From contig NZ_CP010776.1 in NCBI RefSeq assembly GCF_001577755.1, positions 1,922,001 through 1,986,000 on the forward strand: DNA of 64,000 nucleotides, read 5' to 3'. The stretch is from Rufibacter sp. DG15C. Its GTDB lineage: Bacteria > Bacteroidota > Bacteroidia > Cytophagales > Hymenobacteraceae. The translations under genes were made by a program, and so were the position numbers. Below the pieces are notes generated by a model that saw only the letters and a program-made list of their open reading frames with translations, had not been told where the DNA came from and did not search any database. Positions 1 to 64,000 of the stretch are shown one piece after another; position 1 is the stretch's first letter; each line of letters begins with the position of its first letter.

Positions 1-12
1 TAATACTGAAAA

Positions 13-873
13 GTGAAAGAATTTGTAAATATCCGGACAGTGAATAAGTGGCTTGTTTTACTACTCATGACACTATTTTGCACATCATGCTCAAATAGGG
101 AAGGATATGTGCAGTATGAGTATTATCCAAATGGAGAAATAAAGGCCCAAACAGAAATCCTTAATGGAGAATGGCACGGTAAACGAGTGCGTTTTTATCC
201 TAGTGGCAAAGTGGAGACTATCTCCTACTTTAAAGACGGGCTAAATGAAGGGGAAATGATAGACTATTATGAACATGGGCAAGTTGCGGGTAGGATTATG
301 TATAAGAATAACCTTCTTCAAGGGCCTGCAAAGTATTATTACCCCAATGGTAAATTAGAGGTTGAGGCTCAATATAAAAACGATATAGCAGTTGGGTGGG
401 TAAAGTTCTATAGGGAAGATGGAAGTCTTACGGCAATGGATCACCATGTTGTTAATCTGTATGAGCCAAATGGCAGAAAGGAATTAAGTCAAGTTATCAA
501 ATTTGATGAGCTTGGGAGAATTATGAAGGACAGTAGTTATTATGTTAGTGTGAGTAGTAACTGTAATGAGGTTAGATTGAATGACACTTGCTTTCTCACG
601 GTTACATTAGAAAAACCTAAGCTTAAACAAAGTATGCAGTTATTGATAGGTGGTTATGATGAGTTCTTTAAACTAGTTGACCCAAGCCAACAAGACACGA
701 TAAAAGGAAAGAATTTTAAAGCAACGTATAGATTTGTTGCCAAGGAGAAAGGGTTAAATGTTATCAGGGGACGAGTTGATGACTTTGAGCAAGAGTATTT
801 TAAAAACACTGATACAGTAGCCGTTAGGCGTGAACGTAGGTTATGCTTCTCTAAAACAATTATAGTCCGGTAA
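13..873 (+). CDS. MORN-repeat (YwqK-like) putative lipoprotein
   Basis: 286 residues. The N-terminus is a signal sequence with a hydrophobic core followed by Cys23 and Cys26 (FCTSC), so export and lipidation are likely. Residues about 35-135 hold five tandem units of the form YYPNGEIKAQ, FYPSGKVETI, YYEHGQVAGR, YYPNGKLEVE and FYREDGSLTA, the MORN_2 pattern of proteins often annotated as YwqK-family antitoxins. The last 120 residues match nothing I recognise. The GTG at 13 is the first start after an in-frame stop at 7-9; the next ATG lies inside the signal core and would destroy it. No toxin-like partner is adjacent, so an antitoxin role is not supported; a surface or envelope role is equally possible. 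Confidence 0.75.
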   Translation: MKEFVNIRTVNKWLVLLLMTLFCTSCSNREGYVQYEYYPNGEIKAQTEILNGEWHGKRVRFYPSGKVETISYFKDGLNEGEMIDYYEHGQVAGRIMYKNNLLQGPAKYYYPNGKLEVEAQYKNDIAVGWVKFYREDGSLTAMDHHVVNLYEPNGRKELSQVIKFDELGRIMKDSSYYVSVSSNCNEVRLNDTCFLTVTLEKPKLKQSMQLLIGGYDEFFKLVDPSQQDTIKGKNFKATYRFVAKEKGLNVIRGRVDDFEQEYFKNTDTVAVRRERRLCFSKTIIVR

Positions 874-922
874 ATGGAGCTAACTGAAAACCGCTGCCTA
901 ATCAAAAAAAACTAAAACGCTA

Positions 923-964
923 CTGCAGAACAGCCTTTCTTTTACAAGAGAGGCTGTTCTGCAG
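923..964 (+). terminator. Hairpin downstream of the MORN lipoprotein
   Basis: Perfect 14-bp stem CTGCAGAACAGCCT / AGGCTGTTCTGCAG with a 14-nt loop, 50 nt after the stop codon. There is no T tract on the plus side, so it is a transcript-end hairpin of uncertain terminator strength. Confidence 0.5.
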
Positions 965-1049
965 GAAGACAGCTCAAGCATTTATTAACTTCCATAATCC
1001 TGCCAGCGGCTCAGTCAGGCGCTCAACTTACGGGAGACCTCAGTTCTTG

Positions 1050-1087
1050 CCGTTTTCACCTCCTTCCCAGAAAACAGCATAAAACCG
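1050..1087. repeat. GGCC palindrome, decayed copy (P1)
   Basis: Keeps the outer CCGTTTT, the centre TTCCCAGAAAACAG and the end AAAACCG, but the GGCC cores of both arms are lost. It lies 176 nt past the nearest stop codon, the most isolated copy in the window. Confidence 0.5.
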
Positions 1088-1327
1088 TACGGTTTGGTGT
1101 TCGGTTTCATATCATGCTTGTTCATAATCGTACACTTTCACGGCGTGGTTAATTGTGTAAATAATTGATAATCAAGTGTTTTTATAAATTGGCATAGGGC
1201 TTGCCAATTGTTACTTGCCTAAAGATTAGGACAGCGTGCAACGGTGAGAGAGAAACACAGTCTTTTACTTGAACACTTGGCCGCTTAACAGGCACCTTGG
1301 TTTACACCTTAACAACAGTCTGCGCAT

Positions 1328-1588
1328 ATGCGATTCTTTTTACTCTCTTCATTAGTGGTGCTGGGATTGATCAATGTCTGTGTGCCGGTGCAGGTAGAAA
1401 TCTATGCCAGCCATTGCGCCTTAGACAGAAGTTTGTTGCAGGTGAAAGGTTTTCAGGTGAGAACCGCAGACCTGCCAGAGGCAGAGGAGCAGGAAGACCT
1501 TTCAGAAGAACAAGAGAGTTTCGCCCGGAAGGGATTAGAGGCTTTGGCCCGTCCCTGGATGCAGAAATTGAGATGGTTACAAGAATAG
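1328..1588 (+). CDS. Small exported protein, unknown
   Basis: 86 residues beginning with a signal-like stretch (MRFFLLSSLVVLGLINVCVP), then about 65 mostly polar residues with an acidic patch (EAEEQEDLSEEQE). I do not recognise the family. An overlapping frame starting at 1297 is also open but reads as an arginine/glycine-rich shadow. No ribosome-binding site is visible, which is normal in this phylum. A strong hairpin terminator 50 nt downstream supports a transcript ending here. Confidence 0.45.
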   Translation: MRFFLLSSLVVLGLINVCVPVQVEIYASHCALDRSLLQVKGFQVRTADLPEAEEQEDLSEEQESFARKGLEALARPWMQKLRWLQE

Positions 1589-1637
1589 CCCAGCCTAAGG
1601 GCGAGGTATAAAAATATTTTGGTTGTTTGTGTAGAGC

Positions 1638-1665
1638 CGGCCCCTTTGGGGCCGTTTCTTATTTT
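1638..1665 (+). terminator. Rho-independent terminator
   Basis: Stem CGGCCCC / GGGGCCG with a TTT loop, followed by TTTCTTATTTT. It ends the transcript of the small exported protein and insulates hemN. Confidence 0.8.
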
Positions 1666-1774
1666 AAGCCAGTCCAAAACTGATAAGAATCAACCTGCGC
1701 TATGACGCAAACAGGTCATGGGCGCTAGCCATACGCCAGAACTTTGTATCCACCAACAAAGAATTCCCCAGCGT

Positions 1775-3148
1775 ATGGCCTCTGCTTCTCTGCTTAAAAA
1801 ATACAACGTACCTGTACCAAGGTATACCAGCTATCCAACGGTTCCTTTCTGGGGCGACCAACTTCCAGCCACCCAAGACTGGCAAGAGGTGCTCTTGCAA
1901 ACCTTCAAGGCCACCAATCAGCAGGAAGGCATTAGTCTGTACGTGCACCTGCCTTTCTGCGAGAGCCTGTGCACCTACTGTGGCTGTAACAAGCGCATCA
2001 CCAAAAACCACGGCGTAGAGCCCATCTACCTGAAAGCCGTTTTGCAAGAGTGGGACAAGTACAAAGCACTGTTGCCAGAGAAACCGGTCATCCGGGAGAT
2101 TCATTTAGGCGGAGGCACACCCACGTTCTTTAGCCCAGAGCATTTAACCCGCTTGATTGAAGCCCTACTAGACGGCGCCGAGGTGCATCCAAACCACGAG
2201 TTCAGCTTTGAGGGGCATCCCAACAACACTACCCTTGAGCATTTGCAGGCCTTGTACAACGTGGGCTTCAGGCGGGTGAGTTACGGTGTGCAGGACCTCT
2301 CAGAGAAAGTGCAAGTGGCCATTCATAGAATTCAGCCGTTGGCGAATCTGGTGCAAGCCACCCAGCAGGCGCGGGCCATTGGCTACACGTCTATCAACTA
2401 TGACTTGATCTATGGTCTACCGTTCCAGACGCTGGAAAGCATTGCGCAGACGTTCCAGGAAGTGATTAAACTAAGACCAGACCGAATTGCCTACTATAGC
2501 TACGCCCACGTTCCCTGGAAAGAAAAGTCGCAGCGTGCTTACTCAGAAGAAGACCTGCCCAAAGACTCCGATAAACTGGCCCTCTATCAATTAGGAACTC
2601 AGCTTTTGTTAGAAGCTGGTTATGAGGATGTGGGCATGGACCATTTCGCGTTCCCACAGGAGGCCTTGTGCGTGGCTCAGAAAGAAGAGCGTCTGCATAG
2701 AAACTTCATGGGCTATACCACCAATCAGACCCAACTCATGCTAGGCTTGGGCGTGTCTTCCATCAGTGATTTGGGCATGGGCTACATGCAGAACGTGAAA
2801 ACCGTGGAGGAATATTACGCCTTGCTAGTCATGGGCGAATGGCCGCAGTTCAAAGGCTACCTGCTCACAGAATTAGACGCCCAGATGCGCCGCCATATCC
2901 TGGACATTGCCTGCCACGGCAAAACGACTTGGCTGCATACGGCTTCGCAGGAGTTTGTGAAGGAAAACATTTACCCCGCTTTGCATGTCTTGGCGCAGGA
3001 TGGACTCATAGAACTTAACCCATTTGGATTGCAGCTGACCGCCTTGGGGAAGAACTTTCTAAGGTCTGTTTGCGCTGCCTTTGACTTGTATTTGAAAGCA
3101 CCCGCGGCTGGCGCGCCACAGAAACCCATGTTCAGTCAGGCCGTCTAG
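1775..3148 (+). CDS. hemN: Oxygen-independent coproporphyrinogen III oxidase
   Basis: Radical SAM enzyme that decarboxylates coproporphyrinogen III to protoporphyrinogen IX without oxygen. The N-terminus has the HemN-type sequence VPRYTSYPTVPFW. The iron-sulphur motif is C62-x3-C66-x2-C69 with the extra C71 (CESLCTYCGC), followed by the SAM-binding GGGTPTFF. The 457-residue length and the N-terminal motif fit true HemN rather than the shorter HemW. I chose the ATG at 1775 because the 19 residues added by an upstream ATG (1718) are not family-like. It converges on hemJ, which acts on the next intermediate. Confidence 0.92.
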   Translation: MASASLLKKYNVPVPRYTSYPTVPFWGDQLPATQDWQEVLLQTFKATNQQEGISLYVHLPFCESLCTYCGCNKRITKNHGVEPIYLKAVLQEWDKYKALLPEKPVIREIHLGGGTPTFFSPEHLTRLIEALLDGAEVHPNHEFSFEGHPNNTTLEHLQALYNVGFRRVSYGVQDLSEKVQVAIHRIQPLANLVQATQQARAIGYTSINYDLIYGLPFQTLESIAQTFQEVIKLRPDRIAYYSYAHVPWKEKSQRAYSEEDLPKDSDKLALYQLGTQLLLEAGYEDVGMDHFAFPQEALCVAQKEERLHRNFMGYTTNQTQLMLGLGVSSISDLGMGYMQNVKTVEEYYALLVMGEWPQFKGYLLTELDAQMRRHILDIACHGKTTWLHTASQEFVKENIYPALHVLAQDGLIELNPFGLQLTALGKNFLRSVCAAFDLYLKAPAAGAPQKPMFSQAV

Positions 3149-3173
3149 ATTAGTTGAATGTACATTGAAAAGC

Positions 3174-3211
3174 CGTTTTTGGCTTGTTTCTCAGAAAGCA
3201 GGCCAAAAACG
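3174..3211. repeat. GGCC palindrome (P2)
   Basis: Near-consensus copy between the convergent hemN (stop 25 nt away) and hemJ (stop 30 nt away). Flanking AAAGC/GCTTT lengthens the stem to 3169-3216. No other hairpin is present, so this copy is the only candidate bidirectional terminator for both genes. Confidence 0.92.
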
Positions 3212-3241
3212 GCTTTCGCAATAATTAGTGCAGATGGAGAA

Positions 3242-3769
3242 TTACGCCTTCCGGAGTTTTTTGTAAGCCATGATGGCCAACATGAGTACCACTGAAAGGC
3301 CAATGAACCCCACCACGCCCCAGGTGGCATCCAAACCACTCTTCATCACCACCAAGAAGACGATGGCTACTAGAAAAAGAGTGGCTACTTCATTCCAGAC
3401 CCTTAGTTGGGTGGAGGACTGCTTGATTTCGCCGCGCTGGTGCTGTCTGAAGATGCGGTGACAGTAGAGATGATAGGCGAGCAGACCAACTACAAAACCC
3501 AATTTGGCCCACAGCCAACCCGGTATCTGCGGATAGTAATGTAACAAGCTCAATCCCATGATCACCGTCAAAATCGCCGAAGGCCAGGTAATGCCGTACC
3601 ACAACCGCTTTTGCATCAAGGCAAACTGGGTCTGTAGGATGGATTTTTCGGGCTCTGGTTTCTGGGCAGTCTCTGCGAAGTACACAAACAGGCGCACAAT
3701 GTAGAACAGGCCGGCAAACCAGGTCACTACAAAGATGATATGAAGGGATTTTAAATACAGAAAGCTCAT
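3242..3769 (-). CDS. hemJ: Protoporphyrinogen IX oxidase, HemJ type
   Basis: A 175-residue four- to five-helix membrane protein of the HemJ (UPF0093) family, which oxidises protoporphyrinogen IX to protoporphyrin IX. Family features visible are an N-terminal helix with an early conserved His (LKSLHIIFVVTWFAGLFYIV), LWAKLGFVVGLLAYH in the third helix, and RVWNEVATLFLVAIVFLVV near the C-terminus. The neighbouring hemN makes its substrate and hemB lies 5 kb away, so haem genes are loosely clustered. Confidence 0.88.
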   Translation of the reverse strand: MSFLYLKSLHIIFVVTWFAGLFYIVRLFVYFAETAQKPEPEKSILQTQFALMQKRLWYGITWPSAILTVIMGLSLLHYYPQIPGWLWAKLGFVVGLLAYHLYCHRIFRQHQRGEIKQSSTQLRVWNEVATLFLVAIVFLVVMKSGLDATWGVVGFIGLSVVLMLAIMAYKKLRKA

Positions 3770-3864
3770 AGACGCACAGCTTCAGGGAAAGATAGAAAGC
3801 CTTCGCAAAAATGGCAGATTGGCGTCAAGAAACCTATCACCTTGGTCAAATGAAAAGTGTTCTT

Positions 3865-3902
3865 CGTTTTTGGCCTCTTTCCCAGAAAACAGGCCAAAAA
3901 CG
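3865..3902. repeat. GGCC palindrome (P3)
   Basis: Ends one nucleotide before the stop codon of the minus-strand outer-membrane protein gene and is the only hairpin at that transcript end. The right arm is perfect (CAGGCCAAAAACG); the left arm has GGCCTC in place of GGCCTG. Confidence 0.92.
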
Positions 3903-3903
3903 C

Positions 3904-4515
3904 TTACAGCATGTACCGCAGCCCGAAGGACAGGTTGACAATATCACCCATAGAAATGCCCGAGTTGCGGTATTTGTCCACGAGCATAACGTCACTGGTG
4001 CCCAGTTCGGTGTAGAACTCGGCATAATGTGGTTTTTCCTTCCCGGCAAAATCACGGCCAATGGAAGTGCCTACAAACGGCAGGAAGCGCGCGGCGGTAG
4101 GCCAGATGTAGTAGCCTTCTGGGTAGCGCTCCGGGAAGAAGTGCTCAAACTGTTCGCCCATGGTGAAGCTCAACCCAGCGCCAACCCTAATCCAGCTAAT
4201 CTTCACGTCTTTGAACAGCGGCTTGGGATTAGACTGGTAATAGGTGCGCAGCGTAAAGGTGTGGTTGGTGTGCTTGATGTCATAGCCGGGCGTGAACCCG
4301 TACATTACTTCCATGTTGGTTCTGTCATGCTTGCCAAAGTCATAGCCTGGGCCGGCAGACAGTAAGCCAATGAGGCCTGCATGCTGCAATACCAGGTAAT
4401 CTGGTGCATACCATTTGTTTTTGGGTCGGTCTGCTTTGTCTTGGGCGCTTGCCAGAAAAGGAAGCAACAGGAAGATGAAGCCCAGTAAAGACTTAGAGGA
4501 ATAAGGACGTGTCAT
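3904..4515 (-). CDS. Outer-membrane protein, putative beta-barrel
   Basis: 203 residues with a cleavable signal peptide (LLGFIFLLLPFLASAQ). The rest alternates polar and hydrophobic residues with many aromatic residues and ends in LSFGLRYML, a terminal aromatic-rich strand of the kind recognised by the outer-membrane assembly machinery. No specific family name is assured. Its start lies 3 nt beyond the stop of the upstream phosphoesterase, so the two are probably co-transcribed; the link may be functional but the substrate is unknown. Confidence 0.7.
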   Translation of the reverse strand: MTRPYSSKSLLGFIFLLLPFLASAQDKADRPKNKWYAPDYLVLQHAGLIGLLSAGPGYDFGKHDRTNMEVMYGFTPGYDIKHTNHTFTLRTYYQSNPKPLFKDVKISWIRVGAGLSFTMGEQFEHFFPERYPEGYYIWPTAARFLPFVGTSIGRDFAGKEKPHYAEFYTELGTSDVMLVDKYRNSGISMGDIVNLSFGLRYML

Positions 4516-4518
4516 GTG

Positions 4519-5325
4519 CTAGAATTTGATTCGCTCTAAGGTTATAGTGCTGCCTATTACCGTCACTAGCATGTAGCTGCGCTTAATGGCCGCGTCTACG
4601 GTTAGGTACGGGATGCCGTCCTTGTACAGGTCTTCCAGGCGGTAATTATGGGTGTGGCCGTGCATGGAAATCTGCACATCATATTGGCGCATGAGGCTGG
4701 CGTATTTTTGCTCTTTGTTGGGGTTGGCCTCTGAGTTGTTAGGCGCCATGTGCGAGATAACGAATTTGTTGGGCGTGCCCGGGGCATTCTTCAGTTCCTG
4801 CTCCAGCCACGTCACGTCTGGCACCTTGTCATCAAACTCCAGGAAATTGGTGTTCAGGAAAATAAACTTGTTCGGCCCGAAGGTGAAGGAGTAATCAAAT
4901 GGGCCATACATACGCTGATAGAGTTTCTTGCCCTCGCCTAGGCAGTCATGGTTGCCCACCACCGTCAGGTAGGGTACCTTAAGCTTGGCTAGCGCCTTGT
5001 GCATGCGCTCAAACTCATCTGTGAAGGCATAATTGGTCAGGTCGCCGGCGTGCAGCACAAAGGCGATGTCGCGGCGGTTCATGTCCGCTACCATGTCCTC
5101 GGTTTCTGAGTAGTAGCCCTGGGTGTCTCCGGTAAAGGCAAAACGCAACGGCGTAGCAGCCGAGTATGAGGCTTCCAGTTCCTTGATTTTATGAAGGTTT
5201 TCTTGGGTAAGGTTTTTGTAGTCTATGTTACCAGCGTAGGGGTGGTAGTCTATTAAATCACAAGAGGAGAGCAAGGCTAAAGAAAGCAACCATCCGCAGA
5301 GCCGGTAGAGGTGGGGCACACGCAT
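4519..5325 (-). CDS. Calcineurin-like metallophosphoesterase, lipoprotein
   Basis: 268 residues. All metal-ligand blocks of the family are present in order: GDTQ, HAGDLTNY, VVGNHD, VISHMAP and MHGHTHNYR, so a dinuclear-metal phosphoesterase is expected to be active. The ATG at 5325 gives a lipoprotein signal with lipobox LLSSC; an upstream in-frame ATG (5385) would add 20 residues before the signal and is less likely. It is first in a two-gene operon with a putative outer-membrane barrel. Substrate unknown. Confidence 0.85.
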   Translation of the reverse strand: MRVPHLYRLCGWLLSLALLSSCDLIDYHPYAGNIDYKNLTQENLHKIKELEASYSAATPLRFAFTGDTQGYYSETEDMVADMNRRDIAFVLHAGDLTNYAFTDEFERMHKALAKLKVPYLTVVGNHDCLGEGKKLYQRMYGPFDYSFTFGPNKFIFLNTNFLEFDDKVPDVTWLEQELKNAPGTPNKFVISHMAPNNSEANPNKEQKYASLMRQYDVQISMHGHTHNYRLEDLYKDGIPYLTVDAAIKRSYMLVTVIGSTITLERIKF

Positions 5326-5476
5326 AAAAAATAGAAAAATAATATATAAACAGGCTAGGGGATATAATCTGCGGAATGATGGCAAACAGGCGCTTTTTCT
5401 TCTGCCAGATTGTGAACACCTACGCAGAAGGTCAAAAAAGGATATGATAAACTGCTTTAAACCTGTGCATTATCAT

Positions 5477-5484
5477 TATATTTG
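5477..5484 (+). promoter_or_regulatory. -7 box TATATTTG
   Basis: Exact match to the Bacteroidota -7 consensus TAnnTTTG, 16 nt before the ATG at 5501. Transcription would start near 5489, which excludes the upstream in-frame ATG at 5444. A good -33 TTTG is not visible. Confidence 0.5.
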
Positions 5485-5500
5485 TTTTCAAGTGGTTTCT

Positions 5501-5977
5501 ATGTGGTTGCTAAAGAGGGTATTGGTTTCTTTTACTTTGCTGCTTTTTCTTCTGGGAACCAGCTGCCAACGCATGGACAAACCCCAAGACGGTACCACTA
5601 CAACAGCAGGCAAAAGCTTAGGCGCTTCTGCGGCCAGACCAGCCTTGCCAGACCAAGAGCCCATAGCTCCCGGACAAGTGCATGTTCTATTGCAAGTGGT
5701 CAAGGTGCTCCCTGTTTTGGATAAATCTGATACTGGCCCCTGCGGACAATCCCCCTGCCGCGCAGAGGTACTAGTAGAAAAAATCATTGGCTATGGCGCG
5801 GCTTTTACCGCCAGCATAGCCGAAGGACAACGGTTAACGGTGCATTTTCCTATGACTCTGCAAGCGTCTCATGAGAGGCCAGCTGTGACCGTAGGAAAAA
5901 AATTGGACGCAAAGATTAGTCAACCTGGTTTAGAGGGAACTGCCTTTGTGATGCATGAGTTTAGCATACATCCATAA
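5501..5977 (+). CDS. Lipoprotein, unknown function
   Basis: 158 residues with a lipoprotein signal (MWLLKRVLVSFTLLLFLLG, lipobox GTSC). A Thr/Ala-rich linker is followed by a compact domain with a Cys pair in GPCGQSPCR, likely a disulphide, and a C-terminal beta-rich part (RLTVHFPMTLQ, KLDAKISQPG). I do not recognise the family. The start follows from the -7 box at 5477 and from the signal peptide. Confidence 0.65.
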   Translation: MWLLKRVLVSFTLLLFLLGTSCQRMDKPQDGTTTTAGKSLGASAARPALPDQEPIAPGQVHVLLQVVKVLPVLDKSDTGPCGQSPCRAEVLVEKIIGYGAAFTASIAEGQRLTVHFPMTLQASHERPAVTVGKKLDAKISQPGLEGTAFVMHEFSIHP

Positions 5978-6037
5978 ATTGTACCGCATACCTTTTACTA
6001 CCAAGCTTAAAACAAACAAAACCTCTATTCTTATTGC

Positions 6038-8908
6038 ATGAAAATTACGCATCAGCAACGGCAGTTTGGAATGTCCAGTGCCTTGCTACTTCTCTTCGGA
6101 GCCATTCTTTGCATGGCTTCTTTCTTGCCCGGGCCATTATACCCTTCAAACTTCTCTTCTAAAAAAGGTGCTGAGAAAATTGTTGTTGACGCCAGAGGAG
6201 CTAGACTACACAAAAATAAGTCAATAGGAACAAAGGATGATCCTAATGCACGTGATAATTATGAGTTTGAGCGCTTAAAAGATCCAAATACAGGTAAAAT
6301 TCCTGAGAACATTAGAGAGCGAGAATTGGCTTTCTCTTCGCGTATTCCTACAGCAGAACAGATTTTGCGCCAGAAAAGCCCATTTACTAAGATGGCTTCG
6401 GCTAATTGGAGCCATCGGGGGCCATATAATGTGGGTGGGCGTACACGTGCGTTTGCGTTTGACGTCTCTAATGAGAATGTGCTATTGGCTGGCGGAGTGT
6501 CCGGTGGCATGTGGCGCAGTACTAACGGAGGCACTACTTGGTCAAAAACCACAGACCCCAATCAGCTTCACAGTGTCACTACAGTTGCACAAGATAAGAG
6601 ACCGGGAAAGACAAACGTGTGGTACTATGGCTCTGGTGAGATATTAGGAAACTCGGCAAGCAAATCAGGGGCAAGTTATTATGGGAACGGAATTTTTAAA
6701 TCTGTTGACAATGGCGCGACTTGGAATCCATTGTCCTCCACCCAGACCACTGTTACTACCACCTTCAATAACGCTTTTGAATATACTTATAGAGTAGCTA
6801 CTAACCCTGCAAACTCAACACAGGATGAGGTACTAGCCGCCATTTATGGGGGGATTCGTAGGTCAGTAAATGGAGGAGTAAATTGGACGCCTGTATTAGG
6901 ATTTGGGGCAAATATTCCTTCTTCTGGTAACGCTCCTTATTTTGCAGACCTTGATATAAGTTCTACCGGTGTAATGTATGCCGGTCTCAGTCAATTGTCT
7001 GGCTCATTGGGGACAGCTACGGAAAAAGGAGCCTTTAGGTCAACAAACGGCACTACATGGACAAATATCACACCAGCTTCTTGGCCTGCTATTTATGAGC
7101 GTATTGTGATGGACATTTCTCCATCTAATGAAAACATTGTTTATTATTTTGTCTATTCAGAGAATTCTTCTGGAGCAGAAACTCCCAATCTATGGAAATA
7201 TGAGTACTTGTCTGGAGATGGGTCTGGCGCAGGAGGAACTTGGACTAACCTGAGTGCTAATATTCCTATGCTTGGCGGTAAATCTGGCAATTTAGATTTA
7301 CAAGGCGGTTATAACATGGTAGTAAAAGTGAAGCCAGATAACTCTAATGTGGTGATTCTAGGGGGAACAAATCTTTATATATCTACTAATGGATTCACGT
7401 CTACCTCCACCACCAAAAAAATAGGAGGATATGTTGCTGATAATTTAAGTTACAATCTATATCCTGCCCACCATCCAGATCAACATGAGGTTTCATTTTC
7501 TTTGACTAACCCAAGAGTTGTTTACTCTGCGCATGATGGTGGTATAAGTAAAACAACCAATGTGTTAGCAAGTCAAGTAGAATGGACGTCACTTAACCGT
7601 GGTTACTTAACTACTCAGTTCTACACAGTAGCCATGGACTTAAACTCCATTGACAACTTTATAGTTGGTGGAATGCAAGACAATGGAAGTTGGTACGTAG
7701 AAGAGAGAAGTGAAACACAGCCTTGGCAGGAGGCTTTTGGAGGTGATGGAGCATTTGCTGCGGTTACAGAGCATTCCTTGTTAGTGTCTGCCCAAAACGC
7801 TATTATCTATAGATTTATCTTTAACCAAGATGGATATACAGGCGAATATAGCCGCATTAATCCGCCAAAGGCAAAAGGGTATTTGTTTATAAATCCGTAC
7901 AACGTTGACCCTAACAACGAACACACTCTTTATCTTCCTGCAGGAGACACGCTTTGGAGGCATAAGAACATAGATGCGCTTCCTAGAGGTGAGGTGCAAA
8001 CCACGGTTGGCTGGGATGTAATTGCTGCCTTAAATACTAATGAGGTTATCTCTGCTGTAGGCGTAAGTAAGGTGCCAGCTAATGTGGTTTATTTTGGTAC
8101 TAGAGCTGGAAAGCTATATAAAATTCAATACGGATTAGGTGTGGCGCCAACAAAAATTGAGATAACAGGATCTAATTTCCCTGCAGGAAACATAGGCTGT
8201 ATTGCTGTTGATCCTCGTGATGCCAACAAAGTGGTGGCTACTTTCACTAACTACGGGATTGTAAGTTTATTCTATACCACCGATGGAGGAAACTCTTGGA
8301 CGGCCGTTGCTGGTAACTTAGAAGAGAACCCCAATGGTTCTGGCAGCGGTCCATCTACGCGCTGGGTGAGCATTTTGCCAAGCACTAATGGCAACATTAA
8401 ATATTTTGTAGGAACTAGTACCGGTTTATATGCCACTTCTAGCTTAGATGGAACCGCTACTAACTGGGTGAGAGAAGGTAATACATCAATCGGACAAGTG
8501 CCGGTAGATATGGTTATAAGTAGGACAACAGATGATTTAGTAGTTGTAGGAACACATGGCAATGGGGTTTACAGTGCCCGCTATGACGGTCCATTGGCTG
8601 CCGCTGAGGAAGTGGATCTGGCTATTGCGCCAGGTTTAGGACAAAGCTATCCTAACCCGTTTCGGAAGGGCATGACGACAACTATTCCATTTACCTTGAC
8701 CAAAGCGTCTCAGGTGAACTTGACCTTGTTTGACCTAACCGGGAAAGCGGTGACTACCTTGGTGAATGGCAAATTGACGGCTGGTAGACACACTGCCACT
8801 TGGAACGGGAAAGGCAAAGCCGGACAAGAACTAGCTTCTGGCACATATTTGTACCAATTGACTGTAGACGGAAAACGCGAAACCAAACGCGTGGCTTATA
8901 TCAAATAA
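6038..8908 (+). CDS. T9SS-exported beta-propeller (BNR/sortilin-like) protein
   Basis: 956 residues: a signal/transmembrane segment near residues 13-30, a pro-region rich in charged residues, then a propeller. Repeated Asp-box-like motifs include STNGGTTW, SVDNGATW, SVNGGVNW, STNGTTW and TTDGGNSW, typical of BNR and sortilin-type (VPS10) propellers. The last 85 residues form a T9SS type A sorting domain (SYPNPF, then LFDLTGKAV and GTYLYQLTVDG). It is expected at the cell surface or outside. Many homologues are annotated as glycosyl hydrolases, but no catalytic residues can be assigned, so enzymatic activity is unproven. It sits alone between two terminated units. Confidence 0.85.
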   Translation: MKITHQQRQFGMSSALLLLFGAILCMASFLPGPLYPSNFSSKKGAEKIVVDARGARLHKNKSIGTKDDPNARDNYEFERLKDPNTGKIPENIRERELAFSSRIPTAEQILRQKSPFTKMASANWSHRGPYNVGGRTRAFAFDVSNENVLLAGGVSGGMWRSTNGGTTWSKTTDPNQLHSVTTVAQDKRPGKTNVWYYGSGEILGNSASKSGASYYGNGIFKSVDNGATWNPLSSTQTTVTTTFNNAFEYTYRVATNPANSTQDEVLAAIYGGIRRSVNGGVNWTPVLGFGANIPSSGNAPYFADLDISSTGVMYAGLSQLSGSLGTATEKGAFRSTNGTTWTNITPASWPAIYERIVMDISPSNENIVYYFVYSENSSGAETPNLWKYEYLSGDGSGAGGTWTNLSANIPMLGGKSGNLDLQGGYNMVVKVKPDNSNVVILGGTNLYISTNGFTSTSTTKKIGGYVADNLSYNLYPAHHPDQHEVSFSLTNPRVVYSAHDGGISKTTNVLASQVEWTSLNRGYLTTQFYTVAMDLNSIDNFIVGGMQDNGSWYVEERSETQPWQEAFGGDGAFAAVTEHSLLVSAQNAIIYRFIFNQDGYTGEYSRINPPKAKGYLFINPYNVDPNNEHTLYLPAGDTLWRHKNIDALPRGEVQTTVGWDVIAALNTNEVISAVGVSKVPANVVYFGTRAGKLYKIQYGLGVAPTKIEITGSNFPAGNIGCIAVDPRDANKVVATFTNYGIVSLFYTTDGGNSWTAVAGNLEENPNGSGSGPSTRWVSILPSTNGNIKYFVGTSTGLYATSSLDGTATNWVREGNTSIGQVPVDMVISRTTDDLVVVGTHGNGVYSARYDGPLAAAEEVDLAIAPGLGQSYPNPFRKGMTTTIPFTLTKASQVNLTLFDLTGKAVTTLVNGKLTAGRHTATWNGKGKAGQELASGTYLYQLTVDGKRETKRVAYIK

Positions 8909-8928
8909 TCGACACTAAATCAATCAAC

Positions 8929-8964
8929 AAAAAAGGCGGCCTCTGCACAGAAGCCGCCTTTTTT
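8929..8964 (+). terminator. Rho-independent terminator
   Basis: Stem AAAAAAGGCGGC / GCCGCCTTTTTT with a 12-nt loop, 20 nt past the propeller gene stop. A-run and T-run on both sides make it usable from both strands; hemB converges on it. Confidence 0.9.
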
Positions 8965-8972
8965 GTTGCTTT

Positions 8973-9011
8973 CGTTTTTGGCCTGTTTTGGTCAAATCAG
9001 GCCAAAAAACG
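8973..9011. repeat. GGCC palindrome (P4)
   Basis: A 39-nt version with an extra A in the right arm (GGCCAAAAAACG) and centre TTTTGGTCAAAT. It lies 8 nt after the terminator at 8929-8964 and 3 nt before the hemB stop codon. Confidence 0.9.
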
Positions 9012-9014
9012 GTT

Positions 9015-9995
9015 TTATTTTTTCATATATTGAGCAAACTCTTTGGCAAAGTACGTCAAGATGATATCTGCGCCCGCGCGCTTCATGCTCAAGAGGTTCT
9101 CCAACATAATCTTTTCGCCGTCAATCCAGCCATTCTGGGCGGCGGCTTTCACCATGGCGTACTCGCCGCTCACGTTGTAGGCCACAATAGGCAGGTGGGA
9201 ATTGTCGCGTAGCAGTTTAATCACGTCTAGATAAGACAAGGCTGGTTTTACCATCAGATAATCGGCGCCTTCTTGCGTGTCCAGTTCTGCTTCTATCAAG
9301 GCTTCGCGGCTGTTGGCGGGATTCATCTGGTAGGTCTTCTTGTCGCCGTGTTTAGGAGCAGACTCCAAGGCGTCTCTGAACGGGCCATAGTAGGCGCTGG
9401 CGTACTTGGCGGTGTAGCTCATGATAGACACATTGTAAAAGGCGTGCTTGTCCAACACATTCCTAATGTGGGCCACACGGCCGTCCATCATGTCTGATGG
9501 GGCAATGATATCAGCACCGGCTTGAGCCTGAGCTAAAGCCATTTGACCCAGCACTTCCAGAGAAGCGTCGTTGATGATTTCGCCGTTGTCTACCACGCCG
9601 TCATGGCCGTCTGAGCTGTACGGGTCCATGGCCACATCGGTGGCTAGGACTACGTCTGGGAACTGGCGCTTGATCTCAGCGATGGTGCGCAGGTAGAGAC
9701 CTTTTGGATTCTTGCTTTCCAAGGCGAAGCGGTCTTTCTTAGCTTCGGGAATGTTAGGGAATGGCGCGAAGGTCTTGATGCCCAAATCCACGCATTGGCC
9801 TACCTCGTCCAGCAATCTGTCCAGCGTGAAACGCGAGATGCCTGGCATGGATGGAATATTCACGGTCTGGTTCTGGCCTTCGGTGACAAAAAGCGGGTAG
9901 ATGAGATCCTGCGTGCTTACATGGTTCTCCTGTACCAAATTACGGATGACGTCTGATTTACGGTTTCGGCGGGGCCGACGGGTTAAATGGTTCAT
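9015..9995 (-). CDS. hemB: Delta-aminolevulinic acid dehydratase (porphobilinogen synthase)
   Basis: Condenses two 5-aminolevulinates to porphobilinogen. The 326-residue length is usual. Visible family features are the N-terminal RRPRRNRKSDVIRNLV, the first active-site lysine block MSYTAKYASAYYGPFRDA, the Schiff-base lysine block DYLMVKPALSYLD, and the substrate-site YNVSGEYAM. The region containing DVAMDPYSSDGHDG has Asp/Ser in place of the classic Cys-rich zinc site, so a magnesium-type enzyme is likely. Transcribed alone, convergent with the propeller gene. Confidence 0.95.
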   Translation of the reverse strand: MNHLTRRPRRNRKSDVIRNLVQENHVSTQDLIYPLFVTEGQNQTVNIPSMPGISRFTLDRLLDEVGQCVDLGIKTFAPFPNIPEAKKDRFALESKNPKGLYLRTIAEIKRQFPDVVLATDVAMDPYSSDGHDGVVDNGEIINDASLEVLGQMALAQAQAGADIIAPSDMMDGRVAHIRNVLDKHAFYNVSIMSYTAKYASAYYGPFRDALESAPKHGDKKTYQMNPANSREALIEAELDTQEGADYLMVKPALSYLDVIKLLRDNSHLPIVAYNVSGEYAMVKAAAQNGWIDGEKIMLENLLSMKRAGADIILTYFAKEFAQYMKK

Positions 9996-10123
9996 AGCAG
10001 CTTATACGGTTTTGGGCAAGTGGGCCTGTATGGGAGGCGGACTCGCTGCTGATTTAACAAAAGAGCGGTCAAAATAGTGTGCATGACGCGTAAGAATCTG
10101 CACTGCCTATTAGCGCTACCCCG

Positions 10124-10131
10124 CAAAGGTA
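10124..10131 (-). promoter_or_regulatory. -7 box (TACCTTTG on minus strand), hemB
   Basis: CAAAGGTA on the plus strand reads TACCTTTG on the minus strand, an exact TAnnTTTG match. A minus-strand TTG lies 22 nt further upstream. It predicts a hemB leader of roughly 125 nt. Confidence 0.5.
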
Positions 10132-10202
10132 CAGTCCTGCATCTTGGTATGCCACAATTCTTTTATGAAGGAATTTCGGCTTAGATAAAAGAGGGGCGCC
10201 GT

Positions 10203-10240
10203 CGTTTTTGGCTTATTTTCCAGAAAATAGGCTTCAAATG
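10203..10240. repeat. GGCC palindrome (P5)
   Basis: The left arm is CGTTTTTGGCTTA and the right arm has decayed to TAGGCTTCAAATG. It abuts the rocD terminator directly, on its distal side. Confidence 0.85.
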
Positions 10241-10241
10241 A

Positions 10242-10272
10242 AAACAGCCGCCTTTTGGGGAGGCGGCTGTTT
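10242..10272 (-). terminator. rocD terminator
   Basis: Stem AAACAGCCGCCT / AGGCGGCTGTTT with a 7-nt loop, 25 nt past the rocD stop. The palindrome P5 begins one nucleotide further on. Confidence 0.8.
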
Positions 10273-10296
10273 ATGAGTTAGTATGAATGACGAAAT

Positions 10297-11538
10297 TTAG
10301 AACTCGGCTAGAGTCTTCTCAATGATATCACAGCACTCATGCAACTGCTCTTCTGTGATGACCAGCGGCGGCGCAAAACGGATGATATCGCCGTGGGTTG
10401 GTTTGGCCAATAGGCCGTTGTCCTTCAGTTTAACGCATACATCCCAAGCAGTGCGGCCATCTGCGGTAGGTTGAATGATGACTGCATTCAACAGACCGCG
10501 GCCGCGTACCAGCGTCACCAGTTCTGGGTGGCGGTCTTTTAACTCGTTCATGCGGCTTCTAAAGATCTCACCCAGCTTGAAGGCATTCTCCGTTAGTTTT
10601 TCGTCTTTGATTACGTCTAGGGCAGCCATGGCCACAGCGCAAGCCAGTGGGTTCCCGCCAAAGGTAGAGCCGTGTTCGCCCGGCTGAATGCTCAGCATGA
10701 CCTCATCATTGGCCAGGGCCACCGAGATAGGCAACACACCGCCAGAAAGGGCCTTGCCCAGAATCAAGATGTCTGGTTTGGCGTCTTCGTAGTCAGAGGC
10801 CAGCATTTTACCGGTACGGCCAATGCCTGTCTGGATTTCGTCTACAATGAACAGGACGTTGTATTTCTTGCACAGTTCGCGGGCTTTGGCCAGATAGCCT
10901 TCAGAGGGAACCACCACGCCAGCCTCTCCTTGGATAGGCTCCACCATAAACCCACACACGTGTAGGTTCTCTTGCAAGGCTTGCTCAAGGGCCTCCAGGT
11001 TGTCATACGGCACTACTTTGTAACCAGGCATGTACGGCCCAAAACCGGTAGTGCTGCTAGGGTCTGTAGAGAAGGAGATGATACCGGTGGTACGCCCGTG
11101 GAAGTTGTGCTCCACCACAATGATCTCTGCCTCATGCGCGGGAATCCCCTTCTGGGTGTAGCCCCACTTGCGCGCCAGTTTCAGAGCGGTTTCTACGGCC
11201 TCGGCACCAGAGTTCATCATCAAGACCTTGTCATAGCCAAACAGCTCAGAGAGGTATTTCTCACAGGCGCCCAGTTTGTCATTGTAAAAGGCGCGAGACG
11301 TTAAGGTCAGTTGTTGGACTTGCTCCGTCAGGGCGCTAATGATGCGCGGGTGACAGTGGCCCTGGTTCATAGCGCTGTAGGCACTCAGGAAATCATAATA
11401 GCGCTTGCCTTCCACATCCCATAAGAAAACACCTTCGCCGCGGTTCAATACAACCGGCAACGGGTGGTAATTGTGGGCACCGTACTTATCTTCCAGTTCA
11501 ATGGCCTGTTGGCTAGAGGTAATTGACAATGTATCCAT
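10297..11538 (-). CDS. rocD: Ornithine aminotransferase
   Basis: PLP-dependent class III aminotransferase converting ornithine and 2-oxoglutarate to glutamate semialdehyde and glutamate. The family start [12 protein letters not shown] is present, with the cofactor region [17 protein letters not shown], the PLP-contacting [15 protein letters not shown] and the Schiff-base lysine K262 in [22 protein letters not shown] completes the active site. The 413-residue length is normal. It is monocistronic, with its own terminator; no other arginine or proline gene is adjacent. Confidence 0.93.
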
Positions 11539-11797
11539 ATGCTAAAACGTTTACTGTGGTGAAGGACGGCCTCTGTACAAGGAAAGCAATCCAGATTCTA
11601 TTCTGTACGAAGATTCTTTCTTCGTGATAAAAGTAAAGAAAACTCTTTACTTCAGCCCCTTGGCAACAGGGTAGCATATGAGATTTAGTATATTTAATAA
11701 GGAAATAGAAAGAGAACCGCCTCTACTGCAAGCCTGACGTAGCCGTAGAACCTAATGCCGCTGTTTTGATGCCATGTCCTAACTCAACACAACTTCC

Positions 11798-12568
11798 ATG
11801 CAATTCCATGTCTTGAATGGTGACAGCCTGGCCGCCACTTTTAAAGAAACCAACCTTTCTGGTGAGGTAATTGTATGCCGCGAAGGCCTTGTAAACGGAC
11901 CAGTTGCCAGTCAAAACTTGGCTCAGTTCTGGGAAGAAAGAGCCGCTTATCTGGCTGTAACCTTCGGGGCCAAGCGAGAAGAGTATTTTCTGAAAGTAGC
12001 GAAGGAACTAGAGAAACTTATCCAGGTGCCTGCCAACGCAGAGGTATGCCTTTGGTTTGAGGACGACCTCTTTTGCCAAGCTAATCTCTGGTTTATCCTC
12101 TCACTGCTGGCCACCCGGCAGCAAGCACCACAGGTCTATCGGGTCTTCCCGATAATCAAGGAAGGCGAAGATCATTGGCAGGGATTCGGGCGTTCTTCTG
12201 CCAAAAGGCTGGAGCAGGCCTATCAACAGAAAGTGCCGTTCGCGCAGGAGGATGTAAAGCTAGGCAATGACCTCTGGCGGGCGTACCAACAGCAGGAGGC
12301 GCGCACCTTGCTGGAGTTGTCAACGAGTACCTCGGCTTGCTTTCACCGTCTGCAGGAAGTGTGTCAGGCGCAGGTAGACCGTGTTTCCAGGGATGGCCAT
12401 TCCGGTCGGCCTGAACGCGTAGTGAGGGAAATCCTGGCTTCAGGCATTACCCATTTTCCGGAGGTATTCAAGGAGTTCTTCAAAAGAGAAGGTGTTTATG
12501 GCTTTGGCGATGTCCAGGTGAAACATCTATATAATGGCCTGAGGCAAGCCGGGGAGTTTGGTAATTAA
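11798..12568 (+). CDS. DUF1835 domain protein
   Basis: 256 residues. The N-terminus has the DUF1835 signature: FHVLNGDSLAATF, then VIVCREGLVNGP about 15 residues later. The middle contains LWFEDDLFCQANLWFILS, also typical of the family. The biochemical role is not established in the material I know. It begins a plus-strand run of genes; only the ATG at 11798 precedes the signature. Confidence 0.8.
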   Translation: MQFHVLNGDSLAATFKETNLSGEVIVCREGLVNGPVASQNLAQFWEERAAYLAVTFGAKREEYFLKVAKELEKLIQVPANAEVCLWFEDDLFCQANLWFILSLLATRQQAPQVYRVFPIIKEGEDHWQGFGRSSAKRLEQAYQQKVPFAQEDVKLGNDLWRAYQQQEARTLLELSTSTSACFHRLQEVCQAQVDRVSRDGHSGRPERVVREILASGITHFPEVFKEFFKREGVYGFGDVQVKHLYNGLRQAGEFGN

Positions 12569-12585
12569 GTTTACCTGGGCCATTT

Positions 12586-12623
12586 CGTTTTTGAGCTGTT
12601 TTCCAGAAAGTAGCCTGAAAACG
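12586..12623. repeat. GGCC palindrome (P6)
   Basis: 17 nt after the DUF1835 stop, with no other hairpin there. Arms are CGTTTTTGAGCTG and TAGCCTGAAAACG, so the central pairing is weaker than in the consensus. Confidence 0.88.
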
Positions 12624-12664
12624 AGAGGAGAGATCTACTGCTTTCTGATTGGCAACTTCATTTG

Positions 12665-12672
12665 TACCTTTG
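12665..12672 (+). promoter_or_regulatory. -7 box TACCTTTG abutting the start codon
   Basis: Exact TAnnTTTG only 4 nt before the ATG at 12677. If used, transcription would start at or next to the start codon, giving a leaderless message. TTTC lies 19 nt upstream as a weak -33 element. Confidence 0.5.
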
Positions 12673-12676
12673 TGGC

Positions 12677-12874
12677 ATGAGACCAAAGCCGCTCCCTTTG
12701 CAACCGGGAGACACGTATTTCAATGAGCAGGGCTTGATGGTTTTCACGGAGCAGTACCACCTGCGGCGCGGCTACTGCTGCCAGAGCGGGTGCAAGCACT
12801 GCCCGTATGGGTACCAGAAAGAGGCCAAAAAAAAGCCAAATACCCCAAGTAAGGGTGACGGTAAAAGCGGTTAA
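12677..12874 (+). CDS. DUF5522 Cys-rich small protein
   Basis: 65 residues. The pattern YFNEQGLMVFTEQYHLRRG followed by YCCQSGCKHCPYG is the DUF5522 signature; four closely spaced cysteines suggest a metal or iron-sulphur ligand set. The C-terminal tail is lysine-rich and disordered-looking. Its function is unknown. Homologues are widespread in Bacteroidota. An extension to a TTG at 12662 would overlap the promoter box and is rejected. Confidence 0.75.
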   Translation: MRPKPLPLQPGDTYFNEQGLMVFTEQYHLRRGYCCQSGCKHCPYGYQKEAKKKPNTPSKGDGKSG

Positions 12875-12918
12875 TCTGCTTTTTTAGAACGGATTAAAGA
12901 AAAAAGTTTAGCGGGGGC

Positions 12919-12950
12919 TTTGACATTATCTATCTTTTTGCGGATATTTG
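12919..12950 (+). promoter_or_regulatory. rpmB promoter
   Basis: TTTG at 12919-12922, then a 20-nt spacer, then GATATTTG (seven of eight to TAnnTTTG). Transcription would start about 30 nt before the rpmB ATG. Confidence 0.6.
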
Positions 12951-12984
12951 CGTCCCTTTTGTAATAAACGATACTAACGATACA

Positions 12985-13224
12985 ATGGCACGAGTTTGTG
13001 ATTTAACCGGTAAAAGAACGCAGGTAGGTAACCGCGTATCGCACGCCAACAACAAAACAAAGCGTAAGTTTTTCCCGAACTTACAGAAGAAGCGCTTCTA
13101 CATCCCAGAAGAAGATGCATGGGTGACTTTGAAAGTTTCTACCTCTGCTATCCGTACCATCTCTAAGAACGGTATTGCGGCTGTATTGAAGAAAGCAAAA
13201 GACGAAGGATACATCGTTTACTAG
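12985..13224 (+). CDS. rpmB: 50S ribosomal protein L28
   Basis: 79 residues matching bL28 throughout: MARVCDLTGKRTQVGNRVSHANNKTKRKF at the start, then FYIPEEDAWVTLKVS and a C-terminal helix. A large-subunit component. The Xaa-Pro aminopeptidase gene starts only 7 nt after its stop, so the two probably share a transcript; rpmG lies 1.8 kb further on. Confidence 0.97.
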   Translation: MARVCDLTGKRTQVGNRVSHANNKTKRKFFPNLQKKRFYIPEEDAWVTLKVSTSAIRTISKNGIAAVLKKAKDEGYIVY

Positions 13225-13231
13225 TAAGCAT

Positions 13232-14854
13232 ATGAAAAGCATGCGGCACTTATGGTTTTTACTGCTAGTGTCGCTTCCGCTTGGGGCGATGGGGCAGTCA
13301 ATGGCTTCCTCAGACAAGCCCACGGACTTTTTAACCAAAGAATTTCACCGGCAACGGAGAGAGCAACTGCGGCAACTGCTGCCGGCTCGCTCCGTTGCCG
13401 TTTTCTTTTCTGCCCCGGTAAGAAACCGCGCCAATGACGTGGACTTCCATTACCACCAGAACCCAGACTTCTACTACCTCACCGGGTACAAAGAGGCCAA
13501 CTCCGTTTTGCTTCTGTTTTCAGAAAACCAGACCATAAACGGACAGAGCACCAATGAAGTGGTCTTCGCGCAGCCCCGCAACCCGCAGGCAGAGTCCTGG
13601 AACGGCAAGCGCCTGGGCACCGAGGGAATGAAGCAACAACTGGGTTTTGCTGTTGCGCTTCCTAACACAGACTTCGCCGCCTTTAAGCTGGACACCACCA
13701 ACCTGCAACAGGTGCTGTTCTTTGAGCTGCCACATGATGTGCGCAATGAAGCCAGAGACCGCGGTGACCTGTATGACCTGTTGGCGCAGTTCAAGCAGAA
13801 GATAGGGTTGCGCGAAGGCAAGAGTCTGGAGCATCAGGAAATCTACAGCGCCATTAGGCAATATGACGCCCAGGCCGGTGCGCAGGTACAGCAAGAGGTG
13901 AAACGCCAGATGGAGTCCAATCCCGCGTTGGCCAACAATGCCATCCTGAAAGCCTACGTAGCCGCCAAAGACGCACCCGCCAGGGCCGCGGTAGTCGCCA
14001 GCATCCCGAGAGAAAAATTAGACACGTCTTCACTGGAAGGCATGCTCAACCAGTTGCGTGAAGAAAAGACTACGGAAGAATTGGTGCTGTTGCGCAAAGC
14101 CATCGCCATGTCGGCTATTGGGCAGGTGGAGGTAATGAAAGCCGCCAAGCCAGACATGTCCGAAACCGAGATACAGGGCATTCATGAGTACGTCTACAAG
14201 AAATACGGCGCCGAATATGAAGGCTATCCCTCTATTGTAGGGGCTGGCAACAACGGGTGCATTTTGCACTACATTGAGAATGAGAAGCCACGCATTGGCA
14301 ATGACCTGCTTTTGATGGACCTGGGCGCTGAGTACCATGGCTACACCGCCGATGTGACCCGCACTATTCCGGCCAACGGCAAATTCTCCCCTGAGCAGAA
14401 GCAGATTTATGAACTGGTGTACGCCGCGCAGGAAGCCGGTTTCCAGCAGTGCAAAGTGGGCAACTCCTTTCAGGCACCTAATGAGGCCGCTCAGAAGGTG
14501 ATGGCCGAGGGTTTGATTAAACTAGGCATCATCAAGAAACCGGAAGAGGCCCGCCGCTACACCATGCACGGTGTGTCCCATTACCTGGGGCTGGACGTGC
14601 ATGACAGAGGCTCTTACGGGCCGTTTAAACATAATACCGTCATCACGGTGGAGCCCGGCATCTATATCCCGGAGGGGAGCCCCGTGGACAAGAAATGGTG
14701 GGGTATAGGCGTGCGCATTGAAGACGATATCCTCATCACCAACACTGGCTGGGAAAACCTGTCCAAAGGCGCGCCCAGAACCGTGAAAGACATTGAAGCC
14801 ACCATGGCAAAGCCAAGTGCGCTGGATGATTTCAAACTGCCGGTGTTAAAATAG
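13232..14854 (+). CDS. pepP: Exported Xaa-Pro aminopeptidase (aminopeptidase P family)
   Basis: 540 residues, with a signal peptide (MRHLWFLLLVSLPLGAMGQ), an aminopeptidase P N-terminal domain (HYHQNPDFYYLTGYKE) and an M24 catalytic domain. The metal ligands are visible: LMDLGAEYHGYTADVTRT (two Asp), HGVSHYLGLDVHD (His), VEPGIYIPEG (Glu) and GVRIEDDILIT (Glu). It should remove N-terminal residues preceding proline, in the periplasm. Odd feature: bases 13504-13541 in the N-terminal domain are a copy of the dispersed palindrome (28 of 38 identical) encoding the loop VLLLFSENQTING. Confidence 0.9.
   Translation: MKSMRHLWFLLLVSLPLGAMGQSMASSDKPTDFLTKEFHRQRREQLRQLLPARSVAVFFSAPVRNRANDVDFHYHQNPDFYYLTGYKEANSVLLLFSENQTINGQSTNEVVFAQPRNPQAESWNGKRLGTEGMKQQLGFAVALPNTDFAAFKLDTTNLQQVLFFELPHDVRNEARDRGDLYDLLAQFKQKIGLREGKSLEHQEIYSAIRQYDAQAGAQVQQEVKRQMESNPALANNAILKAYVAAKDAPARAAVVASIPREKLDTSSLEGMLNQLREEKTTEELVLLRKAIAMSAIGQVEVMKAAKPDMSETEIQGIHEYVYKKYGAEYEGYPSIVGAGNNGCILHYIENEKPRIGNDLLLMDLGAEYHGYTADVTRTIPANGKFSPEQKQIYELVYAAQEAGFQQCKVGNSFQAPNEAAQKVMAEGLIKLGIIKKPEEARRYTMHGVSHYLGLDVHDRGSYGPFKHNTVITVEPGIYIPEGSPVDKKWWGIGVRIEDDILITNTGWENLSKGAPRTVKDIEATMAKPSALDDFKLPVLK
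13504..13541. repeat. GGCC palindrome inside pepP (P7)
   Basis: 28 of 38 bases match the consensus, including CGTTTT, CTGTTTTC, CAG.CCA and AAACG. It is read in the frame whose consensus translation is VFGLFSRKQAKN; here it gives VLLLFSENQTIN. It lies between a conserved strand and the conserved FAQPRNPQAESWNGKRLG segment. Confidence 0.75.
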
Positions 14855-14869
14855 AAGAATAAAGTCCAC

Positions 14870-14907
14870 CGTTTTTGGCCTGTTTTAGCAGAAATAGCGC
14901 AAAAATG
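14870..14907. repeat. GGCC palindrome (P8)
   Basis: 15 nt after the pepP stop. The left arm is perfect; the right arm is TAGCGCAAAAATG. No other terminator follows, and the rpmG promoter begins 73 nt downstream. Confidence 0.88.
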
Positions 14908-14979
14908 GTAGCTTTGCAAAAGGTTAGGAAGCTGTGCCGCGGGCATTAGGTGATACTTGACTAAAAAAGTAGTATCGTA

Positions 14980-15011
14980 TTTGTAATTAAGTAACTAAGG
15001 CTGTATATTTG
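14980..15011 (+). promoter_or_regulatory. rpmG promoter
   Basis: TTTG (14980-14983), 20-nt spacer, TATATTTG (15004-15011): a full match to the Bacteroidota housekeeping promoter. It is the best promoter in the window and predicts a leader of about 25 nt. Confidence 0.75.
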
Positions 15012-15039
15012 CAGTCCTAAATAAAAAATCAACTTCGCG

Positions 15040-15228
15040 ATGGCAAAGAAAGCTAAAGGCAATAGAGTTCAGGTGATTTTGGAGTGCACTGAGCAGAAAA
15101 ACTCCGGCGTACCTGGCATGTCTCGGTATATCACTACCAAAAACAGAAAGAACACTCCTGAGCGTATGGAGATGAAGAAATTCAATCCTTTCATGAAGAA
15201 AGTTACCGTTCATAAAGAAATTAAATAA
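15040..15228 (+). CDS. rpmG: 50S ribosomal protein L33
   Basis: 62 residues of bL33: [19 protein letters not shown], then [23 protein letters not shown]. It lacks the paired Cys zinc motif, so it is the zinc-independent form. The DUF4295 gene begins 2 nt after its stop, an arrangement common in this phylum. Confidence 0.96.
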
Positions 15229-15230
15229 CC

Positions 15231-15383
15231 ATGGCTAAGAAAGTAGTAGCAACCCTAAAGACCGCCACTGGTAAAGACTGGGCGAAGGTGATTAAAGCAG
15301 TTAAGTCTCCTAAGACTGGCGCTTACACTTTTAGAGAAGAGATGGTGCCGATTGACCAAGTTCAAGACGCTCTTAAAAAATAA
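15231..15383 (+). CDS. DUF4295 protein, Bacteroidota ribosome-associated small protein
   Basis: A 50-residue basic protein (MAKKVVATLKTATGKDWAK, then VKSPKTGAYTFREEMVP) matching DUF4295. The family is restricted to Bacteroidota and sits next to rpmG, as here. I recall that a Flavobacterium ribosome structure placed a small phylum-specific protein, named bL38, in the large subunit; equating it with DUF4295 is probable but not certain. It is co-transcribed with rpmG and ends in a strong terminator. Confidence 0.9.
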   Translation: MAKKVVATLKTATGKDWAKVIKAVKSPKTGAYTFREEMVPIDQVQDALKK

Positions 15384-15414
15384 TTGCCTTATATCGCAAT
15401 CAAGATATACCTGT

Positions 15415-15443
15415 AAAAGTCCCTCCATACCAGGGACTTTTTT
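15415..15443 (+). terminator. Terminator of rpmG-DUF4295
   Basis: Stem AAAGTCCCT / AGGGACTTT with a 7-nt loop and a T run (TTTTTT), 32 nt after the DUF4295 stop. It separates the ribosomal-protein pair from ftsY. Confidence 0.9.
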
Positions 15444-15496
15444 GGTATTCGACCCTTTTTACTTCCAACCTATCCTAACCGTTCCCACCCACCGCT

Positions 15497-16459
15497 ATGG
15501 CACTTTTCGGTTTCTTCAGTAAAGACAAAAAAGAATCTCTGGACAAAGGCCTTGAGAAAACCAAGACCAGTTTCCTGGACCAGCTTAGCAAAGCGGTGGT
15601 GGGTAAGTCCAAAGTGGACGAGGAGGTCTTGGATGAGCTGGAGACGGTGCTGGTGCACGCAGACGTGGGGATTGGGACCACCGTCAAAATCATTGAGCGC
15701 ATTGAGAAACGCGTAGCCCGTGACAAATACGTGGGCACTTCTGACCTGGACCGCATCCTGCGCGAAGAGATTATGGAGCTCATGGAAGAGAACAAGGGCG
15801 GGATTGCCGCTGACTTCACCCTTCCAGACACCGGCGGACAGCCGTACGTGATTATGGTAGTGGGCGTAAACGGCGTGGGCAAGACCACCACCATTGGTAA
15901 GCTGGCCTCCCAGTTCCACAAGGCTGGTAAGAAGGTAGTGTTGGGTGCGGGTGATACGTTTAGGGCTGCCGCTGTGGACCAACTCAAAATTTGGGGAGAC
16001 CGCGTGGGCATTCCGGTAGTGGACCACGGCATGAACACAGACCCGGCTTCTGTGGCATATGACGCCGTGAAGAAAGGCGTGGAGATGGGCGCTGACGTAG
16101 TTATCATTGACACCGCCGGTCGTCTACACACCAAGGTGGGTCTCATGAACGAGCTTACTAAAATCAAGCGCGTGATGCAGAAAGTCATTGACGCCGCGCC
16201 GCATGAGGTGTTGCTAGTCTTAGACGGTAGCACCGGTCAAAATGCGGTCATCCAAGCCCGTGAGTTCACCAAAGCCACCGAAGTAACTGCTTTAGCGGTA
16301 ACCAAATTGGACGGAACGGCCAAAGGAGGCGTCATCATTGGCATCTCAGACGAGTTCAAGATTCCTGTCAAGTACATTGGTGTAGGGGAGCGCGTAGAGG
16401 ACCTGCAGGTGTTTGACAAGCGCGAATTTGTGGACTCTCTGTTCTCCAAAAACAAATAA
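15497..16459 (+). CDS. ftsY: Signal recognition particle receptor FtsY
   Basis: SRP receptor GTPase that docks ribosome-nascent chain complexes at the inner membrane. 320 residues with a short N domain and a full NG domain: GVNGVGKTTTIGKLA (P loop, residue about 123), GDTFRAAAVDQLK, DTAGR, TKLDGTAKGG and the closing IPVKYIGVGERVEDLQVFD. It lacks the long acidic A domain of Escherichia coli FtsY, as in many Bacteroidota. The ftsY gene following rpmG-DUF4295 is a familiar order in this phylum. Confidence 0.96.
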   Translation: MALFGFFSKDKKESLDKGLEKTKTSFLDQLSKAVVGKSKVDEEVLDELETVLVHADVGIGTTVKIIERIEKRVARDKYVGTSDLDRILREEIMELMEENKGGIAADFTLPDTGGQPYVIMVVGVNGVGKTTTIGKLASQFHKAGKKVVLGAGDTFRAAAVDQLKIWGDRVGIPVVDHGMNTDPASVAYDAVKKGVEMGADVVIIDTAGRLHTKVGLMNELTKIKRVMQKVIDAAPHEVLLVLDGSTGQNAVIQAREFTKATEVTALAVTKLDGTAKGGVIIGISDEFKIPVKYIGVGERVEDLQVFDKREFVDSLFSKNK

Positions 16460-16461
16460 GC

Positions 16462-16499
16462 CGTTTTTAGGCTGTTTTCCAGAAAAGAGGCCGAAAAGG
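16462..16499. repeat. GGCC palindrome (P9)
   Basis: Begins 2 nt after the ftsY stop codon. The left arm has GTTTTTAGGCTG; the right arm is GAGGCCGAAAAGG. It is the only hairpin candidate ending ftsY. Confidence 0.88.
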
Positions 16500-16627
16500 A
16501 AATAGTTACTTCTGGCGCAGTCACTCGGCTGGGTCAAAATAGCAAAGAAGACAAGACACAGAAAGCAGGCTTACAGCCGTTTTCTCTTTTAAATATCTAG
16601 TTTATTGGGCGCAGACTAAACCAAAAG

Positions 16628-16668
16628 AGCCTGTTTGGTTGTTGCCCTTCCATCAAAGACAACAGGCT
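16628..16668 (+). other. Hairpin just upstream of rimO
   Basis: AGCCTGTT / AACAGGCT (8 bp) enclosing 25 nt, ending 14 nt before the rimO GTG. If in the transcript it could shape access to the start codon; it may also be incidental. Confidence 0.4.
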
Positions 16669-16682
16669 AAAGTAGAAGGCAC

Positions 16683-18044
16683 GTGAAAGTAAGATCCCTT
16701 AAACAAGACAAATACAACGTTATCACCCTGGGTTGCTCCAAAAATCTGGTAGACTCAGAGGTGCTGATGGGCCAGTTGCAGGCCAATGAGTTTGATGTAG
16801 TGCATGACTCTGAGAAAGACGACGCCAACATCATCATTGTGAACACCTGCGGCTTCATTGACAATGCCAAGCAGGAGTCTATTGACACCATTCTGCGCTA
16901 CGCAGATGCCAAAGACGCTGGCGCCATTGACAAACTCTACGTGACCGGTTGCCTTTCTCAACGCTACAAAGATTCCCTGGAAGCCGAGATTCCGCAGGTA
17001 GACGCTTTTTTTGGTACCATGGAGTTGCCGCAGTTATTGAAAACACTGGAGGCCAACTACAAGCATGAATTGATAGGTGAGCGCTTAATCACCACCCCTA
17101 AGCACTACGCCTACTTTAAAATAGCTGAGGGCTGTAACCGTCCCTGCTCGTTCTGCGCCATCCCCTTGATGCGCGGCAAGCACATGGACCGCCCCATGGA
17201 GGAGCTAGTGAAGGAAGCCACGCGCTTGGCCAACATGGGTACCAAAGAACTTATTCTTATTGCCCAAGACCTGACCTATTACGGTTTACAGCACTACGGT
17301 GAGCGCAAGCTAGCCGAACTGCTACAGCGTTTGTCAGATGTGAACGGCATTGAGTGGATTAGAATGCAGTACGCCTACCCGTCCCAGTTCCCGATGGATG
17401 CTTTGGATGTGATGGCCGAGCGCTCTAACATCTGCAAGTACTTGGACATGCCTTTGCAGCACATCTCAGACAATATGCTCAAGACCATGCGCCGCGGTAT
17501 CTCTAAGCGCCGTACGCTGGAGCTGGTAGACACCATCCGTCAGCGCGTGCCAGACATTGCGCTTAGAACTACCTTGATTGCCGGTCACCCCGGTGAGACG
17601 CAGAAGGATTTTGAGGAGATGTACCAGTGGGTGGAGGAGTCACGCTTTGACCGTCTGGGTATCTTCACGTACTCGCATGAGGAGAACACGCACGCCTTCA
17701 GCCTGGAGGACAACGTGCCAGATGAGGTGAAGCAGGAGCGCGCCGATACCATAATGGAACTACAGCAGGGCATCTCCATGGAGTTGAACGAGGCTAAAGT
17801 AGGCAACACCTATAAGGTTCTGTTTGACCGCAAGGAGAGCGGCTACTACGTGGGCCGTACCCAGTATGACTCTCCAGAGGTAGACAATGAAGTATTGGTG
17901 CCCGCAGACAGCGCCTATGTGCGTCTGGGAGACTTCGCCAACGTGAAAATCACGGATTCTTCTGACTTTGACCTGTACGGCGAAGTGGTTAGCGGCGTGC
18001 ATGAGTCCAAGCACATTGCCACGGCAGACGCTGTTTCAGAATAA
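16683..18044 (+). CDS. rimO: Ribosomal protein S12 methylthiotransferase
   Basis: Radical SAM enzyme adding a methylthio group to the conserved Asp of ribosomal protein S12. 453 residues in the family order: UPF0004 domain with three cluster-binding Cys (LGCSKNLVDSE, NTCGFI, VTGCLSQRY), radical SAM motif CNRPCSFC (C-x3-C-x2-C), and a C-terminal TRAM domain. SKNLVDSE and MRGKHMDRPMEELV favour RimO over MiaB. The start is a GTG at 16683; the next Met is far into the domain. Confidence 0.95.
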   Translation: MKVRSLKQDKYNVITLGCSKNLVDSEVLMGQLQANEFDVVHDSEKDDANIIIVNTCGFIDNAKQESIDTILRYADAKDAGAIDKLYVTGCLSQRYKDSLEAEIPQVDAFFGTMELPQLLKTLEANYKHELIGERLITTPKHYAYFKIAEGCNRPCSFCAIPLMRGKHMDRPMEELVKEATRLANMGTKELILIAQDLTYYGLQHYGERKLAELLQRLSDVNGIEWIRMQYAYPSQFPMDALDVMAERSNICKYLDMPLQHISDNMLKTMRRGISKRRTLELVDTIRQRVPDIALRTTLIAGHPGETQKDFEEMYQWVEESRFDRLGIFTYSHEENTHAFSLEDNVPDEVKQERADTIMELQQGISMELNEAKVGNTYKVLFDRKESGYYVGRTQYDSPEVDNEVLVPADSAYVRLGDFANVKITDSSDFDLYGEVVSGVHESKHIATADAVSE

Positions 18045-18046
18045 TC

Positions 18047-18084
18047 CGTTTTTGGCTTAGTTTCCAGAAATCAGGCCGAAAACG
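18047..18084. repeat. GGCC palindrome (P10)
   Basis: Begins 2 nt after the rimO stop. The right arm reads CAGGCCGAAAACG, leaving a T-G wobble in the stem. A conventional terminator follows 9 nt later, so here the order is stop, palindrome, terminator. Confidence 0.92.
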
Positions 18085-18093
18085 AAAGTATAG

Positions 18094-18129
18094 AACCTCA
18101 CAGAGCCCCGTGCTTTGTGAGGTTTTTTT
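18094..18129 (+). terminator. rimO terminator
   Basis: Stem AACCTCACA / TGTGAGGTT with a T7 run, 50 nt past the rimO stop and distal to palindrome P10. Confidence 0.85.
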
Positions 18130-18202
18130 GTTGGTTTCCTGCAAGGAACCAGTTCTAAGGAGGCAGACCGACAAGACCGAACGCAAATCTCAAAATAGCG
18201 TT

Positions 18203-18210
18203 TACCTTTG
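18203..18210 (+). promoter_or_regulatory. -7 box TACCTTTG, bshC
   Basis: Exact TAnnTTTG 37 nt before the bshC ATG. No clear -33 TTTG at the expected spacing. Confidence 0.5.
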
Positions 18211-18247
18211 CAGCGCAGGTTGTTAAAAAACGACGACCGCTCCCCGT

Positions 18248-19807
18248 ATGAAAGTTTCTTGTATTGACTATAGCGCCACCGGTGCCTTCTCTAAATTGGT
18301 TGTGGATTATCTCAACAGAGATGCCAAGCTCCAGCCCTTCTACCAGCATTTTCCTGAGGTGTCTGCCTTCTCCAAGATTATGGAAGAGCGCCAGTACCCA
18401 GCCGCCCAGCGCCAGGTTCTGGTAGAGGAACTACAGCGCCAGTACCAAGGCGTAGAGGTGCCAGAGGCGGTGCAGGCCAACATCTCGGCGCTAAGCCAGG
18501 AGCAGACTTATACCATCACCACCGGCCATCAGCTCAACATCTTCACCGGTCCGCTGTACTTCATCTACAAGATTGTGACGGCCATCACTGCCGCCCGCGC
18601 GCTGCAGCAAGCCTACCCAGACCAGACGTTTGTGCCTGTGTATTGGATGGCCACCGAGGACCATGACTTTGCGGAGGTGAACCATTTCACGCTCTTCGGG
18701 AAGACGTATACCTGGGAGAGCGAGGAGAAAGGCGCCGTGGGGCGGTTTGCCACCGATGGCCTGAATGAAATCCTGGACGCCCTGCCAGAGCAGTACGAAC
18801 TGTTTGAGGAAGCCTATACCAACAGCTCCACCCTAGCCGAGGCTACGCGCAAGATTGTCACCGGTCTGTTTGGGGCGTACGGCGTGGTCTGCATAGACGG
18901 CGACAGCCCTGCCTTTAAGAGACTGTTTATCCCCGCAGCGCAGAAAGAACTGACGGAGCAGGCCTCCTATAAAGCCATCACCCGCACCAATGAGGCTCTG
19001 CAAGCCCAAGGCTACAAGCCGCAGGTCATGACCCGTGAGATTAACCTGTTCTACCTGGATAACCAACTGCGCGAACGCATTGTGCAGGAAGACGGTCATT
19101 ATAAAGTCTTGAACACTCCTTTGGTTTTCACCGAGGCAGAAATCTTGCAACACCTGCAAGAGCATCCAGAGCGCTTCAGCCCGAACGTGGTGTTGCGGCC
19201 TTTGTATCAGGAAATGGTGCTGCCCAACCTAGCCTACATTGGCGGCGGCGCCGAAGTGGCGTACTGGTTTCAGTTGAAAGGGATTTTTGAGGCGTTCCAA
19301 GTGCCGTTCCCGGCGGTGATGTTACGCAACTCGGCCATGTACCTGACCAAGCCCAACGCCCAGCGTTTGGAGAAGCTAGGGCTTACGCCTTTGGAGATGT
19401 TCAGGGAAATGCCTGAGTTGAAGAAGCGACTGGCCGAACTGTTGAATCAGGAAGAACTGAGCCTGGAAGCCCAACGCCACGCGTTGGAAACCGCGTACAA
19501 GCAGGTAGAAGAGCTGGCCCAAAGCATTGACCCCACGCTGGTGAAAGCCGTCGGCGCAGAGGCGCAGAAGGCCAGCCAAAGCCTACAGATGCTGGAGAAG
19601 AAGCTGAACAAAGCCATCGAGAACAAGAATGACACGGCCTACAACCAACTGGCCAACCTCAAAGACAAACTCTTCCCGACGGGGGTGCTACAGGAGCGCG
19701 TGGACAATCTGCTGTCATACCAGACCAACAACCCAGACTTCATCCAGCATTTGGTAGAGGCGTTCCAGCCGTTCGCGCACCAGTTCACTGTGTTGCAGGA
19801 AGACTAA
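18248..19807 (+). CDS. bshC: Bacillithiol biosynthesis cysteine-adding enzyme BshC
   Basis: Last enzyme of bacillithiol synthesis, joining cysteine to glucosaminyl malate. 519 residues; family features include the N-terminal YSATGAFSKLVVDYL, the nucleotide-site TTGHQLNIFTGPLYFIYK, PVYWMATEDHDFAEVNHF, and a long C-terminal coiled coil (residues about 390-480, LEKKLNKAIENKND). Its presence implies that bacillithiol is the low-molecular-weight thiol; bshA and bshB are not in this window. The cyclo-ligase gene starts 3 nt after its stop, so the two share an operon. Confidence 0.94.
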   Translation: MKVSCIDYSATGAFSKLVVDYLNRDAKLQPFYQHFPEVSAFSKIMEERQYPAAQRQVLVEELQRQYQGVEVPEAVQANISALSQEQTYTITTGHQLNIFTGPLYFIYKIVTAITAARALQQAYPDQTFVPVYWMATEDHDFAEVNHFTLFGKTYTWESEEKGAVGRFATDGLNEILDALPEQYELFEEAYTNSSTLAEATRKIVTGLFGAYGVVCIDGDSPAFKRLFIPAAQKELTEQASYKAITRTNEALQAQGYKPQVMTREINLFYLDNQLRERIVQEDGHYKVLNTPLVFTEAEILQHLQEHPERFSPNVVLRPLYQEMVLPNLAYIGGGAEVAYWFQLKGIFEAFQVPFPAVMLRNSAMYLTKPNAQRLEKLGLTPLEMFREMPELKKRLAELLNQEELSLEAQRHALETAYKQVEELAQSIDPTLVKAVGAEAQKASQSLQMLEKKLNKAIENKNDTAYNQLANLKDKLFPTGVLQERVDNLLSYQTNNPDFIQHLVEAFQPFAHQFTVLQED

Positions 19808-19810
19808 TCC

Positions 19811-20386
19811 ATGCGCAAGTCTGACCTCAGGAAAGCCTACCTCGCCAAGCGCCGCAGCCTCTCTGAGGCCGAAGTGGAGGAGCTCAGTCAGCAACTGTCC
19901 GACCGGTTTTTCGAGGCCTTTGCCCCACGCGCCGGGCAGACGGTGCACGTGTTTCTGCCTATCCAACAGCATCGCGAAATCAATACCTGGCACATCATTC
20001 ATAGGCTGTGGACTGAGTTTCCGGAGGTTCGGGTGGCCACGTCTGTCTCGCATCTGGAGGACTGCAGCATGACGCACTACCTGCTTACGCCCACCACCCA
20101 GCTGCTTGTCAATAAATGGGGAATCCCCGAGCCCGTGCAGGCGCAACAGATTTCAGAAGAGGAGATTGACTTGGTGCTGGTGCCGCTGTTGGCCTTTGAC
20201 TTGCAGGGTCATCGCGTGGGATACGGCAAAGGCTTCTATGACCGTTTTCTGGCTCTTTTACCCAAATCAAGCCAAAAACAAGGTTTGTCTCTAGAGCCAC
20301 CCATCCCCCAGATTGAAGACGTCCATCCCTTGGACTTGACTTTGGATGCGGTGATTACTCCGACTCAGATATACCGTTTTTCCTGA
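19811..20386 (+). CDS. 5-formyltetrahydrofolate cyclo-ligase
   Basis: Converts 5-formyl-THF to 5,10-methenyl-THF using ATP. 191 residues with the N-terminal basic segment (KSDLRKAYLAKRRSLS), VHVFLPIQQHREINTW, and the C-terminal nucleotide-binding block DLVLVPLLAFDLQGHRVGYGKGFYDR, then DAVITPTQIY. Directly after the conserved FYDR Arg, bases 20243-20280 look like the dispersed palindrome and encode FLALLPKSSQKQ; the segment has roughly the normal family length, so it replaces rather than lengthens that loop. Confidence 0.92.
   Translation: MRKSDLRKAYLAKRRSLSEAEVEELSQQLSDRFFEAFAPRAGQTVHVFLPIQQHREINTWHIIHRLWTEFPEVRVATSVSHLEDCSMTHYLLTPTTQLLVNKWGIPEPVQAQQISEEEIDLVLVPLLAFDLQGHRVGYGKGFYDRFLALLPKSSQKQGLSLEPPIPQIEDVHPLDLTLDAVITPTQIYRFS
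20243..20280. repeat. GGCC palindrome-like copy inside the cyclo-ligase gene (P11)
   Basis: 28 of 38 bases match the consensus; the right side AAGCCAAAAAC is nearly intact, while GGCC of the left arm has become TGGC. The frame used is the one whose consensus reads RFWPVFQKTGQK; here RFLALLPKSSQK. Confidence 0.6.
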
Positions 20387-20802
20387 AAGTAGACACTAGA
20401 AAAATCATCTACATCGCAATATTGCCACCAACACCAATTCTCCCCTTGAGGATTGCCCAAACGAGAGTTTGAGGTAGCGAGCGGAGCTTAGCAGAGGGGT
20501 GTTTACATCACCTGATTAAACTAGCAGAAGAAAGAGATGCGTGAGAGACAAGGCAGTGCCGTTGTCTCTACAAAGAAAATCAGTGTTTAGGCAGTATTAG
20601 CGTTAAATGACACGCATGTCTAGTTCGCCCACAAGGTCCTTTCAGGATGACAAAGAGGAGAAGGAAAAATGGGAAGTGGAATGGGCGGGTAAGCATTTAA
20701 CCAGCAAACCCCGTTTTTGACCTGTTTTCTGGGAAAAAGGTCAAAAATGGGGTTACTAAGATTGACTCGTGACTCAGAACTCGCGACTCGGGACTAAAGA
20801 AA
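20387..20802. other. Intergenic region rich in small repeats
   Basis: 416 bases with no supported gene. It contains CAAAC-gaga-GTTTG (about 20459-20473), a stem AGAGACAA / TTGTCTCT (20544-20569), palindrome P12, and a run of imperfect GACTCG-type direct repeats (20764-20795) before the next minus-strand gene. Confidence 0.6.
20712..20749. repeat. GGCC palindrome with compensated arms (P12)
   Basis: The left arm TTTTTGACCTG pairs with the right arm AGGTCAAAAA: both halves changed together from the GGCC consensus. 53 nt beyond the stop of the minus-strand START-like gene. Confidence 0.92.
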
Positions 20803-21183
20803 TTATCCTTCAAAGAAAGTGATGAGGTTGCCTACGTAGCTTTCTTCCCAGCCTTCTACCAGGTCTTCATAATCCTCATCAGGGATGTTGGTCTGCTTCA
20901 CCTCCAGAGAGGTTCCTAGTTTGTGGGCGTGGGTTTTGATGGTGACAATGGAGGGTTCTTCCTGCTCCCCGAAATACCATTGCTGCACAATCTTCCGGTT
21001 TTGCTCGAATTCCAGATTCTTGCCGACGATGCTGCCTTCCCAAAGTGAGAATTCAGAGCCGGGGGTGGTGGACATTTCTGCGGGGTCGCCGGTCCAGGTT
21101 TCCAGAACGGTGGGGTTGGTAAGGGCTTCGTAGACCTCTTTTGGTGAGGCAGGCACGATGAAGTATTTCTTGAATTCTTTCAT
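20803..21183 (-). CDS. START/SRPBCC (AHSA1-like) domain protein
   Basis: 126 residues forming one helix-grip domain: KYFIVPASPKEVYEALTNPTVLETWTGDPAEM, EGSIVGKNLEFEQNRKIVQQWYF and the C-terminal EGWEESYVGNLITFF. The family binds small hydrophobic ligands or assists Hsp90; ligand unknown here. I took the ATG at 21183; a longer start (21222) would add a hydrophobic stretch not typical of the family. Confidence 0.8.
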   Translation of the reverse strand: MKEFKKYFIVPASPKEVYEALTNPTVLETWTGDPAEMSTTPGSEFSLWEGSIVGKNLEFEQNRKIVQQWYFGEQEEPSIVTIKTHAHKLGTSLEVKQTNIPDEDYEDLVEGWEESYVGNLITFFEG

Positions 21184-21232
21184 ATACAGGTTGACTAGAG
21201 CGAAGGGCAAAAGTACGGACAAAAATCAGGTC

Positions 21233-21835
21233 TTACTTGACTTCTATGATTTCGCCGGAGTCCAGTACTTTAAAGATTTTTTTGGTTACGGTGAGCTTTC
21301 TGGTTTTGGGAATCTCCTGGTAGGCGGCGTCAAACTGCCAGCGGGCGGTGCTGTCCAGAACCACAATGGTGAGGTCTTTCTGGATGGTGAGCTGCTCGCT
21401 GTGCTGAAAGCCGGGTTCCTCGCCGCAGGGGTTGAACTTGAGGTCCTGCTCGTCCAGGACGGCACCCTGGTGGTCAAAGGTCCTGAGGCGGGGCAGAAGG
21501 TCGTCTGTGGGATAGATGGCCAAGATAGCCTCTACGTTGGGGCTCACCTGTATCTTCTTGTAGACCTTCTCAAACTCCTTTACATATTTGCCTACGGTAG
21601 TGGAGTCTGGGGTCTTGGCCTCATCATATTTGAACCCACACTTGGCGGTGAAGGGTAGTGGCATTATCGGCAACTTAGCCATAAACACCTGATACTTAGC
21701 CTTGGAGGAAACGCCTAACACTTGGTTGTCAGATTCTACCACAGGCACAGACTCATACTGGGTGTTGTTGTCTCTGGAGCAGGAGAAACATCCAAATAGG
21801 AGCACAAGGCAAATACAGGAGAAGAGCTTTTTCAT
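21233..21835 (-). CDS. Lipoprotein, unknown function
   Basis: 200 residues with a lipoprotein signal (KKLFSCICLVLLFGCFSC). The mature part has two further Cys (KCGFKYD and NPCGEEP), mixed alpha/beta composition and no motif I recognise. It is the upstream neighbour of the START-like gene, with 49 nt between them, so they may be co-transcribed. Confidence 0.7.
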   Translation of the reverse strand: MKKLFSCICLVLLFGCFSCSRDNNTQYESVPVVESDNQVLGVSSKAKYQVFMAKLPIMPLPFTAKCGFKYDEAKTPDSTTVGKYVKEFEKVYKKIQVSPNVEAILAIYPTDDLLPRLRTFDHQGAVLDEQDLKFNPCGEEPGFQHSEQLTIQKDLTIVVLDSTARWQFDAAYQEIPKTRKLTVTKKIFKVLDSGEIIEVK

Positions 21836-21892
21836 AGGCCACGGGTATTTCCAGTTGCATACGCATTTCTGGCGCCTGGGTAGATTAAAAGC

Positions 21893-21928
21893 AAAAAGCC
21901 AGTAGCGTTTAACGGCTACTGGCTTTTT
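21893..21928 (-). terminator. Terminator of the S9 peptidase gene
   Basis: Stem AAAAAGCCAGTAGC / GCTACTGGCTTTTT with an 8-nt loop, 21 nt past the peptidase stop on the minus strand; A and T runs on both sides. Confidence 0.9.
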
Positions 21929-21949
21929 AATCAGAGTAAGAAAAGGAGT

Positions 21950-24466
21950 TTATTCCTCGTCTTCGGGTGTTGCGCGGCGTGCGCCGGTGCCAGCCTTGTT
22001 GTTTTGCTCTAAATCGCGGTTAATCTCTGTGATGTCAACGGGCTGTGAGAAGTCACCCAGCAGGTACTTGGTGAAATAGTCAGCCGTCATCCAGAAAGAG
22101 TATTCGGTCATGTCGCCGTAGCCGTGGCGTTGGCCGGGCATCATGACAAAGTCAAAGCGCTTGTTGGCCTTCATCAGGGCGTTGGCCATTCTGATGGTGT
22201 TGGCTGGGTGCACGTTGTTGTCCACATCGCCATGGGTCAATAGCAAGCGACCCTTCAAGTTTTTGGCCAAGTCTGGATTCTTGTCAATAGAGTACTGGAA
22301 GGTAGTATCTCCTTTGGCGGTAATCACTTCTTTCACGCCATGGTGTTTCTCTGACCACCAGCGGTTGTAGATGTTGTTTTCATGGTTACCCGCGCCAGAA
22401 ACGGCCACTTTAAAGAAGTCTGGGTATACCAACATGGCGGCGGTAGACATGAAACCACCACCCGAGTGGCCGGTGATGCCTACTCGGTTCGCGTCAATGT
22501 ATGGATGCTCGTCTGCCAACTGCTCTACGGCGGCTTTCTTGTCTGCCAAGCCGTAGTCGCGTAGGTTGCCGTAACCGTAGGTGTGGTACCACTTAGAACG
22601 GGCCGGATGACCACCACGATTCCCCACGGTAATCACAATAAAGCCAAGCTGGGCCAAACGGTCTACGCGGTCCATGCCGCGGCTGAAGGCCTTGTTTACG
22701 GCCTCGGTTTGCGGGCCTGGGTAGATGTATTGGATGATAGGGTATTTCTTGGTAGAGTCAAAGTCATAGGGCTTGTACATAACGCCGTACAAATCCGTCA
22801 CGCCATCGTCTGCCTTCACCTTGAACGGCTCCGGGAATTTGTAGCCTGTGGTCATTAAGCGGGAGAAGTCAGATTTCTCCAGGTCCATCACTTTCTTGCC
22901 GTTGTTGTCATACAAAGCGGCTGCCGGTACGGTGTTCACTCTAGAGAAATTGTCCACGAAGTAGCGGCGGCTGTCGCTTAGGCTCATGTTGTGGTCAAAA
23001 TCGCCTTTGTTCAAGAGCTTCAAACCAGAACCGTCAAAGTTGATGCGGTACAGGTGCATGAAGTACGGATCTTCCTTGGCTTCGCGGCCGTTGGCCGAGA
23101 AATACAACACGCGGGCTTTCTCATCAATGGCAACCAGTTCCTCGGTGTGGAAAGGACCAGACGTAATCTGGTTCTTCAATTTTCCGTTACCGTCATACAG
23201 GTAGAAATGGCCCCAGCCGTCACGCTCAGACCAATGAATCATCTCATTGCCACCGTTCACCAGACCTACTCTGGACACTTCTACATAGGTATTGAAACGC
23301 TCTTCAATCAACGGCTTCACGGTGCCAGCCGGAATGTCTAATACGCAAACGTCAATCTTCTTTAAGTCACGGCTGGTGCGGGTGAAGTACACTTTGTTGG
23401 CCGTGCCGTGCCATACGTTTGGACGGAACTCATCATCTCTTGAGCTTTGCTTAGCCGGGGCTGGCCATACAGAAACCTCCTGGTCCTTGAAAGCGGCCGT
23501 GTTGATTTTCTTGTGGGTCTTCTCTGCGAAGTTGAACAACACCATCTCCCTGATAGGTGCTTCCTTCTCGCCGGGCATCTGGTACTTGTAGGTTTCCAGC
23601 GCCGGACGGCCTGCCGCCGTGTTATGAATCACCCATAGGTCTTTCACCTTGCGCGAGTCTGTGCGGGTGAGCATGAATTGCTTGGAGTCTGGGGACCATA
23701 GCACAAACGTAGGCTTGCGGTTGTTTTTGTTTTTCTCCTGCTCTACGTTGGTCTCACCGTTAGAGTCACCGCCGTAGCTGTAGAACTCCACGCCATCTTT
23801 GGTCAGTTGGTGCTCCACAATGGTAGAGTCCTTTTCGTTCTTCAAGGCCTTCTCATAGTTGGCCTTGTCCATCCAGTACAGGTTAAAGTTCTTGGCAAAG
23901 ATGATGAACTTCTGGTCTGGAGAGATGGACGCCCACATCGGCTTGCGCTTCGGTTTTTGGTAGTCCTTCAACTCCGTCAGTTGACGAGTGGCCAGGTTGT
24001 ATTGGAAGTAGTGCGTTTTCTTCTCTAGAGAGTCGGCGGCCTTTTTGTCAATGCGGTCTTTCTTCACCACATCTACAGAGCTTTTCACCTCAAACTGCAC
24101 GCTTTTCTCATCCTCGGTGAACTTGAGGTTCTCAATGGGCAAATGCTGGGCGTCAAATGGGTCTTTTACAATCACCGTGATGGCCGCCGCTACTTTGTCC
24201 AGGTCAAAGATGGCGCGCTTGCTCTTGGTAGCCGGGTCCACCACGTACCAGTTCTTACCGTTGGTGGTCTCATATTGGTACCAGAACTGATCCGTCTTCT
24301 TAAGCCAGTGTGGGTCCAGGTTGGTGGTGAAGATGATCTTTTCTAATTTTTTTGGGGAGAAGCGGGCCGCCAGCTGATAATTGCCTTTGGCCTGTTGCCC
24401 AGCCGTTTGGGCCTGTAACCCCAAGCCAGCCAGTAGAAAGGCCGCCAGGAAATAAAGGGTTTTCAT
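21950..24466 (-). CDS. Exported S9 family peptidase (DPP IV / prolyl oligopeptidase type)
   Basis: 838 residues: signal peptide (FLAAFLLAGLGLQAQ), an eight-bladed-propeller-like N-terminal domain to about residue 570, and an alpha/beta hydrolase domain. The nucleophile is S668 in GHSGGGF; the Asp lies in LLTHGDVDNNVHP and the His in MPGQRHGYGD. The propeller restricts access to short peptides, so a periplasmic peptidase releasing dipeptides or similar is expected. The acidic-end tail is unstructured. Transcribed alone. Confidence 0.9.
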   Translation of the reverse strand: MKTLYFLAAFLLAGLGLQAQTAGQQAKGNYQLAARFSPKKLEKIIFTTNLDPHWLKKTDQFWYQYETTNGKNWYVVDPATKSKRAIFDLDKVAAAITVIVKDPFDAQHLPIENLKFTEDEKSVQFEVKSSVDVVKKDRIDKKAADSLEKKTHYFQYNLATRQLTELKDYQKPKRKPMWASISPDQKFIIFAKNFNLYWMDKANYEKALKNEKDSTIVEHQLTKDGVEFYSYGGDSNGETNVEQEKNKNNRKPTFVLWSPDSKQFMLTRTDSRKVKDLWVIHNTAAGRPALETYKYQMPGEKEAPIREMVLFNFAEKTHKKINTAAFKDQEVSVWPAPAKQSSRDDEFRPNVWHGTANKVYFTRTSRDLKKIDVCVLDIPAGTVKPLIEERFNTYVEVSRVGLVNGGNEMIHWSERDGWGHFYLYDGNGKLKNQITSGPFHTEELVAIDEKARVLYFSANGREAKEDPYFMHLYRINFDGSGLKLLNKGDFDHNMSLSDSRRYFVDNFSRVNTVPAAALYDNNGKKVMDLEKSDFSRLMTTGYKFPEPFKVKADDGVTDLYGVMYKPYDFDSTKKYPIIQYIYPGPQTEAVNKAFSRGMDRVDRLAQLGFIVITVGNRGGHPARSKWYHTYGYGNLRDYGLADKKAAVEQLADEHPYIDANRVGITGHSGGGFMSTAAMLVYPDFFKVAVSGAGNHENNIYNRWWSEKHHGVKEVITAKGDTTFQYSIDKNPDLAKNLKGRLLLTHGDVDNNVHPANTIRMANALMKANKRFDFVMMPGQRHGYGDMTEYSFWMTADYFTKYLLGDFSQPVDITEINRDLEQNNKAGTGARRATPEDEE

Positions 24467-24576
24467 GTAAAACGTGGAGTTGTTAGTTTGTATGCAGGAA
24501 TATACAACACCATGGCCACATTCTCTTTAATTATGGCCTGCCTCTCAGTTTTTTACAAGTATTTAATGGATTGTTA

Positions 24577-25251
24577 CTAGGTTGGTTTGCCCCCGCGGGT
24601 CATCTCACGCTTGCCCGGAGGGCCCGGCAAAGCCTCTACTTTGAAACCGGCCGCTTTGAGGCTGCGCTTGAAGCTGCCTTTGGCGCAGTAGGTGACCAGG
24701 GTCCCGCCGGGTGCTAAGGCATCATACATCTTCTGGAAGATGGCGTCCGTCCAGAGGTGCGGCTGTTTCTCTGGCGCGAAGGCGTCAAAATACACCAAAT
24801 TATAGCTCTCTGGCGCCGGGGCGAAGGCCTCTAAATCGGTTTCCAGTTTGCGGAGCATGAACTGCGGTGTGATGGCCACGGGCTGTTCCCAAGGCTCGGC
24901 GTGCAACGGCGTGAAGAAGTCCAGCAGCTCTGGGTTGAGGATGAATTTGTCAAAGCCTAACTGGTTTACCATCTCCATTGAAAGCGGGTACTTCTCCAGC
25001 GTGTCATAAACTACCTCGGCTTTGGTGGCCAGCGTATGCTGCAAGGTGAGCAAGGCATTGAGGCCCGTCCCGAAGCCCACTTCCAGAATGCGCACAGTGG
25101 CTGTACGCGTCAAGGCATCTTCCAGGCCCATCTTAATGAACACATGCAGGCTCTCCTGCAAGGCCCCGTGCACTGAGTGGTAATGCTCATTCAACTCAGG
25201 TACAAATAATGTAGTAGAGCCGTCTCTTGTCTGTCTAACCTCCAAAGCCAT
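24577..25251 (-). CDS. mnmD: tRNA 5-methylaminomethyl-2-thiouridine methyltransferase MnmD
   Basis: Methylates the wobble uridine of tRNAs at the last step to mnm5s2U. 224 residues: SAM site LEVGFGTGLNALLTL and the family block VYFDAFAPEKQPHLWT, then GGTLVTYCAKGSFKRSLKAAGF. It corresponds to the N-terminal domain of MnmC without the oxidase half, as usual outside Gammaproteobacteria. The C-terminal KREMTRGGKP matches the family end. Confidence 0.9.
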   Translation of the reverse strand: MALEVRQTRDGSTTLFVPELNEHYHSVHGALQESLHVFIKMGLEDALTRTATVRILEVGFGTGLNALLTLQHTLATKAEVVYDTLEKYPLSMEMVNQLGFDKFILNPELLDFFTPLHAEPWEQPVAITPQFMLRKLETDLEAFAPAPESYNLVYFDAFAPEKQPHLWTDAIFQKMYDALAPGGTLVTYCAKGSFKRSLKAAGFKVEALPGPPGKREMTRGGKPT

Positions 25252-25339
25252 ATTTAAAATTAGAGATTAAAATCTAGAAAGTATGAATTGGGAGCGAGGT
25301 TGTGGCTTAGCAAGGGAAAGTTGGGAGGAGGAGAGTAGC

Positions 25340-25377
25340 CGTTTTTGGCCTGTTTCCCTGAAAATAGGTCAAAAATG
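25340..25377. repeat. GGCC palindrome sharing an arm with a terminator (P13)
   Basis: The left arm is perfect except for the centre; the right arm is TAGGTCAAAAATG. Its last bases (AAAATGG) are also the foot of the 19-bp terminator stem at 25372-25414, so the two hairpins cannot both form fully. Confidence 0.9.
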
Positions 25378-25414
25378 GACTAGGCGAACCGCATTGGTTC
25401 GCCTAGTCCATTTT
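25372..25414 (-). terminator. Terminator with a 19-bp stem
   Basis: Perfect 19-bp stem (core GGACTAGGCGAACC / GGTTCGCCTAGTCC) with loop GCATT, 64 nt past the lipoprotein stop on the minus strand. The foot overlaps palindrome P13. Confidence 0.88.
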
Positions 25415-25477
25415 CCTTTATATCGAGGATACCATTAAGGCACACCCCGATTTCAAATTCATAGTTTTTAATTGAAG

Positions 25478-26131
25478 CTAGTCCACATACCCCTCATACT
25501 GGATGCTGGTCACGCGGCCTTTGGAGAGATGGAAGCGCAGCCAGGAGTTTCGTTCCCAGTCGCAGACCTCAATCACGTTCTTCTGCTCTTTGATGTAGAG
25601 CTTGTAGCCTTGCAGTTTCTGGATGAGCTCATCACGGGTCATACCTACTTTGATGCCGTTGCGCAGGGTCAGGTTCTGGCTCTTTACATCGGCGTAAGAA
25701 AGTAGGTACTGCTGCGTGTACACAGGGTAATACAGTTCTACCGTGCTGGAGTCAAAGTTTAGGTGGAATAGGGTGTCAATGTATTTGGCGTTGTGCAGGT
25801 TGGCCACCGTGTCCCGCACAATCTTGTAGCGCGACTTTACCTGCGCCACATAATGCTTAAGAGCTGGCTCTGGCTCTAACAAAAACGGGTTAGAGATGAA
25901 ATCTGCCGCTCGGCGCACTTCGGGGTTAGACTCCAGGTTGAACTCGTTTTTCTGGTAGAAGGCATCTACCGCTAAGGTGTTGTTGTAGAAGCGCTGCGGA
26001 GCCGGTCTGGCTGCGGCCTTTTTAGGTTTGTTATTGCTGGCTGTTACGCGCGGGGTATCTGGCTCAAGTTTGCCTTGGCAAGCATACGTCCATAACGGAC
26101 AGAAGAAGAGGAGCATTAAGAGCCGCCGCAT
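25478..26131 (-). CDS. Putative lipoprotein, unknown function
   Basis: 217 residues. The ATG at 26131 gives a lipoprotein-type signal (MRRLLMLLFFCPLWTYAC). The C-terminal half contains GIKVGMTRDELIQKL, which resembles the GMTxxEVxxxLG turn of SmpA/OmlA-like folds, and VIEVCDWERNSWLRFHLSKGRVTSIQYEG, compatible with that fold. This similarity is tentative. An extended upstream start would place 30 hydrophilic residues before the signal and is rejected. Confidence 0.65.
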   Translation of the reverse strand: MRRLLMLLFFCPLWTYACQGKLEPDTPRVTASNNKPKKAAARPAPQRFYNNTLAVDAFYQKNEFNLESNPEVRRAADFISNPFLLEPEPALKHYVAQVKSRYKIVRDTVANLHNAKYIDTLFHLNFDSSTVELYYPVYTQQYLLSYADVKSQNLTLRNGIKVGMTRDELIQKLQGYKLYIKEQKNVIEVCDWERNSWLRFHLSKGRVTSIQYEGYVD

Positions 26132-26414
26132 ACCAGAGTTGAAAAATGAATCAGAAATACTAGGGGATGGTAATCTTATACGGAAAACATGGAGAAAAGC
26201 TGCCTTAACATGGCCCCACAACCTTCTTTTATGGTGACCTCTAAATCTTGTTTTACCCCTATGTTCTTCTAAAATAAATTATATGATTTAGATTTCCTAC
26301 TGCCAAAATGAAATAACCCGAAGATTGGTTCATTGTTTTTTGCGAATTCTTAAGAAGAAGGATAAGCAATAGATAATGAAGGAGTTATGTGTCATTAAGG
26401 TTGAAAATATCTGC

Positions 26415-26798
26415 TCAAGGCGCGAAGCTGTGGTGAGGTGTGTAGGCTACTTCCAGCACATAGCCATCTGGGTCCCGGAAGTCAACGGTGAGGTACCCTT
26501 CAGAATAGTCCATCACTACGGGACCTCTAACGATGTCGGCGCCAATCTCCTTCAAGTAAGCACCCACTGCATGTACCATGGCCTCATCCTCTGCCTGGAA
26601 GCATACATGCCGAACGCCCACTGCATCCTGCCGCACCATGCCGGGCTTCTCTATCAGGTAAAAGTCACAGCTTTTAGTGGCGAAGGAAAAGTGGTTGAGC
26701 TGGGTCCAGCCTATGCGTTGGAACAAGCCTTGGTAAAACGGAAAGGAGCGGGAGAGGTCAGAAACCCAGAATTCAAGGTGATGGATGCCAGCGGCCAT
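26415..26798 (-). CDS. VOC (glyoxalase-fold) family protein
   Basis: 127 residues with paired beta-alpha-beta modules: IHHLEFWVSDLSRSFPFYQGLF starts the first, VRHVCFQAEDEAMVHAVGAYL the second, and LTVDFRDPDGYVLEVAY ends it. The His in IHHLEF, His in VRHVCF and Glu in VLEVAY are at metal-ligand positions of the superfamily. The reaction is unknown; the family includes dioxygenases, isomerases and resistance proteins. Confidence 0.85.
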   Translation of the reverse strand: MAAGIHHLEFWVSDLSRSFPFYQGLFQRIGWTQLNHFSFATKSCDFYLIEKPGMVRQDAVGVRHVCFQAEDEAMVHAVGAYLKEIGADIVRGPVVMDYSEGYLTVDFRDPDGYVLEVAYTPHHSFAP

Positions 26799-26827
26799 AG
26801 GGGGAAGGAATAGGCCGCAAAAATAGC

Positions 26828-26874
26828 AAACGGCCCAGAAACCACGGAGGTTTATTTCCGTTTCTGGGCCGTTT
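26828..26874 (-). terminator. Hairpin between the VOC and BrkB genes
   Basis: Stem AAACGGCCCAGAAA / TTTCTGGGCCGTTT (14 bp) with a 19-nt loop. It is in the 3' flank of neither plus-strand gene; it lies 24 nt past the BrkB-type stop on the minus strand and would end that transcript. Its GGCC and AAACG resemble the dispersed palindrome but the arms differ. Confidence 0.75.
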
Positions 26875-26898
26875 TATGGAAATTAAAGCAAAAACGAG

Positions 26899-27861
26899 TT
26901 AGCTCCTGAACCTGCCTTCTGCAGGCGGACGTCCAGCCTTAGCCTCATCTGAGTCTGCGTATGGTACCTCGCGCACCTCAATGCGCACCGAGTTATGGTT
27001 GGGCACCACGGGCTGGCCGAACCGGTCAGCGTACTGCTGGGTGACTTCGGCGCCAAAAAAGACAATCAAGGACGAGTAATACACCCACGTAAGCAGAATG
27101 ACAATGGAACCAGCGGCCCCGTAGGTACTGCCCAAATCGCTCTGGCCAATATACCAGCCAATGAGGTATTTGCCCAGCAAAAACAGGAAGGCGGTAACCA
27201 TGGCACCCACCCACACGTCGCGCCACCGTATGATGGCGTCTGGCAAGTATTTATAAATAAGCGCGAACAGCAGCGTGATAAACCCCATGGACACTACAAA
27301 GTCCAGCAGGTAGATGAAGAAGACGGCAATGCCCGGCAACAGCTGCTGCAGGTACTCGGTCAAGACGCCCAGCAAGGCGCTGATCACCAAACTCACCAGC
27401 AGCAAGAAAGCCACGCTCAAGATCATCCCGAAGGAGAGGATGCGGTCCATGGCCAGCTTGAGCATGCCATTTTTGGGTTTGGTCTTCAGGTTCCAGACGT
27501 TGTTGAGAGACTCTTGCAGGGTCACAAAGATGGTGGTAGAGGCAAAAATCAGGGTGGCAATCCCTATCCAGGTGGCCACGGTGCTACCGCCTTCTACCTT
27601 CACGTTTTTGAGGGACTCTTCTAGTTGCAAGGCGGCGTCATTGCCAATAAACTCGTTCAGCTGGTCATACAACTGCCCAGACACGGCTTTCTCCCCGAAG
27701 AAATATCCCGCCGTAGCTATCACAATGTACAGTAACGGGGGCAACGAGAAGATGGTGTTATACGCCAACGCCGCCGCCAAACGCAGCGAGTTGTTCTCCA
27801 TAAACTGTCCCGCCGAGTCCTTCACCAGCGAGAAGATGTCCTTAAATGTATATTTAGCCAT
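26899..27861 (-). CDS. YihY/BrkB family membrane protein
   Basis: 320 residues with six predicted membrane helices (for example LLYIVIATAGYFFG, ILSFGMILSVAFLLLVSLVISA, AVFFIYLLDFVVSMGFITLLFALIY and IVILLTWVYYSSLIVFFGAEV). The N-terminal AAALAYNTIFSLPPLLYIV and the late WVYYSSLIVFFGAEVTQQYA are family signatures. Earlier labelled RNase BN by mistake; the actual role is unknown. A soluble basic tail follows the last helix. Confidence 0.88.
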   Translation of the reverse strand: MAKYTFKDIFSLVKDSAGQFMENNSLRLAAALAYNTIFSLPPLLYIVIATAGYFFGEKAVSGQLYDQLNEFIGNDAALQLEESLKNVKVEGGSTVATWIGIATLIFASTTIFVTLQESLNNVWNLKTKPKNGMLKLAMDRILSFGMILSVAFLLLVSLVISALLGVLTEYLQQLLPGIAVFFIYLLDFVVSMGFITLLFALIYKYLPDAIIRWRDVWVGAMVTAFLFLLGKYLIGWYIGQSDLGSTYGAAGSIVILLTWVYYSSLIVFFGAEVTQQYADRFGQPVVPNHNSVRIEVREVPYADSDEAKAGRPPAEGRFRS

Positions 27862-28035
27862 AGGCGAATAATGGAAAAACGTAATATTAGTTGCTTTACC
27901 CCTTACGTGAACCAGAAGCCATGGTTAAATTCAGAATAGAATAGAATCACCAATGCGTGCTGTTCCGTCCTATGTTAGTCGTGTTGAAAGAAACTTATAC
28001 CCAAGTAGTTAGACAATATCTGCAGACTCTGTCTC

Positions 28036-28073
28036 CGTTTTTGGCCTGTTTTCCAAGAAATAGCCCGAAAACG
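28036..28073. repeat. GGCC palindrome (P14)
   Basis: Perfect left arm; right arm TAGCCCGAAAACG. It directly abuts the terminator of the DUF4403 gene (28074-28111) with no base between. Confidence 0.9.
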
Positions 28074-28111
28074 AAAACTCCCCAAAAGTGTAGACACCGA
28101 AGGGGAGTTTT
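28074..28111 (-). terminator. Terminator of the DUF4403 gene
   Basis: Stem AAAACTCCCC / GGGGAGTTTT with an 18-nt loop, 23 nt past the stop codon on the minus strand, followed at once by palindrome P14. Confidence 0.8.
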
Positions 28112-28134
28112 ATGGAAATGATCTTACCGTTGAA

Positions 28135-29571
28135 TTAATCTAAAGACAGCGCCACCTTGCCCGAGGCGTTGAACAGGGCCCTGATGCCGGTGGGAGTGAG
28201 GAACAGCGTATCTGGCGCAAAGGAAAGGACGCTGCCGCGCATGAGCGCGTGCTGGTGCAACCGGTTTTCTTTGAGCCCGTCCTGCAATCCTTGTTTGATG
28301 GAGGCCATCTGGTCCTTGATGGAGACGGTCATCTGGCTTTCTAGCTGCGTCCTGAATTTGTTTTGCAGCAGCCAGTTGGCGGTGTTCAGGAGCTGGTCGC
28401 GGGTTTTGACTTCGTACTGGAGGTCTTTCACCTTGATGCTTTGGCTGGCGGCCTCATAAAAGGGCGTGCCCTGTAAGTAGACCTTTCCCTGAAACTTCTT
28501 GGTGATGAAACCAGATTTGGCGCTTCCGCTTAGGTCCAGGGCCAGCAACAGTTTAGACCCCGTCCCACTGATGTCAATGTCATGGATGGTGAGCTGGTGC
28601 TTGCCTTCCTCAAATTTAAAAGTCTGGTTTCTCACTTCTTTCTGCGCCATCTGCGTGAGGTAGGTGTAGGGCAGGTCTGTAGTGACGGCAATCTGGGCCT
28701 CTTGCGGCAGGGTGCGCACCGGGGTAAAAGCCGGAAGCTGTGGCTGCAGCGTCTGGGTAGGTTTTTTGCCGGTGGTCACCGAGATAAACGCATCAATGCC
28801 CACGTTCAAGCTTAGTTGGTTTTTCTGCAGCTCCAGTGGCGTGATTCTAATGGCCTTGGGTTCTACCGTGAGCCAGGCGTTGTAGGCGTCATGGACAGAC
28901 AGCGGTTGCTGCAGCTGGCGCCAGGCCTCGGTGAGGTAGCTCTGCAGGTTGAGTTGCTGTTGTAGTTGGCTGTCCAGTTGTTTGAGCAGCGGCGCTATCT
29001 GGGCTTTCAGCTTGGGCTCAATAAACGGGGCCAAGTTAATGTTCAACGGGCCCAGGGAAATGGTGGGTTTGCGCGCTCCCCAGGAGAAGTCACCGGTGGT
29101 ATAGCTTTTAATCTGGTAGTTGGGCAGCATCTGCAGGCGGCTCTCAGTGCGCACCACCATGTCAAACTCGGTTTCCTCAGACTTCTGGATGTTTTTGCAC
29201 AGCTCACAGGCGGTCCATTGCCAGCGGCCTTTGGCCCAGATGCGTAGAGGCACCTCCACATAGAGTTTGCTGAACTCAGCTTTGAGTTTGATGGGGCCGG
29301 TCTTGGTCACTTTCACGGCCATGTCATCATCTGTGATGTCATCGTCTTGGTAGACCACGCCCGTAAACTGCTCGTTCAGCATCTGCTCCAGCAAAAAGGT
29401 AGGCAAGGTGACCGGCAGGTTGATGGTAGACACGCGGCGCTCGGGCATCGGCTGCTCCGTGACAGCGGCGGCGGTAGGGGCCTGGGTAGAAAACGATGTA
29501 TTGGACTGGCAACCCGACATCCAGGTTAGGCCCAACACACTCCAGAAGAAAACAGGAAACGGTACACGCAT
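28135..29571 (-). CDS. DUF4403 lipoprotein
   Basis: 478 residues with lipoprotein signal (VPFPVFFWSVLGLTWMSGC). The family features are VSTINLPVTLPTFLLEQMLN near the start, the paired Cys of WTACELCKN, and repeated beta-rich segments resembling lipid-transfer tubular folds. Function unknown. I chose the ATG at 29571; 21 upstream residues from 29634 would precede the signal. The thioredoxin-like gene ends 69 nt upstream and runs in the same direction. Confidence 0.82.
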   Translation of the reverse strand: MRVPFPVFFWSVLGLTWMSGCQSNTSFSTQAPTAAAVTEQPMPERRVSTINLPVTLPTFLLEQMLNEQFTGVVYQDDDITDDDMAVKVTKTGPIKLKAEFSKLYVEVPLRIWAKGRWQWTACELCKNIQKSEETEFDMVVRTESRLQMLPNYQIKSYTTGDFSWGARKPTISLGPLNINLAPFIEPKLKAQIAPLLKQLDSQLQQQLNLQSYLTEAWRQLQQPLSVHDAYNAWLTVEPKAIRITPLELQKNQLSLNVGIDAFISVTTGKKPTQTLQPQLPAFTPVRTLPQEAQIAVTTDLPYTYLTQMAQKEVRNQTFKFEEGKHQLTIHDIDISGTGSKLLLALDLSGSAKSGFITKKFQGKVYLQGTPFYEAASQSIKVKDLQYEVKTRDQLLNTANWLLQNKFRTQLESQMTVSIKDQMASIKQGLQDGLKENRLHQHALMRGSVLSFAPDTLFLTPTGIRALFNASGKVALSLD

Positions 29572-29640
29572 GCCCAAAGATACGGCTAAACCCCAAGAGG
29601 TGAAGCTTCTAGGCGCGGTTAAATGAAAAGCCAAACTGCA

Positions 29641-29970
29641 TTAGTCACAACAAGTAAGCAGCGAGTCTAGCAGCGCTTTCACATCTTCTTCATTGGAGAC
29701 CAGGCCGCAGTGCTTGAGCGTACCGTTGTAATACGTAGCGAAGAAGGGGGTACCGGTCAGTTTCACCTCCTTGCTGGACACGGGGTTTTCTGAGGCTTCC
29801 ATGCGCAGAAAGGTGATGCCTTGGTATTTGGGGTCTCGCGCGAACCTCTCTAAAGCAGGAGCCAGTTGCTTGCAGATGGCGCATTGGTCATCAATGAATT
29901 TCACAAGCACCCGTTCCTTCTTAAATATAATTGATCGCAGCTCTGCGTCAGAAGACGTTTGTATGGCCAT
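29641..29970 (-). CDS. Thioredoxin-like protein
   Basis: 109 residues with a thioredoxin fold: VLVKFIDDQCAICKQLAPALERFA holds the redox pair C-A-I-C, and TGTPFFATYYNG has the cis-proline position. The active site differs from the usual CGPC, so the redox potential is probably different. The protein ends in LLTCCD, an extra adjacent Cys pair that could relay electrons or bind metal. Cytoplasmic: no signal peptide. Confidence 0.85.
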   Translation of the reverse strand: MAIQTSSDAELRSIIFKKERVLVKFIDDQCAICKQLAPALERFARDPKYQGITFLRMEASENPVSSKEVKLTGTPFFATYYNGTLKHCGLVSNEEDVKALLDSLLTCCD

Positions 29971-30089
29971 TGTTTTATTAGTGGGTAATCTTCTTTTTCT
30001 AACGAGGATAGCCCAGAGAGGTTGAGATTATACGTTAGGTGCCACAGAGTCCTTGAAATTGTCTTCTGCCTAGATGGCACGGACCGTGC

Positions 30090-30818
30090 TTAGCGCGGAA
30101 TGATCTTCCAACTAAGCAGGTTCACGGGCGCCTCTTGTAAGGCTTTGGCCAACTCTTTGGCATTAGAGAAGCGCAGCTGCGCAAGATAACAGGCCTCAAC
30201 GCTTACTTCCAGTTCCTTGTCTTGGAACGGCCACGGGTGTACCTGCACCTCACCGCTGGTCAACTGCTTAACTTCATATTTTACGCCGTCAGGGCCTTGG
30301 CTTATCTCCAGGGCGCGCTCCATTTCGGGGAGTTCGCGGCGGCAGAGAATCAAAGAGAACCGGTCACACCATTGCATGAAGTCATACGCGTACTGCGCCT
30401 GGCTTTTGTTGATTTTTAGTTGTCTGCGGCAGGTGCCCTGCAAGGCTAGTTGCTCGTCTAAAAAGGCGTCCCAGGTTTTATGTTGCCCGCGCACGTTCTC
30501 ATGCAGAAAGGACAGGTGCATGCTGGTGAGCAGACTTCGCCAGTGCCCCTGGAACTTGGCTTCCTTCATAACCTGCTGCGCCTGTTCCAGAGAGAAAGGC
30601 AGCTGCGTGAAGTTAGCGGGCGCCCCAGCCGCGGTGAGGTAGTAACTGCTCGTCCAGTCCTTTTGACCGTCATCATGCTGGGCAATGGCAGCCAAGGTTT
30701 TCATGAAGTGCAAAGGCCGGTCTGCCACTCGCCAGGCAAAGCCAAGCTCGGCGGCCAGCAAGGCGTGCGCCTGTTGGTAGATAACCTCCCAGCCTTTCTC
30801 ATGCGTGTTTACAATCAT
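30090..30818 (-). CDS. DUF3891 protein
   Basis: 242 residues. HALLAAELGFAW near the start and AAIAQHDDGQKDW are characteristic of DUF3891, with further conserved His (SMHLSFLHENVRG) that look like an HD-type metal site. No function has been shown to my knowledge. Lies between a thioredoxin-like gene and the threonine dehydrogenase, all on the minus strand but widely spaced. Confidence 0.75.
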   Translation of the reverse strand: MIVNTHEKGWEVIYQQAHALLAAELGFAWRVADRPLHFMKTLAAIAQHDDGQKDWTSSYYLTAAGAPANFTQLPFSLEQAQQVMKEAKFQGHWRSLLTSMHLSFLHENVRGQHKTWDAFLDEQLALQGTCRRQLKINKSQAQYAYDFMQWCDRFSLILCRRELPEMERALEISQGPDGVKYEVKQLTSGEVQVHPWPFQDKELEVSVEACYLAQLRFSNAKELAKALQEAPVNLLSWKIIPR

Positions 30819-30933
30819 AGCCCTTGCGCGCCTGAAGCCGCCGCGATTTCTAACTGAATTGTAGCTGGAAAGGTTTTTCTAAAAGTCTTGCCTTCTGAGT
30901 CTAGAGGCTTGGGTCAGGAAAATTTGAAATGTT

Positions 30934-30971
30934 TGTTTTTGAGCCGTTTTCTGGAAAACAGGGCAAAAACA
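30934..30971. repeat. GGCC palindrome (P15)
   Basis: The arms are TGTTTTTGAGCCG and CAGGGCAAAAACA: the outermost pair changed from C-G to T-A on both sides. It directly abuts the threonine dehydrogenase terminator. Confidence 0.88.
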
Positions 30972-31010
30972 AAGAATCCCTGCCGAAGTCTTGCTTCAGC
31001 AGGGATTCTT
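30972..31010 (-). terminator. Threonine dehydrogenase terminator
   Basis: Outer stem AAGAATCCCTGC / GCAGGGATTCTT continuing through one mismatch to a 5-nt loop, 25 nt past the stop on the minus strand; palindrome P15 starts at the next base. Confidence 0.85.
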
Positions 31011-31035
31011 ATATCTGTATGTACTTATCTGCTTC

Positions 31036-32013
31036 TTACTTCTCCACCGCTTCGGTGCGCATTTGCTTTAGGTTCAGGAGCATGTCATCGGTCATGGTGT
31101 CCAGTTCAAACTCTGGTTGCCAGCCCCAGTCTTGGCGGGCGGCGCTGTCATCAATGCTCTGCGGCCAGGAGTCTGCTATCTGCTGGCGGCTGTCTGGCTT
31201 ATAGGTGATGGTGAAGTCTGGCAAATGACGCTGAATGCTAGCGGTAATCTCCTTCGGCGAGAAGCTGATGGCGCTCAGGTTGTAGCTTGAACGTACTTTC
31301 ACTTTCTCGGCCGGGGCGTGCATCAAATCCAGCGTGGCTTTGATGGCGTCAGACATGTACATCATGGGCAGGTAGGTGCCTTCGCTCAAGAAACACTCAT
31401 AGGTGCCTTTGTCCAAAGCTTGGTGATAAATGTCCACGGCGTAGTCTGTGGTACCTCCGCCCGGAAGCGCTTTCCAACCAATCAAACCTGGGTAGCGCAA
31501 GCTGCGCACGTCCAGGCCGTATTTCTCAAAGTAGTATTCGCACCAGCGCTCACCAGCCTGCTTACTAATGCCGTACACCGTGTTGGGGTCCATGACGGTA
31601 TGTTGCGGGGTGTCTTGGCGCGGCGTGTTTGGCCCGAAGACGGCAATAGACGAAGGCCAGTACACGCGCTCTACTTTATGCTCCAGACACAAATCCAGCA
31701 CATTGATGAGGCCGTCCATGTTGAGTTTCCAGGCAAACTTGGGGTTCTTCTCACCGGTGGCAGAAAGAATGGCCGCCAGATGGTAGACCTGCTTGAACTT
31801 GTATTGGGCGAACAGATCTGCCAAGCGAGTGGCGTCCAGCACGTCGGCAATGGCAAAAGGGCCTGAGTCGCGCAGGTCGGCTTGTTTGGGTTCTTGGATG
31901 TCGGCGGCCACTACGTTGGCATTGCCGTATAATTTTCTCAGTTCTAGGGTGAGTTCAGAGCCTAATTGGCCACAGGCGCCTATCACCAGAATCGTGTCGT
32001 CGGTCGTTGTCAT
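31036..32013 (-). CDS. L-threonine 3-dehydrogenase, SDR type
   Basis: Extended short-chain dehydrogenase of the NAD-epimerase fold oxidising L-threonine to 2-amino-3-ketobutyrate. 325 residues: NAD site VIGACGQLGSELT, VYHLAAILSATGEKNP, WPSSIAVFGP, the catalytic YGISKQAGE (Tyr-x3-Lys), and LRYPGLIGW. The sequence ATGEKNP and SSIAVFGPNTP match the SDR-type threonine dehydrogenases of Bacteroidota. Kbl, which cleaves the product to glycine and acetyl-CoA, is encoded 1.3 kb away on the other strand, which supports the call. Confidence 0.88.
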   Translation of the reverse strand: MTTTDDTILVIGACGQLGSELTLELRKLYGNANVVAADIQEPKQADLRDSGPFAIADVLDATRLADLFAQYKFKQVYHLAAILSATGEKNPKFAWKLNMDGLINVLDLCLEHKVERVYWPSSIAVFGPNTPRQDTPQHTVMDPNTVYGISKQAGERWCEYYFEKYGLDVRSLRYPGLIGWKALPGGGTTDYAVDIYHQALDKGTYECFLSEGTYLPMMYMSDAIKATLDLMHAPAEKVKVRSSYNLSAISFSPKEITASIQRHLPDFTITYKPDSRQQIADSWPQSIDDSAARQDWGWQPEFELDTMTDDMLLNLKQMRTEAVEK

Positions 32014-32092
32014 GCGGGGTTGAAATTATAGCAAACAAATGTACGTTATATCTGGGGCATCAAAAAATATGGGCGTGGCTCTTAGCCTTTTG

Positions 32093-32100
32093 TATCTTTG
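32093..32100 (+). promoter_or_regulatory. -7 box TATCTTTG
   Basis: Exact TAnnTTTG 26 nt before the ATG at 32127, in the divergent region with threonine dehydrogenase. It favours 32127 over upstream start codons. Confidence 0.5.
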
Positions 32101-32126
32101 AACATAGAACCACGCGTACTCTCTCT

Positions 32127-33260
32127 ATGACCTTCTCAGAGTTTCTGGTTAAGCGGCGCATTGAAGAGTCGGCCTTCGCGGCCGAGGATGCCCCCCGGTA
32201 CGCGCAGTGGCAGACGCTATACGCCCAAATGCACCCCAATAGTTTTTACAACTCGGTGAAGATGGTGCTCAACGACGTTCGCCGAAGGTTCCATCTGGCC
32301 CAGGTATCCGCCGCAGAAGCTGTTGCTGCTCCCGCCAAGCCGAAGCCGGTCATCCGCCGCGCGCCTTCTGCTGTACCCGCTGAGCCTACTTCAGAACAAG
32401 CCCCCGTTTCCAGACAGCCTGCCGAGATAGTTGCGCAACAGTCTGCGTCAGTGCTAGAGGAGAAGAAAACGGAAGAAGCTGTTTCGCAAGAAATCCCTAA
32501 ACCAGCCAAGCCCAGACCGGTCTTTAAGCGGCCAGCCCAAGCGGCAGAGGAAATTGCTGCTTCTGAGGAAAAATCTGAGTCTGCACCGGAAACGCCTGTC
32601 ACAGCGCCTAGACCACGCCCTGTTTTCAAACGGCCATCTGCCGCCGCACCTGACCAACCAACAAAAGAGAAGGCACCCGAACCAAAAGCAGAAAGCCCGG
32701 CGGGTGATTCGCCTAAACCGCCCAAACCTAGACCCGTGTTCAAGCGTCCTGCGGCTACCCCTGAAACCAAGGCTGATGAGGTAGATGGCCAGGAACCGTT
32801 TTTGGCCTCAAATCCAGAAAACAGCCCAAAAACGGAACTTGAGTCAGGAGCTGTGTCTACTTCTACCGCAGACGCAAAACCTGCCACGCCCAGACCTAGG
32901 CCGGTGTTTAAAAGGCCATCGGCGGAAGTGAAAGGGGAGGGAAGCACTGAAGAGCTATCTTCTTCAAAGCAACCCTTGCCTGAGCAACCGGAGGCACCAA
33001 CTATTGAAGTAATTCCTTCGGCCAAACCGCCAAGGCCGCGCCCAGTCTTCAAACGACCAGCCTTAAGCACAGAGTCTGTACAGGATAAGCCAAAGGACGT
33101 ATCATTTTCGGCTCAGAATCCAGAAAATAGGCCAAAAACGGAAGATATGCCAAGTGCAGAAGGTGCACCTGAAGAAACTCCTTCGCCCAAAACGCCCCGG
33201 CCGAGGCCTATTTTCAAAAGACCCAGCCCCTCAGCAGAAGGCGATGGAAACCCCAAATGA
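32127..33260 (+). CDS. PRPVFKRP-repeat protein, unknown
   Basis: 377 residues. The first 60 form a compact helical head (FLVKRRIEESAF, YAQWQTLYAQMHPNSFYNSVK). The rest is low-complexity, rich in Pro, Lys, Glu and Ala, carrying six PRPVFKRP-type motifs (the last reads PRPIFKRP) and one earlier KPKPVIRRAP, spaced 33-56 residues apart. Two linkers contain the dispersed palindrome, read in the same frame as LASNPENSPKTE and SAQNPENRPKTE. The basic motifs alternate with acidic linkers, suggesting a flexible binding tail for nucleic acid or protein; this is inference. No family recognised. Lies between the divergent threonine dehydrogenase and kbl. Confidence 0.75.
   Translation: MTFSEFLVKRRIEESAFAAEDAPRYAQWQTLYAQMHPNSFYNSVKMVLNDVRRRFHLAQVSAAEAVAAPAKPKPVIRRAPSAVPAEPTSEQAPVSRQPAEIVAQQSASVLEEKKTEEAVSQEIPKPAKPRPVFKRPAQAAEEIAASEEKSESAPETPVTAPRPRPVFKRPSAAAPDQPTKEKAPEPKAESPAGDSPKPPKPRPVFKRPAATPETKADEVDGQEPFLASNPENSPKTELESGAVSTSTADAKPATPRPRPVFKRPSAEVKGEGSTEELSSSKQPLPEQPEAPTIEVIPSAKPPRPRPVFKRPALSTESVQDKPKDVSFSAQNPENRPKTEDMPSAEGAPEETPSPKTPRPRPIFKRPSPSAEGDGNPK
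32797..32834. repeat. GGCC palindrome inside the PRPVFKRP gene (P16)
   Basis: Left arm CGTTTTTGGCCTC, right arm CAGCCCAAAAACG; the centre is AAATCCAGAAAA rather than TTTTCCAGAAAA. Read as PFLASNPENSPKT. Confidence 0.88.
33103..33140. repeat. GGCC palindrome inside the PRPVFKRP gene (P17)
   Basis: Left arm decayed (CATTTTCGGCTCA), right arm TAGGCCAAAAACG, same AATCCAGAAAA centre and same frame as P16 (SFSAQNPENRPKT). Confidence 0.85.
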
Positions 33261-33330
33261 TTGATTACTTTTACAGAGGATAAGGCGCTCTTTACAGGAG
33301 CCAATAACCAACCACCAATAACGAGCAACC

Positions 33331-34524
33331 ATGTACGAAACCTTACAACCAGATTTACAGCAACAGCTGGCAGACATTGAGGCCGCCGGTTTATATAAAA
33401 GAGAGCGCATCATCACCACTCCCCAGCACGCTGAGATTAAAACCCAGCAGACCGGTGAGGTTTTGAACTTCTGCGCCAACAACTACCTGGGCCTTTCCTC
33501 GCACCCGGCGGTGATTGAGGCCGCCAAAAAGACCATTGACACCCACGGCTACGGCATGAGCTCGGTGCGTTTCATTTGCGGCACCCAGGACATCCACAAG
33601 GAGCTGGAGGCCAAGATTGCCGAGTTCCTGGGCACCGAGGACACCATCTTGTACGCGGCTGCGTTTGACGCCAACGGCGGCGTGTTTGAGCCTTTGTTTG
33701 ATGAGCAGAGTGCCATCATCTCTGATGCCTTGAACCACGCGTCCATCATTGACGGCGTGCGTCTGTGTAAAGCCCAGCGCTACCGCTATGAGCACAATAA
33801 CATGGCCGACCTGGAAGCCAAACTACAGGAAAGCCAAGACGCCAAGCACCGCATCATTGTCACAGACGGCTCTTTCTCCATGGACGGCACCATTGCCCAG
33901 CTGGATAAAATCTGCGACCTGGCAGACCAATACAAAGCGTTGGTCATGGTCGATGAGTGCCACTCTTCCGGCTTTATTGGCAAGACCGGCCGCGGTACGC
34001 ATGAGCACCACAACGTAATGGGCCGCGTGGACATCATTACGGGTACCTTGGGCAAGGCCCTGGGCGGCGCCATGGGCGGCTTTACCTCCGGTAGAAAAGA
34101 GATTGTGGACATGTTGCGTCAGCGCTCGCGCCCGTATCTGTTCTCTAACTCCTTGGCTCCCTCTATTGTAGGTGCATCGCTGGCCGTGTTGGATTTGTTG
34201 AGCTCCAGCACTGAACTGCGTGACCGTCTGGAGAAAAACACCCTGTATTTTAGAGACAAAATGACTGCCGCCGGCTTTGACATTAAGCCGGGCGTGCACC
34301 CTATTGTGCCGGTAATGCTGTATGACGCCAAACTAGCCCAGGACTTCGCCGCGAAGATGCTGGAGAAAGGCATTTACGTAGTTGGGTTCTATTACCCAGT
34401 GGTAGCTAAAGGCGCAGCCCGCATCAGGGTTCAGTTGTCTGCAGAGCATACGCAAGAGCACATTGACCGCGCCATCGCTGCTTTCATTGAGGTAGGCCAT
34501 GAGTTGGGCGTCTTGAAAGGGTAA
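33331..34524 (+). CDS. kbl: Glycine C-acetyltransferase (2-amino-3-ketobutyrate CoA ligase)
   Basis: PLP enzyme of the alpha-oxoamine synthase family; splits 2-amino-3-ketobutyrate with CoA to glycine and acetyl-CoA. 397 residues: [46 protein letters not shown] and the PLP lysine K242 in [13 protein letters not shown]. The sequence SVRFICGTQ marks Kbl rather than BioF or HemA. It pairs with the threonine dehydrogenase of this region. Confidence 0.94.
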
Positions 34525-34525
34525 T

Positions 34526-34563
34526 CGTTTCTAGCCTGTTTTACAGGGAATAGCTCAAAAACG
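34526..34563. repeat. GGCC palindrome sharing an arm with a terminator (P18)
   Basis: Begins one base after the kbl stop. Arms are CGTTTCTAGCCTG and TAGCTCAAAAACG. Its CAAAAACG end also forms the foot of the terminator stem at 34557-34597. Confidence 0.88.
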
Positions 34564-34597
34564 CCTGTGTGCCAAATGGTTACACAGGCGTTTTTTT
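34557..34597 (+). terminator. kbl terminator
   Basis: Stem AAAAACGCCTGTGT / ACACAGGCGTTTTT (one to two unpaired bases near the loop) followed by more T. The left foot is the right arm of palindrome P18. Confidence 0.88.
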
Positions 34598-35134
34598 CTT
34601 TTGTGTTATAAAATGAAATTAATCTTTGAGCTCCTAGATAGGAATTTGCCCCAGCTTCTATCTTGTACAATTGATTCTCCCTTTACAACAGAAACTACTA
34701 GAGAGAACCTCTTAACCCCTTGTACATAGGCTTTTTATATTTTTGTTGTCATACCCAAATCCGTTACTTACTTTTGTGACCGGCCTGCTGTGAAAGCAGT
34801 CCGTATATAATAAAGACAAAGGCATTGCCAGATGCCCTGACTAAGCATCTGGAGACAACAAAAACAACTATTGGCTTTCCTTGTTAACTGACTATTAGCA
34901 AGAGATTGATTGAACTGCGTGTGAACGCAAGGTATAGCATTTCATAGGATTCTTAATTTTATCGAAGATTAGATTTAATCTACAGAAACCCACCCCATTC
35001 TACGTTTCTGTCTCCGTTTCCTCCCCCAGAGAAGAACCTGTAAGTCCGTTGCCCACTTTCACGTCACAGTTCATGGCTTGGTTTTGTTTTCCCTTGCCCG
35101 GATCAGATTGACAGACCAAAAACAACAGACAGAC
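34598..35134 (+). other. Promoter and long leader of the NYN gene
   Basis: About 540 bases without a gene. After the promoter near 34747-34777 about 350 nt precede the start codon. Local stems include CTGCT-gtgaa-AGCAG (34787-34801), CCAGATGC / GCATCTGG (34829-34853) and TGCGT-gtga-ACGCA (34917-34930). No known riboswitch recognised. Confidence 0.5.
34747..34777 (+). promoter_or_regulatory. Promoter upstream of the NYN gene
   Basis: TTG (34747-34749), 20-nt spacer, TACTTTTG (34770-34777), fitting the phylum consensus. It implies a leader of about 350 nt. Confidence 0.5.
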
Positions 35135-36034
35135 ATGCAAGAAAAACTAGTGAGGATTGGCGTCTTCTATGACGGCAACTACTTTCTCCAGGTAAGTAAC
35201 TACTACGCCTACGGGCACAACCGCAAGCGCCGCATCAGCATATCAGGCTTGCATGAGTTCATCAGAGACCAGGTGGCCGAAGAAGAGGGCATGGACCCGC
35301 GCCTTTGCAAGATTGTGGATGCCCACTACTTCAGGGGCAGGCTCAACGCCTATGACGCCAGCCAGCGCGGCGACACTCTGTACTGGGACCGCGTCTTTGA
35401 TGACATTCTCATGTCTGAAGGCGTCACCACCCACTACCTACCCGTACGCACCACCCCCGAAGGCTTTAAACAAGAACGCGGCATAGACGTTTGGCTGGCC
35501 CTGGAAGCCTTTGAACAGGCTTTTTACAAGCGCTTTGACGTCATGGTCTTGATTTCTTCTGACGGAGATTATGTGCCGTTGGTACGCAAGATCAACACCT
35601 TGGGTACACGCGTTATGGCTTTGACGTGGGAGTTTGAGTACACCACAGACAACGGCCAGCGCATGACTACGCGCCCGTCGCAGGACCTGGTAGCCGAAGT
35701 GAACTACCCACTGGCCATGCACACCATCATAGACCAACGCATCGCCCAGAATGACCCGGCCATGAGCCGCCTGTTTGTGCAGCCAGACCAGAAGCGCGTC
35801 ACCACTATCACAGACAGCGCAGACGCTATCACAGAAACGCACGGCGAAGGCGAGATTATGAGCCTCAAGAACGGGTACGGTTTCATCAAATATCCGCCCA
35901 ACAACTTGTTCTTCCACTTCACCAACGTGCTAGACACAGACTTTACCGAACTGCGCGTAGGCGACTTTGTGGAGTTTGAAATTACCAAGGACGAAGAAGG
36001 CAATGACGTGGCCAAGAACGTGAAGATGATTTAA
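35135..36034 (+). CDS. NYN-domain (PIN-like) nuclease fused to a cold-shock-like domain
   Basis: 299 residues. Residues about 1-190 are a NYN/LabA-type PIN-like domain: the catalytic aspartates are seen in RIGVFYDGNYF, QERGIDVWLALEAF and VLISSDGDYVPLVRKI. Residues about 230-299 resemble a cold-shock/OB domain with RNA-binding aromatic residues (IMSLKNGYGFIKYPPNNLFFHFTNV, then VGDFVEFEI). The combination suggests an RNA-binding endoribonuclease. The ATG at 35135 starts the NYN domain; the earlier ATG at 35078 adds unlikely residues. Confidence 0.85.
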   Translation: MQEKLVRIGVFYDGNYFLQVSNYYAYGHNRKRRISISGLHEFIRDQVAEEEGMDPRLCKIVDAHYFRGRLNAYDASQRGDTLYWDRVFDDILMSEGVTTHYLPVRTTPEGFKQERGIDVWLALEAFEQAFYKRFDVMVLISSDGDYVPLVRKINTLGTRVMALTWEFEYTTDNGQRMTTRPSQDLVAEVNYPLAMHTIIDQRIAQNDPAMSRLFVQPDQKRVTTITDSADAITETHGEGEIMSLKNGYGFIKYPPNNLFFHFTNVLDTDFTELRVGDFVEFEITKDEEGNDVAKNVKMI

Positions 36035-36057
36035 CGCTTTCAACTTATAGCTTACAG

Positions 36058-36090
36058 AAAAGGGAACAGATGATAAGTCTGTTCCCTTTT
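36058..36090 (+). terminator. Terminator of the NYN gene
   Basis: Perfect 13-bp stem AAAAGGGAACAGA / TCTGTTCCCTTTT with a 7-nt loop, 23 nt past the stop. Palindrome P19 starts at the next base. Also usable by the convergent exonuclease gene. Confidence 0.92.
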
Positions 36091-36130
36091 CTGTTTTTGG
36101 CCTGTTTTGCAGGAAATAGGCCAAAAACAG
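36091..36130. repeat. GGCC palindrome (P19)
   Basis: 40 bases with arms CTGTTTTTGGCCTG and AGGCCAAAAACAG; the consensus CG end is replaced symmetrically by CTG / CAG. Lies in a convergent gap, next to the NYN terminator. Confidence 0.92.
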
Positions 36131-36204
36131 TTCTATCATGAGATTGCGGCGGTAAAACGAAATGGCGAAACACGCTTGTAGTTAGGTGCTCTGCACAAGG
36201 ATTG

Positions 36205-36879
36205 TTATAAGTTGGTTGGCGCCTCGTCCTCTGGTTTAAAGAAGGAGGGACCGGGCACCAACTCTGCATATGGCGGCAACCAGCGCGGCGAACCGTATTT
36301 AGGGTTGATGACTATCTTGTTGAGGAGCTGGTCCACAGGGCTTTCCTCATGCAGTCTGTGCAACAGGTGCCAGGTGGCGGTGGTGTCTGGCAGGGCGCGG
36401 TGCCACCTGGGCAGCGGCACATTGTACACCCGGCACATGTCGGCTAGGCTCCTGGGCGAAGGCTGGCGCATGCGGCACACCGACAGCGTGTCCAGAAACG
36501 GATGCTGGGTGGCGGGCATCTTAAAGCGGCGATAGGCGGCGTACAAAAAGCTTAGGTCATAAGGGGCGTTGTGCGCCACCACCACGCTGTCGCCAATAAA
36601 CTCCCTTAGAACGGTGAACGCGGCCTGCTCCTCCATGCCGTGGACCAGGTCCTCGTCCCTAATGCCAGTTATCTCCGTGATTTTTCGCGGGAGCGGGGTA
36701 GTCACCTTCACCATGGTCTGGAACTGTGACACCACTTTGCCATTAGCCCCGCGCAAGGCGGCTATCTCAATCACGCGGCCCTTGCTGGCGCTTAAGCCCG
36801 TAGTCTCAAAGTCCAGCACGGTCACATTCTCCAGTACCGGCCTGGTTTGCGGAAACAATGAAAGCAAGTTGTTAAGCAT
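36205..36879 (-). CDS. DEDDh 3'-5' exonuclease (DnaQ-like)
   Basis: 224 residues. The four acidic residues and His of the DEDDh group are visible: VLDFETTGLS (Asp, Glu), VVAHNAPYDLSFL (Asp) and HRALPDTTATWHLL (His, Asp). It should trim 3' ends of DNA or RNA; it could be a polymerase epsilon-like proofreading subunit or a free repair exonuclease. No polymerase gene is adjacent, so the specific role is open. Confidence 0.85.
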   Translation of the reverse strand: MLNNLLSLFPQTRPVLENVTVLDFETTGLSASKGRVIEIAALRGANGKVVSQFQTMVKVTTPLPRKITEITGIRDEDLVHGMEEQAAFTVLREFIGDSVVVAHNAPYDLSFLYAAYRRFKMPATQHPFLDTLSVCRMRQPSPRSLADMCRVYNVPLPRWHRALPDTTATWHLLHRLHEESPVDQLLNKIVINPKYGSPRWLPPYAELVPGPSFFKPEDEAPTNL

Positions 36880-36954
36880 AAGGCGCGCAGGGGAAGTAAG
36901 TCAAAAAGCAGGTCTCTATACGAAAGTCTGCGTTGGAGTGACTTTGGGAATAAT

Positions 36955-36992
36955 CGTTTTTAGCCTCTTTTCTAGAAATCAGGCCAAAAACG
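36955..36992. repeat. GGCC palindrome (P20)
   Basis: 19 nt past the serine hydrolase stop (minus strand), the only hairpin there. Left arm CGTTTTTAGCCTC, right arm a perfect CAGGCCAAAAACG. Confidence 0.9.
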
Positions 36993-37011
36993 CAGCCGAA
37001 AGCCATGCAGC

Positions 37012-37926
37012 TCAATACCTCTCCACACCGGGCGCCGGTTTCCATTTTGACTTGGGTTCAAAGTGCTGCCACAGGACTTTGGACACTTCCCTGATGAGCG
37101 TGAACCCGGCGTTGGAGCGCTCCCAGGTTTCGTCCTTTTGGTTTTTGGTGATGATGCAGAACACGTAGTCGCCGTGCGGGGCGTTGACCAAGACCACCTC
37201 AGACCGGGACTGATTTACGGCGCCAGATTTGGACGCGGTATGTACGTAGGGCGGTATTTGGGATAGTGCTTCGGCGTCATAGTATATGCGGCCCAGGTTG
37301 CGGTACATACGCTCACTGGCCGCGGGGCTCACGGCGCGTCCTTCTCTAATCATGGTCAGGAGCGTGGCCATCTCCCGCGGTGTGGTCTGTCCCCAGCCGT
37401 ATTTTTCCCAATTGGGTCTGCGGCCAGGCGTTCGGGAGTTCATGCGGGTGTCCTGAAAACCGTTGCTCTCCAGCCACTGGTTGATGGCCGTGCCGGTGCC
37501 TGCCAGGTGCTGCAGCCACAGACTGCCCGTGTTGTCTGAGGTGGTGATGCTCAACATTTGCACCTTGCTCAAGGCTACCAGGCTGCTGTCTTTGAAATTG
37601 CCCACAATGTCTTCGCCGGCATATAACAAAGAGTCCCGGTACTGAAGGATGGCCTTGGGGTCCAACTCGCCGCGTTCTATTTTGTTGAACACGCCCACCA
37701 TAATGGGCACCTTGATCATGCTGGCCGTTGGGAAGAGCGTGTCTGCGTTGATGGCCACCGTTTTGCCTGTCTTCAAGTGCTTCACGTAAATCCCCACCTC
37801 GCCTTGGAATCCTTTGGTTAAGGCTTCTAGCTTTTGCGTTAATTTCTTTTCTATCTTTTCTTTGGCGGTTTGCGCGGAAACGGAGAAACTTATAAAGCAG
37901 AAAAGAAGGAGATGGAGGAGGCGCAT
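37012..37926 (-). CDS. Exported class A beta-lactamase-like serine hydrolase
   Basis: 304 residues with signal peptide (LLHLLLFCFISFSVSAQ). Serine-enzyme motifs are present: S-x-x-K in FPTASMIKVP, SDN in TTSDNTGS, and the KTG-like KSG in TASKSGAVN. The omega loop, where class A enzymes carry E-x-x-L-N, reads RTPGRRPNWEKYGWGQTTP and has no deacylating Glu at the expected place. It may therefore be a penicillin-interacting or other serine hydrolase rather than an efficient lactamase. Start taken at 37926. Confidence 0.82.
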   Translation of the reverse strand: MRLLHLLLFCFISFSVSAQTAKEKIEKKLTQKLEALTKGFQGEVGIYVKHLKTGKTVAINADTLFPTASMIKVPIMVGVFNKIERGELDPKAILQYRDSLLYAGEDIVGNFKDSSLVALSKVQMLSITTSDNTGSLWLQHLAGTGTAINQWLESNGFQDTRMNSRTPGRRPNWEKYGWGQTTPREMATLLTMIREGRAVSPAASERMYRNLGRIYYDAEALSQIPPYVHTASKSGAVNQSRSEVVLVNAPHGDYVFCIITKNQKDETWERSNAGFTLIREVSKVLWQHFEPKSKWKPAPGVERY

Positions 37927-37978
37927 AGCGTTCGGTTTTATCTGCAAAAGATAGAGAATCTATACGAAAGGAGGGAAG

Positions 37979-38016
37979 CGTTTTTGGCTTGTTTTCTGGG
38001 AAATAGGGCAAAAATG
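37979..38016. repeat. GGCC palindrome (P21)
   Basis: Lies 52 nt upstream of the serine hydrolase start and 133 nt past the cdaA stop. Arms are CGTTTTTGGCTTG and TAGGGCAAAAATG, with the centre in the opposite orientation (TTTTCTGGGAAA). Confidence 0.85.
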
Positions 38017-38149
38017 AAAAGAGTTGTTAGCTCTTGTTGTTGTAAACATCCCCCTTCGTCCCCTTTAAAGGGGAATCTGTAGAAAGAACGGCCTATAGTT
38101 TTAGGAAAGGACTTGAGTGACAATCAATAATTAACAACCAGCAATCAAC

Positions 38150-38980
38150 TTACGCCGCAGAAGCCTTTTCAATCACCTTCGGCTCAATGTCAAAGAGGTA
38201 CTGGTTGAGCTTGGACCGGAGGTCGGCGGCAGAGAGGTTGCGGTACACTTCGCCGTTGCGCACAATGGCAATCTGGCCGGTCTCCTCAGAGACTACCAAG
38301 ACAATGCTGTCGGTGACTTCGGTGAGGCCAATGGCGGCGCGGTGCCGCAGGCCCATAGAGGCGGGCACGTCATTGCTCTCCGTTACAGGCAAAATGCAAC
38401 GGGCGGCCTTGATACGGTTGCCTTGAATGATGACCGCGCCGTCATGCAGCGGGCTGGTCTTGTTGAAAATGGAAAGCAACAACCGTTTGCTCACCACGGC
38501 ATCAATGGCGTCCCCGGACTCGGCGTAATATCTCAACTCTGAGCTCCTCGCGAAGACAATCAAGGCCCCTGTGTTTTTACCGGCCAGGGACTTGGCGGCC
38601 TCAATGAACGGGGTGATGCTTAGTTTGTCGGGGCTTTGGGTTTTCCGCCAGGGGAAGCTCTTGAAGATGCTGTCATTGTTGAAGGCGGTAGTCTTGCCAA
38701 TCATCAACAGGAAGCGGCGTATCTCGGGCTGGAAGACAATGATGGCCGCCAACACGCCCACGCCCATGAACTGCCCCAAGATGATGGTGAGCAGTTCCAT
38801 GCCCGCGGCCTTCACCACCAGGTAGAGCAGGTAGATGGACAGCAGGCCCATGAAAATCTTGAGGGCCACGCTGCCGGTGAGCAGTTTATAGAGTTGATAT
38901 AGCAGGACGGTGACCAGCAGCACATCAATGATGTCCAGCCACTCTACTTCTAAAAACCCTATGGTAAACAACTGCATCAC
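38150..38980 (-). CDS. cdaA: Diadenylate cyclase
   Basis: Makes cyclic di-AMP from two ATP. 276 residues: three N-terminal membrane helices (residues about 10-90) and a DisA_N catalytic domain with the DGA motif (HDGAVIIQGNRI) and the RHR motif (GLRHRAAIGLTE). Overlaps folP by 4 nt (38977-38980), so the two are translationally coupled; the folP-cdaA order recurs in Bacteroidota. Confidence 0.94.
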   Translation of the reverse strand: MMQLFTIGFLEVEWLDIIDVLLVTVLLYQLYKLLTGSVALKIFMGLLSIYLLYLVVKAAGMELLTIILGQFMGVGVLAAIIVFQPEIRRFLLMIGKTTAFNNDSIFKSFPWRKTQSPDKLSITPFIEAAKSLAGKNTGALIVFARSSELRYYAESGDAIDAVVSKRLLLSIFNKTSPLHDGAVIIQGNRIKAARCILPVTESNDVPASMGLRHRAAIGLTEVTDSIVLVVSEETGQIAIVRNGEVYRNLSAADLRSKLNQYLFDIEPKVIEKASAA

Positions 38981-39849
38981 GCGGTTATGGTTTTATGTAC
39001 TAATTGTATGGCCTGCGCAGCCTCCTGTACGTCATGCACCCGCAAGACGTCGGCCCCGTTCAGTAACGCCAGGGTGTTGGCTACAATTGTGCCGGCCAGC
39101 GCATCTTCTGGTTTTATCTGAAGCGGTTTGTAGATCATGCCCTTCCGGGAAAGGCCGATCAGCAAAGGCAGTTCCAGCATCTCCAGGTGGCGCAAATGGC
39201 TCAGCAGGAAATAGTTCTGGTCTATTGTCTTGGCAAACCCAAACCCTGGGTCCAGCAGAATGTCCTTCACGCCCAGGGCCCGCAACTGCGCAATTTTTTC
39301 TACGAAATAGGAGATAAGCTCCTCTACCAAACCGTTGGGATACTCCGTCATTGAGGCCATAGTCTGCGGGGTGCCGCGCATGTGCATCAAAATATAGGGT
39401 ACTCCCAACTTGCCAACGGTCTCAAACATGGCCTCGTCTAAGGTTCCGCCAGACACGTCATTGATAATATGAGCGCCTCGCTTAACGGCTTCCTCGGCTA
39501 CCTTGGCCCTGAACGTATCTACAGAGATAAGTGCCTCTGGGTATGCCTGCGCCACGGCTTCAATCACTGGTAGCACTCTGTTCAACTCTTCCTGCTCTGT
39601 CACCTCAGGGGCGCCCGGTCGGGTAGAATAGCCGCCAATGTCCAGGAAGGTGGCGCCGTCTGCCAGCATCTGTCCGGCTTTGGCCACGGTCATGTCTAGG
39701 TTAGAGACACGGCTGTTGGCGAAGAAGGAATCTGGCGTGGCGTTCAGGATGCCCATCACCGTGGGGTGCTCTAATGAGACCAGTCTGCCACCACAGTTAA
39801 GGGTGGATTTTTTGCAAAAAAGTGTATCTTTCGCTTTAAATAGGCTCAT
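38977..39849 (-). CDS. folP: Dihydropteroate synthase
   Basis: Joins p-aminobenzoate to dihydropterin pyrophosphate; the sulphonamide target. 290 residues: VMGILNATPDSFF, DIGGYSTRPGA, ISVDTFRAKVA, HIINDVSGG and LLDPGFGFAK, and the C-terminal VLRVHDVQE. The N-terminal KDTLFCKKSTLNCGG resembles Bacteroidota homologues, supporting the ATG at 39849. That start is only 25 nt from the start of the divergent DUF1599 gene. Confidence 0.95.
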   Translation of the reverse strand: MSLFKAKDTLFCKKSTLNCGGRLVSLEHPTVMGILNATPDSFFANSRVSNLDMTVAKAGQMLADGATFLDIGGYSTRPGAPEVTEQEELNRVLPVIEAVAQAYPEALISVDTFRAKVAEEAVKRGAHIINDVSGGTLDEAMFETVGKLGVPYILMHMRGTPQTMASMTEYPNGLVEELISYFVEKIAQLRALGVKDILLDPGFGFAKTIDQNYFLLSHLRHLEMLELPLLIGLSRKGMIYKPLQIKPEDALAGTIVANTLALLNGADVLRVHDVQEAAQAIQLVHKTITA

Positions 39850-39874
39850 TTACCTTAAAAGTAAAACGAAAAAC

Positions 39875-40444
39875 TTGATTCACCAAACGGCCCAGGAATA
39901 CCAGCGTGTAGTAGAGGCGTGCCAACGTCTGTTCCTCCAGAAAACCCAGGATTACGGGACGGCCTGGCGCATTTTGCGTTTGCCGTCCATTACAGATCAG
40001 ATCTTTATCAAGGCGCAGCGCATACGGTCCATCCAGGAGAAGGGCACGCAGAAGATACAAGATGACATCACCTCTGAGTTTGTGGCCATTGTCAACTACT
40101 GCGTCATTGCCCTCATCCAAGAGCAACTGATGGCTGCCGGCGAAGAAGAGCAGGCCCTGCCCGTGGACCGCGTGCGCGAACTCTACGAAGACGAGATCCG
40201 CAAGACGCACAGCTTGCAGCAGGATAAGAACCATGACTACGGCGAGGCCTGGCGCAGCATGCGCGTAGAGTCCATGACCGACTTGATTTTGATGAAAATA
40301 TACCGCACCAAGCAGATTGAGGACAACGACGGACAGACCCTGGTGTCTGAAGGCGTAGAAGCCAATTACCGCGACATGCTCAACTACGCGGTCTTCTGTC
40401 TCATTAAACTAGGATACCCCCATGGTACTGCGTCTGCTCAATAG
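39875..40444 (+). CDS. DUF1599 protein (TTG start)
   Basis: 189 residues with two copies of the DUF1599 unit: QKTQDYGTAWRILRLPSITDQIFIKAQRIR and KNHDYGEAWRSMRVESMTDLILMKIYRTKQ, about 115 residues apart. No ATG lies before the first unit in this frame; a TTG at 39875 gives LIHQTAQEYQRVV, which aligns with family N-termini. Function unknown. Its last 23 nt overlap the DoxX-type gene, a coupling common in the phylum. Confidence 0.82.
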   Translation: MIHQTAQEYQRVVEACQRLFLQKTQDYGTAWRILRLPSITDQIFIKAQRIRSIQEKGTQKIQDDITSEFVAIVNYCVIALIQEQLMAAGEEEQALPVDRVRELYEDEIRKTHSLQQDKNHDYGEAWRSMRVESMTDLILMKIYRTKQIEDNDGQTLVSEGVEANYRDMLNYAVFCLIKLGYPHGTASAQ

Positions 40445-41534
40445 GTTTGCCTGGCTGGTAGTTGGGGCGCTCTTCATCTTCTCGGGCCTCATCAAGCTCA
40501 ATGATCCCGTAGGCACGGCCATCAAGTTGGAGGAATACTTTGAGGTTTTCTCTAAGGATTTCTCCAGCGTCTTTCTGGTGTTTGTGCCCTACGCACTCTA
40601 CTTCTCTATTTTCCTGAGCTCATTGGAAGTAATACTAGGCGTGGCGCTGTTAGTGCGCTGGCGCGAAAGGCTGGTGCTCTGGGTTTTGCTGGCCTTGACC
40701 GTCTTCTTTACGTTCCTGACCTTTTACTCGGCGTACTTTAATAAGGTAACCGACTGCGGCTGCTTTGGGGATGCCATCAAACTCACGCCCTGGGAGTCGT
40801 TTAGCAAAGATGTCATTCTCTTAGTGTTGCTGTTGATTCTGTTGGCTACCCAGCGTTTTTTGCCTGTTTCCACCAAAAGAGGGCAAAAATCGGCAGGCTT
40901 TGTAGTGCTAATTGTCACCCTGCTATCGGTGGGCATGGGCGTGTATGCATTTCAGCATGAGCCATACCTGGACTTCAGGGCGTATAAAGTAGGCGCGAAC
41001 ATTCCGGCCTTGATGAAACCATCTGCTCCTTTGCGCTATGAGTACATCATGGAGAAGGGCGGAAAGGAGGAGCGCTTTACGGAGTACCCAACAGACCCTA
41101 GCTACAAATTCAAGAAGATGGTGCCGCTTAACCCACAGGACGGTCCCAAAATCACCGACTTCAACGTCTGGAACGACCAGGGCGACTTCACCAAGGAGTT
41201 GTTCATAGGCAACCGCTTGTTGCTGGTGGTGCATGACATCCCGAAGACAAACGCAGAGAGCTTTAAAGAAATCAATGGGTTGTTGACTAGCCTAGAGAAG
41301 GACTCGTCTAAAAAGGTGTCGCCGGTGGTATTGACCTCTAGCAGCGGCCAGGAGTTTGACGTTTTTAGGCATGAGGTGAACCTGTCTGCGCCTTACTATT
41401 TTGCAGATGCCACAGTTCTTAAAACCATTATCAGGTCCAACCCGGGTCTGTTGCTTCTTAAAAACGGCGTGGTGGTAGGCAAATGGCATCACAATGACGT
41501 GCCCACGCAAGAGCAAGTGCAGTCACTCTTATAA
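40422..41534 (+). CDS. DoxX-like membrane protein with thioredoxin-like domain (BT_3928 type)
   Basis: 370 residues: four N-terminal membrane helices with the DoxX/MauE-type LVVGALFIFSGLIKLNDPVG and the Cys pair KVTDCGCFGD, a fifth helix at about residue 160, then a soluble domain ending in a thioredoxin-like fold (LLVVHDIP, LLLLKNGVVVGKW) without CxxC. A role in membrane redox chemistry is likely but unproven. Bases 40854-40892, in the cytoplasmic loop before the last helix, are a palindrome copy encoding RFLPVSTKRGQKS. Confidence 0.85.
   Translation: MVLRLLNRFAWLVVGALFIFSGLIKLNDPVGTAIKLEEYFEVFSKDFSSVFLVFVPYALYFSIFLSSLEVILGVALLVRWRERLVLWVLLALTVFFTFLTFYSAYFNKVTDCGCFGDAIKLTPWESFSKDVILLVLLLILLATQRFLPVSTKRGQKSAGFVVLIVTLLSVGMGVYAFQHEPYLDFRAYKVGANIPALMKPSAPLRYEYIMEKGGKEERFTEYPTDPSYKFKKMVPLNPQDGPKITDFNVWNDQGDFTKELFIGNRLLLVVHDIPKTNAESFKEINGLLTSLEKDSSKKVSPVVLTSSSGQEFDVFRHEVNLSAPYYFADATVLKTIIRSNPGLLLLKNGVVVGKWHHNDVPTQEQVQSLL
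40854..40892. repeat. GGCC palindrome inside the DoxX-type gene (P22)
   Basis: 39 bases: left CGTTTTTTGCCTGTTT, right GAGGGCAAAAATCG. Read in the frame whose consensus is RFWPVFQKTGQK; here RFLPVSTKRGQK. Located in a loop between helices, where insertion would be tolerated. Confidence 0.75.
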
Positions 41535-41542
41535 AAGATCGT

Positions 41543-41580
41543 CGTTTTTGGCCTTATTTCTAGGAATCAGGCCAAAAACG
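41543..41580. repeat. GGCC palindrome (P23)
   Basis: 8 nt after the DoxX-type stop and 30 nt before aroK. Both arms are near consensus; centre TTATTTCTAGGAAT. Confidence 0.92.
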
Positions 41581-41610
41581 GAGTTCATACATATTGCTTA
41601 GTAAAGATCC

Positions 41611-42180
41611 ATGGAGACTAACAGCGGCATGCACATCTTCTTAATTGGCATGCCCGGCAGCGGAAAGTCTACCATAGGGAAGAAGCTGGCTGACAAGTTG
41701 GGTTATCCGTTTCTGGATTTAGACGAAGTGATTGTGGAGCGGGAAGGCCAGACCATTGCAGCGGTTTTTGAAAGGCACGGACAGGAGTATTTTAGAGCCG
41801 CTGAGGCTGCCGCGTTACGCAGCCTTGAGTCCATTGCCACTGGATTGGTGGTGGCCACTGGCGGCGGAACGCCTTGCTTTTTGGATAACATGGTCTACAT
41901 GCAAAAGCAGGGCCTTACCGTTTACCTGCAGGTTTCAGTAAATAAATTGCTGGAAAGATTCACTGAGGAGGAACTGAGCATCAGGCCGTTGCTTCAAAAC
42001 AAGTCTGATGTGGAGCTTTTGACGTATTTAACCGAAACTTTAGCCCACCGCGAACAGTTTTACAAGAAAGCCCAAGAGGTGATAGAAACCGGAAGTATCC
42101 CATTGGAAACCACAGTGGCCGCTCTTGAGAAGCGGATTCTGCCGTATCTCTCCCAGCAGAAGCGCCGGAGCGTCTCATAA
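41611..42180 (+). CDS. aroK: Shikimate kinase
   Basis: Phosphorylates shikimate at the 3-hydroxyl, in chorismate synthesis. 189 residues: Walker A GMPGSGKSTIGKKLA, the shikimate-site Asp in DLDEVIVEREGQTI, VATGGGTPC and the lid arginine in EELSIRPLL. The start at 41611 or the ATG 18 nt later are both possible. Confidence 0.93.
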   Translation: METNSGMHIFLIGMPGSGKSTIGKKLADKLGYPFLDLDEVIVEREGQTIAAVFERHGQEYFRAAEAAALRSLESIATGLVVATGGGTPCFLDNMVYMQKQGLTVYLQVSVNKLLERFTEEELSIRPLLQNKSDVELLTYLTETLAHREQFYKKAQEVIETGSIPLETTVAALEKRILPYLSQQKRRSVS

Positions 42181-42187
42181 TTTTAGC

Positions 42188-42195
42188 TATTTTTG
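42188..42195 (+). promoter_or_regulatory. -7 box TATTTTTG
   Basis: TAnnTTTG match 40 nt before the fatty-acid hydroxylase ATG, immediately after the aroK stop. No -33 TTTG visible. Confidence 0.4.
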
Positions 42196-42235
42196 TCTGT
42201 TCAATTGACAGAATCGTTTCATTAACCTTTTACCC

Positions 42236-42844
42236 ATGAAACCGAATCATAAAGGATCTGCTACCATTTTTAAGAATCCTGCGTTGGAGCGTCTCACGCA
42301 TACGCACATTGCCATCCCCATCACTATTTTCCTGGTGATTGCTACTGGCTTGCTCATCTACGGCTTCCAGTACGGGTTTATTGATGTGTTATCGGCGGTT
42401 GGTTTGTTTTTGGCCGGTTGGTTGATGTTCTCTTTGGTAGAATATTTGGCGCACCGCTTCATCTTCCATATGGAGACAGACACTGAGCTGAAGAAGAACA
42501 TCCAGTACACGTTTCATGGCAACCACCATGACTACCCCAAGGACAAGACGCGTCTGGCCATGCCTCCCATTGTGAGCTTGTTCATCGCCTCGTTTTTCTT
42601 CTTTGTCTTTAAGTTGATCTTTGGCACGTTGGTGTTTGGTTTGGTGGCAGGCTTCTTGTTTGGCTATGCCTTGTACCTGTTTGTGCATTACGCGGTGCAC
42701 GCCTACGCTCCGCCTAAGAACTTCTTAAAGACCCTCTGGATTCATCACAGCATTCATCATTACAAAGATTCAGAGAGAGCCTATGGCGTCTCTTCGCCGC
42801 TCTGGGATTACATCTTAGGCACCATGCCAGAGCGTAAGAATTAA
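42236..42844 (+). CDS. Fatty-acid hydroxylase / sterol desaturase superfamily protein
   Basis: 202 residues, four membrane helices and the His clusters of the di-iron superfamily: LAHRFIFH, FHGNHHDYP, HYAVHAY and HHSIHHYK. The spacing resembles FA2H-type enzymes that 2-hydroxylate fatty acyl chains; such activity would fit the hydroxylated sphingolipids and related lipids of Bacteroidota. Substrate is inferred. Confidence 0.85.
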   Translation: MKPNHKGSATIFKNPALERLTHTHIAIPITIFLVIATGLLIYGFQYGFIDVLSAVGLFLAGWLMFSLVEYLAHRFIFHMETDTELKKNIQYTFHGNHHDYPKDKTRLAMPPIVSLFIASFFFFVFKLIFGTLVFGLVAGFLFGYALYLFVHYAVHAYAPPKNFLKTLWIHHSIHHYKDSERAYGVSSPLWDYILGTMPERKN

Positions 42845-42869
42845 TATCTCTACTTACACATTCCTCTAT

Positions 42870-42908
42870 AAACAAGAAAGGCTCCTCATTAGGGAGCCTT
42901 TCTTGTTT
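42870..42908 (+). terminator. Terminator of the fatty-acid hydroxylase gene
   Basis: Perfect 16-bp stem AAACAAGAAAGGCTCC / GGAGCCTTTCTTGTTT with loop TCATTAG, 25 nt past the stop. Confidence 0.92.
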
Positions 42909-43823
42909 ATAGTCTTATTAGGATTGCATTGGTTTGGGTTGCTGTCTGTGCCTTTGCTAGAAGGCCGCATCTAACTTCTCCCTAACTCTAAAATAAGAGT
43001 CCTTCTCAATTCACGCTTAGTAGTGATACCAACACCTTATTAGGCAGCAAAACACTCTTTCTGCCAATTCTAAATTCACAAGTTTAGCCTCACTCACTCA
43101 TATTCTGAAGTTACGAAAGTAGCCATCTGATAATGTTCCTACTTATTATCTAAATCTATGATTTTATGAAGTATAACTTGTTGGTTATCAATATTATGAA
43201 ATAGTTGGTTTTGGATTTTATTCAGATGAACTGTTGCATTTAGGTGTTTTGAAGCAAAAGTATGCACGACATGCCATCCAAAATATATTAGGTCTTTTAA
43301 ATACTTGCTTTTCTGGTAGTTGCAAACTCAATGTCGGGACATAGTTTTATGATAAATGCTCCTGATTTATCCAGAAATAACGGATTTTCGTTCAATTGAA
43401 TGCCTTTAAAACCTCTTATTTTATAATATTTCTAATAAAACGATATCATTAAATATATGATGAAAATAATAGCTGCAAAAAAGGTTATGTATTTAATAAA
43501 GAACTTTTTGTTTTTTTTAAATTAAATAATGCAATTCATGATTTTTAATATAGTCTAATCCAAATATATGATTTTAAGCTATTTAAATATGTGGAAGCTA
43601 TATGTAGAAATATTTCCTTAATACTTATTGCTAAATTTATAATATATTAAATAAAATTAATACTGTTTAGTAGTTAGAATGAGTGGATAAGTTATGTCAT
43701 GAAAAAGTTCAATAAAATTATAGGATGAATTGATAAAAATGATTGTGGAAATTGCATCGGAAGTACAAAAAGTCCCTCGCTATGTACTAAACCTTTTTGA
43801 ATTGACACATTTAGATCATTTTT
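42909..43823. other. AT-rich gap upstream of the YDG-repeat gene
   Basis: 915 bases, strongly AT-rich from about 43080 onward, with long A/T runs and stop codons in all frames. No gene, tRNA, palindrome copy or transposon end is visible. Composition differs sharply from the rest of the window. Confidence 0.7.
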
Positions 43824-46800
43824 ATGCAACATTTTTACACGTCAAACTCATTAGTTCAGAAAAAGCAGGGAAAGGAATTATTAAGTAGGTTTATCTCAGC
43901 TAAATTTTTTCTGATCTTTTTTGCTTTAGTTCTTTTTTTAGGGGTTTCCTTAGAAGTAGATGCACAAGTTACAGTCACTCCTGCAACTGGTGGTACAGGT
44001 CTATCAGTGGATAAGGCTGCTAATTCAACCACTCCTGTCGGAGGAACGTTCACTTCGCTATCAACTATCATTCTTCAAGAGCCTCAAGCCGCTTATTTTA
44101 CTCCTTCTACGTTTACTTCATTAGTAATAAGCGCTCCATCTAACTGGACGTTTAATCCTGGTGTGGGGACTGTAACAGTTATTCCTACTAACGGTCAGTC
44201 TGGTGACTTTTACGTTACTAATTTAAGTATCACAGCATCTACTATTACTGTAAGCTTTGCTTACAATCTTCAGGGAAATAATAACGGTGTAAACAAAATA
44301 GACGGAATTAATATCGCGGGCTTGCAGGTAAAGGCAACGGATGGTGCCATTGTACCTAGTACTGGTAACATAACCTCAAGTATAACAGGTACTACTTCCT
44401 TAGGGACACTTTCACAAGGAGTAGGAACGGTGACAAAACTAGGATTTACTACCCAGCCGGCAACTTCTACGTATGGCACTGCCATTTCTGGTGTGCCTGT
44501 GATTCAAACTCAAGATCAATATGGCAATCCTAGTATAATAGGCTTGGCTTCTTCCTTAAACGTTACCTTAACTTTTTCATCAGGTAATGGTACTCTAACT
44601 AACAACGTAGTTAATATTGGCACTGCAGGTGGTAATGGTACGGCTACGTTTTCTAACCTTTTATCTTCTGCGGCAGGCACTAAGGTGTTGTCAGCCGCCG
44701 CTACCAACTACACTTCTGCAGTAAGCTCCAGTTTTGTGATTAACCCCAAAGTTTTAACCATTACTGGTGCTACAGCAGTAAATAAAGTGTACGATGGTGG
44801 TACAACAGGTACTTTATCTGGCACTCCAACTTTGGTAGGTGTTATAAACAGTGATGTTGTTGCTTTATCAGCTGTAGGCGCAACAGGCATATTTGCAAAC
44901 AAAAATGTTGGCACAGGTAAAACCGTAACTGCAACAGGCTATACGATTTCAGGTACGGGGGCAAGTAATTATACCCTTACCCAGCCTACGCTCACAGCTA
45001 ACATTACAACTAAGGCTTTAACTATTTCTGGTGTTTCTGGTGTTTCCAGAATGTATGATGGTACGACATCTGCTATGCTTTCAGGTGTTGCAACCTTAGT
45101 GGGGATAATCACTCCAGACGCGGTTACTCTTGGTGGTGCAAGCATTACAGCTTCTTTCGTAAACAAAAACATTGGGACAGGTAAAGCCATTACTGTATCA
45201 GGTTATACTATTTCAGGTACTGATGCAGGTAACTATACCTTGACTCAACCAACCGGTCTCTCAGCTAACATCACTGCCAAAGAACTTACCATCTCTGGCT
45301 TGGCAGGTATCACAAAAGTGTATGATGGTACTACCTCTGCCACGCTTCCAGCTGCAAGTTTAGTAGGAGTAATTTCTCCAGATGCTGTTACTCTTAGTGC
45401 CGCTGGTGCCACTGCCGCTTACTCTGATAAGAATGTTGGAACTGGCAAAACCATCACAGTGGCGGGTTATACCATCACTGGCGCAGGTATTGGCAATTAC
45501 ACCTTGACCCAGCCAACTGGCATAACAGGAGCTATTACAGGCAAATCATTAACTATTTCTGGTCTTACAGGAGTTAATAAAATATATGATGGGACCACCA
45601 CTGGTTCACTTTCTGGTACCCCAACATTAGTTGGAATAGTGGGAAGCGACGTTGTAACTGTAGTTGCCTCTTCAGCGTCTACTGCTTTTGCTGATAAAAA
45701 CATTGGAACTAGTAAGCCACTGACTGTAACAGGCTATAGCCTAGGCAGTACAGATGCTGGTAACTATACTTTAACGCAACCTACGGGTCAGACCGCAAAC
45801 ATCACACAAAGGCCACTAACCATTACGGGTATATTGGCTGCTTCAAAAGAATACGATGGCCTTACCTCATGTGAATTGTCAGGTGCTACTTTGCTAAATA
45901 CAGTAACCAATGATGATGTAACGCTTGTAGTTTCTGAAGTAACTGCCGCTTTCAATAATGCGAATGTTGGGACAGGCAAGTCTGTTAGTCTTTCAGGATT
46001 ATATTCAATTACAGGTACAGCAGCGAATAACTATTCCATTTCTCAGCCCGTTACATCGCTTACAGCAAATATCACGCGTAAGACGCTCACCATTTCTGGA
46101 GTTAGTGGAGTTAGCAGAACATATGATGCCACCACAACTTGTGCCCTTACAGGTACAGCGGTATTAGAAGGCTTGATTGGTACAGATGTAGGTAAAATAT
46201 CCTTAGCTGGAACCACTACTGCTACGGCCGCTTTCTTAGATAAGAACGTAGGCATTGGCAAAATTGCAACTGTGTCTGGCTACACATTGTCAGGTGCCGC
46301 AGCAGATTTAGACAATTATACGCTTGAGTTGTTTTCCCCTAAAGCAGACGTTACTCCAAGAAATCTTGCGGTAACCGTTCTAAGCGAGAATAAGACAACG
46401 TCTAATGGAGATCCAATTGTTAGCTTGTTCTCAACAGATAAACAGGGAAATGATGTTATAATTTATTCATATGCCACAGCTAAATATGTAATAGATCAAA
46501 CTAGTGGTGCCAAGACTATTGACGTGACAGGTATTGCAATAAGTGGTACTGATGCAGGAAATTATGCTCTGCAAACAACGCAGGCCATGGGCCTTGATCC
46601 ACTTCCTGTTACCCTTGTATCTTTCACTGGCAAATCTACTGCTGTTGGCGTAACGCTGAATTGGTCAACGGCTACTGAGAAAGACAATGCGTACTTCCAG
46701 GTAGAGAGAAGCTTAGATGGCAAGACGTTTGTTGGCGTTGGGAAAGTGAAAGGGAATGGCAACAGCAGCACCTTAATCAAATACCAGTTTGTAGACGGTC

Positions 46801-47159
46801 AGTCACTGTCTGGAACGGTGTATTACCGCTTGAGACAAGTGGACGTAGACGGCAAGTTTGAGCTTTCTAAAGTAATTGCGGTAAATGCACAGGGCGGTTC
46901 TTTAGCGGTAGGCATTGTAAAAGCATATCCAAACCCAACGTTTACAGGCAAGGTGTCTTTAGAGGCGGGCAGAGGCCAAGGCGGCACGGCAGTTATCACC
47001 TTGTTGAACGGAAACGGCCAAATCATCTCAAAACAAGAGACTGTGCTAGTAGAGGGACAGCCGTTAGAACTGGATTTGACTCAACAAAAGGCGGGTATGT
47101 ACTACCTGCAGGTGGAGAACGGCGCTGGCCGTAGCACTTGCAGAATTGCAAAGCAATAA
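43824..47159 (+). CDS. YDG-repeat surface protein with T9SS sorting domain
   Basis: 1111 residues. A signal/membrane segment (FFLIFFALVLFLGVSLEVDAQ) is followed by a beta-rich region and six tandem repeats of about 88 residues from residue 309, each opening with K-x-LTISG and containing YDGTT, DKNVGTGK and NYTLTQP; a decayed seventh unit starts near residue 846. The last 90 residues are a T9SS type A domain (KAYPNPTFTGKVSL, then GMYYLQVENGAG). It should be a surface or secreted adhesin-like protein; partner unknown. The gene follows an AT-rich gap and uses more AT-rich codons than its neighbours, hinting at transfer or relaxed selection. Confidence 0.88.
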   Translation: MQHFYTSNSLVQKKQGKELLSRFISAKFFLIFFALVLFLGVSLEVDAQVTVTPATGGTGLSVDKAANSTTPVGGTFTSLSTIILQEPQAAYFTPSTFTSLVISAPSNWTFNPGVGTVTVIPTNGQSGDFYVTNLSITASTITVSFAYNLQGNNNGVNKIDGINIAGLQVKATDGAIVPSTGNITSSITGTTSLGTLSQGVGTVTKLGFTTQPATSTYGTAISGVPVIQTQDQYGNPSIIGLASSLNVTLTFSSGNGTLTNNVVNIGTAGGNGTATFSNLLSSAAGTKVLSAAATNYTSAVSSSFVINPKVLTITGATAVNKVYDGGTTGTLSGTPTLVGVINSDVVALSAVGATGIFANKNVGTGKTVTATGYTISGTGASNYTLTQPTLTANITTKALTISGVSGVSRMYDGTTSAMLSGVATLVGIITPDAVTLGGASITASFVNKNIGTGKAITVSGYTISGTDAGNYTLTQPTGLSANITAKELTISGLAGITKVYDGTTSATLPAASLVGVISPDAVTLSAAGATAAYSDKNVGTGKTITVAGYTITGAGIGNYTLTQPTGITGAITGKSLTISGLTGVNKIYDGTTTGSLSGTPTLVGIVGSDVVTVVASSASTAFADKNIGTSKPLTVTGYSLGSTDAGNYTLTQPTGQTANITQRPLTITGILAASKEYDGLTSCELSGATLLNTVTNDDVTLVVSEVTAAFNNANVGTGKSVSLSGLYSITGTAANNYSISQPVTSLTANITRKTLTISGVSGVSRTYDATTTCALTGTAVLEGLIGTDVGKISLAGTTTATAAFLDKNVGIGKIATVSGYTLSGAAADLDNYTLELFSPKADVTPRNLAVTVLSENKTTSNGDPIVSLFSTDKQGNDVIIYSYATAKYVIDQTSGAKTIDVTGIAISGTDAGNYALQTTQAMGLDPLPVTLVSFTGKSTAVGVTLNWSTATEKDNAYFQVERSLDGKTFVGVGKVKGNGNSSTLIKYQFVDGQSLSGTVYYRLRQVDVDGKFELSKVIAVNAQGGSLAVGIVKAYPNPTFTGKVSLEAGRGQGGTAVITLLNGNGQIISKQETVLVEGQPLELDLTQQKAGMYYLQVENGAGRSTCRIAKQ
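44748..46358 (+). repeat. YDG-repeat array
   Basis: Six units begin at 44748, 45012, 45279, 45543, 45810 and 46080 (spacing 264-270 nt). They differ clearly in nucleotide sequence, so the array is old rather than a recent expansion. Confidence 0.85.
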
Positions 47160-47176
47160 GTACCACATGAATGCAT

Positions 47177-47218
47177 AAACAGAAGAAGGCCACCTGCAAA
47201 GGTGGCCTTCTTCTGTTT
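47177..47218. terminator. Bidirectional terminator
   Basis: Perfect 18-bp stem (core AGAAGAAGGCCACC / GGTGGCCTTCTTCT) with loop TGCAAA, 17 nt past the YDG-protein stop and between convergent genes. Confidence 0.93.
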
Positions 47219-47251
47219 TAGGGCTACTTCCAGAAAAGCAGCCTGTAAATG
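47214..47251. repeat. GGCC palindrome, decayed copy (P24)
   Basis: TGTTTTAGGGCTACTTCC then AGAAAAGCAGCCTGTAAATG; recognisable by centre and spacing but with broken arms. It overlaps the foot of the terminator at 47177-47218. Confidence 0.55.
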
Positions 47252-47261
47252 ATTGGGTTGA

Positions 47262-47432
47262 CTATCTTCTGAGTTTCCGGAAGAGCCAGCCAATCAAAAG
47301 CACAATTAGGACAATGATAATGACGGCGGTCCACATGCCGGCTTCAAAGATGTCACCTATCACTTCGCAGCTGGAAAGAGTAAGCGACATTACTAGGAGT
47401 AATGAGAATAAATATGCCTTTAGCGTTTTCAT
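47262..47432 (-). CDS. Small lipoprotein with C-terminal membrane helix
   Basis: 56 residues: lipoprotein signal (MKTLKAYLFSLLLVMSLTL, lipobox LSSC), the segment EVIGDIFEAGMWTA, then one hydrophobic helix (VIIIVLIVLLIGWLF) and a basic end. Similar tiny proteins are common in Bacteroidota and are sometimes misannotated as phosphatidate cytidylyltransferase; nothing here supports an enzyme. The ATG at 47432 fits the signal; an upstream start adds 13 polar residues. Confidence 0.7.
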   Translation of the reverse strand: MKTLKAYLFSLLLVMSLTLSSCEVIGDIFEAGMWTAVIIIVLIVLLIGWLFRKLRR

Positions 47433-47595
47433 AGTTTTAGTGTTTGGTCTGGTCGTGTAGCCTTTGTTCATCAGAGACTATTGTATTATCTGAATACTCT
47501 TTTTTGGGCAAAAGGTTAAAATTGACTCTTGATTGTAGGGAAGTAAGTGTAGCAGCACTTGTCACTAGTTATAAGTGAGCAACATTGCTACTCTG

Positions 47596-47633
47596 CGTTT
47601 TTAGCCTGATTTCTAGAAAGTAGCCTGAAAACG
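47596..47633. repeat. GGCC palindrome in a divergent region (P25)
   Basis: Upstream of both flanking genes (97 nt before the plus-strand membrane protein), so not a 3' end. Arms CGTTTTTAGCCTG and TAGCCTGAAAACG; flanking TG/CA lengthens the stem. Confidence 0.88.
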
Positions 47634-47729
47634 CATCGGGCTATTCAGTGAAAGATGCGTATCTTTAATAAAAGAGCGTTGACCACCGCGCATACTGGAA
47701 ATTCTTAACTTCTTACCAACGGAACGGCT

Positions 47730-48125
47730 ATGTCTACTAAACTAATCATGACGGCAAGTGCATTGAGCATGGCCATTCTGGGCGTGGCCTTTTCCTTTCT
47801 GCCGGTGGAGATTCTGGCGTATTTCGGGAAGACGGTTGACCCCGAGATGGGGTTGATGCTGCAGTTGGCTGGGGCCTTGTACATTGGCTTCGCGATGCTT
47901 AACTGGATGGCCAAGAGTATCTTAATTGGCGGGATTTACGCGCGGCCTGTGGCCATTGGCAACCTCACCCATTTTCTGGTGGGGGGGGTAGCACTGTTCA
48001 AGGCCCAACTGCATGGCAACGGATCTGTGGAAGGGTGGGTGCTGACCGGCGGGTATTTGCTCTTCGCGGCTTTGTTTGCCTGGGTGATGCTGACGCATCC
48101 GCTAAAATCTCCTAGTCAGCAGTAA
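47730..48125 (+). CDS. Small membrane protein, unknown
   Basis: 131 residues, four predicted helices (MTASALSMAILGVAFSFL, MLQLAGALYIGFAMLNWM, NLTHFLVGGVALFKAQ, GGYLLFAALFAWVML). No family recognised with confidence. Its stop is 4 nt from the stop of the convergent chromate transporter, with no room for a terminator between them. Confidence 0.7.
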   Translation: MSTKLIMTASALSMAILGVAFSFLPVEILAYFGKTVDPEMGLMLQLAGALYIGFAMLNWMAKSILIGGIYARPVAIGNLTHFLVGGVALFKAQLHGNGSVEGWVLTGGYLLFAALFAWVMLTHPLKSPSQQ

Positions 48126-48129
48126 TCTG

Positions 48130-49476
48130 TCAGGCGCCACCCGTCACTAGATAATATCCCAGCCCCGCCAACGCACTGATGGATATCCACAGCATCATGC
48201 CTACCTTAAACCGAAACATGGCTATAAAGGAAATCAACGTCCACGCCAAGGTAAAATAGTCAAGGCCGGCTAAGGAGGTTTCCTTCGGGAACCAGACCGC
48301 TTTCCCAAAATACACCGTCAGGTTCAAGATAACCCCAACTACTGCAGCCGTCACCACGCCTAGAACTCCCTTTACATGGGCATTGTCTCTAGTTCTTTCA
48401 ATCAAGGGCGCGCCGGCCAGAATAAACAGGAAGCAGGGCAGGAACGTGTAGAACGTAGTAGTGAGCAGACCCAAGGCGCCCATGGCCAGCGAGCCCCCAT
48501 ACTCATGATAGCCCGCCATGAAGCCCACAAACGCCAGGACCATGATCAGCGGCCCGGGCGTGGTCTCGCCTAGGGCCAGTCCGTCAATCATTTCATACTT
48601 GGTGAGCCAGCCTAGCTGCTCCACCGTTACCTGCGCCACATACGGCAGCACGGCGTAGGCTCCGCCAAACGTTACCAAGGCCGCCTTACTGAAGAAGATG
48701 ATGAGCGTCTGCCAGAAAGCAAATTTTGAGGTGAGCAGATAGAACAAGCCAAGGGGAATGCTCCATAATACAAGGGTAATGACTAAGCGAACAATTGGAA
48801 TTCTGAGCCCCGAGTCTGCCTGGTGCACCTGACTTTGCGCGTTGAGATAATAGCCTTGTTCATTGGCCAGAGCTTCGGCGGGAGTGGCTTTGCTTTCCAG
48901 CAAACTGGGGTGCACCTTCATCAGAAGAAACGCCACCAGGATGGTACAGAGAATAATCAAGGGGAAAGGCACTTGATAAAAGAAAATACAGGTAAAGCTG
49001 AGGGCAGCCACCAGGTAATGAAACCAGCTCTTTAAAGATTTGCTGCCTACTTTGAACAGCGCCACCAAGACAATGGCCACCACCGCCGGTTTAAGGCCGT
49101 AGAACAGCGCCGCCACCCACGGAATGGTCCCATAGGTCACGTACACAGAACTCAAGGCCAACAAGATGAACACCGATGGCAGGACAAACAGAATACCCGC
49201 CGTCAAAGCGCCTCTCACCCCATGCAGCAGCCAGCCCAGGTAGGCGGCCAGTTGTTGGGCTTCGGGGCCTGGCAGGAGCATGCAGTAGTTAAGCGCGTGC
49301 AGAAACCTAGACTCAGACACCCACCGCTTCTGCTCCACCACATACTGGTGCATGATGCCAATCTGCCCCGCCGGACCGCCAAAACTGATGAACCCCAACT
49401 TGAGCCAGAACAAAAATGCCTCTTTAAAGGAAGGCTTTGCCGGCGGAAGCGTTTGGCCTAGATTCTGGTTTTCCAT
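48130..49476 (-). CDS. chrA: Chromate transporter (long-chain CHR family)
   Basis: 448 residues with two CHR domains in tandem, each opening with an FGG motif (WLKLGFISFGGPAGQIGIMH and FFSKAALVTFGGAYAVLPYV) and a PGP motif (LLPGPEAQQLAAYLG; TTPGPLIMVLAFVGF). Expected to export chromate, though homologues may have other anion roles. The ATG at 49476 is chosen; 10 residues upstream of it are not conserved in type. Confidence 0.9.
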   Translation of the reverse strand: MENQNLGQTLPPAKPSFKEAFLFWLKLGFISFGGPAGQIGIMHQYVVEQKRWVSESRFLHALNYCMLLPGPEAQQLAAYLGWLLHGVRGALTAGILFVLPSVFILLALSSVYVTYGTIPWVAALFYGLKPAVVAIVLVALFKVGSKSLKSWFHYLVAALSFTCIFFYQVPFPLIILCTILVAFLLMKVHPSLLESKATPAEALANEQGYYLNAQSQVHQADSGLRIPIVRLVITLVLWSIPLGLFYLLTSKFAFWQTLIIFFSKAALVTFGGAYAVLPYVAQVTVEQLGWLTKYEMIDGLALGETTPGPLIMVLAFVGFMAGYHEYGGSLAMGALGLLTTTFYTFLPCFLFILAGAPLIERTRDNAHVKGVLGVVTAAVVGVILNLTVYFGKAVWFPKETSLAGLDYFTLAWTLISFIAMFRFKVGMMLWISISALAGLGYYLVTGGA

Positions 49477-49619
49477 AGGGACACTATATATGAGTGAGTG
49501 GCACAAAGGTTTGGCTAAAAGTACTCAGTTCTTGGAGATAAGTTTGGGATGTTTACTTTCGGATAATTACAATTAGAGAACAGCCCCAAATCACATAAGA
49601 TATCTTGCTGGCAAAGCCT

Positions 49620-49627
49620 TATCTTTG
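49620..49627 (+). promoter_or_regulatory. -7 box TATCTTTG between inverted repeats
   Basis: Exact TAnnTTTG about 100 nt before the NPPHG lipoprotein gene. It is flanked by CAGCCCCAA (49581-49589) and TTGGGGCTG (49645-49653), a 9-bp inverted repeat with the box in the loop. Confidence 0.4.
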
Positions 49628-49730
49628 AGCCGTTAAACCAATTATTGGGGCTGCAAACTTTCTTTAAGGAATTCCTGTTCTGTTGCCATACCAAAAGCAC
49701 CCGTCAGGCGCATCATACAAATAAGCAATC

Positions 49731-50141
49731 ATGAAAATAACCAATCAAATCTTGGTAGTGGCAGTAGCTGTGTTGGGCATGGCTTGTTCAGCAGATAAGA
49801 AAAGCACGAATGGCAAAGACGGTTTCACGCCGCAGCCCATCAACTTCGCCTCTACGCCTGCGCCAGGAGACTCTGGTAAAGCCGTAGCCGGCCTTAATCC
49901 GCCACACGGACAGATGGGACACCGTTGCGACATTGAGGTAGGCGCGCCGCTTAACTCGGCCCCGAAGGCTTCTTTGCCAACCACCACCACGGTCAATCCA
50001 ACTCCAACACCAGTGCCAGTAACCCCTCAGCCTGTGCAAGTGTCGCCGCAACCGGTAGCCACCGCCCCGGGCATGAACCCACCCCATGGACAGCCAGGCC
50101 ATAGCTGTGCCGTAGCCGTGGGCGCTCCTTTGCCCAAGTAA
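49731..50141 (+). CDS. Lipoprotein with duplicated NPPHGQxGHxC motif
   Basis: 136 residues: lipoprotein signal with lipobox GMAC, then two copies of a 19-residue motif, GLNPPHGQMGHRCDIEVGAP and GMNPPHGQPGHSCAVAVGAP, joined by a Pro/Thr-rich linker. Each copy offers two His and one Cys, a plausible metal-binding or redox site. I know similar motifs in Cytophagales lipoproteins but no function. The second copy ends the protein. Confidence 0.75.
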   Translation: MKITNQILVVAVAVLGMACSADKKSTNGKDGFTPQPINFASTPAPGDSGKAVAGLNPPHGQMGHRCDIEVGAPLNSAPKASLPTTTTVNPTPTPVPVTPQPVQVSPQPVATAPGMNPPHGQPGHSCAVAVGAPLPK

Positions 50142-50169
50142 TTCAGCCGCTCTGTAGCAGCTTTTCATA

Positions 50170-50222
50170 AAAAGAGTCGTTTTCGGCCTGGTTTCCAGAA
50201 ATCAGGCCGAAAACGACTCTTT
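50170..50222. terminator. Extended palindrome acting as terminator
   Basis: AAAGAGTCG / CGACTCTTT outside palindrome P26 extends the stem to 20 perfect base pairs, followed by CTTTTTT. It is the only terminator candidate between the convergent lipoprotein and RNase genes. Confidence 0.85.
50178..50215. repeat. GGCC palindrome with compensated arms (P26)
   Basis: The left arm CGTTTTCGGCCTG pairs perfectly with CAGGCCGAAAACG: the T-A pair at arm position 7 became C-G on both sides. Confidence 0.95.
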
Positions 50223-50237
50223 CTTTTTTGGGGTCAC

Positions 50238-51608
50238 CTACACTACGTAAGACAACCTGAACTCCGGAATCTCAATGTTCCGGTAGCCAATTTCCTCCAG
50301 ATCTGATTGGAGTTGTTTCATAACCGGTACTTCGCCGTGCACTAAAAAGATTTTCTGAATTTGGTCTTTGTCCTGGCAATGCAGAAACTTGGCGATGTCG
50401 CCGTAATCGCCGTGGGCGCTGTATTCTTTCATCTCAATCATCTGGGCGCGTACCTCTATTTCTTCACCGTGAATGAACACCCTCTCGGCGCCGTTGGTGA
50501 GTTTGCCGCCCAGGGTAGAAGGCTCGCAGTAGCCCGTCACCAGTACCGCACTGTTAACGTCTGACAGGTTATTCTTGAGGTGGTGCTGGATGCGGCCTGC
50601 GTTCATCATCCCCGAAGACGAAATAATCACGCAGGGCTCATCCATTTTAATCAGCTCTTTTGAATCCTCCACCTCAGTAATGTAGTTCAGCTGCGGGAAA
50701 CCGAACGGGTCTGGGTCTTCCTTGATATATTCCAGCATAGTCTCATTGAAACAGTTGGTATGGTCGCGCATAATGTCTGTGGCATACACTGAGAGTGGAC
50801 TGTCCACAAACACTTTTACGTTGGGTAGGCGGCCTTCCTCCGCCAGGTAATTCAAGGAGTAAATCAATTCCTGCGTGCGGCCAATGCTAAATGCCGGAAT
50901 CAAGAGTTTGCCCTGTCTTTCTACGCACACCTCGCGCACAATCTTCTCCAGTCGGTCTTCGGTGTTGTCCAAGCTGTCATGTACGCGGTTGCCGTAGGTA
51001 GATTCGCAGATGATGATTTCGGCCTGCGGAAATTCCTGCGGCTTGTTTAAGATGCGGTTGGAGAAACGGCCTATGTCGCCAGAGAAAGTGAGCGTTCGGA
51101 TGCGGCCTTCGTCTTGTAGTCTTAAGTTAATGGCAGCGCTGCCCAGCACGTGCCCCGTGTCGGTGAAGAGCAGTTCAATGTCCTCGTCTATCTGGTAAGT
51201 CTCATTGTAGGGCACGGTTTGGAACAAGTCCAAAGCTTTTTCTACGTCCTCTTCTGTGTACAGAGGTTTCTCACCTTCACTCTCGCCACTATTCCCTTGA
51301 ATGCGAGCACTGTCCCTGAGGAGCAATTCACAGAGCTCTAGCGTGGGCGGCGTGCAGAAGATTGGACCGTTGTAGCCGTCCTGCACCAGTTTGGGGATGA
51401 GGCCCGAGTGGTCAATGTGCGCGTGCGACAGAATGAGGTAGGTAATGTTTTCGGGCTCAAACTCAAAGGTGCGGTTGAGGTCATCTGAGCGGTTGCCTTG
51501 TCCCTGTGAAAGGCCGCAGTCCAGCAGAATGCGTTTGCCGTTTTCTAGGGTAACAAGGTGTTTACTGCCCGTCACGGTCTGGGCCGCGCCGTAAAAAGAT
51601 ATGGTCAT
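50238..51608 (-). CDS. Beta-CASP metallo-beta-lactamase RNase (CPSF/YSH1-like)
   Basis: 456 residues. The zinc motif HAHIDHSG, the FSGDIGR block, a beta-CASP insert (LIPAFSIGRTQELIYSL, VFVDSPLSVYAT, ILVTGYCEPSTLGGKL-type region) and the RMMBL end (SAHGDYGDIAKFL, KIFLVHGE) are all present. Members cut or trim RNA; homologues in archaea and bacteria process mRNA or rRNA. No archaeal-style KH domain is present. Transcribed alone. Confidence 0.9.
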   Translation of the reverse strand: MTISFYGAAQTVTGSKHLVTLENGKRILLDCGLSQGQGNRSDDLNRTFEFEPENITYLILSHAHIDHSGLIPKLVQDGYNGPIFCTPPTLELCELLLRDSARIQGNSGESEGEKPLYTEEDVEKALDLFQTVPYNETYQIDEDIELLFTDTGHVLGSAAINLRLQDEGRIRTLTFSGDIGRFSNRILNKPQEFPQAEIIICESTYGNRVHDSLDNTEDRLEKIVREVCVERQGKLLIPAFSIGRTQELIYSLNYLAEEGRLPNVKVFVDSPLSVYATDIMRDHTNCFNETMLEYIKEDPDPFGFPQLNYITEVEDSKELIKMDEPCVIISSSGMMNAGRIQHHLKNNLSDVNSAVLVTGYCEPSTLGGKLTNGAERVFIHGEEIEVRAQMIEMKEYSAHGDYGDIAKFLHCQDKDQIQKIFLVHGEVPVMKQLQSDLEEIGYRNIEIPEFRLSYVV

Positions 51609-52009
51609 AGAAGGAGATTCTAAAGGCTAGGCAATCGTGTACGCGCAGGCATTTGGGTTGTTGTGGATTATGGCAGCAGGCGGCCTCGTTTTTTGCTTCT
51701 TTTCTAGAAAATAGCCCGAAAGTGATGTCATTTGCTTGACAACCAGTCTGATATAATTTATGGCTGCCGAGTGAGTTTGAAAGGGCGTGAGAAAAGCGGT
51801 ATTTTTGAGCCCTTCAGGGCAAATCTTTCTGCTTTGTTTCTTGCGCTTACGCCGCCGTGAGTGCTTTGACTGTAAAACACTTTGACTTAAAACCAGGTGT
51901 CTTTTACCACTGTACAATAGCCCGCTAACGGTTTACGCCTTAAAAAGTAATTTAAGTTTGTAGCGTAGCGTCAGATTTGAACATTCTAGTACCTTCTTGA
52001 ATCTTAAGA
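51609..52009. other. Divergent region between RNase and SulP genes
   Basis: 401 bases with a decayed palindrome (51687-51724) and a small stem GCCCTTCAGGGC (51809-51820). A minus-strand open frame here has no signal, motif or codon bias I can support. I see no clear promoter match for either gene. Confidence 0.55.
51687..51724. repeat. GGCC palindrome, partly decayed (P27)
   Basis: Left CGTTTTTTGCTTC, right TAGCCCGAAAGTG. It lies upstream of both flanking genes, 78 nt from the RNase start. Confidence 0.7.
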
Positions 52010-53539
52010 ATGAAGCCCATTGTACGCTTGTTTGATTTCAGTCAGAAAGTAGAGTATAAGAAAGAGATTCTGGCTGGTCTCACTGTGGCGATGACCATGA
52101 TTCCCGAGTCGCTGTCTTTTGCCATTGTGGCGGGATTTCCGCCGTTGGTGGGCTTGTATGCGGCTTTTATCATGGGCTTGGTGACGGCAGTCTTGGGCGG
52201 AAGACCGGGCATGGTCTCTGGCGGCGCGGGGGCTACAGCCGTGGTGCTCATTGCCTTGGGTCAGAGTCACGGGCTGGAGTATGTGTTTGCCGCGGTGGCT
52301 TTGGCGGGAGGGCTGCAGATTCTGGTGGGCGTGTTCAAACTGGGCAAGTTCATTAGGCTGGTGCCGCAGCCGGTCATGTTTGGGTTTGTGAACGGGTTGG
52401 CGGTTATCATCTTCATGTCTCAGGTGGAGCAATTCAAGACCCAGACAGGCTGGTTGTCTGGGGATGCGCTCTACATCATGGCTGGACTAGTGGCTTTGAC
52501 CATTGCCATTGTATTGCTGTGGCCCAAGATTACCAAGGCCGTGCCCCCGTCGCTGGTGGCCATTCTGGTAGTATTTGGCGTGGTGACGGGCTTTGACATT
52601 GACACCAAACTGGTGCGTGACATTGCCTCCGTCTCTGGCAGCCTGCCACCTTTCCATGTTCCGCAGATACCTTTCACGTTGGAGACGCTGCAGATTATTT
52701 TCCCGTACGCCTTGATCATGGCCGGCGTGGGCCTCACCGAAAGCCTCTTGACGCTCAATCTGGTGGATGAAATCACGGGTACGCGCGGCAACGGCAACCG
52801 CGAAAGCCTGGCCTTGGGCACAGCCAATGTACTGAACGGTTTCTTCTACGGCATGGGCGGCTGCGCCATGATTGCCCAAACCTTGGTAAACCTTTCTGCC
52901 GGAGCAAGAGCGCGTCTGGCCGGCATTGTAGCGGCCTTCACCATTCTGGTCATCATTCTGGTGGGCGCACCTTTCATTGAGCGAGTACCCATGGCCGCCT
53001 TGGTAGGCGTGATGGTGATGGTGTCTATTGGCACGTTTGAGTGGATTAGCTTCAGGATCATCAACAAAATGCCCAGGCACGACGTCTTTGTGGGTATCTT
53101 GGTGGCGGCCATCACCGTCTGGTTGCACAACCTGGCACTGGCCGTCTTGATCGGGGTGATTATTTCCGCACTAGTCTTCGCGTGGGAAAGCGCCAAGCGC
53201 ATACGGGCCAGAAAGTACCTAGACACCAATGGCACCAAGCACTATGAACTGTACGGCCCATTGTTCTTCGGGTCTGTGGCCGCGTTTAATGAGAAGTTTG
53301 ATGTAGCCGATGACCCGCAGGAAGTCATCATTGATTTCAAGGACAGCCGCGTAGCCGACATGTCGGGTATTGACGCCCTTCATAAACTCACCGAGCGCTA
53401 CCAGAAGGCCGGCAAGAAACTACATCTTCGTCACCTAAGCCCTGACTGCCTAGTCCTGCTGAAAAATGCTGAAGCCGTGATTGAGGTGAATATTCTGGAA
53501 GACCCGCATTACGCGGTAGTGACGGATGAACGGGTGTAG
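52010..53539 (+). CDS. SulP family anion transporter with STAS domain
   Basis: 509 residues: about 11-12 membrane helices opening with the SulP signature LAGLTVAMTMIPESLSFAIVAGFPPLVGLYAAFI, and a C-terminal STAS domain (VIIDFKDSRVADMSGIDAL). It probably moves sulphate, bicarbonate or another anion, possibly with sodium or protons. No sulphur gene or carbonic anhydrase is adjacent to choose between these. Confidence 0.92.
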   Translation: MKPIVRLFDFSQKVEYKKEILAGLTVAMTMIPESLSFAIVAGFPPLVGLYAAFIMGLVTAVLGGRPGMVSGGAGATAVVLIALGQSHGLEYVFAAVALAGGLQILVGVFKLGKFIRLVPQPVMFGFVNGLAVIIFMSQVEQFKTQTGWLSGDALYIMAGLVALTIAIVLLWPKITKAVPPSLVAILVVFGVVTGFDIDTKLVRDIASVSGSLPPFHVPQIPFTLETLQIIFPYALIMAGVGLTESLLTLNLVDEITGTRGNGNRESLALGTANVLNGFFYGMGGCAMIAQTLVNLSAGARARLAGIVAAFTILVIILVGAPFIERVPMAALVGVMVMVSIGTFEWISFRIINKMPRHDVFVGILVAAITVWLHNLALAVLIGVIISALVFAWESAKRIRARKYLDTNGTKHYELYGPLFFGSVAAFNEKFDVADDPQEVIIDFKDSRVADMSGIDALHKLTERYQKAGKKLHLRHLSPDCLVLLKNAEAVIEVNILEDPHYAVVTDERV

Positions 53540-53549
53540 TAGAGAGGAG

Positions 53550-53587
53550 CGTTTTTGGCTTGTTTTAGTGAAAAGAGGCTGAAAACG
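53550..53587. repeat. GGCC palindrome (P28)
   Basis: 10 nt after the SulP stop. Arms CGTTTTTGGCTTG and GAGGCTGAAAACG. First of two copies in the 200-nt convergent gap with galT. Confidence 0.9.
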
Positions 53588-53663
53588 GGATTCTACTCCT
53601 AGTAGCAGATTCTCTCATCAAGGGAGATTTGTAACTTTAGAGAGCTTCGTTTCAATAAGAAAC

Positions 53664-53690
53664 GGCTCATAGTGTCTGCAACTATGAGCC
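53664..53690. terminator. Hairpin between two palindromes
   Basis: Perfect 10-bp stem GGCTCATAGT / ACTATGAGCC with a 7-nt loop, between palindromes P28 and P29 in the SulP-galT convergent gap. Confidence 0.75.
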
Positions 53691-53703
53691 CTTTGTGTTC
53701 TTT

Positions 53704-53741
53704 CGTTTTTGACCTGATTTCCAGAAAACAAGCCAAAAACG
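53704..53741. repeat. GGCC palindrome abutting galT (P29)
   Basis: The last base is directly before the galT stop codon (53742). Arms CGTTTTTGACCTG and CAAGCCAAAAACG; the left-arm change is not compensated. Confidence 0.92.
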
Positions 53742-54767
53742 TTATACCAATCCTCTTAACCGTTCAGCGGCGCTTTCTGGGGTGATGTCCCGTTGAGGAT
53801 TGCCCATGAGCTCATAACCCACCATGAATTTCTTGACGGTGGCGGAGCGCAGCAACGGTGGGTAGAAGTGCATATGGAAGTGCCATTCTGGATGGTCGTG
53901 TCCGTCGGTGGGGCTTTGGTGCAAGCCAGCCGAGTAGGGGAAGGAGGTCTGGAACAGGCGGTCGTAGACTTCAGAGAGCTGTTTCATGATGGCGGCAAAG
54001 GCGTCCTTTTCGGCATCGGTCATTTGTCCTAAATGCTGGAAATGGCGCTTAGAGATAATCATGGTCTCAAACGGCCACACCGCCCAAAACGGAATAAGCG
54101 CGACAAAATGCTCGTTCTCCAGCACAATGCGGGTCTTCTCCTCCAGCTCCAATTCCAGGTAATCTGCCAGCAGGCTTCGGCCGTTTTCCTGATAGTACTG
54201 GGTCTGTTGCACGGTTTCTTTGGCCGGCTCTACTGGCACCGAGCTCTGCGCCCAAATCTGGCCGTGCGGGTGCGGGTTACTGCTGCCCATCACCGTGCCC
54301 TTGTTCTCAAAAATCTGCACGTAGTTGATGTAGTCCAGCGCGCCCAGCTCCAGGTATTCCACCTCCCATAAATCCACCACTTTCCTGATTTCCGGCACCG
54401 AAATCTCGGACAAGGTCAGGTCATGGCGCGGCGAGAAGCAGATGACCCGGCAGATGCCCCGCTCGCTTTCGGCTTTGATAAGGCTACCTTTGGTGAAGGA
54501 ACCGGCGGGCGTCTCTGACTGCAGGGCGGCAAAGTCATTGGTGAACACAAACGTGGACAGGTAGTCTGGGTTGGTTTCGCCGTTGGCGCGCAGGTTGCCC
54601 GGGCATAGGTAGCAGGTGGGGTCATAGGCCGGCCTTTCCTCTTTGGCAACCGTTTCCTGCTGTCCCTGCCACGGGCGCTTGGATCTATGCGGAGATACCA
54701 ACACCCAGTCGCCGGTGAGGGCATTATATCTTCTATGCGAATGGTCGTTTAAATCAAAAGACTCCAT
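53742..54767 (-). CDS. galT: Galactose-1-phosphate uridylyltransferase
   Basis: Exchanges UMP between UDP-glucose and galactose-1-phosphate in the Leloir pathway. 341 residues: zinc/structural Cys in [13 protein letters not shown], the active-site HPHGQ in [13 protein letters not shown], and [20 protein letters not shown]. Last gene of the leftward galactose operon, 64 nt beyond galK. Confidence 0.95.
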
Positions 54768-54815
54768 GAGGCAATGAGTGATGGATTGATGGAATGATTT
54801 AGTGAATGGGTTTGT

Positions 54816-54853
54816 CGTTTTTGGCCTGTTTTCAGGAAACTGGGCTAGAAACG
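54816..54853. repeat. GGCC palindrome containing the galK stop codon (P30)
   Basis: Left arm perfect (CGTTTTTGGCCTG), right arm TGGGCTAGAAACG. The galK reading frame ends at 54832, inside this copy, so its last seven residues come from the repeat. Confidence 0.9.
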
Positions 54854-55992
54854 AGGCTGCTACCGTTCACAATTTCGGCTATGTAGGCTTTCATTTTAAT
54901 CCCGAACTTTTGTTCATAGGCGTCTTCCATCTGCTGGATGAAAGGGCCTACCTGGTCCAACTTGACCAAATTAATAGTACAGCCGCCAAAGCCGCCGCCC
55001 ATCATGCGTGCGCCCAGAACGGCCTCGTTTTTCTTGGCAAGGTTTGCCAGGAAATCCAGCTCGGGACAGCTAACCTCATAGTCATGTTGCAGACCTTGGT
55101 GCGAGGCAAACATCTTTTGCCCGAACGCAGCCATGTCTTTGCGTTCCAAATCTTGGCAAGCGGCTTCTACGCGCAGGTTTTCTTCTACCACATACTTGCA
55201 GCGCTTGTAGACCACGGGGTCAAACTCAGCCTGGTGCTGGGCCAGCATCTTTAATGTAGCATCGCGCAGGCTATGCACCTCTGGGTAATGCTGGTGCAGG
55301 ATGGCCACGCCTGTTTCACACTCCTGGCGACGGGTGTTGTACTCAGAAGAAGCTAGGGAGTGTTTGACTTGGGTGTCCAAAAGCACAATGCGGTAATCGT
55401 GCATGTCCAGGTCATAGTAGTGGTACTCCAAGGAGCGGCAGTCCAACTTCACTACGCGGTCATACTTACCGAACATGCTGGCAAACTGGTCCATGATGCC
55501 GCACATCACGCCGGCATATTCGTGCTCGGCCTTCTGCGCCATCTTCACCAGGTCAAACTTCTCAATGTTGAGGGCATACAGGTAGTTCAAGCCGTAGGCC
55601 AGTCCGCACTCCACCGCCGCGGAGGAGGACAGTCCCGCCCCAATGGGAATATCGCCTCCAAACACCAGGTTAAAGCCTTTGATGGTATGGCCGGCCTTCT
55701 GTAACTGGGCTATCACGCCCAGCAGATAATTGGCCCACCTAATGTCACTTTTCTGGACGTTACTCAGGTCAAATGAAGAGGTCTCCTCCAAGTCATAAGA
55801 GTAGACATTGAACATGTTGGTGCCGTTGGGGGCCAAGGCGAAGTAAATCTCCTTGTTAATAGCGGCCGGCAGCACAAAGCCGTTGTTATAGTCAGTATGT
55901 TCACCAATGAGGTTGACGCGACCCGGAGAGCGTACCACCACAGGGTCCAGGCGGTATAGTTCTTTGTATTTAGCGACAATGTCTTGAACCAT
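54832..55992 (-). CDS. galK: Galactokinase
   Basis: Phosphorylates galactose at C1. 386 residues of the GHMP family: the galactokinase signature [22 protein letters not shown] loop [13 protein letters not shown], catalytic Asp in [12 protein letters not shown] and the third motif [13 protein letters not shown]. Its C-terminal SSLVSSPVS is encoded partly by palindrome P30, beyond the normal family end (AYIAEIVNG). 138 nt separate it from the symporter gene. Confidence 0.95.
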
Positions 55993-56021
55993 AAGAAAGG
56001 TGTTTTGCTAGGTGTAAATAG

Positions 56022-56067
56022 AATCTGGGCAAACGCGCCGTTCTATACTAACGCATCTGCCCAGATT
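56022..56067 (-). other. Hairpin between the symporter and galK genes
   Basis: AATCTGGGCA / TGCCCAGATT (10 bp) with a 26-nt loop in the 138-nt gap. There is no T run on the minus side, so it may attenuate or protect mRNA within the operon. Confidence 0.45.
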
Positions 56068-56130
56068 TTGATAAGCTAATTACTTCACGTCTCTATTTCT
56101 ATGTAACAATTGAAATAGGTTGCCTCTCTC

Positions 56131-57768
56131 TTACCAAAACATGGTGTACAAGGCCGCTAGAATCCCGCAGATAATCACGGCGCCAATGTTAAACGAGGTA
56201 GAGGTCTTAAACATACTGGCGTCTATCTCCAGACCTTTCGGGTTGTTCTTGCTTTTAGGATCCAGCAAGCTGATGATGATCATAATCACCGCCAGCACCA
56301 CAAACACAATCCCCATGCGGTCAATAAACGGAATCTCCGCGAACTGGAACTTTAGGAACGTAGACAATGGAATGGTGAGCAAAGCCGCCGTCAAGGCCGC
56401 CGCCGAAGTAGTGCGTTTCCAGAAGAAGCCCAGCGCAAAGATGGCAAACACGCCCGGCGAGATAAAGCCCGTGTACTCCTGAATGTACTGGAAAGCCTGG
56501 TCCAAATTACGTAATAACGGCGCTACCAAAACCGCGATGATAAAGGACACCAACACGGCGATTCTACCAATGCCCACCAGGCGTTTCTCAGAGGCGCCTT
56601 TGTTGAAAAACTTCTGGTAGATATCCAACGTGAAAATGGTGGAGATACTGTTGGCTTTACCGGCCAATGAAGCCACTATGGCGGCAGTAAGTGCAGCAAA
56701 CGAAAGTCCTCTTAAGCCAATAGGCAACAACTCCAGCAACACCGGGTAGGCGTGGTCTGGTTTGATGTGCCCCAGTTCATTGGTCATTTCCTGTTGGAAC
56801 GCGCCGTTCTTGAACAGCACGTAGGCGGCAATACCCGGCAATACCACAATCACCGGCATCAACAATTTCAAGAACGCCGCGAAGAGCAAACCACTGCGGG
56901 CGGTGTTCAGATCGGCGCCTAGGGCACGTTGGGTGATGTACTGGTTACAGCCCCAGTAGCTCAGGTTGATAATCCACATGGAGCCAATCACCACAGATAA
57001 GCCGGGCAAGTCCATGTAGGCATCGCGGGTTCCGCCTTCGCCGTTCGGGATCATCAACTCGCCTTCAGATAGAATCATGGAGAAATGGTCTGCCGCCTCT
57101 TTGTGCAGGATAGAAAGCCCGTCAAAGATGCCACCTCCGCCCAATTGGTCAGACACTAAATCCAGCGCCAGATACGTAGTCGCCAAACCGCCCAATACCA
57201 ATACAAACACTTGGATTACGTCTGTGTAGCCAATCACCTTCATGCCGCCCAGCGTAATGAAAATGGCAAAGATGGCCATGCCGTACATGCAGTAGTAGAA
57301 GTCTAACCCCGTAATGGTCTGGATGGCCAAAGCGCCCAGGTACAGGATAGACGACAGGTTCACAAACACATACACCAACAGCCAGAACACCGCCATGATG
57401 GTGGCCACGCCGTTGTTGTACCGCTGTGACAGGAACTGCGGCATGGTGTAAATCTTGTTCTTAAGGTAAATGGGAATGAAGAAGATAGCCACCACAATCA
57501 AGGTAGCCGCCGCCATCCACTCATAGGTAGAAATGGCCAGACCCATGGCAAAACCAGAGCCCGACATGCCGATGAACTGCTCGGCAGAAATGTTAGAGGC
57601 AATCAAAGACGCACCAATGGCCCACCAGGTCAAAGACCCCTCGGCCAGGAAGAACTCCTTAGAGTCTAGTGTCTTGCTTTGCTTGCGTTTGTAAATCCAG
57701 TACCCGTACCCCGACACAATCACGAAGTACAGCAGGAAGATGAGGTAATCAATGGTATGTAATCCCAT
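56131..57768 (-). CDS. Sodium/solute symporter, SGLT type
   Basis: 545 residues and about 14 helices of the solute:sodium symporter family; LAEGSLTWWAIGASLIASNISAEQFIGMSG is the helix-1 sodium site seen in SGLT/vSGLT, and SSLAGKANSISTIFTLDIYQKF the helix-8 region. Its place between lacI and galK points to galactose or a close sugar as substrate, as for vSGLT. This substrate is inferred from context and family. Confidence 0.9.
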   Translation of the reverse strand: MGLHTIDYLIFLLYFVIVSGYGYWIYKRKQSKTLDSKEFFLAEGSLTWWAIGASLIASNISAEQFIGMSGSGFAMGLAISTYEWMAAATLIVVAIFFIPIYLKNKIYTMPQFLSQRYNNGVATIMAVFWLLVYVFVNLSSILYLGALAIQTITGLDFYYCMYGMAIFAIFITLGGMKVIGYTDVIQVFVLVLGGLATTYLALDLVSDQLGGGGIFDGLSILHKEAADHFSMILSEGELMIPNGEGGTRDAYMDLPGLSVVIGSMWIINLSYWGCNQYITQRALGADLNTARSGLLFAAFLKLLMPVIVVLPGIAAYVLFKNGAFQQEMTNELGHIKPDHAYPVLLELLPIGLRGLSFAALTAAIVASLAGKANSISTIFTLDIYQKFFNKGASEKRLVGIGRIAVLVSFIIAVLVAPLLRNLDQAFQYIQEYTGFISPGVFAIFALGFFWKRTTSAAALTAALLTIPLSTFLKFQFAEIPFIDRMGIVFVVLAVIMIIISLLDPKSKNNPKGLEIDASMFKTSTSFNIGAVIICGILAALYTMFW

Positions 57769-57822
57769 GAGTTAGTAAAGCTTTTGTTTGTTAGGTTGGG
57801 TATGTATAGGGTGATTAAGAAG

Positions 57823-58863
57823 CTAAGAATTGGGTTTCTTCAAGGCCGGTGGCTTGGAAGAGTCACGCACCACCAGCCTAGGCTCCAATACTATCTTCTT
57901 GGGGAGTTGGTCCGTGGGCGTGGCCTCGGTAATGGCGGTGAGCAGCAGTTGGGCGGCCTCTTTCCCCATCAACGTGGTCTGCTGGTCCACGGTGGTGAGG
58001 CTGGGCGTGATGTAGGCACTGAAGGCCTCGTTGGCAAACCCCACCAAACCAATCTGCCCCGGCTGGTTAAACTCTGTTTCCTTGATGGCCTGCAAGGCAC
58101 CCAGCGCCGTGAAGTCCTCCACCGCAAACACCGCGTCTGGTATCTGTTCTAACTGCAAAAGCTGGTTCATACCCGCCCGCCCAGAGTCAATGGAAACCTT
58201 GCCGTAGACAATCAGGTCCTCGTCTACGGGCAAATGGTGAGCAGTCAAGGCATCTACGTAGCCGCGCAGCCGCTCATGAAAAATCTTGATGTGCGAAGGA
58301 CCGGCAATATGTGCAATGCGTTTGTACCCCTGCTGTATTAAGTGCTCGGTGGCCAGGTACCCGCCCTTGTAGTCATCAATGACTACCGTAGAAACGCCCA
58401 GGTCTTCAATGGCGCGATCAAACAGAATCAATGGCGTGTTGCGTTTTTTGGCCTCCAGGAAGTGGGCGTAGCTGGTGGTTTCCTTGGCAATAGAGGCAAT
58501 AATGCCGTCTACGTTAGACTGCAGCAGCGTCTGAATGCCCTGCACCTCTTGCTGGTAACTCTCATTGGATTGGAACAGAAGTACGTTGTAGCCCCTGCCT
58601 TTGGCAATCTCCTCAATGCCATGAATCACAGATCCGAAGAAACTGATCTCGGCGCTTGGAATAATCACGCCAATGACCCTGGTCTTGCCTGAGCGCAGGG
58701 AGCTGGCCATGCGGTTCTGCTGGTAGTTCAGTTGCTTGGCCGTTTCCCGCACCATCACCTTGGTCGCCTCGCTGATGGAGGGATGATCATTCAAGGCCCT
58801 GGACACGGTAGCGGCCGTGGTGTTGAGGGCTTTGGCAATGTCATGGATGGTGGTTCTGGGCAT
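57823..58863 (-). CDS. LacI family transcriptional regulator of the galactose locus
   Basis: 346 residues: N-terminal helix-turn-helix with hinge (TIHDIAKALNTTAATVSRALNDHPSIS) and a periplasmic-binding-like sugar domain (TRVIGVIIPSAEISFFGSVIHGIEE, VDGIIASI, GLVGFANEAFSAYITPSLTTVDQQ). The ATG at 58863 starts the HTH; an upstream start (58920) adds 19 basic residues. A 16-bp operator-like site begins 4 nt upstream of the start codon, suggesting autorepression. It heads the operon with the symporter, galK and galT. Confidence 0.92.
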   Translation of the reverse strand: MPRTTIHDIAKALNTTAATVSRALNDHPSISEATKVMVRETAKQLNYQQNRMASSLRSGKTRVIGVIIPSAEISFFGSVIHGIEEIAKGRGYNVLLFQSNESYQQEVQGIQTLLQSNVDGIIASIAKETTSYAHFLEAKKRNTPLILFDRAIEDLGVSTVVIDDYKGGYLATEHLIQQGYKRIAHIAGPSHIKIFHERLRGYVDALTAHHLPVDEDLIVYGKVSIDSGRAGMNQLLQLEQIPDAVFAVEDFTALGALQAIKETEFNQPGQIGLVGFANEAFSAYITPSLTTVDQQTTLMGKEAAQLLLTAITEATPTDQLPKKIVLEPRLVVRDSSKPPALKKPNS

Positions 58864-58866
58864 AGT

Positions 58867-58882
58867 GCGTAATCGATTACGT
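58867..58882. promoter_or_regulatory. LacI-family operator O1
   Basis: GCGTAATCGATTACGT, palindromic core GTAATCGATTAC with the central CG typical of LacI-family sites, 4 nt before the lacI start codon. Confidence 0.75.
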
Positions 58883-58919
58883 AAATATATGCGAAAGGAA
58901 ATGAGACTAGCAAAACCCA

Positions 58920-58953
58920 TTTGATAAAATTTAGTTGATGAAATTTTATCAAA
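58920..58953. promoter_or_regulatory. 13-bp inverted repeat, possible second operator
   Basis: TTTGATAAAATTT / AAATTTTATCAAA with an 8-nt spacer, perfect over 13 bp. Not related to the LacI sites. Too AT-rich for a strong RNA hairpin; a dimeric regulator site is plausible. Confidence 0.5.
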
Positions 58954-59085
58954 TGCCTTTAAAACTGTGGTTTTGTTAACGTAGCCGTAGATTTAGTCTA
59001 TGAAATAATGACTTAATCAATGAGTGCTTGAGGTTTGCAAGAGCAAGCAAATTTGGAAATGCAATAACATCTTCTTAGATATGCA

Positions 59086-59101
59086 ACGTAATCGATTGCG
59101 T
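59086..59101. promoter_or_regulatory. LacI-family operator O2
   Basis: ACGTAATCGATTGCGT, sharing the GTAATCGATT core with O1 and 219 nt away from it, 168 nt before the GH53 start. The spacing of about 21 helical turns would allow looping between the sites. Confidence 0.75.
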
Positions 59102-59180
59102 AAATGGAAGCTTCACCCCCTTTTTGACTCGCGAAAAAAGGAAAGACAAGCAAAAGTATTCGGTTGGCAAAGATGAAAGT

Positions 59181-59218
59181 CGTTTTTGGCCTGATTTTCA
59201 GAAACTAGGCTAAAAACG
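59181..59218. repeat. GGCC palindrome in a 5' region (P31)
   Basis: Lies 50 nt upstream of the GH53 start, not at any gene end, so it would be in the GH53 leader if transcription begins near operator O2. Arms CGTTTTTGGCCTG and TAGGCTAAAAACG. Confidence 0.9.
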
Positions 59219-59268
59219 GAACCACCCGCTGACACTACGCATGGTCCCAAATGCCCAGCATAAAGACA

Positions 59269-60462
59269 ATGAACGTGAGAACGTATTTTAAGGCAATAAC
59301 AGTTTTAGTGCTGGGAGCTATCAGCTTGACCGGTTGCGGCAAGGAGGATATTCCTGATCCTGCTCCCGTGACCGCACCTTTTCCTGACTTTTACTTTGGG
59401 GCTGATTTATCTTACGTAAACCAGATCTTGGACAAGGGCGGCGTGTACAAAGACCAAAGCCAGGCGCAGAGCCCGTACAAGATTTTTAAAGATCATGGGG
59501 CCAATTTGGTGCGTTTCAGGCTGTGGCATACGCCCACTTGGACCAAGGAGGTGTATGGGGCAGAAGGAACGCAACAGTACAGTGACTTGGCAGACGTAGA
59601 GAAGGGGATCCGGTTGGCCAAAGCGCAAGGCATGGCGGTGCTGCTAGATTTTCACTACTCAGATACCTGGGCAGACCCGGGCAAGCAGGCCGTGCCAGCC
59701 GCCTGGGCAGCCATCACAGACCCTCAAGTGTTGCAAGACTCGGTGTACAACTATACCAAGAAGACGCTAGCCTATTTGAACGGCAAAGGCCTCATGCCAG
59801 AACTGGTGCAGATTGGCAATGAAACCAACGGCGGTATGCTGTACACCTCGGCGCCGACAGGCTTTCCGGTGGCGTCAATGAGTTATTTGGGCAATCTGCG
59901 GCAAGTGCTCAACAGTGGCATTAAGGCCGTGCGTGACGTGTCTGCCGGCTCAACAGTTAAATCTAAAGTGGTTCTGCACGTTGCAGATCCCAAACATGTA
60001 GACTATTGGTTCTCTCAGGTGACGGGAGCGGGCGGCGTCTCAGATTTTGACATGATCGGGTTTTCCTATTACCCGTTGTGGCACACCACCGTGCCACTTT
60101 CCCAAATCTCAGAAAACGTAGCCGCCTGGAAGAAGAAATTTAACAAAGACGTCATCTTACTAGAGACGGCCTACCCCTGGACCACCAACTGGAATGATAC
60201 CTACAACAACCAGTTAGGAGGGCAGACAGCGCTTCCCGGTTACCCGTACACTCCAACAGGCCAACTAAATTTCCTGAAAGCCTTGACGCAGGAAGTAAAA
60301 GACGGTGGCGGCAAAGGTGTTGTTTACTGGGAGCCCGCCTGGATCAGTTCTAATATGAAAGACCTCTGGGGCACGGGCTCTTCCTGGGAGAATGTGGCAT
60401 TGTTTGACTTCATGGGGAATCCTGTGATAGGCATGGAGTACATGACCGCCGCTTATAAATAA
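59269..60462 (+). CDS. Arabinogalactan endo-beta-1,4-galactanase (GH53), lipoprotein
   Basis: 397 residues: lipoprotein signal (FKAITVLVLGAISLTGC), then a GH53 (clan GH-A) barrel. DFYFGADLSYVNQ starts the domain; the acid/base is E185 (QIGNETNGGML) and the nucleophile E299 (VILLETAYPWT); HYSDTWADPGKQ is a family block. It cuts beta-1,4-galactan backbones, probably at the cell surface. The upstream ATG at 59251 is possible; 59269 fits the lipoprotein signal better. Confidence 0.93.
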   Translation: MNVRTYFKAITVLVLGAISLTGCGKEDIPDPAPVTAPFPDFYFGADLSYVNQILDKGGVYKDQSQAQSPYKIFKDHGANLVRFRLWHTPTWTKEVYGAEGTQQYSDLADVEKGIRLAKAQGMAVLLDFHYSDTWADPGKQAVPAAWAAITDPQVLQDSVYNYTKKTLAYLNGKGLMPELVQIGNETNGGMLYTSAPTGFPVASMSYLGNLRQVLNSGIKAVRDVSAGSTVKSKVVLHVADPKHVDYWFSQVTGAGGVSDFDMIGFSYYPLWHTTVPLSQISENVAAWKKKFNKDVILLETAYPWTTNWNDTYNNQLGGQTALPGYPYTPTGQLNFLKALTQEVKDGGGKGVVYWEPAWISSNMKDLWGTGSSWENVALFDFMGNPVIGMEYMTAAYK

Positions 60463-60469
60463 TCACCGT

Positions 60470-60507
60470 CGTTTTTGGCTTGTTTTTCAGAAATCAGGCT
60501 AAAAACG
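60470..60507. repeat. GGCC palindrome (P32)
   Basis: 7 nt after the GH53 stop. Arms CGTTTTTGGCTTG and CAGGCTAAAAACG. An open frame of the next gene runs back into this copy but its true start lies 120 nt further on. Confidence 0.92.
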
Positions 60508-60602
60508 AAGCATTTTACATACTCGTTTTACAAGGCTGGATTCCAGTGTTTCGGCCTGCCACCCATAAATTAGTGAACATGTCTTTTCCCTCTTTACACG
60601 CC

Positions 60603-63182
60603 ATGAATCCTATAAGGACGCTTTTCTGCTTGATGGCCTTCTGCCTGTTAAGCCAAGCCCCCGTGTGGGCGCAGTCCCAAAAAGGCAAAGAGCCAGAGTT
60701 GGTGTATGTAGACCAGCAGGGCATTCTACGCTGGACCAAGACCAAGCAAGAGGCGGCGTTTTTTGGGGTGAATTACACGGTGCCCTTCGCGTATGGCTAC
60801 CGGTCTGTGAAGGCCCGCGGCGTCAACCCAGAGAAAGCCATTGACGAGGATGTCTACCACTTGGCGCGCCTGGGGTTTGACGCGTTTAGGGTGCACGTCT
60901 GGGACACTGAGATTTCAGACTCCTTGGGCAACCTGCTGGAGAATGAGCACCTGCGCCTGTTTGACTACCTGGTGTATAAGCTGAAGGAACGCAACATCCG
61001 GGTGTTGATCACGCCCATTGCGTTCTGGGGAAACGGCTGGCCCGAAAAAGACGAGAAAACCCCCGGTTTCTCTTATAAGTATGGCAAGCAAAAAGGATTG
61101 GTAGAGGAGACGGCGTTTCTGGCGCAGGAGAATTACCTGAAGCAGTTCCTGAACCACGTCAATCCCTATACCCAACAGACCTATGAGCAGGACGGCAACG
61201 TGATTGCCACCGAAATCAACAACGAGCCCCAGCACTCGGGGCCCAAGGCGCGCACTACCGAATACGTGACCCGTATGGTGGCCGCCGTGCGCGGCACCGG
61301 CTGGAAAAAGCCCGTCTTCTACAACATCAGCGAGTCGCCTAAGTACGCTGACGCCATCGTGCAGGGAGTAGGGGTGGACGGCTACAGTTTTCAGTGGTAC
61401 CCTACCAATTTGATGGCCAACCATTCCTTGCAGGGCAATTACCTGTCACATGTAGACCGCTACCATATCCCATTTGACACCCTGGCCGCCTTCAAGAACA
61501 AAGCCCTGATGGTATATGAGTTTGACGCCGCTGATATTCTGGGTTCTTACATGTACCCAGCCATGGCCAAGAGCTTCAGGACCGCCGGTTTCCAGTGGGC
61601 CACGCAGTTCGCGTATGACCCCATGGCCACCGCCTACGGCAACACCGAGTACCAGACGCATTATTTGAACCTGGCCTTTACGCCAGCCAAGGCCATCAGT
61701 TTGATGATTGCGGGCAAAGCCTTTCATCGGTTGCCCTTGCGCAAGAACTTTGGCGTGTACCCGGCAGACAGCGTGTTTGGGGAGTTCAGGGTGAGCTACA
61801 AGCAGTCTATGAGTGAGATGAACACCGCCCAGGAGTTCTATTACTCGGGTTCCACCCAGACCCAGCCGCTCCTCAAGAGCAAGCTGGAGCATGTGGCAGG
61901 CGTGGGCAGTTCGCCCGTAGTCAAGTACTCTGGCACTGGGGTGTATTTCCTGGACAAGCTAGAGAAGGGCGTCTGGCGCTTAGAGGTGATGCCGGATGCG
62001 TATTTCATCCGAGACCCGCTGGGCAAGGCATCGCCTAACAGAGAAGTGAGTCGCATACAATGGCAGGCCCAAAACATGAAGATTCTCTTAGCCGAGCTAG
62101 GGGAGAGCTTTGAGGTGAGAGCCGTGAACGAGGGCAACACCTACGCCGGCAAAGCCAAGGACGGAAGTTTTCAGGTGAGCCCCGGCGCGTATATTTTGAG
62201 CAAGAAGCAGAAAACCAGTTGGGCTGGGAACAAGAAGTACGGCAACCTACGCGTGAACGAGTTTGTGGCCCCGCAACCGTATGCTTCGGGCATCTACGTG
62301 ACCCATGAGCCCCTGAAAGAAGTAAGCAGCGGACAGCCGTTTACCATTACAGCGCAGGTGGTGGGTATTTCTTCAGAAGCCAAGGTGACTCTGCAATTGA
62401 ACAACCAGGCGGCCGCCTACAAGACCATTCCCATGCAAGCGGTGGGTGACGGTCAGTTCTCGGCTCAGGTTCCGGCAGATGTTTTAACTCCCGGCCAAAT
62501 CTCTTACAGAATCTTGGCGCAGGACGGGGAAAAGCAAGTGACGTTCCCGGGAGACCATGCGGGCAATCCCTGGGCTTGGGACGCGACCATGGCCGAGACC
62601 TACCAAACCTTCGTGGCCGCGCCTAACGGGCAATTGGAACTGTTCAACGCCACCAATGACCGGAGTCTGTTTGTGTTCCCCAACCTCTGGAAAAGCGAGG
62701 AACGCCAATTGATAGCCTCTGAAAAACCAGGTCAGCTTATCTTGAAACTTACCGCCCAGCAACTCCCCGAAGAACAGACCATGGGCCTGCAGCACTACAT
62801 TGGTGATAAACTGAAGGGCAGACAGGCGGAGTTGGGTAGCTTTGGGAAACTGGTGATACGGGTAAGGTCCACCACTGGCGCGGCTCTGCCCTTGAAAGTG
62901 AACCTGGTCACCCATCAGGCCACTGGCTTTGTGGCGCAAGTATCTGCCGGCACTACGTTCCAGAACATAGAAATCCCATTGAGTACGTTGCAGCCCGATG
63001 CGTTCATGCTGTTACCGAGGCCGTATCCGGGCTTCCATCCATTCTGGTTCACAGGCAAAGGCGCCCTGGGCTTTCAGTTGAAAGACGTGGAGAAGTTGCA
63101 AATCTACCTGGGGCAAATGGACAAGGCTACCACCGGTCCTAAGGGCTTTGAGATTGAGTCTGTCTGGCTAGAGAAGAAGTAA
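60603..63182 (+). CDS. Exported clan GH-A glycoside hydrolase, family unassigned
   Basis: 859 residues with signal peptide (LFCLMAFCLLSQAPVWAQ). Residues about 20-420 form a cellulase-like barrel: FFGVNYTVPFAYGYRS, GFDAFRVHVWDTEI, the acid/base E208 in TEINNEPQHSG and the nucleophile E306 in MVYEFDAADI. The C-terminal half is beta-rich (about residues 430-620 and 620-859), likely accessory or carbohydrate-binding domains. The ATG at 60579 is an alternative start. Its place between endo-galactanase and galM suggests a galactosidase or galactanase role; I cannot assign the GH family. Confidence 0.82.
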   Translation: MNPIRTLFCLMAFCLLSQAPVWAQSQKGKEPELVYVDQQGILRWTKTKQEAAFFGVNYTVPFAYGYRSVKARGVNPEKAIDEDVYHLARLGFDAFRVHVWDTEISDSLGNLLENEHLRLFDYLVYKLKERNIRVLITPIAFWGNGWPEKDEKTPGFSYKYGKQKGLVEETAFLAQENYLKQFLNHVNPYTQQTYEQDGNVIATEINNEPQHSGPKARTTEYVTRMVAAVRGTGWKKPVFYNISESPKYADAIVQGVGVDGYSFQWYPTNLMANHSLQGNYLSHVDRYHIPFDTLAAFKNKALMVYEFDAADILGSYMYPAMAKSFRTAGFQWATQFAYDPMATAYGNTEYQTHYLNLAFTPAKAISLMIAGKAFHRLPLRKNFGVYPADSVFGEFRVSYKQSMSEMNTAQEFYYSGSTQTQPLLKSKLEHVAGVGSSPVVKYSGTGVYFLDKLEKGVWRLEVMPDAYFIRDPLGKASPNREVSRIQWQAQNMKILLAELGESFEVRAVNEGNTYAGKAKDGSFQVSPGAYILSKKQKTSWAGNKKYGNLRVNEFVAPQPYASGIYVTHEPLKEVSSGQPFTITAQVVGISSEAKVTLQLNNQAAAYKTIPMQAVGDGQFSAQVPADVLTPGQISYRILAQDGEKQVTFPGDHAGNPWAWDATMAETYQTFVAAPNGQLELFNATNDRSLFVFPNLWKSEERQLIASEKPGQLILKLTAQQLPEEQTMGLQHYIGDKLKGRQAELGSFGKLVIRVRSTTGAALPLKVNLVTHQATGFVAQVSAGTTFQNIEIPLSTLQPDAFMLLPRPYPGFHPFWFTGKGALGFQLKDVEKLQIYLGQMDKATTGPKGFEIESVWLEKK

Positions 63183-63204
63183 GCTGGAACCTTAAGCGGC
63201 TCCC

Positions 63205-63242
63205 GTTTTTGGCCTGTTTTCCAGAAAGCAGACCAAAAACGG
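63205..63242. repeat. GGCC palindrome (P33)
   Basis: 22 nt after the GH-A gene stop, 34 nt before galM. Almost perfect arms, extended by GCTCC / GGAGC. Best match to the consensus in the window. Confidence 0.95.
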
Positions 63243-63276
63243 GAGCTCTTTCGTAAAGATAGGTGCAGCGTTGCTA

Positions 63277-64000
63277 TGCTTTTACTTAATGATTATGGAA
63301 AACCTCAACACCTCCACCCAGCAAGCCCCTACCACCCACGTCCGTTCCTACACGCTGCATAATAAACACGGCATGCAGGTAACCGTGACCAATTACGGTG
63401 GTACCATCACCTCTATTCTTACGCCAGACAAAAATGGGGAATTGGGCGAGGTGGTCTTGGGATTTAAGGACGTGACCGACTATACCTCAGAAGCGTATCT
63501 GGCAAACCAGCCGTATTTTGGCGCAATCATTGGCCGATATGGCAACCGAATCGCCAAAGGCAAGTTTACCCTTAACGGACGCGAATATTCCCTGGCCACC
63601 AACAACGGAGAGAATCATTTGCACGGGGGCGTGAAAGGCTTTGACAAGGTGTTTTGGGAGGTAGAAGAACTGGCCGCCCAGAATGCGTTACGGCTCACCT
63701 ACACCAGTCCAGACGGCGAGGAAGGCTACCCAGGTACCGTGCAGGTGGCGGTGCTGTATATCTTGACGCCAGACAATGAGCTGGTCATAGAATACCAGGC
63801 CACCACTGACTTGGCTACTCCAGTGAATCTTACCAACCACAGTTATTTCAATCTTTCTGGGGGGAAAGCGCAGGATGCGTTAGGGCATGTGCTATCCATA
63901 GCCGCAGACCGCTTTGTAACGGTGTCAAAATCGCTGATTCCTACTGGTGAGCTGCCCAAGGTGGCAGGCACCCCCATGGATTTTCAGACGCCCGTGGCCA
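63277..64000 (+). CDS. galM: Aldose 1-epimerase (galactose mutarotase), truncated by window end
   Basis: 241 complete codons are visible and the frame is open to the edge. It interconverts alpha- and beta-galactose before galK. Motifs: VTNYGGTITSILTPD, IIGRYGNRIAKGKFTL, NGENHLHGGVKGFDKVFWEV and the catalytic H188 in NLTNHSYFNLSG. The reading frame starts at the ATG at 63277; the ATG at 63296 is out of frame and hits a stop. It completes the galactan-to-Leloir set. Confidence 0.92.

What the first reader, a model, noticed from the sequence alone, without database searches (positions are those of the whole stretch)
1050..63242. A dispersed 38-bp GGCC palindrome, about 33 copies in 64 kb
Seen directly: the unit is CGTTTTTGGCCTG, a 12-nt centre TTTTCCAGAAAA, and CAGGCCAAAAACG, an almost complete inverted repeat. 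Copies occur about once per 2 kb. About 25 of 28 non-coding copies are in 3' flanks or convergent gaps, many within 20 nt of a stop codon; only P25, P27 and P31 are purely upstream. No RAYT transposase or IS is nearby. I know of no named family with this sequence. Candidates are a REP/BIME-like element, a non-autonomous mobile palindrome, or a paired DNA-uptake sequence that doubles as terminator.
Basis: partly seen in the sequence, partly recalled or inferred. Interest (0 to 1): 0.88.

Follow-up and report, generated by a model that had tools for sequence, protein, structure and literature searches.

The report
Position-locked palindromes at gene ends
A genus of bacteria carries a 38-letter mirror-image DNA sign beside many of its gene ends; the signs stay at matching places in different species while their spelling differs, as if read by a DNA-binding protein that is still unknown.

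Summary
The window holds 34 copies of a 38-bp dyad (PWM >=12 bits); 32 lie within 10 mismatches of the consensus, against 0 in ten Markov-1 controls. Density in 400 kb extrapolates to about 1,700 copies per genome. It occurs in 16 of 16 genomes of the genus (Rufibacter and kin) and in 1 of 115 sampled genera of the order.

It does not look actively mobile: 126 of 127 anchored copies sit at the orthologous place in the nearest relative, more conserved than non-coding flanks (85% vs 68%, gapped). It is not a T-tailed terminator; within genomes the arms vary independently. Half-sites rarely occur alone, against uptake sequences and IS ends. RAYTs exist in relatives but are not clearly linked to it. 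Species use different spellings at matching gene ends.

Best reading: a duplex-DNA site for an unidentified host factor, roughly one per transcription-unit end, perhaps descended from a REP-like burst. Factor and function are unproven; hairpin-like features of about 10% of copies and hints of copying in one relative stand against it.

The parts
1050..1087 (.). weak copy (26.7 bits), unclassified context at window edge
3174..3211 (.). copy, convergent gap, 25 nt after the stop of 1718-3148
   Evidence: G013 ortholog
3865..3902 (.). copy, 1 nt after the stop of 3904-4515(-)
   Evidence: G013 ortholog
8973..9010 (.). copy, convergent gap, 4 nt after the stop of 9015-9995(-)
   Evidence: G013 ortholog
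10203..10240 (.). copy, 56 nt after the stop of 10297-11538(-)
   Evidence: no one-to-one G013 ortholog found
12586..12623 (.). copy, 17 nt after the stop of 11798-12568
   Evidence: no one-to-one G013 ortholog found
13504..13541 (.). weak match (25.0 bits) inside the M24 peptidase gene; may be chance
14870..14907 (.). copy, 15 nt after the stop of the M24 peptidase gene; 6 of 8 other genus loci have a palindrome there (<=12 mismatches)
   Evidence: G013 ortholog
16462..16499 (.). copy, 2 nt after the stop of the SRP54-type GTPase (ftsY-like) gene; 5 of 8 other genus loci have a palindrome there, with other spellings
   Evidence: G013 ortholog
18047..18084 (.). copy, 2 nt after the stop of the radical-SAM/TRAM (rimO-like) gene
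   Evidence: G013 ortholog
20243..20280 (.). match inside ORF 19811-20386, recurring as coding sequence in relatives; probably not an element
20712..20749 (.). copy, convergent gap
   Evidence: G013 ortholog
25340..25377 (.). copy, same-strand gap
   Evidence: G013 ortholog
26859..26896 (.). copy, 2 nt after the stop of 26899-27861(-)
   Evidence: G013 ortholog
28036..28073 (.). copy, 61 nt after the stop of 28135-29634(-)
   Evidence: G013 ortholog
30934..30971 (.). copy, same-strand gap
   Evidence: no one-to-one G013 ortholog found
32797..32834 (.). copy inside the 417-aa ORF 32007-33260
   Evidence: G013 ortholog
33103..33140 (.). copy inside the 417-aa ORF 32007-33260
   Evidence: G013 ortholog
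34526..34563 (.). copy, 1 nt after the stop of 33331-34524
   Evidence: G013 ortholog
36092..36129 (.). copy, convergent gap
   Evidence: G013 ortholog
36955..36992 (.). copy, 19 nt after the stop of 37012-37947(-)
   Evidence: G013 ortholog
37979..38016 (.). copy, same-strand gap
   Evidence: no one-to-one G013 ortholog found
40854..40891 (.). copy inside ORF 40422-41534; its core is inverted relative to G013
41543..41580 (.). copy, 8 nt after the stop of 40422-41534
   Evidence: G013 ortholog
47214..47251 (.). weak copy (23.6 bits) after 43824-47159
   Evidence: G013 ortholog
47596..47633 (.). copy, same-strand gap
   Evidence: G013 ortholog
50178..50215 (.). copy, convergent gap, inside a 7-bp locus-specific outer stem followed by a T-run
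   Evidence: G013 ortholog
51687..51724 (.). copy, divergent gap
   Evidence: no one-to-one G013 ortholog found
53550..53587 (.). copy, 10 nt after the stop of 52010-53539 (convergent gap with two copies)
   Evidence: G013 ortholog
53704..53741 (.). copy, directly after the stop of 53742-54767(-)
   Evidence: G013 ortholog
54816..54853 (.). copy overlapping the 3' end of ORF 54832-55992(-)
   Evidence: G013 ortholog
59181..59218 (.). copy, divergent gap
   Evidence: no one-to-one G013 ortholog found
60470..60507 (.). copy, 7 nt after the stop of 59251-60462
   Evidence: G013 ortholog
63204..63241 (.). copy, 21 nt after the stop of 60480-63182
   Evidence: G013 ortholog

Best explanation
The 38-bp palindrome is a double-stranded DNA recognition site for an as yet unidentified host factor, most simply a dimer whose subunits each read a 19-bp half-site. 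About 1,700 such sites mark the ends of transcription units, rarely more than one or two per intergenic gap. Shown: a dyad of fixed spacing; few solo half-sites; arms that vary independently within genomes; positional conservation and sequence constraint between sister species; species-specific spellings at matching gene ends. Inferred: the factor itself; that spellings change because sites and factor coevolve; and that the bound site acts as a two-way boundary at gene ends (blocking read-through of RNA polymerase or fixing topology). The array was probably seeded by a REP-like amplification in the ancestor of the genus and then fixed in place.
For: Anchored copies shared with the nearest relative: 126 of 127; the one missing is lost by substitutions without an indel. 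Gapped identity over length: palindromes 85%, fully non-coding 40-nt flanks 68%, unrelated flanks 49%. Within-genome Watson-Crick pairing of arms equals the shuffled expectation: 2272 observed, 2272.6 expected, 165 copies, 19 pairs; pooled over the six genomes with the sharper consensus 7211 vs 7273.9. Of 292 one-sided changes in 81 ortholog pairs, 261 make or break a pair, while 17 double changes keep pairing (10.5 expected). Transcript-sense G-U 318 vs A-C 308 summed over five genomes. T/A tracts about one helical turn apart within each half (consensus; inference). Solo half-sites: 2 in 400 kb of G000, control 1. A de novo search lists the dyad among its three best motifs in 12 of 12 genus genomes (25.7-54.1 bits); in 4 of 4 genomes of other genera the three listed motifs reach at most 23.0 bits. 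Gene ends marked in G000 are marked in the ortholog in 62-93% of cases in 11 genomes; unmarked gaps 8 of 75 in G013 and 12 of 53 in the other ten together. In deep splits the distance to the stop agrees within 10 nt in 45% of 319 against 22% permuted. Copies per gap 0/1/2 = 95/116/13 against 157/40/12 expected by length.
Against: No protein was identified and no function tested. About 10% of copies carry locus-specific outer inverted repeats (run >=4: 17 of 165 against about 1.7 expected), and pairing-preserving double changes exceed chance (39 vs 22.8 +/- 4.3 over all 126 ortholog pairs; 11 vs 2.7 in the 16 with outer stems; 17 vs 10.5 +/- 2.9 in the 81 cleanest pairs). In three smaller sets (G012, G006, G003) transcript-sense G-U exceeds A-C, 151 to 106, P = 0.006; G013 leans the other way, 84 to 113, P = 0.046. 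Locus-specific sequence memory is lost in the deepest splits (G000 or G013 vs G012, z 1.1 and 0.2), so independent re-insertion at preferred places is not excluded there. G012 holds identical off-consensus copies at unrelated loci. Five genomes of 60-80 kb (G003, G004, G008, G011, G014) and G002 (40 kb) have a blurred consensus of 26-31 bits. G009 has 5 solo half-sites in 60 kb (control 0), and 13 of 165 copies in G000 have one weak arm.
Confidence: 0.46

Rival explanations
1. An untagged REP-like repeat spread and turned over by a TnpA_REP/RAYT-type or other transposase; new spellings invade by copying into old sites, which keeps positions fixed. It has no host function, or a secondary one.
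For: RAYT proteins over the NCBIfam cut-off exist in the 15 other genus genomes. REPs also sit mainly downstream of coding regions (PMC3733652 abstract). Identical off-consensus copies at unrelated loci in G012; 9 of 11 such copies map to places with a palindrome in G000, as do 35 of all 51 G012 copies, so this is not special to them. One clear inversion of a core between G000 and G013 (18 direct vs 5 reverse differences). In G013 the best RAYT locus has a palindrome 77 nt before the start and 121 nt after the stop. Near-identical pairs exceed a simple null slightly in G000 and G013 (4 vs 0.5; 5 vs 0.6) and strongly in G012.
Against: The own genome has no RAYT over the cut-off, only a 203-aa weak match (37.2 bits, cut-off 80) whose nearest detected palindrome is about 1.3 kb away. 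RAYTs also occur in 8 of 9 genomes of other genera of the family at E<=1e-5 (7 of 9 over the cut-off), which lack the palindrome apart from one weak match in G022. Of 15 RAYT loci with 1.5-kb flanks two show no copy at all (four were scanned with a PWM borrowed from another genome, and the ORF bounds are wrong in several). No GTAG/CGTC tag. Stem pairing is not conserved within genomes. 126 of 127 anchored copies shared.
Confidence: 0.27
2. An RNA element: the transcribed palindrome folds after the stop codon and protects or terminates the mRNA.
For: Position just after stop codons (0-9 nt in 24 of 76 same-strand copies). 54 of 71 marked same-strand gaps have no separate terminator by a simple finder. 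Some copies are the tip of longer stems with A- and T-runs, whose outer stem differs between G000 and G013 yet stays paired. G-U exceeds A-C in the transcript sense in G012, G006 and G003 together (151 to 106, P = 0.006). Excess of pairing-preserving double changes.
Against: No covariation within genomes and no G-U excess in the two largest sets (83/89, 84/113). No T-run enrichment beside copies (10 of 165; background 0.07) and 4 of 165 overlap a terminator call. RNAalifold predicts no consensus structure. No Rfam match over gathering score.
Confidence: 0.17
3. A DNA-uptake or self-recognition signal like the DUS of Neisseriaceae.
For: High copy number and species dialects, as for DUS (PMC3630211 passages). 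Non-syntenic blocks of G000 hold 5 copies against 19.3 expected.
Against: Half-sites rarely occur singly. The motif carries 44-51 bits in five genomes, far more than a 12-mer. Mostly one per gap and rarely in genes. The depletion of non-syntenic blocks was not seen in G013 (12 vs 13.1). No uptake receptor was looked for.
Confidence: 0.05

Closest known systems
REP/BIME/REPIN repeats with TnpA_REP (RAYT)
   Same: 20-50 nt palindromes, extragenic, hundreds to thousands of copies, mostly 3' of genes (PMC8266576 passages, PMC3733652 abstract)
   Different: no GTAG/CGTC tag, no clearly linked RAYT, stem pairing not conserved within genomes, copies locked in place between sister species, spelling shifts at matching gene ends
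Untagged REP-like palindromes (named as an open class in PMC3733652, passages)
   Same: high-copy palindromes without terminal motif or known transposase; [quoted passage not shown]
   Different: genus-wide distribution, orthologous positions, dialects and independently varying half-sites are measured here
DNA uptake sequences (DUS) of Neisseriaceae
   Same: species dialects of a high-copy motif
   Different: a 38-bp dyad at gene ends instead of a 10-12-mer that also occurs singly (the latter recalled)
HIP1 of cyanobacteria
   Same: highly iterated palindrome across a clade
   Different: HIP1 is the octamer GCGATCGC linked to methyltransferases (start of the PMC4390886 abstract in the listing)
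Intrinsic terminators
   Same: inverted repeat in 3' flanks
   Different: no U-tract as a rule; ordinary terminators lie separately, some abutting the palindrome

Membership tests
REP (RAYT-associated) | short extragenic palindrome in high copy, mainly 3' of genes | tested here: met
REP (RAYT-associated) | unpaired GTAG or CGTC tag at one end | tested here: not met
   the terminal CG is paired; in G000 and G013 the flanks show only a pyrimidine/purine preference; in G012 the dyad itself runs a few bases further
REP (RAYT-associated) | RAYT gene in the genome, flanked by copies | tested here: not met
   own genome: one weak match without palindrome within about 1.3 kb; 15 relatives have RAYTs over the cut-off, some with copies near and some without
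REP (RAYT-associated) | hairpin stem preserved | tested here: not met
   no within-genome covariation; a modest excess of pairing-preserving double changes between G000 and G013, strongest in the 16 copies with outer stems
REP (RAYT-associated) | mobility or copy turnover | tested here: inconclusive
   126 of 127 shared in G000/G013; hints of copying in G012
DNA uptake sequence | motif occurs as single copies besides inverted pairs (recalled) | tested here: not met
   2 solo half-sites in 400 kb of G000, control 1; 1 in G013; 0 in G012; 5 in 60 kb of G009
DNA uptake sequence | species dialects | tested here: met
DNA uptake sequence | dedicated uptake receptor and biased transformation | not tested
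   receptor genes not searched; transformation needs the bench
Intrinsic terminator | GC-rich hairpin followed by a T-run | tested here: not met
   10 of 165 have TTTT within 10 nt on the 3' side, background 0.07; 4 of 165 overlap a call; a minority with outer stems and T-runs exists
IS end or MITE | half-site occurs as a terminal repeat of a longer element | tested here: not met
   few solo half-sites in the stretches searched; target-site duplications not examined
Protein-binding dyad site | fixed spacing and independently varying half-sites | tested here: met
Protein-binding dyad site | cognate binding protein | not tested
   none identified

The most novel reading that the evidence does not exclude
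A bacterial genus uses a genome-wide punctuation system: one long palindromic protein-binding site per transcription-unit end, installed in the genus ancestor, held in place ever since and respelled genome-wide in each lineage as its reader protein evolves; the bound protein would be a general two-way boundary between transcription units, for which I know no bacterial precedent.
Probability: 0.3. Interest if true: 0.9.

Novelty: new variant of a known kind. Interest (0 to 1): 0.72.

Why it matters
[quoted passage not shown] Here is a case in which position, sequence constraint, arm independence and dialect can be measured across many genomes of one genus, so that the question becomes testable by a pull-down and by 3'-end mapping. 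If the boundary reading holds, it would be a new layer of bacterial chromosome organisation; if the conversion reading holds, it would be concerted evolution of about 1,700 short sites.

Tried and rejected
RNA hairpin: fold_alignment gave no structure, the pair count equals shuffles, Rfam gave nothing over gathering score. Y1 transposase: none in the own genome, but wider searches showed RAYTs in relatives, so the 'no RAYT' argument had to be narrowed. The exact consensus was not found in viral contigs; blastn at E<=1, with its low-complexity filter on, found nothing in phages or plasmids. Orientation: an asymmetric model fits better than the null in both genomes (gain 62.5 vs 39.4 +/- 4.3; 82.0 vs 37.3 +/- 4.7), but orientation shows no clear tie to transcription (34 opposite and 23 same in G000; 42 same and 30 opposite in G013, sign convention not comparable). 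The orientation-by-centre G-U/A-C counts were discarded, because the symmetric PWM makes orientation arbitrary; one search replaced them. Flank identity was first measured without gaps (37-53%), which understates it; the gapped figure of 68% is the one to use. Phylogenetic profiling for the reader protein was not attempted, for want of whole proteomes. Papers: searches with Rufibacter plus palindrom and Rufibacter plus repeat plus intergenic, list no title about such a repeat; those papers were not opened. The library lacks most subscription papers, so a printed description may exist.

The home-made gene caller marks 76-81% of bases as coding and missed clear ORFs in the window, so gap-class numbers are approximate. 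R1 was built with a palindromic structure and at most 150 matches per genome are scored.

Full report
What is there. A symmetric PWM refined on 400 kb of the same chromosome (G000, 4,143,738 bases in one contig; window = 1,922,001-1,986,000) gives 165 copies (4.1 per 10 kb, 0 in one Markov-3 control), which extrapolates to about 1,700 per genome, and 34 in the window. The unit is a dyad of two 19-bp half-sites, 5'-CGTTTTTGGCCTGTTTTCC, with T/A tracts (positions 3-7 and 14-17 and their mirrors) about one helical turn apart within each half. In G000 only a pyrimidine at -1 and a purine at +39 extend it; in G012 the dyad runs some four bases further on each side.

Where it occurs. rimO-based loci place the window among Rufibacter and close kin (Sabulibacter), in a family with Pontibacter, Adhaeribacter and Hymenobacter. 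A covariance model of 31 window copies matches 16 of 16 genus genomes with 93-150 hits each (150 is the cap); of 23 other genomes one, G022, has a single weak match. In a sample of 291 genomes of the order 4 match, all of this genus, 1 of 115 genera (stricter filters). No blastn match in phages or plasmids and no exact match in viral contigs. A de novo dyad search lists the palindrome among its three best motifs in 12 of 12 genus genomes (25.7-54.1 bits); in 4 of 4 genomes of other genera the three listed motifs reach at most 23.0 bits, so the separation is narrow for the most blurred genus member, G008.

Location. With an approximate gene caller, 36 of 46 convergent gaps of >=38 bp, 73 of 133 same-strand gaps and 20 of 45 divergent gaps of G000 hold a copy; in G013, G012, G006 and G003 the convergent fraction is 0.77-1.00. 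Distances after the upstream stop cluster at 0-9 nt (24 of 76 same-strand copies) with a second rise at 40-69 nt (21 of 76). Copies per gap are under-dispersed: 95 gaps with none, 116 with one, 13 with two, against 157, 40 and 12 expected by length. Twenty-three of 165 hits lie in called genes or at edges. Ordinary terminators are separate, some abutting.

Not mobile on the time scale seen. Between G000 and its nearest relative G013 (median protein identity 90%), 127 of 165 copies could be anchored by flanking alignment (26 had no anchor, 12 fell in rearranged places); 126 are shared and 1 is lost without an indel. Identity over length with gaps allowed is 85% for the palindromes, 68% for 142 fully non-coding 40-nt flanks and 49% for unrelated flanks; without gaps the figures are 83% and 37-53%. 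Ortholog copies differ by 6.3 letters, random pairs by 8.5. Mean mismatches to consensus are 5.29 in G000 and 4.79 in G013 (P = 0.025). Non-syntenic blocks >=3 kb in G000 hold 5 copies against 19.3 expected; in G013 12 against 13.1, all 12 in two blocks at the end of the compared segment.

Dialects at matching places. The half-site consensus differs between genomes: TTTTTGGCCTG in G000, G013 and G009; TTTTAGGCCTG in G006; TTTTCGGGCTCA in G012 (position 13 is C in 96%); TTTAGGGGCTG in R. immobilis; TTTTAGGGCTG and similar, blurred to 26-31 bits, in G002, G003, G004, G008, G011 and G014. Of gene ends marked in G000, 119 of 128 are marked in G013, and in ten further genomes between 13 of 21 and 24 of 26; of unmarked gaps 8 of 75 in G013 and 12 of 53 in the other ten together. 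In deep splits the distance to the stop agrees within 10 nt in 45% of 319 pairs against 22% permuted. Ortholog copies share locus-specific letters in close and some intermediate comparisons (G000/G013 z = -14.7, G003/G004 -7.8, G006/G011 -3.7), but not in the deepest ones (G000/G012 z = 1.1). There, descent in place and independent re-insertion at preferred places cannot be told apart by sequence. An 11-gene tree puts G000+G013 as first branch, then G012, then G006 (one inner node has support 0.48).

Duplex rather than hairpin. If a folded strand were recognised, arm changes should be compensated. Within genomes Watson-Crick pairs equal the expectation for independent arms (2272 vs 2272.6; several genomes fall below it, which fits a mild polarity; G009 lies above it, z 2.2). 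In the transcript sense G-U against A-C is 83/89 in G000, 84/113 in G013, 42/30 in G012, 65/44 in G006 and 44/32 in G003: 318/308 in all, but 151/106 (P = 0.006) in the last three. In 81 ortholog pairs without outer stem, 261 of 292 one-sided changes make or break a pair, while 17 double changes keep pairing (10.5 expected); over all 126 pairs 39 do (22.8 expected). Further against: 17 of 165 copies have outer inverted repeats of >=4 bp (about 1.7 expected), up to 15 bp in G013, some with A/T-runs and with outer stems that differ between species yet stay paired, and in 16 such ortholog pairs double changes exceed chance (11 vs 2.7). I read these as templated copying between arms of a long palindrome or as terminators built around it; both are inferences. 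One core is clearly inverted (18 direct vs 5 reverse differences, window copy 40854, which lies inside an ORF).

Pairing of half-sites. Half-sites of >=15 bits outside dyads: 2 in 400 kb of G000 (control 1), 1 in G013 (0), 3 in G006 (1), 0 in G012 (0), 1 in G005 (1), 5 in 60 kb of G009 (0). In 13 of 165 G000 copies one arm is weak. This gives no sign of IS ends with the same repeat in the stretches searched, and argues against an uptake signal that works singly.

Transposase question. PF01797 gave no match in the own genome but matched the 15 other genus genomes. One of these proteins, 182 aa, was scanned and passes the NCBIfam REP_Tyr_transpos cut-off (92.8 vs 80 bits). With that model 33 of 39 genomes match at E<=1e-5 and 25 pass the cut-off, including all 15 genus relatives and 7 of 9 genomes of other genera in the family; the own genome has one weak match (37.2 bits) in a 203-aa frame at 1,757,184. 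Copies near RAYT genes are irregular: none within 1.5 kb in two of 15 loci, on both sides in G013 (with the limits named in the rival). So RAYTs are neither specific to palindrome-bearing genomes nor strong in this one. In vitro work describes hairpins preceded by GTAG as their substrate (PMC8266576 passages), which these are not. Copying is nevertheless suggested in G012: five pairs of copies with <=1 difference by best orientation, the first of each pair at least 4 letters off consensus, at unrelated loci; one asymmetric pair is identical over 38 bp and 5 off consensus. Of 11 such copies 9 map to places with a palindrome in G000, as do 35 of all 51. The null used ignores linkage within half-sites, so its excess in G012 (30.9 vs 11.2 +/- 1.7) and G005 (25.6 vs 10.3 +/- 2.1) is only indicative.

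Judgement. The facts fit a set of protein-binding dyads at transcription-unit ends better than an active repeat, an RNA element or an uptake signal; the reader protein and the function are not identified. It works like a punctuation or boundary mark (inferred); by family it is an untagged REP-like repeat, not a member of the RAYT-associated REPs.

Noticed in passing
window 32007-33260: 417-aa ORF rich in PRPVFKRP-like repeats, no Pfam match, carries two palindromes (32797, 33103), both with a G013 ortholog.
   Followed up: partly
window 43824-47159: 1111-aa protein with six YDG-domain stretches and a Por secretion tail; explains the 264/267-bp direct repeats.
   Followed up: yes
G000 about 2,002,544-2,027,844 (outside the window): 25-kb block without synteny to G013 and with one palindrome; possibly acquired DNA.
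   Followed up: no
L001-L005, L007, L008 downstream of rimO: Strong terminator-like hairpin with CCTCACAGG...CCTGTGAGG after rimO in 7 of 8 genus loci, and at two other places in G012; may be a second small repeat family.
   Followed up: no
L106 17151-17762 (-): 203-aa RAYT-like protein with an HVH motif, the only such match in the own genome.
   Followed up: partly
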